Below, one piece after another: positions 1 through 27,882 of a stretch of 27,882 nt of DNA. The first letter of the stretch is position 1. Each line of letters begins with the position of its first letter. The stretch is taken from IMG/VR virus record IMGVR_UViG_3300037963_003942, positions 1-27,882 of that record; one strand, given 5' to 3'. A model generated the notes under the pieces. That model was not told the DNA's origin. It made no database searches and saw only the letters and a list, made by a program, of their open reading frames with translations. Position numbers and translations under genes: made by a program. The stretch comes from a virus.

Positions 1-1
1 G

Positions 2-73
2 ACAGAGGAACAGGCGGACGCTGAGGCGGTCGCCGAAAGCTACAACGACACACAAGACGAGGGCAACACATGA
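2..73 (+). CDS. C-terminal fragment of an upstream gene, possibly portal protein
   Basis: The frame is open from the window edge to a TGA at 71-73 and encodes 23 residues, very acidic and polar (TEEQADAEAVAESYNDTQDE and onwards). Its stop overlaps the next start as ATGA, so the two are translationally coupled. Position immediately before a scaffold-like gene, with capsid genes beyond, suggests the portal protein, which often ends in such an acidic disordered tail. That assignment is inferred from gene order only. Confidence 0.55.
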   Translation, partial: TEEQADAEAVAESYNDTQDEGNT

Positions 74-696
74 GCGATGGCGACGAGTTCGACAAGTTTA
101 AGGAGCGACTGGACCGGCAGGATCGGAAGTACCGGGAACAGCTAGACGCGAAGGACAAGGAGATCGCTCTCCTCGAGGGTCGCGTCAAAGAGCAGGCCGC
201 AAAGGTGGCCGAGTTCGGGACGATGGGCGAGGAGTTGTCATCGTTGCGGGCTAGGGTCCAACGGTCGGACCGGATCGAGGTGATGCGAAAGCATGGGATC
301 CCGTCGGACGCTCTCGACGACATCGCGGCGATCTATCAATCGCGGATGACCTCGGTTCCAGAGGAGGACCGTCAGGACTGGGACACGTTTCTCGGGGAGG
401 AGGGGCTCGCTCGCGGGATCGTGCTTCTGTCTCACTACTTTAACGGCGCCTCAGTGTCCTCCGAGGCGTCGGGCGCGGCTCCTGCGTCTCCGTCCGTCTC
501 GCGGTCTGTTGTCGCCCCGGGACTTCCCAACGGGAACGCGGGGGTCGCGCCGTTAGCCCCCAAGTCGGAGCGGATGAACCCCTCCGAGTTGCAGCGGTTT
601 ACGCGGTCGGCCGAGTTTCGGCGGATGTCGAAGGAGCAACGGAGCGCCCTCCTGAGCCAGTACGGGAGCAAGTGGGCAGCGCCTAGCGACGGGTGA
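70..696 (+). CDS. Scaffold-like coiled-coil head protein
   Basis: This 208-residue protein starts with a highly charged heptad-patterned region (about residues 5-68, rich in K, E, D, R and L) that should form a long coiled coil. A globular or helical middle follows (about 75-125), then a Ser/Ala/Pro/Gly-rich linker (130-165) and a short basic C-terminal helix (about 170-208, with SELQRFTRSAEFRRMSKEQR). Long helices with a basic C-terminal helix-turn-helix are typical of capsid scaffolding proteins, whose C-terminus binds the inner face of the coat protein. It lies between a probable portal end and the major capsid gene, as expected for a scaffold. It is followed by a strong terminator. No protease motif was seen. 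A minor head protein is the alternative. Confidence 0.6.
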   Translation: MSDGDEFDKFKERLDRQDRKYREQLDAKDKEIALLEGRVKEQAAKVAEFGTMGEELSSLRARVQRSDRIEVMRKHGIPSDALDDIAAIYQSRMTSVPEEDRQDWDTFLGEEGLARGIVLLSHYFNGASVSSEASGAAPASPSVSRSVVAPGLPNGNAGVAPLAPKSERMNPSELQRFTRSAEFRRMSKEQRSALLSQYGSKWAAPSDG

Positions 697-714
697 TCGT
701 GCAGAAAGTTGGGA

Positions 715-751
715 CAGCGGATCGGCTCTGGTGGCTGATCCGCTGTTTTTC
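715..751 (+). terminator. Rho-independent terminator after the scaffold gene
   Basis: AGCGGATC (715-722) pairs perfectly with GATCCGCT (737-744), and a T-run follows directly at 745. The same element recurs at 2073 and 2971, and in weaker form at 21124, each time just upstream of a promoter-operator. Confidence 0.85.
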
Positions 752-774
752 TTTGGTTTTTCTTTACCGTATTT

Positions 775-804
775 GATGCACGGCGGGCAACACCTAGTTA
801 TTAC
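775..804 (+). promoter_or_regulatory. Operator 1 with overlapping promoter
   Basis: The 17-bp imperfect palindrome GATGCACGGCGGGCAAC (775-791) matches the window-wide family GTTGC-N7-GCAAC. ATGCAC (776-781) could act as -35, and TATTAC (799-804) as -10 with a 17-bp spacer. The first accessory gene starts 26 bp further on behind a GGAGG site. Promoter activity is inferred. Confidence 0.6.
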
Positions 805-829
805 ACCAGTGTCAACAACGGAGGACAAC

Positions 830-1186
830 ATGGAAGCGACAGCAACAACAACACGAAACATCGGGATGGACGGAGTCGGTATGCCTTATTTTTACGAGGC
901 CGAGATGGTAGAGATTCGTAGCGACGAAGATCCTCTTTACGTCGCGTATCTTCCGACAGTCGTTATCGCGATTGTAGTAGACGGCGCGACTTATACTCTT
1001 AAGGGTTTTGCAGCGGTCGATCATGATCAGCGAGAGGCGCACGCTCAAGCTCACGAGATGGTCGCTAAGGTTCTTCGTCGAGGCGTCGTTAATCTTCAGC
1101 ATTGGGCTCGCGAAGCCACTTACGAGGAGCGAGCTATCGACGGTACAGAGGAAGCGGAAGCGATGGACGAGGCGCGGGGGTGGTAA
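830..1186 (+). CDS. Small accessory protein, paralogue of the gene at 1693
   Basis: The protein has 118 residues and is of unknown function. The ATG at 830 is chosen because it follows the standard GGAGGACAAC site; the in-frame upstream codons run through the terminator and operator. After a Thr/Ala-rich start (EATATTTRN) comes a compact alpha/beta sequence with GVGMPYFYEAEM, YTLKGFAAVDHDQ and GVVNLQHW. It aligns over most of its length with the protein at 1693-2064 (GVGIPYPHEGDM, YTLGGFAVRDRDE, GVIDLQHW), so the two are tandem-duplicated relatives. Codons are visibly more T-rich than in the structural genes (for example GTAGAGATTCGTAGC). There is no signal peptide or membrane segment. Confidence 0.8.
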   Translation: MEATATTTRNIGMDGVGMPYFYEAEMVEIRSDEDPLYVAYLPTVVIAIVVDGATYTLKGFAAVDHDQREAHAQAHEMVAKVLRRGVVNLQHWAREATYEERAIDGTEEAEAMDEARGW

Positions 1187-1206
1187 TCACCCCGCCCTCT
1201 CGGGTC

Positions 1207-1225
1207 TGGGGATGATGCCTCCCCA
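1207..1225 (+). promoter_or_regulatory. Intergenic hairpin
   Basis: TGGGGA (1207-1212) and TCCCCA (1220-1225) form a 6-bp stem with a 7-nt loop, without a T-run. It occupies the place where other gene pairs of this region carry the GGCCCC/GGGGCC tetraloop hairpin, so it may be a sequence-unrelated equivalent. Confidence 0.4.
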
Positions 1226-1270
1226 CTGATGATGGCCACGGCAGGCCGAAACCCACAGACAGAGGACAAC

Positions 1271-1648
1271 ATGACAACGACAGCAACTTTCAAGACAGTG
1301 CCACACGTCAACCGATACGGATACGTCCCGCAGCGCGAGATCGGTCAGGGCGTGTCTAAGGTTCAAGTTACAGAAACGGACGACGGTTATCACTTGTGGG
1401 CATGGGATCGACTCGTGTTTAGCGGTCCCTGTCATCGTTTTGTTCACCCGCACGCTTTTGCTTCTCACGACGCGGCGCTTCAGTTTCGAGATAAGGTCAA
1501 CGATCACGGCGAGATCGATTCTTCTCTTTGGGTCCGTCAGGTTCACGTCGCGTCCTTCGAGATGGCCGAGCGTTCTCGTAAGGCGCGCGACGAGTGGCAC
1601 AACGACGCCGAAGAGATTCGCGGCGAAGCAGAGATAAACGCTTATTGA
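1271..1648 (+). CDS. Small accessory protein of unknown function
   Basis: This 125-residue protein starts at 1271 behind GAGGACAAC; the earlier in-frame ATG at 1229 has no such site. The N-terminus is Thr-rich (MTTTATFKTV). The body contains aromatic and His residues (GYHLWAWDRLVFSGPCHRFVHPHAF) and ends in a charged helix with MAERSRKARDEWHNDAEEI. I do not recognise a family. It is the second gene of the first accessory operon, between the two paralogues at 830 and 1693. Codon use is T-rich compared with the structural genes. Confidence 0.75.
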   Translation: MTTTATFKTVPHVNRYGYVPQREIGQGVSKVQVTETDDGYHLWAWDRLVFSGPCHRFVHPHAFASHDAALQFRDKVNDHGEIDSSLWVRQVHVASFEMAERSRKARDEWHNDAEEIRGEAEINAY

Positions 1649-1654
1649 TTCAAA

Positions 1655-1692
1655 CCGGCCCCGCAAGGGGCCACAGCGCCCGGGAGGACAAC
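1655..1692 (+). repeat. Hairpin-SD cassette, GCAA loop
   Basis: GGCCCC-GCAA-GGGGCC (1657-1672) is a perfect 6-bp stem closed by a GNRA-class tetraloop. CACAGCG follows, then CCCGGGAGGACAAC directly before the ATG at 1693. The same arrangement precedes the genes at 2388, 2648, 3488, 21890, 24101, 24474 and 24743. Confidence 0.85.
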
Positions 1693-2064
1693 ATGACAAC
1701 AGCGGCAGCAACAACAGGGGCAACGGTTCGGAGGATAGCGACACAGGGCGTCGGCATCCCCTACCCTCACGAGGGAGATATGAGCGTGATCCGCGTTCAT
1801 ACGGAGGACGGCGAGGATCAGTTTTACACCCCTTGGATCCGCATCTCGATCGACGTGGACGATCAGCGCTACACCTTGGGTGGGTTCGCGGTCCGTGACC
1901 GGGACGAGTGCAAGTCATACGCGAAGGCGAGCAGACTCATCGCGAAGATCCTCGATCGCGGCGTGATCGATCTTCAGCACTGGGATCGTTACATCTCGTA
2001 TCAGGAGTCATGCGAGAACGGCGACCTCGCAGCGTGGGAGATGGCGCAGGAGGACGCATGGTGA
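1693..2064 (+). CDS. Small accessory protein, paralogue of the gene at 830
   Basis: The protein has 123 residues and starts behind the hairpin-SD cassette. A Thr/Ala-rich leader (MTTAAATTGATVRR) precedes a conserved core shared with 830-1186: GVGIPYPHEGDM, then predicted strands around WIRISIDVDDQRYTLGGFAV, a helix, and GVIDLQHWDRYISYQE. It ends in an acidic, Trp-containing tail (AAWEMAQEDAW). The function is unknown. The shared core and matching length indicate a duplication with divergence. It is the last gene before a terminator. Confidence 0.8.
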   Translation: MTTAAATTGATVRRIATQGVGIPYPHEGDMSVIRVHTEDGEDQFYTPWIRISIDVDDQRYTLGGFAVRDRDECKSYAKASRLIAKILDRGVIDLQHWDRYISYQESCENGDLAAWEMAQEDAW

Positions 2065-2072
2065 TCGCATTG

Positions 2073-2105
2073 CGGATCGGCTGTGGTGGCCGGTCCGTTG
2101 TTTTT
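2073..2105 (+). terminator. Rho-independent terminator
   Basis: CGGATCGGC (2073-2081) pairs with GCCGGTCCG (2089-2097; one G-T pair), followed by a T-rich run from about 2098. It is homologous to the terminators at 715 and 2971, with a compensated stem. Confidence 0.8.
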
Positions 2106-2118
2106 CTTTGGTGTATGT

Positions 2119-2149
2119 GTTGCACGTTAGACAACAAGTAGGATAAGAC
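2119..2149 (+). promoter_or_regulatory. Operator 2 with overlapping promoter
   Basis: GTTGCACGTTAGACAAC (2119-2135) is one mismatch from a perfect GTTGC-N7-GCAAC palindrome. TTGCAC (2120-2125) is a plausible -35, with an AT-rich -10-like TAAGAC at 2144-2149 or ATAAGA one base earlier. The next gene starts at 2175 with ACGGAGGACAACATG. Confidence 0.65.
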
Positions 2150-2174
2150 ACCAACGTCAGCAACGGAGGACAAC

Positions 2175-2342
2175 ATGAAACAAGGCAAAGCAAAACTGTT
2201 CAACGGACGCAAGGACATCGACGGGTGCTTCCACCGAGGCAAGTCAGGCCGGAAGGCTCGGCAGGCGAAAGCGCACAAGCGAGCGATCGAGCGTCAACTC
2301 CGACAGGCTTCTAAGGCGATGTGTCGAGCGGCGTATCGTTAA
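2175..2342 (+). CDS. Small very basic protein (55 aa)
   Basis: The frame begins behind ACGGAGGACAAC and encodes 55 residues, MKQGKAKLFNGRKDIDGCFH onwards. Roughly a third are Lys or Arg, with a helical C-terminal half (RKARQAKAHKRAIERQLRQA). There is no Thr-rich leader. Charge and size suggest nucleic-acid binding, but no family is recognised. It is the first gene of the second accessory operon, and its stop at 2340-2342 is followed within 10 bp by a hairpin-SD cassette. Confidence 0.7.
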   Translation: MKQGKAKLFNGRKDIDGCFHRGKSGRKARQAKAHKRAIERQLRQASKAMCRAAYR

Positions 2343-2349
2343 CCACTCA

Positions 2350-2387
2350 CCGGCCCCGAAAGGGGCCACAGCGTCCGGGAGGACACA
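2350..2387 (+). repeat. Hairpin-SD cassette, GAAA loop
   Basis: GGCCCC-GAAA-GGGGCC (2352-2367), another GNRA loop, then CACAGCGTCCGGGAGGACAC and the ATG at 2388. GTCC-GGGA-GGAC within it can form a second 4-bp mini-hairpin holding the ribosome site. Confidence 0.85.
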
Positions 2388-2609
<222 letters not shown>

Positions 2610-2616
2610 CCACTCA

Positions 2617-2647
2617 CCGGCCCCAAAAGGGGCCACAGGAGGACAGC
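2617..2647 (+). repeat. Hairpin-SD cassette, AAAA loop
   Basis: GGCCCC-AAAA-GGGGCC (2619-2634) followed by a shortened linker CACAGGAGGACAGC and the ATG at 2648. The GTCC part of the longer cassette is absent. Confidence 0.8.
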
Positions 2648-2953
2648 ATGGCAGGAACAAACCACATATGGCCCGAACCCCTACAGTCTGAGATCCCCGA
2701 TGGGAAGTCCGGGCGGTGGGCCTACTACATCCACTACGAGACATGGGTCGCCACCGCTCACTTCGACACAGACGAGGATTGCGTCAGGTGGTGCGAGGCG
2801 GACGTCCAGTGGGCCGGAGGCGGGCGCGTGCTGTTCGCCTCTACATGGCGAAACCACGTCCGAGACGGCGCCGGAGGGGTCAGCGGTGGCCGAGACGCTC
2901 GGCGCGTCTGGGTAGATCGGGGCAAGCTGGATCGGTTCCTCGACCGCGAATGA
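2648..2953 (+). CDS. Small accessory protein of unknown function
   Basis: This 101-residue protein starts behind the cassette ribosome site; longer in-frame extension upstream would run through the previous gene. It is rich in Trp and acidic residues: GRWAYYIHYETWVATAHF, then DEDCVRWCEADVQWAGGGRVLFA, then a positively charged end (RRVWVDRGKLDRFLDRE). The order of predicted strands and helices would fit a small alpha/beta sandwich. I recognise no family. It is the last gene before the terminator at 2971. Confidence 0.75.
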   Translation: MAGTNHIWPEPLQSEIPDGKSGRWAYYIHYETWVATAHFDTDEDCVRWCEADVQWAGGGRVLFASTWRNHVRDGAGGVSGGRDARRVWVDRGKLDRFLDRE

Positions 2954-2970
2954 TCGCAAAAAGATCGCGC

Positions 2971-3010
2971 AGCGGATCGGCTCTGGTGGCTAATCCGCTG
3001 TTTTTCTTTT
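2971..3010 (+). terminator. Rho-independent terminator
   Basis: AGCGGAT-CGG-CTCTGGTGGC-TA-ATCCGCT: AGCGGAT (2971-2977) pairs with ATCCGCT (2993-2999), and a T-rich run follows. It is nearly identical in sequence to the terminator at 715. Confidence 0.85.
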
Positions 3011-3029
3011 GGTTTTCTTTGCCGTATAT

Positions 3030-3060
3030 GTTGCACGCTAGGCAACAAACGGACTATAGT
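3030..3060 (+). promoter_or_regulatory. Operator 3 with clear promoter
   Basis: GTTGCACGCTAGGCAAC (3030-3046) is a perfect GTTGC-N7-GCAAC palindrome. TTGCAC (3031-3036) and TATAGT (3055-3060) are separated by 18 bp, the best -35/-10 pair of the family. The palindrome covers the -35 and most of the spacer, the place where a bound repressor would block RNA polymerase. Confidence 0.75.
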
Positions 3061-3101
3061 CAAAACGTAACCAACAACAACACACCCACACGGGAGACAA
3101 C

Positions 3102-3440
3102 ATGACAACGACAACAACAACAACAACGACGACAGAAGCACCGATGACAGCCCTCGAGGAGACTCGTCGACTAATCGACATGCCTCGGCTCTGGGATCTC
3201 AAGACCAACATCCAAAGATACACGGATGCAGAAATGGCAGACGACGGTCCAATCAACGTTAATCTTTGGCTGAACGCTCCCGGCGAGGGGCCGCGAGTTA
3301 CAATCAAACTCTACAACGACTACGCCCACAACACCGAGCGCGAGGCGCAGGTTATGGCGGCTATGGTCAAGATGGGCGCGGAGACAGGTCACGCTCCATA
3401 TTGGCACGACGCGACTACTATCGCTTTCATGGACATCTAA
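3102..3440 (+). CDS. Small accessory protein with polythreonine start
   Basis: The protein has 112 residues. M1 is followed by ten threonines encoded by ACA/ACG repeats (3105-3134), then EAPMTALEETRRLIDMPRLW. The body has INVNLWLNAPGEGPRVTIKLYNDY and a C-terminal region with AAMVKMGAETGHAPYWHDAT. No family is recognised. The upstream leader (3062-3101) lacks G almost entirely and is A/C-rich, continuing the unstructured character into the gene. An internal Met at about residue 15 could be a second start but lacks a ribosome site. Confidence 0.75.
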   Translation: MTTTTTTTTTTEAPMTALEETRRLIDMPRLWDLKTNIQRYTDAEMADDGPINVNLWLNAPGEGPRVTIKLYNDYAHNTEREAQVMAAMVKMGAETGHAPYWHDATTIAFMDI

Positions 3441-3449
3441 GACAACAAC

Positions 3450-3487
3450 CCGGCCCCGCAAGGGGCCACAGCGTCCGGGAGGACAAC
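3450..3487 (+). repeat. Hairpin-SD cassette, GCAA loop
   Basis: GGCCCC-GCAA-GGGGCC (3452-3467), then CACAGCGTCCGGGAGGACAAC and the ATG at 3488. The preceding TAAGACAACAACC is also shared with the cassettes at 21853 and 24063. Confidence 0.85.
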
Positions 3488-3787
3488 ATGACAACGAAGC
3501 AACAAAGACAACAAGCCGTTTTCCTTCTAACTCAAGCCATCGAGCACATGACGCGGGAGCCGGTCGAGACTGCCAGCCTTATTCATGCGCGGCTAGCTCT
3601 CGGAGATGCGGCTCGACCCCGCACGACATCCGTGCAGCCCACCATCGATGCCATGAACGAGATCATGATCGACCACATCCTGCCCGCGCTGTCGGAGGCA
3701 GCAGGCCACACCGTGATCGATGACCCGTCTCCGTTCATGTTTAAGATGGGAGGCGACACGATCGGCGATCTAGAACGCGGCGTATGA
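3488..3787 (+). CDS. Small helical accessory protein
   Basis: This 99-residue protein starts behind the cassette. It is Gln-rich at the N-terminus (MTTKQQRQQAVFLLTQAIEH), mostly helical by pattern, and ends MFKMGGDTIGDLERGV. There are no Cys, membrane segments or recognisable motifs. It is the last gene of the island before the capsid leader region. The function is unknown. Confidence 0.7.
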   Translation: MTTKQQRQQAVFLLTQAIEHMTREPVETASLIHARLALGDAARPRTTSVQPTIDAMNEIMIDHILPALSEAAGHTVIDDPSPFMFKMGGDTIGDLERGV

Positions 3788-3960
3788 TCGCAACTACCTC
3801 AGCTAAGACAACAACCGGCCCCGCAGGGGGCCACATCATCGGCCGACGTTGCACGTCCTCGCCCTAGTGGGTTAGGGCGTGGTTGTCGTTACGGGTCACG
3901 CCCCGGTCAAGTGCGGATTGCACGACAGATCCACACATTGACCAGTAAGGAGGCCCACAC
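3788..3960 (+). promoter_or_regulatory. Capsid gene leader with two hairpins
   Basis: This gene-free stretch holds GGCCCC-GCAG-GGGGCC (3817-3832), a cassette hairpin lacking its ribosome site. A second perfect 7-bp stem CGCCCTA/TAGGGCG (3860-3866 and 3873-3879) has loop GTGGGT. A half operator GTTGCACG sits at 3848-3855 and TTGCACGACAG at 3919-3929. The leader ends in TAAGGAGG, the strongest ribosome site in the window. I see no convincing -35/-10 pair, so whether the capsid gene has its own promoter is open. Confidence 0.5.
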
Positions 3961-4908
3961 ATGGCCACTATCTCATCGCCGTTTATCAATAACGACATCG
4001 AAGCTCAGGTAGGTTTTGCCTACACATTCGCTGAGCAAGCTATTCTAGACCGGCTAGCGGACCGCTTGAACGTGCTACCCATCGTTCAGTTGGTCGGAGA
4101 CGCAGCAGGCACAGGCTCAGACACCATCCGCGTCAGTAACATTGGGGGCTTGGGCTACAACGCAAGCATGAGCGCGCTAGGATCGGAGACTGCCACGATC
4201 ACCGCCAGCACTATGGATCTGGGCTTCAGTACCTGTAGCATCGCAGATTATGGCCTCGCCTACGAAGAGAGCTACAAGGCGGCGATCCTCGCTCGCGAGC
4301 CTCAAGTCCTGATCGACTCGATCGTTGAGACTATCCCCGATGCATGGCTGAAGCAGATGCGCACCCTCGTTGCAACCGAGATCGCGGCGTTCTCGTCCAG
4401 CGTTGGATCGGCTTCGCTCACCCTGAGCGTTGACGACTACCTCGACCTGATCGCAGTGTACCGCGAGGCCCTCGGCTCTCGTCTTCCGGCTGTCATGCTG
4501 CACCCTGTGCAGTTGTCTCAGTTGGTCGAGTCCTTCCGAAGCGAACCAGCGTTCCAAGCCAACATGACAGACTTCGCAAGCGTGCAAGCGTTCAACGAGT
4601 CCCAGACGGTCACCAACGCTTTCGGCCTCGGCGCGGACATCCACATCTCGGACAGTGTGACGACAAGCGGCGGCGGCTACAACGGCGGCGCGTTTACCCC
4701 GGGCGGCATCGGCTACGCAGTAGCGAGCACCGGCAATCTTCGGACCGCCAACCCGGCGACGAGCATCCTCGTCCCCGAGTTTGGACTGGTCATCGAGGAC
4801 CTGCAGTCAAATACGGGTACTCGTCGCGTAGACGCTCGGGCATTTTTCGGCGTTGCAGCGGGCTCATCGGACGTCTACACGTTCCGTAAGGTCGTATCGA
4901 CTACATAG
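3961..4908 (+). CDS. Major capsid protein
   Basis: This 315-residue protein is the probable HK97-fold coat subunit. It starts NNDIEAQVGFAYTFAEQAIL, followed by strand-rich segments (TIRVSNIGGLGYNASMSALG) and a long helical stretch (about 105-145, including ILAREPQVLIDSIVETIPDA) like the spine helix. It ends with beta-rich repeats (LVPEFGLVIEDLQSNTGTRR, then YTFRKV). Length, absence of enzymatic motifs, the strong TAAGGAGG site and the position downstream of a scaffold-like gene and upstream of connector genes support the call. No N-terminal cleaved delta domain is apparent, consistent with a separate scaffold. Exact family membership was not tested. Confidence 0.8.
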   Translation: MATISSPFINNDIEAQVGFAYTFAEQAILDRLADRLNVLPIVQLVGDAAGTGSDTIRVSNIGGLGYNASMSALGSETATITASTMDLGFSTCSIADYGLAYEESYKAAILAREPQVLIDSIVETIPDAWLKQMRTLVATEIAAFSSSVGSASLTLSVDDYLDLIAVYREALGSRLPAVMLHPVQLSQLVESFRSEPAFQANMTDFASVQAFNESQTVTNAFGLGADIHISDSVTTSGGGYNGGAFTPGGIGYAVASTGNLRTANPATSILVPEFGLVIEDLQSNTGTRRVDARAFFGVAAGSSDVYTFRKVVSTT

Positions 4909-4932
4909 ACAACCTGAGAGGAGGAGACACAC

Positions 4933-5691
4933 ATGGCAGTACCCCGAAAGACCAAATCCAAGAAGGCCGAGTCGGCTGTCCTCACGGGCGCCGTCTCGAC
5001 TGGTAAACCCAAGGCCGAGACAAACCTCGGTCATCTGCTCAAGACCCCGGTCGCGGCAGCGTCCACCCGGACGCCAGTCTGTGACCCGTCCGAGCGGTTC
5101 TTTCTCCGGCATTGGCCGAGGGAGTGGGAATGCGAAGAGGTCGACGGCTCTCCTGTGTGGCTCCCCATCTTAGGCCCCCACCTACTCAAACCGGGCACGA
5201 CAAACATCAGAACACTAGCGAAACATGAGGCCCACCGGCCCCATCTCGCCTACGAGTTTTCGGTGATGTCGGCTCGGCGCGACGGGTGGATCTATATCGA
5301 TCCCGATACGCCCGTCCCCGATGGGTGTCTCCCCGATGGCGTGCCGGAAGGTGGCTACCTTCGATCCCTTGACTGTGTGTCTCGCTCGGGCGTTCCCGGC
5401 GAGAAGTGGGTCGAGGCTTGGGAAGTCCCCGTCCCTACGCTACCGGGTGAGCCCCAGCGGTGGCGATTCGATCGCGCTAGCTACAACCGATGGCGAAAGC
5501 ACCTCGTCGACTCCGAGCAAGTCCCAGCACCGGACCCGGAGTGGCTAACGATGAAGCGCGACACCATCGCGAAACACCTACGAAGAACCAAAGCGAAGCC
5601 ACTCCCCACCGACCTCCGGGCGGAGATGGTCGCCAAGCATCAAGAGCGCCTCGACATGATCGACAGCGCGCCAAGCCCGGAGGCAACATGA
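4933..5691 (+). CDS. Unknown protein of the head module
   Basis: The protein has 252 residues. A basic disordered N-terminus (VPRKTKSKKAES) leads to a Trp/Pro-rich centre with FFLRHWPREWECEEVDGSPV, a short acidic segment DPDTPVPDGCLPDGVPEGGY, and FDRASYNRWRKHLV. A charged helical C-terminus follows (IAKHLRRTKAKPLPTDLRAE). The GAGGAGG site lies 8 bp before the ATG. Its place right behind the coat protein suggests a virion or head-completion role, but no family is recognised. Confidence 0.75.
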   Translation: MAVPRKTKSKKAESAVLTGAVSTGKPKAETNLGHLLKTPVAAASTRTPVCDPSERFFLRHWPREWECEEVDGSPVWLPILGPHLLKPGTTNIRTLAKHEAHRPHLAYEFSVMSARRDGWIYIDPDTPVPDGCLPDGVPEGGYLRSLDCVSRSGVPGEKWVEAWEVPVPTLPGEPQRWRFDRASYNRWRKHLVDSEQVPAPDPEWLTMKRDTIAKHLRRTKAKPLPTDLRAEMVAKHQERLDMIDSAPSPEAT

Positions 5692-5843
5692 GCGACGAGT
5701 CCAGCAAGCGGAAAGCCATCGCGGAGACGGCGAGAGACTTCTCTCGGTCGACTGGTGGGCGCGTCACCTTTGAGCAAGCCAAGCAACGGATCACAGAGGC
5801 GCGGAGACGGGGCGACCGCATCCGAGCCAACAACAACAAATAG
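5688..5843 (+). CDS. Small charged protein (51 aa) in the head module
   Basis: The start overlaps the previous stop (ATGA at 5688-5691), so it is coupled. The 51 residues are helical and basic: MSDESSKRKAIAETARDFSR, then RVTFEQAKQRITEARRRGDR, ending in NNNK. The function is unknown. Tight coupling on both sides (an AGGAGG site for the next gene lies 8 bp past its stop) supports it as real. Confidence 0.7.
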   Translation: MSDESSKRKAIAETARDFSRSTGGRVTFEQAKQRITEARRRGDRIRANNNK

Positions 5844-5851
5844 GAGGCCCC

Positions 5852-6199
5852 ATGGCCTACGGTTCTTCAGCACTTCACGCCCTCGGGTCACCCCTCGCCA
5901 TGCGCGGCGGATACAAGGTGAGCACGAGCAGCACCGATCAAACCCTCACCCTCAAGTCCTCGACGTATCACACGGACACCCCGACGACCTCGGTCGTCTA
6001 CACGCTCCCGGCAGTCTCCAAGACTCACGCGGGGATGTGCTTCGTCATCAAGAACGACGCGGCGGCAAGCCATACGATCCACGTCAAGAACGCCGACGCG
6101 GGCTCGGTGCACGTCATCGACGCGCAGCATCAGGGCCACGTCTACGTCACCGACGCGGGCGCATGGGCTTTGTTTAGCGCTCACGCGGTGACTGCATAA
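5852..6199 (+). CDS. Decoration-like capsid surface protein
   Basis: The protein has 115 residues, Ser/Thr/His-rich and predicted all-beta. TSVVYTLPAVSKTHAGMCFV and IKNDAAASHTIHVKNADAGS, followed by VIDAQHQGHVYVTDAGAWALFSA, match the general pattern of phage virion beta-sandwich proteins (a TLP.. AG..F.I.N.. I.V.. G..V.V...G.W motif), found in decoration or fibre-associated proteins. It follows the coat gene closely. A head-fibre role is the alternative. Confidence 0.55.
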   Translation: MAYGSSALHALGSPLAMRGGYKVSTSSTDQTLTLKSSTYHTDTPTTSVVYTLPAVSKTHAGMCFVIKNDAAASHTIHVKNADAGSVHVIDAQHQGHVYVTDAGAWALFSAHAVTA

Positions 6200-6966
6200 T
6201 GGCAGGCAGTGGGGCGACGGTCTACAACTTCCGGATGGGAGGTCCTGACGTGCTCCAGCGTGAGCACGCCAACGACATCGCGCTCGAGGTGTATAAGGAC
6301 GGGGCGCTCGTTGCTCCGACCTCTGGGACTGTCACCCTCATCGATCCGGGTGGTGTGAAGGTGATCGACGCGGCGGCTGTAACGGTCACCGACTCGATCG
6401 CTACTTACACCATCGGATCGGGCGTCCTCCCGTCGACGGTAGCCATCGGCCGGATCTACGTCCTCCGATGGGCTCTCGTCATCGCGGGCGCGACGTACAC
6501 TGTTCAGCGCGTGTGCAGCGTGGCGCGCTTCCCTATGGTCCTCCCAGTCACAGACAAGGACCTAACGGACGGCGAATATCCCGACCTGATCGATCAACTT
6601 GGAGACTACGGCACCAACGCCCAAGCCTTCCTTGAGTCATCGAAGCGGGACGTGTTGCGGGAGTTGGAGCAGGAGGGGCAATGGCCCGACCTCATCGTCT
6701 CACCGTCGGACCTCTTTGAGCCTATCCGCCAGTTGGCGCTCTCAAAGATCTTCGCCTTCCTGTTCAACACCAACGACAGCGAGCGATCGCAGGTCCTGAT
6801 GGACATGCACCGGGATCGCTATGAGAAGACCCTGCGGACGCTCACCGCCCGCTTTGACAGGGACGACGACGGCCTGCCCGACAGCAACGCCCGCGAGGCA
6901 GTCCACCGGGTGATCCATCCCGGCGGGGCTCCCCGTCGCTACCGTAGGAAGGATCCGCGATGGTAG
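6199..6966 (+). CDS. Head-tail connector-like protein
   Basis: This 255-residue protein starts one base into the previous stop (TAATG). Residues 1-115 look like a beta-sandwich (GTVTLIDPGGVKVIDAAAVTV). Residues 120-225 are helical, with DLTDGEYPDLIDQLGDYG and SDLFEPIRQLALSKIFAFLF, typical of gp6-like head-completion proteins. A DRDDDGLPD segment follows (about 230), a Asp-rich calcium-loop-like motif, then a basic tail. The likely role is the ring below the portal, inferred from position and architecture. Confidence 0.55.
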   Translation: MAGSGATVYNFRMGGPDVLQREHANDIALEVYKDGALVAPTSGTVTLIDPGGVKVIDAAAVTVTDSIATYTIGSGVLPSTVAIGRIYVLRWALVIAGATYTVQRVCSVARFPMVLPVTDKDLTDGEYPDLIDQLGDYGTNAQAFLESSKRDVLRELEQEGQWPDLIVSPSDLFEPIRQLALSKIFAFLFNTNDSERSQVLMDMHRDRYEKTLRTLTARFDRDDDGLPDSNAREAVHRVIHPGGAPRRYRRKDPRW

Positions 6967-7424
6967 GATCGATCTCCGACTTGCGGGGTCAGGTGGTCAC
7001 GCTGATCAAAGCGGTGCCCCTTGGTCCGTACCAACAAGGATCGATCACCTCCACACTCAAGGAGGCGCGGCGGCCCTATGCTATCCTTGACGATAGCCAC
7101 GCACGGAAGCACCTCCTCTTCTCCGTCGACGTCCCCTCGGTGTCGTTCTCTGACTTTCACGCCAATCAGTCTTTTCCATATCTAGCGAAGGCCGATCTCC
7201 GGGTTCAGTTCCTGTACCGCATCCGAGCAGCCGACCACGACGACGAGGACAAGGCGAGCGACCTAGCAGAATCCATCTGCAACAAGCTCCTGACCCTCTC
7301 GACGTTCAATCAGAAATACAACATCCTACCCGTGGAGATTCACGGAACCGAGCTAACTCCCGACGGTGAGTCCGTGCTCATCTCCCAGCGCTACAGCGTC
7401 ACATTTGACCTTCTCGGGCCATAG
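6960..7424 (+). CDS. Tail terminator or neck-like protein
   Basis: The protein has 154 residues and overlaps the previous gene by 7 bp. The pattern of an N-terminal helix (MVGSISDLRGQVVTLIKAVP), central strands with DLRVQFLYRIRAADHDDEDK, a helix with DLAESICNKLLTL and a final strand SQRYSVTFDLLGP is that of the tail terminator / minor tail U-like alpha/beta fold, located between connector and tail tube. A neck protein is the alternative. Confidence 0.55.
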   Translation: MVGSISDLRGQVVTLIKAVPLGPYQQGSITSTLKEARRPYAILDDSHARKHLLFSVDVPSVSFSDFHANQSFPYLAKADLRVQFLYRIRAADHDDEDKASDLAESICNKLLTLSTFNQKYNILPVEIHGTELTPDGESVLISQRYSVTFDLLGP

Positions 7425-7471
7425 GCCCAGCAACCCCACCCAACACCCACCCAACCAACGCGGAGGCCACC

Positions 7472-7939
7472 ATGGCACGCTTTACCAGTCGCAACACCAC
7501 GATCAGTTTTCAGGACGGATCGGGCAACTCTGTCGCAGTCGGCCCCGGCCCCGGCGATCTCTCCATCAGCACCCAGAACGCAGACAACGCGGAGCGCGTC
7601 CGAGTCATGGACCGTCTACAGTTCGACGGCCACGTTCTCGGGGCGGACCTCGAGCAGGACTGTAGCGTCTCGGTTCAGTTGCCGAACCAGTCGGTCACAG
7701 ACGCCACACAGCTACGCGTTTACGACTTCATCCAGAAGACCGGATCCTTCGCGAGTCGCGCGTCGACCTCGAGCGACATCGCGTCAGCATGGCGGACCGT
7801 CGTCACAATGACCGACGGCACGACGACCGCGACGTTCACTCTTCCGGTATGCACTGGCGGCTTCGACTTCTCGGAAGGCGCTGAGGGGCACACGTTCTCG
7901 ATCTCGTTCCAGAACAACGGGACGATCGTCGTAGCATGA
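7472..7939 (+). CDS. Major tail (tube) protein
   Basis: This 155-residue protein is all-beta, Ser/Thr-rich, with FDGHVLGADLEQDCSVSVQL and FTLPVCTGGFDFSEGAEGHT ending in FSISFQNNGTIVVA. Such terminal paired strands with a G-rich loop are typical of tail tube subunits. The position right before the frameshifting chaperone pair is diagnostic in siphophages. It is preceded by a G-poor C/A-rich linker (7425-7455) and GCGGAGG. Confidence 0.75.
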   Translation: MARFTSRNTTISFQDGSGNSVAVGPGPGDLSISTQNADNAERVRVMDRLQFDGHVLGADLEQDCSVSVQLPNQSVTDATQLRVYDFIQKTGSFASRASTSSDIASAWRTVVTMTDGTTTATFTLPVCTGGFDFSEGAEGHTFSISFQNNGTIVVA

Positions 7940-8343
7940 GCAACCCCAAGACCATCGACATCGCGGGGGTGGCCTACCCGGTCGCCCTACCGCTTCACCC
8001 GATCCGTTTCCGGCTTCACGAGGCTATCGTCTCGGCCGAGAGTGGATACGATTCCCTTGCGGCTCTCTGTGCGTCCCTTGGGGCGTGTTGTCCGTCCATC
8101 CTATCCGATACCCCCGGCGCGCAGCGTCGAGCGCTCAGAGAGGACGTGACGGACTACGGGGAGCGGGTTCTCGATCACCTCATGACGGCAGGCGCTACAG
8201 CCGAGCAGATCAGCGAAGCGGCAACCGCTGCAACTCGCGAGATGCTTGGGGCGACACCGTCGGACGAAGAGGTCGAGGAAGCGGTGGATTTTACCGAGGG
8301 CCGGGGGGAGATCTCCACCTCGCATACGTCCGTCTCGGCCTGA
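7936..8343 (+). CDS. Tail assembly chaperone, short form (gpG-like)
   Basis: The protein has 135 residues and starts at the ATGA overlap with the tube gene. It opens NPKTIDIAGVAYPVALPLHP, has a helical middle (residues 30-90), and an acidic C-terminal stretch SDEEVEEAVDFTEGRGE. Location between tube and tape measure and a frameshift extension make it the gpG-equivalent chaperone that coats the tape measure during tail assembly. Confidence 0.75.
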   Translation: MSNPKTIDIAGVAYPVALPLHPIRFRLHEAIVSAESGYDSLAALCASLGACCPSILSDTPGAQRRALREDVTDYGERVLDHLMTAGATAEQISEAATAATREMLGATPSDEEVEEAVDFTEGRGEISTSHTSVSA

Positions 8344-8525
8344 GTCACTACGGGGATCCGTTGGCGCTCTACAAGTTGGAGCAGACGGATCGAGACGCCC
8401 TCCTCGCGATCCTTGGTCTTCAGTTGTACGAGTCACAAGCAGCAAAGCGGACCACACTCCGGAAGGAAGATCCGGGGGTCATCGGCGACACGTCCAAGGC
8501 GATCGCCTTCATGGCGGGATCATGA
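7936..8525 (+). CDS. Tail assembly chaperone, -1 frameshift fusion (gpGT-like)
   Basis: Reading should move back one base near 8302-8310 and continue in the -1 frame to the stop at 8523-8525, giving about 196 residues. The -1 frame after the shift reads GDLHLAYVRLGLSHYGDPLA, YKLEQTDRDALLAILGLQLY, then a charged tail, which looks like real protein and has no start codon of its own with a ribosome site. The next gene starts exactly at the stop of the extended frame (ATGA at 8522-8525) and not at the short frame's stop, strong support that the extension is translated. Confidence 0.75.
8302..8310 (+). other. Probable -1 frameshift slippery site
   Basis: In the zero frame the codons are CGG GGG GAG, with six consecutive G (8303-8308). 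The Gly tRNA on GGG can re-pair perfectly one base back; the A-site change GAG to GGA is imperfect, so the exact slip position within 8287-8310 is not certain. TTT ACC at 8290-8295 is a poorer alternative. Confidence 0.6.
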
Positions 8526-9352
8526 GCCTCTCCGAGTTTTACGACAAGCAAAGAGCGTATCAGTCCAGCGTTCAACAAGTCCGCGATCGCGTTGACTGGC
8601 GCCCAGCTATCCAAGCGTTCAGCAAGCCGAGCGGCAAAGTCGACAAGAGCCAGCCGATCCAAGTCGATCCCGACCTGAGTCGGAAGATGGCGGCGGCGAT
8701 CGTCGAGTCATGCTCGGTCATTGCCGAGCCCATGAACAAGCACATGGGCCGACTGGCTCTCGATGCGTTCCACAGGTGGCCGATCAAAAGTGGATTCAGC
8801 AAGAGCCAGATCGATCTCCAGTACAAGACAACCCACACAAGGCTTGAGGCCGTCGTCGTGTGTCGCGCTCCTTATGCGTACATGATCCGGGAGAAGGCAA
8901 AGCAGGAGCGCGAGGCACGCGACAAGAGGCGAGTCAGGCGGTCACTGCGTGCAAAGGTCGAGATCGCAAACCGCCGGAAGTGGGTCGAGATAGCCGAGAA
9001 CCCAGCGCGGAAGAAGGATCCAAAGATATGGAAGGCGGCGGCAATGGTCGCGGCGAGAAGTCAGGGGCGCACCACATACGCGGGCGTCATGGTGGTCTAT
9101 AGGCGGGTAAAGAACGAGTCCAAGACCTACATCGCGGCGTATGCGGCAGGGCTTGATCTAGTCAAGCGAGGCGCGCCGGTCCGCATTGTAGAGCGCGAGA
9201 TCGAGCGGCGTCTCAGGAAGCTAACGAAGCGCGGGAAAGGCACGAAGAGAGGCAAGCGGATCGCCGATGTTCTACTCTTCAAACCAGCCGACGAGATCGC
9301 GCGGTTAATACAAGAAGACATAGCGACCAACATCGCGAAGGAGTTCGGCTGA
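8522..9352 (+). CDS. Tail completion protein, HK97 gp10-like, with basic insertion
   Basis: This 276-residue protein has recognisable gp10-like pieces split by an extra region. Residues about 74-122 (GRLALDAFHRWPIKSGFSKS, then VVVCRAPYAYMIRE) match the helix plus strand and APYAY signature. A very basic segment (about 123-230, for example RDKRRVRRSLRAKVEIANRR) has no counterpart in the family. It ends in KPADEIARLIQEDIATNIAK, the usual terminal helix. Such proteins connect tail and head, usually encoded before the tube gene. Here it follows the chaperones, so order is unusual. The start is fixed by the ATGA overlap. Confidence 0.55.
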   Translation: MSLSEFYDKQRAYQSSVQQVRDRVDWRPAIQAFSKPSGKVDKSQPIQVDPDLSRKMAAAIVESCSVIAEPMNKHMGRLALDAFHRWPIKSGFSKSQIDLQYKTTHTRLEAVVVCRAPYAYMIREKAKQEREARDKRRVRRSLRAKVEIANRRKWVEIAENPARKKDPKIWKAAAMVAARSQGRTTYAGVMVVYRRVKNESKTYIAAYAAGLDLVKRGAPVRIVEREIERRLRKLTKRGKGTKRGKRIADVLLFKPADEIARLIQEDIATNIAKEFG

Positions 9353-11433
9353 TGGCTAGCAAAGAGATCCAACTCAAGGTCATCGCAGACGCTAAAGGCT
9401 TCCAAAAGGAGATCATGAAGATCCCCGGGATGACCGAGAAGAGCGCAGCGAGCGCGGCCCTCCGGATGTCCAAGGAGATGCACAAGGGTTTTCAGAAGGT
9501 CGGCAAGGACGCGGAGAAGAGCGGGAAGAAGATCGGCGGGGCGTTGACTGTTGCCATTGGATCAGCCCTCGCGGAGATCGGACTCCGGATGGCGCAAGCC
9601 TTCGACCCATCCCAGATCGTCGAGATGATGCACGCGGCGGCGGATGCAACAAACCAGATCAACGATCTCGCCACAGAGACGGGGCTCTCTGCCAGCCAGT
9701 TAGCCACGCTCCAACTTAAAGCAGCGGCAACAGGTAAGGAGCTAGGCAACATTGAGGGCGCGATCCGTCCACTCGCTAAGAAGCTAGGCGACTTCAGACT
9801 CGGGACCGGCGAGGCGAAGGTCGGTCTGGATCAACTTGGGATCACGGTTGACGACCTGACGGGTCCGCGCGGCGGGCTGATCCCGATGTCGGAAGCCTTC
9901 GATCTGATCACGACTAGGATGATGGCGGTCGAGAACGAAGCCAAGCGCGCCGACATCGCGATCCGGATCTTTGGAGAGGGCGGCGGGCACCTTCTCGGAA
10001 CGCTCTCGGCTTTGGGTGGAGAGATGGAGTCCGTCGCGGCTCTAAACAAGAGCCTCGGGATCAACAGCCAAGAAGCAGCGACAGCGGCGGCAGAGTTTCA
10101 AGTCGCCCTAGCCCTCAACAAACAGATGATGACCGCGATCAGCACGGTGATCCTTGTCGAGTTCGCGCCAGCGTTCGAGGCATCCGTCCACCTCATGAAC
10201 CACGGCGTCGCCCTTGCCACAGCATACAGCAAGGCGATCGGGTTCTCGTTGACTCCGGCTCTGCAGGGCGCAGCGGCAGCGATGCGCGGCGACTACTTGC
10301 AAGCGGCGAAGCTAGTCGGAGAGAGTGCACTCAAGGCTACTGTCGATGTCGAGAAGTTGGCGGGCGCTTTGCTTGTCGAAGAGTTGAAGAAGGCGGCAGA
10401 CCGTAGCCAGATCATCACGTCCGCTTTTGATGCAATAGGCAAGGCGGGCAAGGCGGCATCCGGATCAGTCGAGGATCTGGCGGATAACGTCGGCGATGTG
10501 GAGGTCGTGTTTAAAGATGCGACCGGACTGATCAAGTCAGAAGCTATCCCGGCTATTGTGAAGTTTAGGACGGACATCGAGGGACTCAGCGAGGAGATCA
10601 TCTTCGGCGAGACTACCCTGAGCGATTGGAACGACGCGATCGACGAGGGCCGGGACAGGCTCGCGGGCGCGTCACTACTGACCAACATGTACGCGGACAT
10701 CGCGGGCCAAGCGTTTGACATGGCGTCGGCTAAGACGAGCCAACACCGGGACACACTGACCAGTCTCCGGGAGGAGTACCAGACTCTGAACGACGAGCTA
10801 CAGGCAGTCAACGACAAGGAGATCGAGCGCCTCGAGTTTCACAGCGAACGGACCGAGTTGACCGATGAGATGCGTAAGAAGATCAAAGACCTCGCGAACG
10901 ACGAGCGATCAGCCATCGAGGATCAGATGGCTCTCAACAAAGAAAGGCGAAGGCAGGAGCGGCAGGCGTTGCGCGATAAGGCGCAACTAGCGCGGAAGAT
11001 GTTCAGAATGCAGAAGGCCGCAGCAGTTGGTCAGACTTTGATCAACTCGGGCGAGGCGTCTCTCGCGGTGGCGGCTCAGTTCCCCCCGCCCAATCCACTC
11101 TTTGCGGTCGGCTTGGGACTCGTCGCCGGTCAGCTAGCGATGAGCCTCGCCCAAATCAAAGCGCAGAAGGCGCCGTCCTTCCACAGTGGCGGCATGATTC
11201 AAGCAGACGAGCGGATGATCCGGGCGCGACGGGGTGAGGCAGTGCTCAACGAGCGCGCAACCCAGCGGCTCGGAGAGGCCACCATCACCGGACTGAACGA
11301 GGGCCGGATGATGGCGCCGATCACCGTGAACGTCCAAGTCGGGCGGCGCCAGTTGGAGCGCGTCGTGATCGACGCTATGAACAGACAGGCGGTGGAAGCC
11401 GTCGGCACGATCAACCCATATGCAGCGAGGTAA
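9352..11433 (+). CDS. Tape measure protein
   Basis: This 693-residue protein sits directly after the chaperones. The N-terminal helical region has repeated Lys and Ala (KEIQLKVIADAKGFQKEIMK). Two hydrophobic segments follow (about 62-85, GGALTVAIGSALAEIGLRMA, and about 583-605, LFAVGLGLVAGQLAMSLAQI). The typical C-terminal FHSGGMI and EAVLNERATQRLG motif is present. Coiled-coil regions with DLADNVGDVEVVF and the charged stretch 450-545 lie between. By the usual rule of about 0.15 nm per residue, the tail would be near 100 nm. It starts at TGATG overlapping the previous stop. Confidence 0.9.
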   Translation: MASKEIQLKVIADAKGFQKEIMKIPGMTEKSAASAALRMSKEMHKGFQKVGKDAEKSGKKIGGALTVAIGSALAEIGLRMAQAFDPSQIVEMMHAAADATNQINDLATETGLSASQLATLQLKAAATGKELGNIEGAIRPLAKKLGDFRLGTGEAKVGLDQLGITVDDLTGPRGGLIPMSEAFDLITTRMMAVENEAKRADIAIRIFGEGGGHLLGTLSALGGEMESVAALNKSLGINSQEAATAAAEFQVALALNKQMMTAISTVILVEFAPAFEASVHLMNHGVALATAYSKAIGFSLTPALQGAAAAMRGDYLQAAKLVGESALKATVDVEKLAGALLVEELKKAADRSQIITSAFDAIGKAGKAASGSVEDLADNVGDVEVVFKDATGLIKSEAIPAIVKFRTDIEGLSEEIIFGETTLSDWNDAIDEGRDRLAGASLLTNMYADIAGQAFDMASAKTSQHRDTLTSLREEYQTLNDELQAVNDKEIERLEFHSERTELTDEMRKKIKDLANDERSAIEDQMALNKERRRQERQALRDKAQLARKMFRMQKAAAVGQTLINSGEASLAVAAQFPPPNPLFAVGLGLVAGQLAMSLAQIKAQKAPSFHSGGMIQADERMIRARRGEAVLNERATQRLGEATITGLNEGRMMAPITVNVQVGRRQLERVVIDAMNRQAVEAVGTINPYAAR

Positions 11434-11435
11434 CC

Positions 11436-14400
11436 ATGGCACGGATCGACAGGACAGCAGTCGGGATCGGCATCGTCGATCCAAGGTGGACCGAGGCCAA
11501 CATCTCGACCACTTACTCCACCTACTCAGAAGAGGGGCCACGCCCCGGAGGAGCCGAGGCGGCGAGCAGTCTGCAGGGTGGCGTCCCCGTGATCAGTGGA
11601 GCGCAAGCGGCCGATCTCGACGTCAAGGTGACCAAGAATGGGAACCCGTCGATCGCTACTCGCGGCGCGGCGGTCGTATGGAAGCGGACGACAGACACGG
11701 ACAACGCGTGGCGGGGATGGGCGGGGCCACAGTTCGCCGCTAGCTATCGTCCGGTATTGCGAACAGGGAACGACATCCGAGACGTTGACATCTGCACGAC
11801 GCCCGGAACGCAGACGCCGATCGCGATGGTCAAGGACAGCGCCGAGCTACGCACTCGGAAGATGAACATGGACACGATGGAGTTCTCGGCGTCCGTTGTC
11901 GTGGCCACAACGACAGCGCGATCGGCGTCCATCTGCGCACTCCCTGACGATACGGCTCTCGTCTTTGTGGCGGACTCGACCGCTGGACTTAGCAAAGCCT
12001 ACAAGAGCACGAGCGACGGCGCGACATGGGCGGCTTGGTCGGACGACATCTTCCCCGATGGTCAGCCAGCAAACACGCCGACGTCCTTCCGGGTCAGATA
12101 CCAAGAGGGGCAAATGATCGCGGTCTACGAGACGAGCGCATCGGGCGGGGAGATCACCACCTACTCGAGCGCGGACTTTGGGCAGACGTTCCAAGCCGTG
12201 TCCACCTTCGCGGGGACAGCGGTCGGGCTCGGCGTCACGAAGGCAGGGACAGCGATCATATCGTACACAGCGAAGAGGGATCCGAGCGATCCGTCCTCTC
12301 CGGATGACATGTTCGTTAAGCGTCTCGGGGCGTCCTTTGCTCGGGCGGACTCAGCCAGCGCGATCACGGTTCAGACTTCATACGACCCGATGAGCACATC
12401 GATCCACGCAGACGACGACGGGCGGATCTACCTTCTGTCATACGAGAATGATGTCGCATTCAACCACCGAGTCGAGGTGAGGGTGAGCGACGACGACGGG
12501 CGATCATGGCGGCTCCTCGACAACAGTCCGATCGGAGACAGCACGAGCGGATCGGCGACCAACGTCGTACCGACTCGATCGCAGATGACGACAGCCGAGG
12601 GGATGGGCTTCGTCGTGTCAGCGTTCCCCGACGACACGGCGGGAGACATCGCGGGCTGTCACATCACTTGCGGCTGGACCAACTTTGTACCCGGCACGAC
12701 TCACACCGAGAAGACCCGGCTCGGGGCTATTGATGTCGACTACACGGCGCAGGGGACACACTCGCCAAGCAGCACCGATCAGAACACCTCCCTGACTCAT
12801 CAGATGTTTGCCCGTGGCGCGTCATGGACGGGCGCCTATGGCTATGCGTTTTCGATCCCGGTCGTCACTACTACAGACGACGCATACCTTGACCACACTG
12901 GCGGCAGCATTATCCGCGCCGTTCTTGGCTCCACTTATACAGACGGGGATCCGATCCTTGTTATGCTGAGCGCCAAAAAGACAGCCGACGACTCCTCCCT
13001 TGACACGCTCTACGCTCTCGGGGTGCGCACGACGGGGCAAAAATACCGGATCGGCATATCGATCGGGCTTGCTCAGTACAGAATCGCCCACGCTGGCGGC
13101 TCGACTATCATCACTCGCGACATGAGCGAACACTTCGACATGGCGATCTACAGCGTCGGGTCGACCTTCCGGGTCTACCATCGAGCCCACCCCGGCGAGG
13201 CTTGGATCTTGGCCGCGCAGGTAACCGGAACCGGGACCACTTCTCTACTTGTTGCGGGGTGGCGGGCGCTGCCTTTGTCAAACGCTACCCGCATCCGATC
13301 GCTGTCGGTCTATTGTGGCGGGCAGGCGATGCGATGGTCGGGCGATGGCGCGCAGCAGATGATCGGGAAGCGAGTCGCGTCGAACGGCTACCCGCTGATG
13401 TATCAGGGTGCCACAGTCACACCGAGCAGGCTCGCGATGACGGGCGGATTCAGTCGCCAAGTGCTAGCAACAACGGCGCGATCGTGGTCCATACCAGCCG
13501 ATCACGACTACCCGGTCGCGCGTATCTTCTCAAAGTCACCGAGCCCGGACGAGCGATGGCGAGCACAGGACGCAACCCAGCAGACGATCGTGTGTGACTT
13601 TGGGACCGACAGTGTTCTCGATGAGTCGCTCCCGTTTATGCTTGTGCGCGGCGCCAACTTCCAACAAATCGAGTTCAGAGCACGGACAGCGGCAGGAGCG
13701 GCGGCGACCCTTTACACGGCGGATCTGTCGGTTCTGACGGGCGCGGCCTACTCGCTCGGCGGGAACGTCCTAACCCCAACGGCGACCGGAGCGTCGACGG
13801 CTCGGTCGTTTGGTTCGGATGAGTTGGCGGGCGGGTATGCCATCATCACAGACGGATCGACGACCGACTATCGCAAGATCGCAAGCAACCGACCTGGCAC
13901 CTTTGACAACGCGGGATCGGTGGTCTGTCAGATCAGACTCGAGGGCATCACCGGAACGGAGCCAGCGACGGGGACCGTGACCGTCGTCGCGCCCGAAGCG
14001 CTGATCCTGCTTCCGGAGTACACCGGGACAAAATACCGATATTGGGGCGCGCAAATCAAAGCGACCAACGTCTCCGAGTCCTTCATCTCGGCAGGGTCGA
14101 TCGTGCTCGGCTCGGTCGTCGTCCCCGGCAAGCGTTGGGGGAACGGGTGGACGATGCGAACGGAGCCCAACGTCGAGCGTGTGGCGGACTCGAGCGGTAC
14201 GCTAACCGTCCGACAGAAGGGGCCGAACCGGCGGGTGTTGTCGTGGTCATGGGATGACGGGATGATTCAGAAGCGATACCAAGGAGCGGCGGGCGCATCG
14301 GCCGACCACGTTTCGGCGGGAGCGGGGCGGACGCCCCTCGCGATGGATCAGGACGTCTGGCGTCAGATGCGAGCGGTCACCGACCGGGCCAAAGGCGGCG

Positions 14401-14576
14401 AGGAGTTGGTCGTCGCGTGTCTTGCCATCCCTGCAGCCAACACGACGATCACGGATAAGACGCTCTACGTCGCCGGGTTCTTAGACACAGGGTTCCAAGT
14501 GGCCCAAGTGTCCGGAGAGTCCGGGGTCGATGAGTTTGTCCGGGTCGAGACGATGACACTCACGGAGGCGGTGTGA
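11436..14576 (+). CDS. Large tail protein with sialidase-like Asp-box propeller
   Basis: This 1046-residue protein follows the tape measure, so it is a tail-tip or distal tail component. Three Asp-box motifs (S-x-D-x-G-x-T/S-W/F) occur near residues 191 (SDGATW), 245 (SADFGQTF) and 351 (SDDDGRSW), the mark of sialidase-type beta-propellers. An intermediate region (about 440-640) is lectin-like in character. The C-terminus (900-1046) has RRVLSWSWDDGMIQKRYQGA and ends before a coupled gene. Likely host receptor binding. No sialidase catalytic triad was identified, so enzymatic activity is not claimed. Confidence 0.7.
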   Translation: MARIDRTAVGIGIVDPRWTEANISTTYSTYSEEGPRPGGAEAASSLQGGVPVISGAQAADLDVKVTKNGNPSIATRGAAVVWKRTTDTDNAWRGWAGPQFAASYRPVLRTGNDIRDVDICTTPGTQTPIAMVKDSAELRTRKMNMDTMEFSASVVVATTTARSASICALPDDTALVFVADSTAGLSKAYKSTSDGATWAAWSDDIFPDGQPANTPTSFRVRYQEGQMIAVYETSASGGEITTYSSADFGQTFQAVSTFAGTAVGLGVTKAGTAIISYTAKRDPSDPSSPDDMFVKRLGASFARADSASAITVQTSYDPMSTSIHADDDGRIYLLSYENDVAFNHRVEVRVSDDDGRSWRLLDNSPIGDSTSGSATNVVPTRSQMTTAEGMGFVVSAFPDDTAGDIAGCHITCGWTNFVPGTTHTEKTRLGAIDVDYTAQGTHSPSSTDQNTSLTHQMFARGASWTGAYGYAFSIPVVTTTDDAYLDHTGGSIIRAVLGSTYTDGDPILVMLSAKKTADDSSLDTLYALGVRTTGQKYRIGISIGLAQYRIAHAGGSTIITRDMSEHFDMAIYSVGSTFRVYHRAHPGEAWILAAQVTGTGTTSLLVAGWRALPLSNATRIRSLSVYCGGQAMRWSGDGAQQMIGKRVASNGYPLMYQGATVTPSRLAMTGGFSRQVLATTARSWSIPADHDYPVARIFSKSPSPDERWRAQDATQQTIVCDFGTDSVLDESLPFMLVRGANFQQIEFRARTAAGAAATLYTADLSVLTGAAYSLGGNVLTPTATGASTARSFGSDELAGGYAIITDGSTTDYRKIASNRPGTFDNAGSVVCQIRLEGITGTEPATGTVTVVAPEALILLPEYTGTKYRYWGAQIKATNVSESFISAGSIVLGSVVVPGKRWGNGWTMRTEPNVERVADSSGTLTVRQKGPNRRVLSWSWDDGMIQKRYQGAAGASADHVSAGAGRTPLAMDQDVWRQMRAVTDRAKGGEELVVACLAIPAANTTITDKTLYVAGFLDTGFQVAQVSGESGVDEFVRVETMTLTEAV

Positions 14577-16318
14577 GCATACCGATCACGAGAGCGGAAG
14601 CGAAGGCGGCGCGCGGCGTCTTCCTTCTTGATCTGTCATGGGCGGGCGGCGAGTTGTCCGTCGCGACTAAGCCGGTCACGGTCACGGACAAGAAGGGGAC
14701 GGTCCACGTCTACGAGTCCGGGCTCGGTGATCTCGAGGTTAGCATGGCGGAAGCTATCGACAGCGTGTCGATCTCGTTGACGCTGCCGGAGGCCGGATGG
14801 CTCGACGGGTTCCGTCGCGGCTACCCTCTCGACCAGATGCGCGGAACACTCTCGCGGTACTACATCGGCACAGGTTACGAATCGCGGCGCGTGTTGGTCG
14901 AGGGCGCTCTCCTCGATGTCGTGGCAGGGGTGCCGGGGCAAGAGGACACGATCTCGGCTCAGTTGTCGCAGACGGCAGCGGTCGATCACACGTTCCCCGA
15001 TCGGGTCGTCACCTTGGAGGCGTTCAGCGGGATCGGGTCGACTCCCTACGACATGGAGTCTAAGTGTCCGAGCCTCGGGTCGGTCGTTCCGATCATCTTC
15101 GGGGCGCCGGGTCGCTTTCATTTTGACGCTTCTATCTTTGCAATACAAGCCGTTCCAGCCTTAGAGTTGACACTCGAGGAGGAAAACCACGCGGCTCGAT
15201 GTCGGTGGCTTATTGCAGGACACCACCTAACGGGATTTGCGATTAATAGCCTTGTCCGGCCAACGTCTCCGGCTCGTCTGTATTCGGGAACAGCAAGAAC
15301 CGACCTTGCGACAGCGACCACAGCTGTCTCAAACTCCCTCATGTTGCACAACACGACGGATCACCTCGGGAACGATGTAGCCTTCCTCGACAACAACCAA
15401 GCCAGCCACTACGGCAGTCTAAGCAACGAAGATGTATACAGCGGCCGCGAGTTCTGGATCGGTTTCGCGAATAGCGACGTGGGCGGGCTCTCCAACCCAT
15501 ACCGGGACGGGATCCTCGATGGGTGCTCGGACGTGATCCGCTATCTCCTCGAGCGGTACAGCGGACGCCAGATTGATCTTGCTCGTATGGAGACGTACGC
15601 GGCAGACCTAAACAACCTGAAGATCGACGCCGTGATCAACGCCCCGACGACTGTCACGGCATGGATCGACAGCCTGTCGAAGTCGTACCCGATCCGAGTC
15701 GTGCAAGGACCAGATGGGATCTACGTCAGGCGCCGACGATACACGGCGGACGCATCGCAAGCGGTCGCGGCTCTCGCGGTCAAGGGTCAGAGCGGCAACA
15801 TCGGAGTGAGCAGGGCGTCAGGGCTCACGCTCGCAGAGGATGAGATCTGCAACCAGATCCGCGTCGACTATGCCTTCCGGTTCCTGACAGACGCGAACAG
15901 CAGTGTGACGGTTGGATCGTCTGATCAAGACCGCGCGCCGTTGACGGGAACAGGCGCGGCCGGACTTATCTCGCGCAACATCACCGGGGCGTCACGCCTC
16001 GCGGAGTCCTCCCAAGCGTCCTACGGCGTCAGAGAGAAGGTCATCAAGGCGTCGACGTGTTGGGACGAGTCGACAGCAGCATCGATCGGCGTGGCAATGG
16101 CTGAGCGGTACGCCCTCCCCCGCTACCTCGTGACCTACCAAGGCGATCGCGCTCTTGAGACGCTCAACCCCGGCGACGTCGTGACCATCGCGGATCCTGA
16201 CTTGACCGATACGACGCGGATCGCCATTGTCGACGACGTGATCATCGGCAGTCGTCAGCCGTCCGTCGTGCTCGAGTTGGTGTCGGATCCGATCGCGTGG
16301 GCAGTGACCGCAGGTTAG
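14573..16318 (+). CDS. Tail tip / baseplate hub-like protein
   Basis: The protein has 581 residues, with a GTG start overlapping the previous TGA (GTGA at 14573-14576). It follows the distal tail gene. It opens ARGVFLLDLSWAGGELSVAT and includes DSVSISLTLPEAGWLDGF and the hub-type segment LETLNPGDVVTIADPDL near the C-terminus (about 540-555). Such GDVVTI motifs appear in phage tail hub/tail-tip proteins. Middle residues (about 130-390) are beta-rich, without a recognised enzymatic domain. The lysozyme domain seen in some hubs is absent. Confidence 0.65.
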   Translation: MSIPITRAEAKAARGVFLLDLSWAGGELSVATKPVTVTDKKGTVHVYESGLGDLEVSMAEAIDSVSISLTLPEAGWLDGFRRGYPLDQMRGTLSRYYIGTGYESRRVLVEGALLDVVAGVPGQEDTISAQLSQTAAVDHTFPDRVVTLEAFSGIGSTPYDMESKCPSLGSVVPIIFGAPGRFHFDASIFAIQAVPALELTLEEENHAARCRWLIAGHHLTGFAINSLVRPTSPARLYSGTARTDLATATTAVSNSLMLHNTTDHLGNDVAFLDNNQASHYGSLSNEDVYSGREFWIGFANSDVGGLSNPYRDGILDGCSDVIRYLLERYSGRQIDLARMETYAADLNNLKIDAVINAPTTVTAWIDSLSKSYPIRVVQGPDGIYVRRRRYTADASQAVAALAVKGQSGNIGVSRASGLTLAEDEICNQIRVDYAFRFLTDANSSVTVGSSDQDRAPLTGTGAAGLISRNITGASRLAESSQASYGVREKVIKASTCWDESTAASIGVAMAERYALPRYLVTYQGDRALETLNPGDVVTIADPDLTDTTRIAIVDDVIIGSRQPSVVLELVSDPIAWAVTAG

Positions 16319-16361
16319 GGATCGATCGTCACCTACGACACCACCACCGGGAGACGTTCAC

Positions 16362-16751
16362 ATGGCATACGCAGCAGCAGTGACGACCGAGATCAAGACG
16401 ATCAGCGGCCGTCGACACTACCTGATCTCAGTCACCGAGACAGAGGCAAGAGACACGAGCGAGTTTGAGATCACAGGGCTACCCAAGGCGGCGACCCTTG
16501 TCCTCTACCGCGCAACCCTGACGGCGGGAAGCGGGAACAGGATCAATCCGGCTGGCGGCAACGCGGCAGCGTTCGCGATACACGGTCAGAATCAGGAGTT
16601 CCTCATAACAGGCGCGACTCACGTCAACGAGTCAACACACGTCCCGCTTCGACTGATTAACAACAAGCTAGTGATCCGGAACACTCCAAACAACACAGCG
16701 ACGGACCACTCGATCAGCACCCTCATCACCATCGTCGAGGGGGTTATCTGA
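16362..16751 (+). CDS. Small tail or fibre protein
   Basis: The protein has 129 residues, predicted all-beta (HYLISVTETEARDTSEFEIT, TLVLYRATLTAGSG, LRLINNKLVIRN), behind CGGGAGACG. Its function is not recognised. It shares the start MAY with its neighbour at 16751 and the head protein at 5852, which may be a start-codon context effect. It sits in the tail module, so it is probably a virion component. Confidence 0.6.
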   Translation: MAYAAAVTTEIKTISGRRHYLISVTETEARDTSEFEITGLPKAATLVLYRATLTAGSGNRINPAGGNAAAFAIHGQNQEFLITGATHVNESTHVPLRLINNKLVIRNTPNNTATDHSISTLITIVEGVI

Positions 16752-17074
16752 TGGCATACGAAACACCGAAGAACGCAGATACTGAGACTTTTGTCGAAAT
16801 GACCGCAAGCACGCAAATCCATAGCGGCGCAGTTCCGACGAAGTGGTCGCAGTTGACGGTCGCCAAAAACTGCGACAGGGGCGGGGTGTTGTTCTCTGAC
16901 TTAAAGGGGCCGATCTCTATCTCTACAGATGGCGCGACCACTCTCTGCACAATCTCGTCGGACGTTTACATCCCTTTATCGTTCCCTGTCTACGTCCAGT
17001 CGGTGGGGAAGGGTTCAACCTGTAACATCACCCTGATCAACTACACGATGGGCGGCGCGACCGTCAAGGAGTAG
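16751..17074 (+). CDS. Small tail or fibre protein
   Basis: The 107-residue protein starts at TGATG overlapping the previous stop. It is a beta-rich sequence with DLKGPISISTDGATTLCTIS and YIPLSFPVYVQSVGKG, ending in NYTMGGATVKE. No family is recognised. Coupling to the previous gene suggests a shared virion structure. Confidence 0.6.
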   Translation: MAYETPKNADTETFVEMTASTQIHSGAVPTKWSQLTVAKNCDRGGVLFSDLKGPISISTDGATTLCTISSDVYIPLSFPVYVQSVGKGSTCNITLINYTMGGATVKE

Positions 17075-17076
17075 AC

Positions 17077-17370
17077 ATGGCCGACCTCGAAGGAAGAGTC
17101 CACCGTCTCGAGTTGTCCGTCGTGGAGATCCGGGAGAAAATGGCGGCGATGACCACCGAGCAGCGCCACATCCTCGACACCGTACAACGCATCGAGGGCT
17201 CGGTCGCGGCAGTCAAGAAGTCGGTCGACGACATGCCCACCATAGCGAAGGCGCTGCACGATCCGAAAGTCGTCCTGATGCTGTTCGCGATGTTTGGAGG
17301 CGCGGCGGGAGCCGACACCGTGATCGGCAACCTCATGGCCTCGGCGCCCGTAGCGGAGGCCGCACCGTGA
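17077..17370 (+). CDS. Coiled-coil membrane protein, XhlA/holin-like architecture
   Basis: The protein has 97 residues. An N-terminal coiled coil (about 3-60; HRLELSVVEIREKMAAMTTE) is followed by one hydrophobic segment (about 68-88; VVLMLFAMFGGAAGADTVIG) and a short Ala/Pro tail. Short coiled-coil plus C-terminal membrane helix is the layout of XhlA-type lysis accessory proteins, and the gene lies after the tail genes where lysis genes commonly sit. AAGGAG precedes the ATG. Membrane anchoring is inferred from hydrophobicity only. Confidence 0.5.
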   Translation: MADLEGRVHRLELSVVEIREKMAAMTTEQRHILDTVQRIEGSVAAVKKSVDDMPTIAKALHDPKVVLMLFAMFGGAAGADTVIGNLMASAPVAEAAP

Positions 17371-18737
17371 CCCCGGCCGATCTCGTCGATCGGTATGAAC
17401 AACAGATCAGGCACGCGATCGGAGTGGATGGGCTAGGACACCGAACACTAGCCAAGAGGCTCACGGAGTTGTCGGGGACCTACGTCACCATGTGGAAGGC
17501 GCGCAAGGTTCGGGAGATCATCGGCCTATCCCCAACGCCGCGACCGAAGCCGGAGGAGCGGCAGCAGATCAGTCGGACAGCGCCAGACGCCATGACGCAG
17601 ACGCTCGAAGCGAAGGGAGGCCGGATCCGTACACTAGCGGACCTGCTCGACGCGGCAGGGGTCGACCTGACGCAGTGGAAGGTCGAGACGTGGAAGGCGA
17701 ACGCATACGAACAAGCGCAGAAGGGCGAGGACGGGCCCCGGCTCATCACCCTGCACCAAGTCAAGGCGACCCTCCGTCGACACTTCAGCGCGACGCTACG
17801 ACCCGCGAGAGCGCCCGTCACGCTACCACCTCCCGAAGACGTCGAGCGCCCACCCGCCCCCCTCTGTGTCTTCATACCGGACACACAGGTCGGTCACCGA
17901 TTCCGGAAGCGGTGGTCCTATCTTGACCCAATGCACGACCGTGTCGCGATGGACTGCGTCGTCCGTACCCTCGAGCGGATGGACCCGAAGCCGGAGGTGG
18001 TGGCGCTCTTAGGGGACATGGCAGATCTCGCAAGTCTTAGCCGGTATCCGTCCGACATCTCTCTCCGGGGCACGACCCAAGCCACGATCGACGAGTTGCA
18101 CTGGTGGCTTGCTCAGATCCGGCTCGCGGTCGGAGGGGCGACCCGTATCGTCTACATGGCCGGGAACCACGAGAAGCGCGTCGAGGTCAGCATGATCCCC
18201 AGTGACCTCGAGGGACTCGTCGCAGCGAAGGAAGAGGATCCACTTCTGACCCTTCGCCGGTTGCTTCGGTTGGATGAGCTACAGATCGAGTACGTCGGGC
18301 CATATGGCGCCGACTGGTGGCTCTGGGATGGCAAGGTGCAAGTCACACACGGGAACACCGTTAGAAGCGGGGGAGGGGCGACCGCTGCCTCCGTCGTCAA
18401 GGGTCTAACGACTGCCTCTCAGGTCTTCGGCCACATCCACCGGCTCGAGCTAGCCTGTCGAACGGTCCACGGCCCAGAGGGCGAGCGGGTGCTTGTTGCG
18501 ATGTCGCCCGGGTGCCTTTGCAGGACGTCGGGCGGAGACGGTCCGCCGGGGTTCAGCGACGCGGGCCGGGACTGGCAGCAGGGGATTGGGATCGCCTACT
18601 TGCACGAGGATCGCGTCCACATGTCGACGATCCCCATCCACGCGGGATCTCTCGTCTGGGAGGGGGAGATCGTGACCGGGCGGGATAGAGTGGAGGAGTT
18701 GATCGAGGCTACCGGGTGGGAACAGTTCAGAGGGTGA
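17367..18737 (+). CDS. Calcineurin-like metallophosphoesterase with N-terminal HTH-like region
   Basis: The protein has 456 residues, with a GTG start overlapping the previous stop as GTGA. Metal-ligand motifs of the family appear in order: D172-x-Q174 with H177 (DTQVGH, Gln in place of the usual His), G216-D217, G-N267-H268-E269, H328 (THGN) and G-H356-x-H358. The first ~50 residues (GLGHRTLAKRLTELSGTYVT) resemble a helix-turn-helix, and ~50-160 is a charged helical linker. The family cleaves phosphodiester or phosphomonoester bonds. Substrate here is unknown; a DNA or RNA end is plausible given the HTH-like part. Its place in the late block is odd. Confidence 0.75.
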   Translation: MTPADLVDRYEQQIRHAIGVDGLGHRTLAKRLTELSGTYVTMWKARKVREIIGLSPTPRPKPEERQQISRTAPDAMTQTLEAKGGRIRTLADLLDAAGVDLTQWKVETWKANAYEQAQKGEDGPRLITLHQVKATLRRHFSATLRPARAPVTLPPPEDVERPPAPLCVFIPDTQVGHRFRKRWSYLDPMHDRVAMDCVVRTLERMDPKPEVVALLGDMADLASLSRYPSDISLRGTTQATIDELHWWLAQIRLAVGGATRIVYMAGNHEKRVEVSMIPSDLEGLVAAKEEDPLLTLRRLLRLDELQIEYVGPYGADWWLWDGKVQVTHGNTVRSGGGATAASVVKGLTTASQVFGHIHRLELACRTVHGPEGERVLVAMSPGCLCRTSGGDGPPGFSDAGRDWQQGIGIAYLHEDRVHMSTIPIHAGSLVWEGEIVTGRDRVEELIEATGWEQFRG

Positions 18738-18741
18738 TCCA

Positions 18742-18864
18742 ATGCGTCGAAGAGTGCGTCCGATCGTCGGGCTTGTTGTTCTGGTGGTCGAACAGATCGC
18801 AAAGGCCATCAAGCGAAAGCGAGACAAGAAGAGGAGAGATCAAAATGAAGGGCAAGAAGTTTAA
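18742..18864 (+). CDS. Hydrophobic-basic micro-protein (40 aa)
   Basis: The ORF starts 5 bp after the previous stop, with GAGGGTG 5' of it. It encodes MRRRVRPIVGLVVLVVEQIA then a strongly basic tail (KAIKRKRDKKRRDQNEGQEV). One membrane-type helix (residues 7-24) is flanked by Arg and Lys on both sides. It overlaps the next gene's ATG (18845) by 20 bp. It might be a tiny lysis or membrane protein. Evidence is only spacing and composition. Confidence 0.4.
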   Translation: MRRRVRPIVGLVVLVVEQIAKAIKRKRDKKRRDQNEGQEV

Positions 18865-19015
18865 CGTCTTTGTACTGATCGCGCGGTTGCTCCGCGTGGC
18901 GCAACCCATCGCGCAGGCACTGAAAGACAAGCACATCGACGACAGCGAGCGCGACGAGATCGTCGGGGTTCTGCTCCAAGAGATCACCGGCTATCTCGAT
19001 GAGTTGATGCGATGA
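18845..19015 (+). CDS. Small amphipathic late protein (56 aa)
   Basis: The start at 18845 follows AGGAGAG. It encodes MKGKKFNVFVLIARLLRVAQ, PIAQALKDKHIDDSERDEIV and onwards to DELMR. It has a basic N-terminus, an amphipathic or hydrophobic helix (7-27), and an acidic helix resembling EF-hand-adjacent phage proteins. Its stop overlaps the next start (ATGA at 19012-19015). The function is unknown; a lysis-cluster location is possible. Confidence 0.6.
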   Translation: MKGKKFNVFVLIARLLRVAQPIAQALKDKHIDDSERDEIVGVLLQEITGYLDELMR

Positions 19016-19266
19016 ACCTGTCGGACCCTCGAGTGTCTTGGGCTCTCCTCGCGATGGGCGAAGCGGCGCCAGCGTTCGACGCTGTGATTCACCGAGCCGA
19101 GCCCCTGACCTCGAGCGAGTTTGTCGACGTCGCGGACGCTGTGATCAGTGTTCTCGCGGCGTACCTATACGACGACGACTCGCCCCCGGTCGGCGTGTTC
19201 TGCCTCGATGCTAGCTTTACGGAGCAAGTAACGAAGGCAGCGCTCGCCGCCGGGGAGTCGGGCTAG
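19012..19266 (+). CDS. Small protein of unknown function, last late gene
   Basis: The 84-residue protein is coupled by ATGA overlap. It is helical and acidic: NLSDPRVSWALLAMGEAAPA, VADAVISVLAAYLYDDDSPP, TEQVTKAALAAGESG. No family is recognised. It ends at a TAG that shares CTAG with the stop of the opposite-strand gene at 19263, so transcription from both sides collides here. Confidence 0.65.
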   Translation: MNLSDPRVSWALLAMGEAAPAFDAVIHRAEPLTSSEFVDVADAVISVLAAYLYDDDSPPVGVFCLDASFTEQVTKAALAAGESG

Positions 19267-19706
19267 TGCACGTCTTCGGAGTGTAGATCGCGGAACGCTC
19301 GCAACTCGGCCCGGACGTCGGGCAGTCCTCGGCACAGCGCCCAAGCAGCAGCGATCCCGGGGGACGCTCCCCATCCCATGAGGCGTGTCCGGGGCGGGGA
19401 CGCTACCGGCTTCAACCACACCTCATAGCCTCCAGCCCTCGACCGTCCGATCTGGACAGGCGCCGGAGCCAACTCCACGACCCGGGCCATAATGGCGCCA
19501 GCGGTCGCGGGGTCATCCAGATCGGGAAGACCGGCGGACGATTGCTCGGACGTGCCGACTTTGCTCGAGTCGTATCTCCACGGGTTGAATATCCCCGCAG
19601 GATGGCGACAGAGCATCCCGTCGGCCCACTTCCAAAGCGGAGAGCCCGCCACCTCTCGGAGAAACGGGAGCAGGTCCTCGAAAGTATACTCCCTACTCCT
19701 CCCCAT
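19263..19706 (-). CDS. Unknown protein co-transcribed with the repressor
   Basis: The protein has 147 residues. It starts at 19706 inside the end of the repressor gene (14-bp overlap), with GGAGGTGG in the repressor's last codons as ribosome site. It is Trp/Pro-rich (GSPLWKWADGMLCRHPAGIF, NPWRYDSSKVG) and later has GGYEVWLKPVASPPRTRLMG and a helical C-terminus. No family is recognised. Operon partner of an XRE repressor, so an immunity-associated or toxin-like role is possible, but nothing in the sequence proves it. Confidence 0.7.
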   Translation of the reverse strand: MGRSREYTFEDLLPFLREVAGSPLWKWADGMLCRHPAGIFNPWRYDSSKVGTSEQSSAGLPDLDDPATAGAIMARVVELAPAPVQIGRSRAGGYEVWLKPVASPPRTRLMGWGASPGIAAAWALCRGLPDVRAELRAFRDLHSEDVH

Positions 19707-19962
19707 CGGCCACCTCCGGCTCCGGCTCTACGATGCCCGCATAGACACGACAAGCGGCCGACATCTTCCGGCCCTTGAGCCCTAACGCCTTACAGATCCC
19801 GGCCCAGTTGTCGCGGCTCGGCACCTTCTGACCTGACAGCCACCGCGAGACAGTGCTCCGGTTGACTGGCAAGCCGAGATCACGCAATGCGCGACAGAGG
19901 TCGGACTGGCTCATGTCCTTGTCTTCTAGGTGTTTTCTGATCACATCTTCGATCGTCTTCAT
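19693..19962 (-). CDS. XRE-family HTH repressor candidate
   Basis: The protein has 89 residues. The start at 19962 is chosen because TAAGGAGGGCAAC lies directly upstream; codons further 5' would run through the operators. Residues 17-62 form a typical Cro/CI helix-turn-helix (MSQSDLCRALRDLGLPVNRS then TVSRWLSGQKVP), followed by a short basic part and an acidic tail (EPEPEVADGEE). It lacks a LexA/CI-type cleavage domain. Divergent from the accessory genes with operators in between, it is the best candidate to bind the GTTGC-N7-GCAAC sites, including one in front of itself. Binding is inferred. Confidence 0.8.
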   Translation of the reverse strand: MKTIEDVIRKHLEDKDMSQSDLCRALRDLGLPVNRSTVSRWLSGQKVPSRDNWAGICKALGLKGRKMSAACRVYAGIVEPEPEVADGEE

Positions 19963-20009
19963 GTTGCCCTCCTTATGGGTCGATCCGCTTGTAACGGGTG
20001 GCGGTAGGT

Positions 20010-20026
20010 GTTGCAAGTCGAGCAAC
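20010..20026. promoter_or_regulatory. Operator 4, repressor promoter region
   Basis: GTTGCAAGTCGAGCAAC is a perfect GTTGC-N7-GCAAC palindrome about 50 bp upstream of the repressor start, placed to control the leftward promoter. A convincing leftward -10 was not identified. Confidence 0.7.
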
Positions 20027-20031
20027 AGAAC

Positions 20032-20050
20032 ACAAGATCGATCGTCTTGT
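20032..20050. promoter_or_regulatory. Central palindrome of the divergent control region
   Basis: ACAAGA-TCGATCG-TCTTGT has 6-bp arms around a self-complementary CGATCG and is followed by TGTTTTTG. It may be a further binding site or a weak terminator. Confidence 0.45.
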
Positions 20051-20060
20051 TGTTTTTGTT

Positions 20061-20090
20061 GTTGCCTATGAGGGAACAACGAAGTAAGGT
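20061..20090 (+). promoter_or_regulatory. Operator 5 with rightward promoter
   Basis: GTTGCCTATGAGGGAAC (20061-20077) is an imperfect copy of the 17-bp operator, nested in a larger inverted repeat GTTGTT...AACAAC. TTGCCT (20062-20067) and TAAGGT (20085-20090) are 17 bp apart. The gene at 20119 follows with ACGGAGGACAACATG. Confidence 0.6.
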
Positions 20091-20118
20091 GACCATGTCA
20101 CTAACGACGGAGGACAAC

Positions 20119-21105
20119 ATGACAACGACAGCAGCAACATACAGCCGACTAGCAGCACCCAAGGGAACCAAGGTTACCTGCCCCTGTTGCCTCAAGAAGC
20201 ACAACGCCAAGACGGACGGCACACTGACCCGCCACGGATGGAAGGAGACAGGGCGGACGGTCGGAAGCTACGGCAACGGCTACCAGTGGGGCGAGTGCGC
20301 AGGGTGGGACCGACGACCACTCGAGCAGACGGACGCGGACGCTCTCGCGATTATCGACATCATCGAGGCGGACATCCCGAAGATGGAGGCGGACCTCGAG
20401 CACCACGAGACGACCCAGCAGACATACACGCACCGGAGCGAGGTTACCTACTACGACGGCAACAGGGACGGCGAAATGGACGCGGGCTTCGTCGCGATGT
20501 CCGAGGCCGGGGCGGATGTCTCGGAGGGCACAGTCCGCAGGGTTAGCCACGTCGTCCGACATATCCCGGCGCTGATCGCCTTGTGGTCGGTTGAGCCGGG
20601 GGCAGATGTGCGAAGGGTCAGCGATGGATCTACGTTCGGCAAGGTCCGGATCCCATCATATACCGACGTCCGGTCGGCTTTTCTTGCGGACCTCAAAGGC
20701 CAGATCGAAAGCGCCAAGGCTCAGGTCGCATCGCTCCGAGAGGCTATCGCGACACACCGAGCGAACCCGGCGCCGTGGACCGGCGAGGAGCCCCCACAAG
20801 ACCCAACCCCGGCCCCTAGCGGGCCGAAGGGAGGCAAGGCCCCCAAGGTCTACAAGAAGAGCGCAGCGCCTCAGCGAGTCGAGCGCGTGTCGGACCTACT
20901 CCAGCGAGCGCGAGCCCTTATGCTCGCAGTCGTCGAGAACACCGAGGCCGACGACAGCCCGACAACACAGCGAGAAGCGGACAGCCTTCGGGCGCTGTGC
21001 AGTCAGGTCGAGAAGGCGGCGCGTCGACACTACGACGCAGCAGCAGCCGCAGGGCTCGAGGTCACCGGCTACCACTACGCGAAGGACCGGGAGCACTGGG
21101 AATAG
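20119..21105 (+). CDS. Zinc-binding accessory protein, first rightward gene
   Basis: The protein has 328 residues and starts behind the standard ACGGAGGACAAC; upstream in-frame codons lie in the promoter. A Thr/Ala leader (MTTTAATYSR) precedes a cysteine module, C21-x-C23-C24 (CPCCLKKHNAKTDGTLTRHG) with H39 and C60 (YQWGEC), resembling zinc modules of plasmid and phage proteins. Next come helical or coiled-coil segments (about 75-115 and 205-230), a Pro/Lys linker (235-275) and a helical C-terminus. No known enzyme motif. Being the first gene under the divergent operator, it is likely an early protein. Confidence 0.75.
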   Translation: MTTTAATYSRLAAPKGTKVTCPCCLKKHNAKTDGTLTRHGWKETGRTVGSYGNGYQWGECAGWDRRPLEQTDADALAIIDIIEADIPKMEADLEHHETTQQTYTHRSEVTYYDGNRDGEMDAGFVAMSEAGADVSEGTVRRVSHVVRHIPALIALWSVEPGADVRRVSDGSTFGKVRIPSYTDVRSAFLADLKGQIESAKAQVASLREAIATHRANPAPWTGEEPPQDPTPAPSGPKGGKAPKVYKKSAAPQRVERVSDLLQRARALMLAVVENTEADDSPTTQREADSLRALCSQVEKAARRHYDAAAAAGLEVTGYHYAKDREHWE

Positions 21106-21123
21106 GCAAAACGATCGCGACGG

Positions 21124-21155
21124 CGGATCCGCTATTGTGGCGGGTCCGTCTTCAC
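21124..21155 (+). terminator. Weak terminator, relative of 715/2073/2971
   Basis: CGGATCCGC (21124-21132) pairs with GCGGGTCCG (21140-21148; one G-T), but the T-run is interrupted (TCTTCAC). Same position relative to the following operator as in the other three. Confidence 0.55.
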
Positions 21156-21181
21156 GGTCTGCACTTTGTGGTAATTTAGTT

Positions 21182-21210
21182 GTTGCCTATCGGGCAGCAT
21201 GGATTAGATT
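21182..21210 (+). promoter_or_regulatory. Operator 6 with overlapping promoter
   Basis: GTTGCCTATCGGGCAGC (21182-21198) is one mismatch away from palindrome symmetry of the family. TTGCCT (21183-21188) and TAGATT (21205-21210) are 16 bp apart. The gene at 21239 follows behind ACGGAGGACAAC. Confidence 0.6.
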
Positions 21211-21238
21211 CTCATTGTAACCAACAACGGAGGACAAC

Positions 21239-21844
21239 ATGGCACGCAGCAAGAACCAAAGCATCACACTCGACGGCAAGACATACACCCGGACCGTTAC
21301 CGGGATTACGAGCGAGTACGTTTGGGCAAGCATGGACAAGCGCGAGACGGGGTGGGTCAAGATCGACGGATACAGGTACTTGGTCGAGCGTACCTACCAA
21401 TACGACGATCAAAGCTACACGCTGTGGACGCTTGTCGAGTACCGCGACGGAACGCGGCACGCTATCCCGTGCCGTAAGCGCGCCCCATCAGTCAAGATCA
21501 GCGCCGACGCTCGGGCGTGGCTTGCGGATGTCTTCGTCGGTCATGCTCTCCAAGTCATTGAATCGTGCGAGTACGCTACCGCAACGATGGTATATCACGA
21601 GCTTTTTAACGGCTTTGACGCCTACCACGCCGAGCGCCTCGCGGGCCGAGAGATTCCGGCAGATCTTAAGGCTCTCGACCTTTGGTGCAACTACGTCCCC
21701 GGCATCGAGAAGGCTGCAATGGTTAGCCGGATTAAGCGCGTACTCGATACCCAAGCCAAGTCCGACGCGGGCACGATCGGCCGATGCTATGCGATACAGA
21801 ACGGAAAAGAGGTTCTCGCATACTGCGCGCCCGCCACCTACTAG
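21239..21844 (+). CDS. Accessory protein of unknown function
   Basis: The protein has 201 residues and starts behind ACGGAGGACAAC. N-terminal beta-rich part (ITLDGKTYTRTVTGITSEYV, GWVKIDGYRYLVERTYQYDD), then a helical part with DARAWLADVFVGHALQVIES, KALDLWCNYVPGIEKAAMVS and a final strand. No family is recognised. Codons are again T-rich in places (GCTTTTTAACGGCTTTGACG) compared with the structural block. Confidence 0.75.
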   Translation: MARSKNQSITLDGKTYTRTVTGITSEYVWASMDKRETGWVKIDGYRYLVERTYQYDDQSYTLWTLVEYRDGTRHAIPCRKRAPSVKISADARAWLADVFVGHALQVIESCEYATATMVYHELFNGFDAYHAERLAGREIPADLKALDLWCNYVPGIEKAAMVSRIKRVLDTQAKSDAGTIGRCYAIQNGKEVLAYCAPATY

Positions 21845-21852
21845 ACAACAAC

Positions 21853-21889
21853 CCGGCCCCGCAAGGGGCCACCAACAAGAGAGGACAAC
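21853..21889 (+). repeat. Hairpin-SD cassette, GCAA loop
   Basis: GGCCCC-GCAA-GGGGCC (21855-21870) with upstream TAGACAACAACC, then CACCAACAAGAGAGGACAAC and the ATG at 21890. The linker differs from the GTCCGGGAGGAC type. Confidence 0.85.
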
Positions 21890-22009
21890 ATGACACACAT
21901 CACCCTACACTGGACCGAGGTCTGGGCTCTCATCGCCCTGTTCGGCATACAGACTGCCTTCCTCGGCCTCATGTGGCGCGATCGCGAGATGTGGAGGGCC
22001 GGACGATGA
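21890..22009 (+). CDS. Single-pass membrane micro-protein (39 aa)
   Basis: Starts behind GAGAGGACAAC. The 39 residues are MTHITLHWTEVWALIALFGI then QTAFLGLMWRDREMWRAGR. One hydrophobic helix (about 11-29) with a positively charged C-terminus suggests an inner-membrane protein with the C-terminus in the cytoplasm. It is coupled to the next gene (ATGA at 22006-22009). The function is unknown. It is a possible superinfection-exclusion type membrane peptide, but this is a guess by size and topology only. Confidence 0.6.
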   Translation: MTHITLHWTEVWALIALFGIQTAFLGLMWRDREMWRAGR

Positions 22010-22569
22010 GCGGCACCATCAAGATACATGGCAAGAGTTACGCTACCGTAGGCAAGCGGGTCCACGACTTCCGGAAGAAGTACCCCATCTCGAAGGGATG
22101 GGCGATCAAGACGGAGATCGTGATGATGGACGAGCGCGCCGTCGTCGTCAAGGCTTGGGTCGTCGACAACAGCGGTCACACGGTCGCTGTGGGCCATGCT
22201 GAGGAGGTCCGGGCAGCGTCTAAGATCAACAAGACGAGCGCCCTCGAGAACGCAGAGACGAGCGCTATCGGGCGAGCGCTTGCGGCGTCAGGCTACACAA
22301 TGGACGGGATCTACGCGACGGCGGACGAAGTACTCAAGGCACAGCGAGCCGAGAGGGCTCTCGCTGTTAAGGTCGGACCAGACGGCACACACGACACATG
22401 GCAGCAACTCGCCATCGATCGCGGCTACTCGGTGCCCAAGATCGTCGCCTACTTTAAGAAGAAGAAGAGCCCGATCCCCGACCCCAACAGCGACCGCTTT
22501 GATGGCTTCGTCGCGTGGCTAAACCAAGCGACCCCAGAGATGATCGATCTCTTTGGGAGGGACGAATGA
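22006..22569 (+). CDS. ssDNA annealing protein-like (Erf/Rad52-type) candidate
   Basis: The protein has 187 residues, starting at the ATGA overlap. The core has KGWAIKTEIVMMDERAVVVK, WVVDNSGHTVAVGHAEEV and the alanine-glycine helix KTSALENAETSAIGRALAAS followed by GYTMDGIYATADEV. This ENAETSAIGRALA-type motif is widespread in phage recombination proteins related to Erf/Rad52-like annealers. A C-terminal segment (KKKKSPIPDPNSDRFDGFVA) is extra. Position next to replication genes supports DNA recombination. The assignment rests on remembered motif, without a search. Confidence 0.6.
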   Translation: MSGTIKIHGKSYATVGKRVHDFRKKYPISKGWAIKTEIVMMDERAVVVKAWVVDNSGHTVAVGHAEEVRAASKINKTSALENAETSAIGRALAASGYTMDGIYATADEVLKAQRAERALAVKVGPDGTHDTWQQLAIDRGYSVPKIVAYFKKKKSPIPDPNSDRFDGFVAWLNQATPEMIDLFGRDE

Positions 22570-22910
22570 AGCGGAGCCAGATCGAGACAGTCAGGCAGCG
22601 CGGCGCTGTGATGGACGTCATCGCGTGCGGTCGATGGCATACGACGCGAGAGATCGCGGTCGCACTGCCTTGGGCAGTCCAAAACGTATGGCAAAGGCTC
22701 CGAGAGTTGGCGGCGATGGGCGTCGTCGACGTTCGATCGTTTGGTGGCACACCGTCACGACCAACGGAGTCACAGTGGCGAGCGTCTAGGAAGCCCCCAC
22801 AAGACGCCGAGCCGTCCGAGGTAGGCGCTACCATAGGCGAGCCGACAGGACACGCGAGAGACGCAACAGAGAGCCAAGGAGACACGCCGACGGGGGTGTC
22901 CGATGGCTAG
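22566..22910 (+). CDS. Winged-helix DNA-binding protein
   Basis: The protein has 114 residues; its start at 22566 overlaps the previous stop (ATGA). Residues 1-60 read as a winged helix (MKRSQIETVRQRGAVMDVIA, WHTTREIAVALPWAVQNVWQ, RLRELAAMGVVDVRSFGG), followed by a disordered Pro/Thr/Gly tail. Likely a DNA-binding regulator or replication accessory. It is an alternative regulator of the early operons, besides the XRE protein. It overlaps the initiator gene by 8 bp. Confidence 0.65.
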   Translation: MKRSQIETVRQRGAVMDVIACGRWHTTREIAVALPWAVQNVWQRLRELAAMGVVDVRSFGGTPSRPTESQWRASRKPPQDAEPSEVGATIGEPTGHARDATESQGDTPTGVSDG

Positions 22911-23718
22911 GTTCACGAGTTGGTGGAAGGCGAGCGTGTACGAGTGGGACGCCATGCTCGCAGCGATGAGGAAGACGACGGCCGTCGCGTTCCCGGACGA
23001 GTTGGCGATGATGGACCTCGACTTCCTGAGCCAGCAAGGTCGGACGATGAGCGTGTCGGACTTGGCCGAGAGGTGGCAGTGGAGCCGATCGAAGGCTCAC
23101 CGCTTCGTGAGGTCTTCGGCAGTTGGTATAGGAGTGGTACCAGTCAGGGATAGGAGTGGGACGGATAAAGCAGCGCCCAAGGCTCAACCGGCTGTCGCGG
23201 TGGGATCGGATCAGGATAGGACTGGGATAGATGTGGGACTTACGCGCGAGTACAAGGGATCTACTAAGAATAGAGAAGAGAAGAAAACGCGGGCGCGTGA
23301 CGCCCGTTCTACTGAGCCCCCAAAGACCAAGCCAAAGAAGACCACGCCACGCAAGCCACGCAAGACCCCAGCGGAGCAACAGGCCAAGCGGGAAGCGGTG
23401 GCGTCCTTCTGCGACATTTACCGGGACGTGATGGGAGAGCGGTACGACGTGACGGGCAAAGACGCCGGGGTCGTCGAGCTACTCGCCAGCAAGCGAGAGG
23501 AGGACCGGCCCCGATGGGAGCGCGTGGTTCGTCGGTACATTGAGCGGAAGCGCGATGAAGGGGTCGACAAGTGGCTCGGATCGTGCCCACCGGGTGATCC
23601 ATCGATCCGACAACTTGGGGACTGGTTCAACCAGTTTACCCGCGATCAATCCGCCCCCATGGCGCGTGTACGAGGACACCACGGTCCAGCGGAGAGGAAG
23701 CCGTCGAAGCTTTTTTGA
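22903..23718 (+). CDS. Replication initiator-like protein
   Basis: The protein has 271 residues and overlaps the previous gene. The N-terminal part (about 40-72; MSVSDLAERWQWSRSKAHRF) is a winged-helix-like DNA-binding domain. A disordered Lys/Pro linker (about 118-165; KTKPKKTTPRKPRKTPAEQQ) is followed by a helical C-terminal domain with DIYRDVMGERYDVTGKDAGV and WERVVRRYIERKRDEGVDKW. DnaD/lambda O-like replisome organisers share N-terminal wHTH, linker and loader-contact C-terminus. Iteron-like repeats lie inside this gene, and a DnaC-like loader is encoded downstream. Confidence 0.65.
   Translation: MARFTSWWKASVYEWDAMLAAMRKTTAVAFPDELAMMDLDFLSQQGRTMSVSDLAERWQWSRSKAHRFVRSSAVGIGVVPVRDRSGTDKAAPKAQPAVAVGSDQDRTGIDVGLTREYKGSTKNREEKKTRARDARSTEPPKTKPKKTTPRKPRKTPAEQQAKREAVASFCDIYRDVMGERYDVTGKDAGVVELLASKREEDRPRWERVVRRYIERKRDEGVDKWLGSCPPGDPSIRQLGDWFNQFTRDQSAPMARVRGHHGPAERKPSKLF
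23125..23239 (+). repeat. Iteron array, candidate replication origin
   Basis: Four copies of a 16-bp element near GGGATAGGAGTGGGAC: 23125-23140 (GGTATAGGAGTGGTAC), 23147-23162 (GGGATAGGAGTGGGAC), 23213-23228 (AGGATAGGACTGGGAT), 23224-23239 (GGGATAGATGTGGGAC). Start-to-start distances are 22, 66 and 11 bp, all multiples of 11, so the sites share one face of the helix. They are inside the initiator gene between its DNA-binding domain and its linker, as iterons lie within lambda gene O. Confidence 0.65.
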
Positions 23719-23736
23719 TCGATCTTGCGTGTTTGT

Positions 23737-23767
23737 GTTGCACGATAGACAACGGATAGGATACCAC
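23737..23767 (+). promoter_or_regulatory. Operator 7 with overlapping promoter
   Basis: GTTGCACGATAGACAAC (23737-23753) is one mismatch from a perfect copy of the operator. TTGCAC at 23738-23743 is followed by GGATAGGATACCAC, with a -10-like element (TAGGAT or TACCAC, 13 or 18 bp spacing) of uncertain identity. The gene at 23796 follows behind ACGGAGGACAAC. Confidence 0.6.
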
Positions 23768-23795
23768 ATCATCGTCAACAACGACGGAGGACAAC

Positions 23796-24053
23796 ATGAC
23801 AGGAATCAACGACAACACACTTGTAGTTACTGCGAACAAATACGGAACGATTTTTGTTGAAATGAACGGCAATCTTATAGCCGACAGCGCAACATGGAAC
23901 CGTAAGCGCGGTTTTTCGAACAAGATGACCGGCGAGTGGGTAAGCGCGCCAAAGTTTACAGCAAAAAAGATCAAGCAGAGTCCCGAGATGGTGGTTGAGT
24001 ACCTAGCGAAGACCGGCACGCTAACTGTCGCATCCGTGTTCTTGGCACTCTAA
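23796..24053 (+). CDS. Small accessory protein
   Basis: The protein has 85 residues, starting behind ACGGAGGACAAC under operator 7. It is MTGINDNTLVVTANKYGTIF, then FVEMNGNLIADSATWNRKRG and KKIKQSPEMVVEYLAKTGTL. N-terminal strands, a basic helical C-terminal half. Function unknown. Base composition is markedly AT-richer than in the structural genes (for instance ATTTTTGTTGAAATGAACGG). Confidence 0.7.
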   Translation: MTGINDNTLVVTANKYGTIFVEMNGNLIADSATWNRKRGFSNKMTGEWVSAPKFTAKKIKQSPEMVVEYLAKTGTLTVASVFLAL

Positions 24054-24062
24054 GACAACAAC

Positions 24063-24100
24063 CCGGCCCCCTCGGGGGCCATCACGTCCGGGAGGACAAC
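24063..24100 (+). repeat. Hairpin-SD cassette, CTCG loop
   Basis: GGCCCC-CTCG-GGGGCC (24065-24080), a YNMG-class loop, then CATCACGTCCGGGAGGACAAC and the ATG at 24101. GTCC-GGGA-GGAC is kept. Confidence 0.85.
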
Positions 24101-24430
24101 ATGACAACAGCAGCACAAACAACGACAACGACAGACATGCTTTTACCTTTTCAGTTCAGCCTAGAAAGACACACTGACCCAGACGGAACCCGCCGGACGC
24201 GTGCAGAAGCCCGTAACGGTGACGTCGTTATCATCTTGACGCGCCCGCTTGTTGGATGTCAGCGCGTTTTGCTGAAGGTGGAGGAAGGCACCGACGAGTG
24301 TCCCGCTTCCGTTTTTGAAGAAGGACAGTACGCAATGGATTGGATCAACAAGTACACAGACGGCGGGTTCGGGCAGGGGCCTCGCAAACTCAACTGGCTG
24401 TACTTCCAGCATTACGGGAAATGCGCGTAA
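24101..24430 (+). CDS. Small accessory protein with Thr-rich start
   Basis: The protein has 109 residues and starts behind the cassette: MTTAAQTTTTTDMLLPFQFS. Then EARNGDVVIILTRPLVGCQR, VLLKVEEGTDECPASVFEEG, YAMDWINKYTDGGFGQGPRK, ending in HYGKCA. Predicted alpha/beta. No family recognised. It is the second gene of the operon behind operator 7. Confidence 0.7.
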   Translation: MTTAAQTTTTTDMLLPFQFSLERHTDPDGTRRTRAEARNGDVVIILTRPLVGCQRVLLKVEEGTDECPASVFEEGQYAMDWINKYTDGGFGQGPRKLNWLYFQHYGKCA

Positions 24431-24435
24431 ATAAA

Positions 24436-24473
24436 CCGGCCCCCTTGGGGGCCATCACGTCCGGGAGGACAAC
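24436..24473 (+). repeat. Hairpin-SD cassette, CTTG loop
   Basis: GGCCCC-CTTG-GGGGCC (24438-24453), the third exceptionally stable RNA tetraloop class, then CATCACGTCCGGGAGGACAAC and the ATG at 24474. Confidence 0.85.
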
Positions 24474-24713
24474 ATGAACAGACGACAAGCGAAGAAGGCG
24501 CTCGGGAACGGGCGGACAACACGGCACACGATGAACGTCGTCGAGTGCATATCGGTAGCGAGGGCAGGGCTCAGCGAGGCGCTCGAGAACGAGGGCATTG
24601 TCGGCATCTTGACCAAGCGAGAGCGGCACGCCCTCGAGGTGATGGCGGCACGCATCAAGACGATAGACGACGACAACCGAGAGCAGGGCCGGACCATCGG
24701 CCTAGACTGGTAA
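24474..24713 (+). CDS. Small helical basic protein
   Basis: The protein has 79 residues behind the cassette. MNRRQAKKALGNGRTTRHTM then NVVECISVARAGLSEALENE, then GILTKRERHALEVMAARIKT. Helical and positively charged at the N-terminus. It shares its start MNRR with the neighbour at 24743. Unknown function. Sigma- or RNA-binding similarity was considered but no motif was found. Confidence 0.65.
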   Translation: MNRRQAKKALGNGRTTRHTMNVVECISVARAGLSEALENEGIVGILTKRERHALEVMAARIKTIDDDNREQGRTIGLDW

Positions 24714-24715
24714 CG

Positions 24716-24742
24716 AGCCCCAGCGGGGCCATGGAGGACACC
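24716..24742 (+). repeat. Degenerate hairpin-SD cassette
   Basis: GCCCC-AGC-GGGGC (24717-24729), a shortened stem and loop, followed by CATGGAGGACACC and the ATG at 24743. The linker and hairpin are compressed versions of the other cassettes. Confidence 0.65.
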
Positions 24743-25021
24743 ATGAACAGACGACGAGTAGAGGCACACCTCACCACGCACCTCGGAGACGTCCGGATCA
24801 GAGGCAACGCGGGCGAGGTATGGCAACACATACAGCAGGCGCGGATCGAGTTGGAGGACATCTTGATCAAGAACCTCGGAAACAAGATCCTGACGCCATG
24901 GCAGCGGCTCGTGTTTTGGGTCATGTACGAGGTGTGTGAGCACCTACACGACAAGAACGCGCAGATCATACACGACGTCATAGAGGCCGCGAAGAGCGGC
25001 GAGGGGGAGACATGCCAGTAG
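24743..25021 (+). CDS. Small helical accessory protein
   Basis: The protein has 92 residues behind the compressed cassette. MNRRRVEAHLTTHLGDVRIR, then GEVWQHIQQARIELEDILIK, NKILTPWQRLVFWVMYEVCE, ending acidic. Helical. Its N-terminus resembles the neighbour at 24474. Last cassette-style gene; it overlaps the next gene by 10 bp. Confidence 0.65.
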   Translation: MNRRRVEAHLTTHLGDVRIRGNAGEVWQHIQQARIELEDILIKNLGNKILTPWQRLVFWVMYEVCEHLHDKNAQIIHDVIEAAKSGEGETCQ

Positions 25022-25326
25022 CACCAAAGGAAGTCCGAGAAGTAGCCGAGAGCGCCCTCGAGAGGCGTCGGAGGTATGGACGGGGCGGGACGTCGGTCGG
25101 AGTCGCCAGAGCGCGCGACATCGTTAACGGCGTGAACCTCTCGATGGATACGATCCGGCGGATGGTGTCGTTCTTCGACCGGCACAGCGGGAACGAGTCC
25201 GAGAACAAGGCGAGACAGGACCGGACAAGCGCGGCCGCGATTGCGTGGGATTTGTGGGGAGGGAATCCGGGTCGCCGGTTTGCTGAGCGCATCCTCCGCG
25301 AGAAAGGGGGCGACTATGAGCGATGA
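25012..25326 (+). CDS. Protein with GRGGTxVGVARARDI phage module
   Basis: The protein has 104 residues, with GAGGGGGAGAC as ribosome site. YGRGGTSVGVARARDIVNGV and LSMDTIRRMVSFFDRHSGNE, then AIAWDLWGGNPGRRFAERIL form a module I recognise as recurrent in phage proteins of unknown function (often attached to larger virion or packaging-linked proteins). Here it stands alone as a complete small gene in an early operon. No active site is evident. Confidence 0.65.
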   Translation: MPVAPKEVREVAESALERRRRYGRGGTSVGVARARDIVNGVNLSMDTIRRMVSFFDRHSGNESENKARQDRTSAAAIAWDLWGGNPGRRFAERILREKGGDYER

Positions 25327-25555
25327 CCGCTTCTCTCTGATCCGTAACCCGGTGAAGCTTAGCGACATGCCGGAGGCTCAGGCCAACTTCACCAAGATCA
25401 ACAAGATGCCCGGAGGCTACACCGTCGCCCGGATCGAGTGCTCGGTCTGCTCTCGTGCGCTTTGGCTCATGTGTGGCGAGTGGGAGCAGTACGAGTGCCA
25501 AGGGTGCCACCGGACCGTCCAGATCCGACCTGAGGACTATCGGAGGAGGTGGTGA
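25316..25555 (+). CDS. Zinc-ribbon protein
   Basis: The protein has 79 residues; the start at 25316 is in AAAGGGGGCGACTATG, with an 11-bp overlap with the previous gene. C-x2-C pairs (ECSVCSRALW and YECQGCHRTV) make a treble-clef or zinc-ribbon likely. N-terminal part LIRNPVKLSDMPEAQANFTK. Placed just before the DnaC-like gene with coupled TGATG, so perhaps a replication accessory. No further function is visible. Confidence 0.7.
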   Translation: MSDDRFSLIRNPVKLSDMPEAQANFTKINKMPGGYTVARIECSVCSRALWLMCGEWEQYECQGCHRTVQIRPEDYRRRW

Positions 25556-26628
25556 TGGGCGTCGACCTAACGAACTGGGAGACACCTCCCCCGGATGTCT
25601 CATGCCCGAACTGCGGAAAGGTCTGGGGGTGGGAGTGGTTCACCCTCGAGACGAGCACCCGAACTATCGCGCGATGGGCGTACCCCCCGATCCGTCCTCT
25701 CGACCCTCCGGTCGGTGGCGAGAACAATCCGACCGGGTGCCCTGACTGCGCGGACGACCTCCGAGCGAAAGCGATCAAGGCTCACATCGACAAGCGTCTC
25801 GCGATGGCGGACATCCCTAAGCGACACCGGGACGCCACCTTCGAGCGGATGGAGTGGCAAGACAACGCAGAGCGCCCCGAGGACTTCCACCGGCGGATCA
25901 TGCGCGATCGGAAGATGGGCTTCTTCTTGGAGGACGCCGAGGATATGCGGAAGGTCTTCGCGTGGATGAAGTACATCAAGAATCCGACCGAGTACAAGCG
26001 GCGGCCGGGGCTCAGTCTTTGGATCCATGGAGAGCCGGGGACCGGCAAGTCGACCATCATGGCCGCGATCATCCGGCGTCTACTGTCAGCGGATGGAGGG
26101 ATGTCGGAGGCGACGGTCGAGGAGTACGCGCAGCATCTCGCCAAGAAGTGGGACCAACCCATCGAGGAGGTCCGTCGGCAGTTGGAGCCATGGCCGAAGA
26201 CGGGAGCGGGCTCTCGCATCATGCGCGGCGGGACTCAGATCGACGTGAAGTGGAAAGACGAGGAAGAGCTAATCGAGGCCCAGCGCAAGTCTTGGGCGGG
26301 CCAACCGTCAGAACTCCTCAAGGCTTCCAAGGTCCCCTTATTGTTCATCGATGACTTTCACCGGATGGCGCCGGAGAAGGGGGCGAACAGCTTTCACGCT
26401 GAGTGCATGGAGAAGCTGATCTGTGCTCGGTATAGGAACAAGCTCCCGACGGTCATCAGCAGCAACCTTAACCCGGAGTGTAGGGTCGATGACGCGGGAC
26501 GCATCGATCGGACGTATCCGGGGTTAGCGGGGTCGGGTTATGGGAAGCGGGTCCAGCGTCGAGTGGATGAGATCTACGAGACGGTCTGGGTCAATGCGAA
26601 CGGTAGAAGATGGGAGGACAGAGCATGA
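25555..26628 (+). CDS. DnaC-like replicative helicase loader, AAA+ ATPase
   Basis: The protein has 357 residues. The ATG at 25555 (TGATG with the previous stop, GGAGGAGG 5 bp upstream) is preferred over GTG codons at 25549 and 25552. N-terminal zinc motif C17-x2-C20 and C62-x2-C65 is followed by Walker A at residues 159-167 (GEPGTGKST), Walker B with D266/D267 (LLFIDDF), sensor-like SSN (302-304) and a basic C-terminal helix (YGKRVQRRVDEIYET). It uses ATP to place the host or phage helicase on the origin, presumably with the initiator at 22903. The zinc part is in place of the usual N-terminal contact domain. Confidence 0.85.
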   Translation: MGVDLTNWETPPPDVSCPNCGKVWGWEWFTLETSTRTIARWAYPPIRPLDPPVGGENNPTGCPDCADDLRAKAIKAHIDKRLAMADIPKRHRDATFERMEWQDNAERPEDFHRRIMRDRKMGFFLEDAEDMRKVFAWMKYIKNPTEYKRRPGLSLWIHGEPGTGKSTIMAAIIRRLLSADGGMSEATVEEYAQHLAKKWDQPIEEVRRQLEPWPKTGAGSRIMRGGTQIDVKWKDEEELIEAQRKSWAGQPSELLKASKVPLLFIDDFHRMAPEKGANSFHAECMEKLICARYRNKLPTVISSNLNPECRVDDAGRIDRTYPGLAGSGYGKRVQRRVDEIYETVWVNANGRRWEDRA

Positions 26629-27002
26629 GCGCGACAGCAACAATACTAGCGACGATCGGCAACGAGCCGGAGATCCGAGAGCTACGGCCGGGGATGGAGA
26701 TGTGGAAAGCACGCCTCAAGGTTCCACGGAAGGTGAGACGCAACGGAGAGGAGAGCGTGACAGAGGACTGGTGGTCGGCCGTCTGCTTCGGTCGTCTCGT
26801 CGAAGACTTGAGGAGCGCCAAGACTGGCGACGTTTGGGTCTTGTCGGGTCCTTGCTATCCTGAGCAGTGGGAAGGCAGGGACGGCGACATGAGGACGACG
26901 CTGAACGTCAAGGTGTCACACGCGACGAAGGTGTCGGAGGCTCCTCGAGCGAAGGCAGCGCCAGCGGCGCGAGACTACCCCGACGAAGACATCCCCTTTT
27001 AG
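26625..27002 (+). CDS. ssb: Single-stranded DNA-binding protein
   Basis: The protein has 125 residues and overlaps the loader gene (ATGA). OB-fold layout in about residues 3-100 (ATILATIGNEPEIRELRP, WWSAVCFGRLVEDLRSAKTG) and the acidic tip DEDIPF at the C-terminus, the usual SSB tail that recruits DNA metabolism partners. A KVRRNGEESVTEDWW loop is typical. Shorter than cellular SSB but normal for phage. Works with the neighbouring loader and resolvase. Confidence 0.85.
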   Translation: MSATATILATIGNEPEIRELRPGMEMWKARLKVPRKVRRNGEESVTEDWWSAVCFGRLVEDLRSAKTGDVWVLSGPCYPEQWEGRDGDMRTTLNVKVSHATKVSEAPRAKAAPAARDYPDEDIPF

Positions 27003-27003
27003 G

Positions 27004-27528
27004 ATGGCGTATCTCGGAATCGATCCGGGGCGTACAGGCGCGGCTGTCCTCATCTCTACGGAGACGGGGGCGGTCGTCTATGCTCTCGAGTGGAAGCCAC
27101 ACAAAGACGGGTACAGCGTCCGCTACGAGCCCGGGAAGCGACAGCCCGTCGCGACCCTACTCGACGTGATGGCGCTAGTCGCGGTGGAGTCCGTAGAGGC
27201 GGCAGAGGAGATCGGGGAGACGTTGGAGGCCGTCGCGGTCGAAGCGTTCTACCTGACAGGGCAGCGCTCAGGGCGTACCATGATCACGAGCGCAGAGGCT
27301 CGAGGGGTGATGAGAGAGGTCGCGGCGTTCGTTGGGGCTCCACTGCACGAGCCTACACCGTCGCAATGGCGGCGCGCTGTCATGGGTCACGGTGGAGCCA
27401 AGAGGGCAGAGGCTAAGGTCAGAGCGAAGAGGGCAGCGGCGGACGATGGCTTCGCTCTATGTGGATCAGATCACGCCGCTGAGGCTATGCTGATCGCGAG
27501 ATACGCACGACAACAGGAGGCGACATGA
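27004..27528 (+). CDS. RuvC-like Holliday junction resolvase
   Basis: The protein has 174 residues. It opens LGIDPGRTGAAVL with catalytic D7, has E80 in VAVEAFYLTGQRSG, and ends DHAAEAMLIARY with H157 and E160 in the place of the HxxDA motif, the RNase H-like RuvC ligand set (Glu for Asp at the last ligand). It cleaves branched DNA left by replication or recombination before packaging. The start one base after the SSB stop supports co-transcription. Confidence 0.8.
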   Translation: MAYLGIDPGRTGAAVLISTETGAVVYALEWKPHKDGYSVRYEPGKRQPVATLLDVMALVAVESVEAAEEIGETLEAVAVEAFYLTGQRSGRTMITSAEARGVMREVAAFVGAPLHEPTPSQWRRAVMGHGGAKRAEAKVRAKRAAADDGFALCGSDHAAEAMLIARYARQQEAT

Positions 27529-27848
27529 TAGCGACACGGGAACGACTGGCGGGGGCATCCTCGAGCGACTTGATCGACATCATCCTGTCAGCGTCTGAGG
27601 AGTTGAAACGGCGAGGCCGTCCTCCGGTCTGGGATCTGCTCGATGGCGTGGCGCGTATCTTCGGAGAGGATGGCGCGACGTGGTGTCTGTATCGGGAGGG
27701 CTCAGGGTACGCGGTCGACATGGTGTCGGGTTCGGTCAAGGTGACCGGGGCAGATGATACGCCGATGGGAGCGGCTGTAGTGGCGTGCTCCCTGTTCCGG
27801 TCCGCGTGTCAGGCGCAAACAGGCGAAAACGTAGGGTCAAAGGCATGA
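27525..27848 (+). CDS. Unknown protein
   Basis: The protein has 107 residues; it begins at ATGA overlap with the resolvase stop, behind AGGAGGCGAC. LAGASSSDLIDIILSASEEL, then LLDGVARIFGEDGATWCLYR and SGYAVDMVSGSVKV. No family is recognised. It stays in the replication operon. Confidence 0.6.
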   Translation: MIATRERLAGASSSDLIDIILSASEELKRRGRPPVWDLLDGVARIFGEDGATWCLYREGSGYAVDMVSGSVKVTGADDTPMGAAVVACSLFRSACQAQTGENVGSKA

Positions 27849-27882
27849 ACCAAACAAACACACCCCCGGTACTACCCCTCCT
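27845..27882 (+). CDS. Start of a further gene, truncated by the window edge
   Basis: ATGA overlap with the previous stop; only MNQTNTPPVLPL is seen, with a CAA/ACA-rich opening. Nothing more can be said. Confidence 0.5.
   Translation, partial: MNQTNTPPVLPL

What the first reader, a model, noticed from the sequence alone, without database searches (positions are those of the whole stretch)
697..3960. Accessory island between scaffold and major capsid genes
In tailed phages the scaffold and coat genes are usually adjacent. Here about 3.2 kb with seven unknown small genes, three terminators and three operator-promoters are in between. The composition of some genes (830, 1271) is more AT-rich in codons. 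The scaffold transcript should end at the terminator at 715-751, so the coat gene depends on a promoter in or after the island. The same style of genes recurs at 20119-25021, so the phage appears to insert one class of regulated cassettes at two distant loci.
Basis: partly seen in the sequence, partly recalled or inferred. Interest (0 to 1): 0.7.

Follow-up and report, generated by a model that had tools for sequence, protein, structure and literature searches.

The report
Shuffling gene cassettes inside phage capsid operon
Between two capsid genes this uncultured phage carries eight small accessory genes built from standard swappable parts; two of them also occur, in swapped order, in an otherwise mostly unrelated phage, so the island is a set of exchangeable gene cassettes rather than part of the capsid machinery.

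Summary
They form three transcription units, each headed by the same terminator + palindromic operator-promoter. Most genes inside a unit are separated by a second module: a GGCCCC-tetraloop-GGGGCC hairpin followed by GGAGGACAACATG. Both modules recur at 20.0-25.0 kb, next to a Cro/C1-type regulator gene.

The second module located phages that share the cassettes. In one podovirus-like family a single early-gene locus holds different gene pairs joined at the same hairpin (i5-C, i5-D, i5-i4, Y-C, X-D). Contig L055 carries island genes i4 (94% aa, 87% nt identity) and i5 (67%) in reverse order, with no other convincing match to this window. The island is therefore an array of horizontally exchanged cassettes whose standard joints probably serve as recombination handles.

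No phage with this capsid was found in IMG/VR, GTDB genomes or phage records, so insertion at this exact site is not shown. Regulator binding and coat transcription are inferences. Closest known kind: T4 PeSL cassettes and cluster-K SAS/ESAS. A new variant of a known kind.

The parts
70..696 (+). putative scaffold gene (coiled-coil N-terminus, basic C-terminus), left border of the island
   Evidence: no family hit; named by position and style only
711..791 (+). module A1: U-tract terminator (711-749) + dyad operator ATGCACGGCGGGCAAC (776-791)
   Evidence: fold -27 kcal/mol, z -6.7
830..1186 (+). i1, 118 aa, paralogue of i3 (41% aa identity, E 2e-25), weak phrog_1507
1271..1648 (+). i2, 125 aa, MTTTA leader, unknown
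1657..1695 (+). module B: GGCCCC-GCAA-GGGGCC hairpin + GGGAGGACAACATG
1693..2064 (+). i3, 123 aa, phrog_1507 (E 3e-6), paralogue of i1
2072..2135 (+). module A2: terminator + dyad TTGCACGTTAGACAAC (2120-2135)
2175..2342 (+). i4, 55 aa basic protein; 94% aa / 87% nt identical to a gene in contig L055; 20 synonymous versus 3 nonsynonymous differences
2352..2390 (+). module B: GGCCCC-GAAA-GGGGCC hairpin + Shine-Dalgarno
2388..2609 (+). i5, 73 aa, Cys/His-rich, poly-Thr leader from an ACA repeat; homologues (55-67%) in L032, L033, L035, L036, L055
2619..2650 (+). module B: GGCCCC-AAAA-GGGGCC hairpin + Shine-Dalgarno; DNA homology to L055 runs through i5 and this hairpin and ends just before the Shine-Dalgarno sequence
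2648..2953 (+). i6, 101 aa, unknown
2970..3046 (+). module A3: terminator + perfect dyad TTGCACGCTAGGCAAC (3031-3046), TATAGT shortly downstream
3102..3440 (+). i7, 112 aa, poly-Thr leader
3452..3490 (+). module B: GGCCCC-GCAA-GGGGCC hairpin + Shine-Dalgarno
3488..3787 (+). i8, 99 aa, unknown
3817..3832 (+). last GGCCCC-GCAG-GGGGCC hairpin, right border of the island; no U tract
3838..3960 (+). coat-gene leader with a strong hairpin (-28.9 kcal/mol for 3838-3900)
3961..4908 (+). putative major capsid gene
   Evidence: no homologue or family hit
19693..19962 (-). Cro/C1-type HTH regulator, candidate binder of the dyads
20011..20077 (.). two dyads (20011-20026, 20062-20077) in the divergent promoter region between the regulator and gene 20119
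20119..21198 (+). second cassette region: gene 20119-21105, module-A-like hairpin (about 21122-21150), dyad TTGCCTATCGGGCAGC (21183-21198)
21239..21893 (+). cassette gene 21239-21844 + module B hairpin and Shine-Dalgarno
23738..25021 (+). dyad (23738-23753) and cassette genes 23796, 24101, 24474, 24743 with module B hairpins, leading into the replication genes

Best explanation
The island is an array of exchangeable accessory-gene cassettes (morons), not part of the capsid operon proper. The basic unit is [Shine-Dalgarno - short ORF - stop - hairpin]. Units are strung behind a shared starter module (intrinsic terminator + promoter overlapping a TTGC-N7-GCAAC dyad). Shown: the two modules are repeated; the same modules occur at two loci of this genome; homologous genes i4 and i5 occur with the same joint in other phages in a different order; different gene pairs meet at the same hairpin joint in sister phages. 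Inferred: homologous recombination at the near-identical joints swaps cassettes; the starter terminator insulates the cassettes from late transcription; the Cro/C1-type protein at 19693-19962 binds the dyads, so that the island is expressed with the early/replication genes, which sit behind the same dyads, rather than with the capsid genes; the hairpin insulates or stabilises each cistron at RNA level; the A/C-rich first codons (poly-Thr) keep the start region unstructured. The coat gene is then probably read from the third promoter (3031) or from a promoter in its own leader.
For: Module repeats above chance. Operator-to-ATG distance is 54-58 nt in five of six units and 71 in the sixth. Core genes mostly overlap or nearly abut, while cassette genes are separated by 29-148 nt joints carrying A or B modules. 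L055: helicase - promoter - i5 - hairpin - i4 - D, with i4 94% aa / 87% nt identical and under purifying selection (20 synonymous, 3 nonsynonymous changes), in reverse order to the window; apart from i4, i5 and the hairpin no window protein matches L055 convincingly. One locus in related podovirus-like phages (helicase 83-91% identical) carries i5-C, i5-D, i5-i4, Y-C and X-D, all joined at GGCCCC-N4-GGGGCC; in G002 and G003 the hairpin is absent. DNA homology between the window and L055 runs through i5 and its hairpin and stops before the Shine-Dalgarno sequence, placing a joint there. Within the sister phages the shared block also reaches the first codons (ATGGGATACGA) of unrelated genes C and D. 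HTH regulator with two dyads in its divergent promoter region.
Against: No relative with this coat or scaffold is available, so insertion at this site is not observed directly. Only i4 and i5 of the eight genes have convincing homologues in the fetched phages (i1 and i3 match only the phrog_1507 profile). The stem of module B is nearly invariant, so there is no covariation. The dyad consensus is imperfect, and three chance-like <=1-mismatch sites lie inside genes (12668, 14422, 23878). The -35 match to sigma-70 is poor and the strict scan found no promoter. The gap 1186-1271 lacks module B. Relatives are mostly short metagenomic contigs that may be chimeric, although several independent contigs agree.
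Confidence: 0.8

Rival explanations
1. The island genes are ancestral morphogenesis genes (head decoration, scaffold or coat chaperones) that belong between scaffold and coat and only happen to have their own promoters.
For: Position within the head gene cluster; no empty site seen in a relative with this capsid.
Against: i4 and i5 sit among helicase and ATPase genes, not among head genes, in podovirus-like phages; the same modules flank the replication-side genes of this genome; GC3 differs from the other genes; scaffold and coat abut in G002 and G008.
Confidence: 0.1
2. The repeated joints are ordinary regulatory parts kept alike by selection (same regulator, same translation signals), and cassette order changes by ordinary illegitimate recombination; the joints are not recombination handles.
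For: Stable tetraloop classes (GNRA, TTCG, CTCG, CTTG) and a mini-hairpin around the Shine-Dalgarno sequence suggest RNA function; the operator copies suggest selection for regulation.
Against: In five gene combinations the exchange points fall at the same joint, and shared sequence includes the first codons of unrelated genes C and D, which regulation alone does not predict. The two ideas do not exclude each other.
Confidence: 0.3
3. The island grew by tandem duplication within this phage rather than by import.
For: i1 and i3 are paralogues (41% identity) and the module copies are close to each other.
Against: The other six genes are not detectably related to each other; i1 and i3 differ strongly in GC3 (0.50 versus 0.73); i4 and i5 are shared with a different phage.
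Confidence: 0.1

Closest known systems
T4-type PeSL 'mobile regulatory cassettes' (Arbiol et al. 2010, cited through PMC3950731)
   Same: Repeated promoter/stem-loop intergenic modules next to small variable genes, proposed to drive gene shuffling.
   Different: Here two separate modules are used (terminator + operator-promoter between operons; tetraloop hairpin + Shine-Dalgarno between cistrons); a dyad operator and a candidate regulator are present; one array lies inside the head gene cluster; cassettes are shared between phages with otherwise mostly unrelated genomes. The original paper was not held and could not be read.
Cluster K mycobacteriophage SAS/ESAS (PMC3203893)
   Same: Repeated sequence at translation starts of a subset of small genes, about half with an upstream inverted repeat.
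   Different: The 13-bp SAS (GGGATAGGAGCCC) is not the start-site sequence here; here the hairpin follows the stop codon of the preceding cassette and gene swapping at the joint is seen.
Cluster O mycobacteriophage 17-bp dyads (PMC4351075)
   Same: Many copies of a dyad in one phage genome; deletions between copies inferred there.
   Different: The authors consider transcriptional regulation unlikely for their repeats; here each dyad sits 54-71 nt before a cassette start, or in the regulator's own promoter region.
Phage morons (definition as used in PMC2147016)
   Same: Recently acquired genes with their own promoters and terminators.
   Different: Here a run of eight genes in three operator-headed units with standard interchangeable joints.
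HGTV-1 (haloarchaeal tailed virus) ORF-leading motif (PMC3950731)
   Same: Conserved promoter-like motif with an inverted repeat before many ORFs, proposed to aid shuffling.
   Different: Archaeal promoter type; no sequence relation tested.

Membership tests
Phage morons | own promoter and terminator, independent of the flanking late operon | tested here: inconclusive
   terminators strong; promoter-operators repeated but the sigma-70 scan is negative and there is no transcript data
Phage morons | absent from the same position in close relatives | not testable with these tools
   no relative with this capsid found
Phage morons | composition unlike neighbouring genes | tested here: met
   GC3 lower, p = 0.0012
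T4 PeSL cassettes | repeated intergenic module of promoter plus stem-loop | tested here: met
   modules A and B; analogous arrangement, not homologous sequence
T4 PeSL cassettes | gene exchange at the module among related phages | tested here: met
   five gene combinations at one joint; i4/i5 order reversed in L055
T4 PeSL cassettes | T4 early promoter sequence in a T4-type phage | tested here: not met
   the core proteins scanned give no T4-type assignment; so it works like PeSL but is not a member
Cluster K SAS/ESAS | 13-bp GGGATAGGAGCCC next to the start codon | tested here: not met
   start-site consensus here is GGAGGACAACATG
phrog_1507 | profile match | tested here: met
   i3 E 3e-6, i1 E 0.004; function unknown

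The most novel reading that the evidence does not exclude
A cassette exchange system that crosses phage families: a standard hairpin to Shine-Dalgarno joint lets small regulated genes move, singly and in changing order, between siphovirus-like and podovirus-like phages, and dock even between scaffold and coat genes while staying under the control of the phage's own early-gene regulator. The joint would be an open acceptor site comparable in logic to integron cassette sites, but using phage homologous recombination.
Probability: 0.3. Interest if true: 0.75.

Novelty: new variant of a known kind. Interest (0 to 1): 0.55.

Why it matters
Small 'ORFan' genes make up much of phage genomes, and how they move is mostly inferred. 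Here the exchange unit and its joint can be read directly: the same joint links different gene pairs in sister phages, and two genes of the island sit in reverse order in a mostly unrelated phage. That makes the joint a searchable tag for accessory-gene discovery in uncultured phages and makes the recombination-handle idea testable. It also shows that genes next to capsid genes need not be capsid genes, a caution for synteny-based annotation.

Tried and rejected
Coat protein searched in IMG/VR, GTDB genomes and phage records: no relative, so the direct empty-site test failed. Tail protein 14573 and the DnaC-like protein in IMG/VR: no hits. Tape measure, 6199 and 14573 proteins in phage records: none. 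Exact 16-mer start-site pattern in IMG/VR: 13 single hits, treated as chance. Looser hairpin pattern: 15 new loci without homologous proteins (L040-L054), treated as chance or convergent. Coat structure from a single sequence: useless, pLDDT 33. i1/i3 model: pLDDT 56, beta-beta-beta-alpha core, no significant Foldseek match. i1/i3 in GTDB genomes: none. PADLOC: no defence hits. Rfam and tRNA scans: nothing. Module B as an intrinsic terminator of the + strand: rejected, no U tract. i3, i4 and i5 in phage records: none.
Full report
What is there. The window (a 27.9-kb virus record) is a fragment of a tailed phage with a tape measure protein. Neither border gene has a convincing family hit, so their names rest on order and sequence style; everything below about cassettes stands without those names.

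Two kinds of joint. Module A is an intrinsic terminator followed by a dyad TTGC-N7-GCAAC and a start site. It occurs at 711-791, 2072-2135 and 2970-3046 in the island, and in related form at about 21122-21198; dyads also occur at 23738 and, as a pair, at 20011 and 20062 in the divergent region of the Cro/C1-type regulator gene. The distance from dyad to ATG is 54-58 nt in five of six cases and 71 in the sixth. Module B is a GGCCCC-tetraloop-GGGGCC hairpin just after a stop codon, followed closely by GGAGGACA and the start codon. It occurs at 1657, 2352, 2619, 3452 and 3817 in the island (the last without the Shine-Dalgarno sequence), and between the cassette genes of the second locus, in the last case as a shorter variant. 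Most loops belong to stable tetraloop types (GCAA, GAAA, GGAA, TTCG, CTCG, CTTG; the classification is from general knowledge), which points to a role in RNA; the stem hardly varies, so covariation cannot be used. Core genes mostly overlap or nearly abut, while cassette genes are spaced by these joints. The gap 1186-1271 has no module B but can fold into other hairpins.

Relatives through the joint. Protein searches for the capsid found nothing. A pattern for module B found seven IMG/VR contigs; four of them carry an i5 homologue directly before the hairpin. A search with the i5 alignment added L055. L055 holds helicase - promoter - i5 - hairpin - i4 - D - ATPase. Its i4 is 94% identical in protein and 87% in DNA to the window's i4, with 20 synonymous and 3 nonsynonymous differences, but the order of i4 and i5 is reversed relative to the window. 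DNA homology with the window runs through i5 and its hairpin and stops before the Shine-Dalgarno sequence; for i4 it starts within its Shine-Dalgarno region. The joint therefore lies between hairpin and Shine-Dalgarno.

Shuffling at one locus. In phages whose helicases are 83-91% identical, the interval from helicase to RecB/ATPase holds X-hairpin-D (G008), i5-hairpin-D (L033, L036), i5-hairpin-C (L032, L035), Y-hairpin-C (L030, L031), i5-hairpin-i4-D (L055), or no such hairpin (G002, G003). Different upstream genes meet different downstream genes at the same joint, which is the signature of recombination at the joint. These phages share with the window a metallophosphoesterase module (45-51% identity), while no coat match to the window was found in them. 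In G002 and G008 the putative scaffold and coat genes abut.

N-terminal leaders. Several island and second-locus genes start with Thr-rich runs from ACA/ACG codons. In i5 the run is absent from the homologues, which instead start with other residues encoded by A/C-rich codons. The shared feature is therefore nucleotide composition near the start codon rather than protein sequence. This fits a translation role; the role is inferred.

Regulation, inferred. A single-domain Cro/C1-type regulator lies next to two copies of the dyad. The replication genes (DnaC-like, SSB, RuvC-like) lie in the same direction downstream of the dyad at 23738. The simplest reading is that island genes belong to the early regulon although they sit among late genes. 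The terminator at 711-749 should stop scaffold transcripts. From the third promoter (3031, TATAGT) to the coat gene there is no U-tract terminator, so the coat gene may be read from there or from a promoter in its leader. None of this has transcript support, and the strict sigma-70 scan found no promoter.

Verdict. An array of exchangeable accessory cassettes with standard joints, at two loci of one genome and partly shared with other phages. Known in kind (T4 PeSL and HGTV-1: PMC3950731; cluster K SAS/ESAS: PMC3203893), new in the form of the joint, the directly visible reshuffling, and the position between scaffold and coat. The functions of the eight proteins are unknown; i4 is small and basic, i5 is Cys/His-rich (possibly zinc-binding), i1/i3 may have a beta-beta-beta-alpha core at low confidence.

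Noticed in passing
L030 and L031, minus strand, Y gene just before the hairpin (L030 9262-9277): Upstream cassette gene in sister phages starts MTTADQLNAKQFYRGG... and looks, from memory, somewhat like a small ADP-ribosyltransferase (not tested against Pfam successfully above threshold: no hit). It begins with ATGACAACAGC-type codons like the window's cassettes.
   Followed up: partly
window 2343-2390, 3441-3490, 24054-24103, 24431-24476: In several module B copies the Shine-Dalgarno sequence sits in a 4-bp hairpin GTCC-GGGA-GGAC, recalling GGAG sites of T4 early mRNAs cut by RegB (from memory).
   Followed up: partly
window 17077-18737 and L022/L030/L032: Small coiled-coil gene + metallophosphoesterase module shared at 45-51% identity (phosphoesterase) with podovirus-like phages although coat and tail genes are not shared; distant relatives in Microbacterium and Clavibacter phages.
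   Followed up: partly
window about 20028-20055: A further inverted repeat (AAGATCGATCGTCTTG-like) between the two dyads of the divergent regulator promoter region, possibly a second operator.
   Followed up: no
L033, L035 and L036, just upstream of the i5 homologue: Tandem TTCTTGACATG/ATC repeats form a run of -35-like boxes ahead of one TATACT box, with the repeats varying between sister phages.
   Followed up: no
window 11436-14576: 1046-aa protein with no family hit except a weak BNR/Asp-box repeat (Pfam E 0.003); possible sialidase-like tail or receptor-binding protein.
   Followed up: no

What the first reader, a model, noticed from the sequence alone, without database searches (positions are those of the whole stretch)
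775..23767. Seven dispersed copies of a 17-bp palindromic operator, most overlapping a promoter, plus one XRE repressor gene
GTTGC-N7-GCAAC or near copies occur at 775, 2119, 3030, 20010, 20061, 21182 and 23737. Six lie 5-18 bp upstream of an AT-rich -10-like element, with TTGCAC/TTGCCT inside the palindrome acting as -35, and each precedes an accessory operon. The seventh (20010) is 48 bp upstream of the repressor's own start. The only Cro/CI-type protein in the window (19693-19962) is encoded here. Inference: a single repressor controls a dispersed accessory regulon and itself, comparable in principle to mycobacteriophage L5 stoperators but located in promoters. The match is read by eye; the binding is unproven.
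Basis: partly seen in the sequence, partly recalled or inferred. Interest (0 to 1): 0.85.

Follow-up and report, generated by a model that had tools for sequence, protein, structure and literature searches.

The report
Phage repressor with seven scattered operators
A virus of bacteria known only from sequence carries seven copies of one 17-letter palindrome, each placed in a gene switch, and a single small switch-off protein very probably binds them, including the copy at its own gene; the layout is new in its details but of a kind already known from a few other phages.

Summary
Confirmed and, in its core, supported. GTTGC-N7-GCAAC with at most one mismatch occurs seven times in the 27.9-kb virus record, only at the stated places, all noncoding in my gene calls. 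200 shuffles gave 0-3, mean 0.70; in leave-one-out matrix scans no other window outscores a left-out site. Six sites form the -35 part of a strict promoter layout: 16-18 bp, TA-containing -10, exactly 6 nt, GT(C/A)A; the seventh sits at the repressor's own promoter. New evidence links the sites to the 89-aa Cro/CI-type protein: its recognition helix NRSTVSRW recurs in a prophage CI (L005) with two perfect sites nearby, and in Phaeodactylibacter regulators with one-mismatch sites. Of 33 regulator homologues the site is present in 3 (helix xR(S/A)TVSRW, all from two genomes) and absent in 30; absent too in 13 phage repressors with other helices. Counter-examples exist (L048/L090). Mycobacteriophage BPs is a better comparison than L5 stoperators. 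New member of a known kind; binding, repression and lysogeny are unproven.

The parts
775..791 (+). operator 1 GATGCACGGCGGGCAAC over -35 (ATGCAC); -10 TATTAC 799-804; predicted +1 at 811
2119..2135 (+). operator 2 GTTGCACGTTAGACAAC over -35; -10 TAAGAC 2144-2149; predicted +1 at 2156
3030..3046 (+). operator 3 GTTGCACGCTAGGCAAC over -35; -10 TATAGT 3055-3060; predicted +1 at 3067
20010..20026 (-). operator 4 at the repressor's own promoter; on the - strand -35 TTGCAA 20016-20011, 17 bp, -10 TACAAG 19993-19988, predicted +1 at 19981
   Evidence: hexamers and positions counted by hand from the sequence printed
20061..20077 (+). operator 5 GTTGCCTATGAGGGAAC over -35 (inner sequence closer to the others when inverted); -10 TAAGGT 20085-20090; predicted +1 at 20097; divergent from the repressor
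21182..21198 (+). operator 6 GTTGCCTATCGGGCAGC over -35 (inverted inner sequence); -10 TAGATT 21205-21210; predicted +1 at 21217
23737..23753 (+). operator 7 GTTGCACGATAGACAAC over -35; -10 TACCAC 23762-23767; predicted +1 at 23774
19693..19962 (-). repressor gene (P0001), 89 aa, HTH_3/HTH_31; recognition helix NRSTVSRW; too short for a C-terminal peptidase domain
19263..19706 (-). 147-aa protein, overlapping the 3' end of the repressor gene, probably same operon (inference)
   Evidence: no family in PHROGs, Pfam or PADLOC
711..749 (+). terminator-like hairpin before operator 1
2072..2098 (+). terminator-like hairpin before operator 2
2984..3000 (+). terminator-like hairpin before operator 3, part of the same repeat (D3) as the other two
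830..2064 (+). cassette A: genes 830-1186, 1271-1648, 1693-2064 (first and third match phrog_1507, unknown function)
2175..2953 (+). cassette B: small genes 2175-2342, 2388-2609, 2648-2953
   Evidence: ORFs; gene calls used
3102..3787 (+). cassette C: genes 3102-3440, 3488-3787
20119..21105 (+). gene of the divergent operon (328 aa, weak match to phrog_28271, unknown function)
21239..23718 (+). genes downstream of operator 6 (operon assumed from common direction), including 22006-22569 (match to phrog_11717; tblastn relatives in Lactobacillus delbrueckii phages) and 22903-23718 (IclR-type HTH match)
23796..27848 (+). genes downstream of operator 7 (operon assumed from common direction), running into DnaC-like loader (25549-26628), SSB (26610-27002) and RuvC-like resolvase (27004-27528)

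Best explanation
The seven palindromes are operators of the 89-aa Cro/CI-type repressor encoded at 19693-19962. A dimer would bind the two GTTGC half-sites, 12 bp apart, with the recognition helix NRSTVSRW. At six promoters the operator covers the -35 hexamer and the start of the spacer (centre about -28), so that bound repressor would exclude RNA polymerase. When repressor is low, these promoters would start the early/replication genes (20097, 21217, 23774) and three small accessory cassettes (811, 2156, 3067), each of which follows a terminator-like hairpin and lies upstream of the structural block. At the repressor's own promoter the operator lies about 9 bp further upstream (centre about -37); autorepression is my first guess, activation is possible. 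Shown: sites, placement, promoter-like anatomy, HTH family, and a helix-operator association in other genomes. Inferred: binding, occlusion, operon extents, timing, and a lysogenic role.
For: Seven and only seven sites, all noncoding in my gene calls, separable from all other windows in leave-one-out scans. In two Phaeodactylibacter genomes the motif with at most one mismatch occurs 272 times in 7.9 Mb and 132 times in 4.7 Mb, fewer than its backwards control (354, 212), about 34 and 28 per Mb, against 7 in 0.028 Mb here. Strict promoter layout: TTGC-N18-20-TA-N10-GT(A/C)A hits five of the seven sites and nothing else on either strand, expected 0.00; 775 differs by the first T of TTGC only; with my own weighting the -10 score at the right spacing exceeds random intergenic positions, p about 1.5e-4. 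The inner 7 bp of 21182 match those of 23737 at 6 of 7 on the opposite strand (1 of 7 on the same), of 20061 at 4 (2), as a pseudo-palindromic protein site allows and a directional promoter element would not. Link to the protein: the L005 CI repressor (37% identity over 57 residues, identical NRSTVSRW) has two perfect GTTGC-N7-GCAAC, one in its divergent control region and one about 290 bp further, before the next leftward gene; L060 and L072 regulators with NRSTVSRW have one-mismatch sites. Of 33 homologue loci, the site within 300 bp upstream is in 3 of 3 with xR(S/A)TVSRW and 0 of 30 others, among these a paralogue in the same genome (L190) (Fisher p about 1.8e-4). Among phage repressors with other helices it is in 0 of 10 relatives of L005 (ten chosen from 69 records) and 0 of 3 relatives of P0001 (all that one search listed).
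Against: The three positive homologues come from only two genomes of one genus, two of them near-identical orthologues, and the grouping xR(S/A)TVSRW was drawn after seeing which rows had sites; the p value is optimistic. L191 (NRTTVSKW) and L177 (NRTTVTRW) have R at position 2 but no site. L048 and L090, holding the same Ruminococcus-type HTH protein with NRSTVSRW, have no site with at most one mismatch in the held stretch; five other proteins with NRSTVSRW in other HTH settings (L047, L058, L064, L143, L166) have none in the stretch examined. The L005 record shows only its two sites plus one stray one-mismatch site, so the dispersed regulon itself is not seen in a relative. The promoters are weak by the E. 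coli consensus: a 9-of-12 scan reported none of them. Three of the seven sites (775, 2119, 3030) share a duplicated 92-nt module, so they are not independent. No binding data; host unknown.
Confidence: 0.78

Rival explanations
1. The repeats are simply a family of similar phage promoters (conserved -35 plus surroundings, spread by duplication of a terminator-promoter module), with no repressor binding them.
For: Three sites lie in one duplicated 92-nt module; upstream T-rich sequence is conserved as well; every site doubles as a -35 element.
Against: The downstream arm GCAAC, not needed by a -35 element, is intact in 3 of 7 and has one change in 4 of 7; the inner sequence is inverted relative to transcription at 21182 and partly at 20061; the repressor's own promoter uses the other arm; the same palindrome stands at other regulators with the same helix.
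Confidence: 0.12
2. The sites are bound by a different regulator, of the host or of the phage (for example the 147-aa protein at 19263-19706 or the IclR-HTH protein at 22903-23718).
For: P0001 binding is unproven; another HTH match is encoded; the host is unknown.
Against: Two sites sit in the divergent control region of P0001, and the helix-operator association points to P0001.
Confidence: 0.08
3. At its own promoter the repressor acts as an activator, as lambda CI does at PRM, rather than as an autorepressor (a variant of the best explanation, not exclusive of it).
For: The operator centre is at about -37 for the repressor promoter against about -28 at the other six (counted from the sequences; lambda's -42 geometry is recalled).
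Against: The operator's near arm coincides with the -35 hexamer TTGCAA, which favours occlusion; activation normally needs a site just upstream of -35 (recalled).
Confidence: 0.25

Closest known systems
Mycobacteriophage BPs repressor gp33(103) and its operators (PMC4557955, abstract and passages)
   Same: Small (103-aa) repressor; binding regions spanning the genome at promoters; four promoters regulated, including ones away from the switch; palindromic element.
   Different: The BPs operator is a pair of 12-bp half sites with variable spacer, with a tetramer in solution; operator sequence different; no regulation of its repressor promoter was observed. Here a single 17-bp palindrome is fused to the -35 in seven places.
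Streptomyces phage phiC31 repressor with conserved inverted repeats (CIRs)
   Same: Many repressor sites dispersed over the genome (18-30 stated jointly for phiC31 and L5 in PMC4557955, passage); that they are inverted repeats is recalled.
   Different: phiC31 has three repressor isoforms and more sites (same passage); no sequence relation tested.
Mycobacteriophage L5 / Cluster A stoperators (PMC9283540, abstract and passages)
   Same: One HTH immunity repressor, many sites across the genome, some of them in promoters.
   Different: Those sites are asymmetric 13-mers, oriented with transcription, bound by a monomer, and many lie outside promoters; here the sites are palindromic, not tied to one orientation, and in promoter positions.
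Cluster O (Corndog) 17-bp repeat TGTTCGG-N3-CCGAACA (PMC4351075, abstract and passages)
   Same: 17-bp dyad repeated through a phage genome.
   Different: 34 copies in Corndog, about a third inside genes, unknown function, no repressor assigned in the passages seen.
CI repressor of the prophage-like record L005 (IMGVR_UViG_2879462666_000002)
   Same: Identical recognition helix NRSTVSRW and the same operator arms GTTGC-N7-GCAAC at its control region.
   Different: 228-aa repressor whose C-terminal part looks like S24/LexA repressors and an integrase-like gene beside it (both recognised by eye); its two perfect sites are close to the switch, not dispersed.

Membership tests
Cro/CI-type (HTH_3) phage repressor | HTH_3 / HTH_31 domain above curated cut-off | tested here: met
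   PF13560 31.9 bits (cut-off 27), PF01381 31.5 (cut-off 23); PHROG repressor families to 3.4e-9
Cro/CI-type (HTH_3) phage repressor | Five-helix lambda-repressor-like fold | tested here: inconclusive
   single-sequence AlphaFold model, pLDDT 74.8, five helices; best PDB match TP901-1 CI NTD with E 0.026, no match with E <= 0.001
Cro/CI-type (HTH_3) phage repressor | Divergent gene pair with operators in the shared control region | tested here: met
   operators 20010 and 20061 between 19962(-) and 20119(+)
Phage with dispersed promoter operators (BPs / phiC31 kind) | Same repressor site at several promoters outside the switch | tested here: met
   sequence level only: five further promoter-placed sites, 775, 2119, 3030, 21182, 23737
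Phage with dispersed promoter operators (BPs / phiC31 kind) | Repressor binds these sites and represses the promoters in a lysogen | not testable with these tools
   needs gel shift and reporter fusions
Cluster A stoperators | Asymmetric sites oriented with transcription | tested here: not met
   palindromic sites; inner sequence inverted at 21182 and partly at 20061
Cluster A stoperators | Sites outside promoters that stop elongation | tested here: not met
   all seven are in promoter-like positions by sequence
Temperate phage | Integrase or partition genes | tested here: inconclusive
   none among window proteins scanned, but not every ORF was scanned and the record is probably a fragment (no terminase or portal match either)

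The most novel reading that the evidence does not exclude
The repressor site has been fused with a promoter and a terminator into a portable cassette (terminator, operator-promoter, start-associated sequence), so that newly acquired accessory genes placed before the structural block are automatically under the early repressor; and the NRSTVSRW helix to GTTGC-N7-GCAAC pairing is a reusable specificity code found in phage and bacterial regulators of unrelated genomes.
Probability: 0.33. Interest if true: 0.55.

Novelty: new member of a known kind. Interest (0 to 1): 0.45.

Why it matters
Few phages are known in which one small repressor controls many separate promoters instead of a central switch. 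This one offers a compact, well-separated set of operators in a virus without close relatives in the collections searched, an exact list of predicted start sites, and a candidate recognition-helix/operator pair that can be used to predict operators in other genomes and tested by a simple gel shift.

Tried and rejected
No nucleotide relative of window 1-25000 in the phage collection and no tblastn relative for the tape-measure, 3961-4908 or DnaC-like proteins; the 1046-aa protein found none in viral contigs. The exact motif GTTGCACGNTAGNCAAC in viral contigs gave 25 stretches with one match each, of G+C 0.37-0.61; none of the held stretches matched a window protein at E 1e-3 (42 proteins, of which 2649-2953 was given in a wrong frame), so the regulon could not be footprinted in a close relative. 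Eight contigs related through 22006-22569 were not examined for the motif. P0001 had no plasmid match, no PDB sequence match and three weak phage matches, whose surroundings lack the site. Stoperators, Corndog repeats and Cluster K start-associated sequences were considered and set aside as explanations for the palindrome. Ten proteins, most of them accessory, gave no PADLOC match, and Rfam none. The structure model for 3961-4908 was useless (pLDDT 32.6), so its role as capsid protein is not shown. No phiC31 repressor paper turned up in three searches; phiC31 CIR statements are recalled apart from the passage in PMC4557955. I picked CI-like proteins by eye among the NRSTVSRW frames; most frames were chance.
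Full report
What the window is. The 27,882-base window is an entire IMG/VR virus record, 60.8% G+C; its first 25,000 bases have no megablast relative in the phage collection. Left to right: a 208-aa protein; three small accessory cassettes (697-3787); a block (3961-19266) with tape-measure-like (9352-11433; phrog_9483, 8e-18), tail-like (14573-16318; PF13550) and metallophosphoesterase-like (17367-18737) proteins, called structural block here; a leftward pair, 19263-19706 and the repressor 19693-19962; then rightward genes ending in a DnaC-like loader, SSB and RuvC-like resolvase. No terminase, portal or integrase was matched among the proteins scanned, so the record is probably a fragment.

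The observation. GTTGC-N7-GCAAC with at most one mismatch occurs seven times and only at the reported places. 200 dinucleotide shuffles gave 0 to 3, mean 0.70. With two mismatches allowed the signal is weak (21 against 11.5 expected), and several CG-rich arm pairs with the same spacer are as frequent or more so; the case rests on position and on the inner sequence. All seven lie in the 1,842 noncoding bases of 27,882 (my gene calls). In leave-one-out matrix scans no other window outscored any left-out site; with the full matrix the scores fall from 18.3 (weakest site) to 8.9 (best other). The inner seven bases follow ACG-N-TAG in 2119, 3030 and 23737; 21182 matches 23737 at 6 of 7 when inverted and at 1 of 7 otherwise, 20061 at 4 and 2, 20010 at 3 and 2, 775 at 2 and 4. 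The right arm is intact in 3 of 7 and has one change in 4; the left arm is intact in 6.

Promoter anatomy. Aligning the six rightward sites shows -35 TTGCAC/TTGCCT inside the palindrome (ATGCAC at 775), a 16-18 bp spacer, a -10 beginning with TA, exactly six bases, and then GTCA or GTAA, where a transcription start would be expected. The gapped pattern for this layout hits five of the seven sites and nothing else on either strand, with 0.00 expected; 775 differs by the first T of TTGC only. The predicted leaders are 19-22 nt (35 nt for 3067); five of the six end in GGAGGACAACATG, that of 3067 in a variant (sequence). The -10 match at the right distance beats random intergenic positions (p about 1.5e-4, my own weights; the repressor site was there scored with the wrong arm and so counts against). 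The general sigma-70 scan did not report these promoters: they are weak by that standard. The repressor promoter on the minus strand reads TTGCAA (other arm), 17 bp, TACAAG, six bases, G (counted by hand).

Linking the sites to the protein. The 89-aa product is a Cro/CI-type HTH protein. Its one confirmed viral-contig relative, L005, is a 228-aa CI-like repressor with an integrase-like gene next to it (recognised by eye); identity is 37% over 57 residues but the recognition helix NRSTVSRW is identical. L005 has two perfect GTTGC-N7-GCAAC: one in the divergent control region, the other about 290 bp further, over the end of the next leftward gene and before the following one. The first (GTTGCTCGAAATGCAAC) differs from the window's 20010 site, read on the minus strand, at two positions. 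Scans for NRSTVSRW in viral and bacterial contigs (8, 113, 12 and 2 stretches, mostly chance frames) gave CI-like settings in Phaeodactylibacter L060 and L072, both with a one-mismatch site before the gene, and in one protein held twice (L048, and L090 from Ruminococcus albus), without a site. Five NRSTVSRW proteins of other HTH kinds have none. Homologues of the L060 regulator were then sought in 198 genomes of its order (matches in 40 of 198, 52 places, 30 loci held) and in the L060 and L072 genomes. Of the 33 loci held, the site (at most one mismatch, 300 bp upstream) is present in three, with helices NRSTVSRW, NRSTVSRW and SRATVSRW, and absent in the other 30, among them a paralogue of the L060 genome with TEVTVSRW. 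The three positives come from two genomes of one genus, the first two are near-identical, and the grouping was made after seeing the result; Fisher p about 1.8e-4 is therefore optimistic. Ten phage relatives of L005 with other helices, chosen from 69 records, had no such site in about 400 bp upstream, nor had the three weak phage relatives of P0001.

How it probably works. A P0001 dimer on a 17-bp palindrome, as for lambda-type repressors (recalled), would cover -35 and the start of the spacer at six promoters and shut them. Downstream lie replication genes and three accessory cassettes. Each cassette begins with a terminator-like hairpin and an operator-promoter from a shared 92-nt module. 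The block starting at 3961 has no such operator; only a lone GTTGCACG with promoter-like spacing lies before it (3848; sequence, pattern), which would fit a promoter that escapes the repressor. Binding, sign of autoregulation, operon extents, timing and lysogeny are inference.

Known or new. A small repressor with several regulated promoters over the genome is known in mycobacteriophage BPs (PMC4557955, abstract and passages); dispersed sites are known in phiC31 and L5 (same paper, passage). L5 stoperators differ in symmetry, orientation and place (PMC9283540); Corndog's 17-bp repeats have no known function in the passages seen (PMC4351075). The present case is a new member of this kind, with its own operator. 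I did not search the literature for this operator sequence itself.

Score. Interest 0.45.

Noticed in passing
1657, 2352, 2619, 3452, 3817, 21855, 24065, 24438 (+): Eight exact GGCCCC-N4-GGGGCC hairpins (loops GCAA, GAAA, AAAA, GCAA, GCAG, GCAA, CTCG, CTTG) between genes, mostly just before a ribosome-binding site; all in or at the end of the operator-controlled stretches, none within 3961-19266 (12 with up to 2 mismatches against 2.5 expected).
   Followed up: partly
821, 1262, 1684, 2166, 3479, 20110, 21230, 21881, 23787, 24092, 24465 (+): Eleven exact copies of a start-associated GAGGACAACATG, all in the operator-controlled stretches and none within 3961-19266; resembles in principle the SAS of Cluster K mycobacteriophages (PMC3203893, abstract and passages).
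   Followed up: partly
2388-2609, 3102-3440, 24101-24430: Genes begin with runs of ACA/ACG codons giving threonine-rich N-termini (for example MTTTTTTTTTTEAP); possibly a translation-enhancing unstructured start.
   Followed up: no
3848-3886: GTTGCACG half-operator with promoter-like spacing (TAGGGC, then 6 nt, GTCG) but no right arm, upstream of the block at 3961: possible repressor-free promoter; overlaps a hairpin CGCCCTA-GTGGGT-TAGGGCG.
   Followed up: no
830-1186 and 1693-2064: Two genes of cassette A both match phrog_1507 (E 0.0044 and 3.3e-6), so probably paralogues.
   Followed up: no
22006-22569: Protein with tblastn relatives in Lactobacillus delbrueckii, Bacillus and Pelagibacter phages at 33-53% identity (17 records); the longer frame 21784-22569 matches phrog_11717; function unknown.
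   Followed up: partly
18716-19015: Weak match to a CII-like transcriptional activator family (phrog_101, E 0.037), just left of the repressor pair.
   Followed up: no
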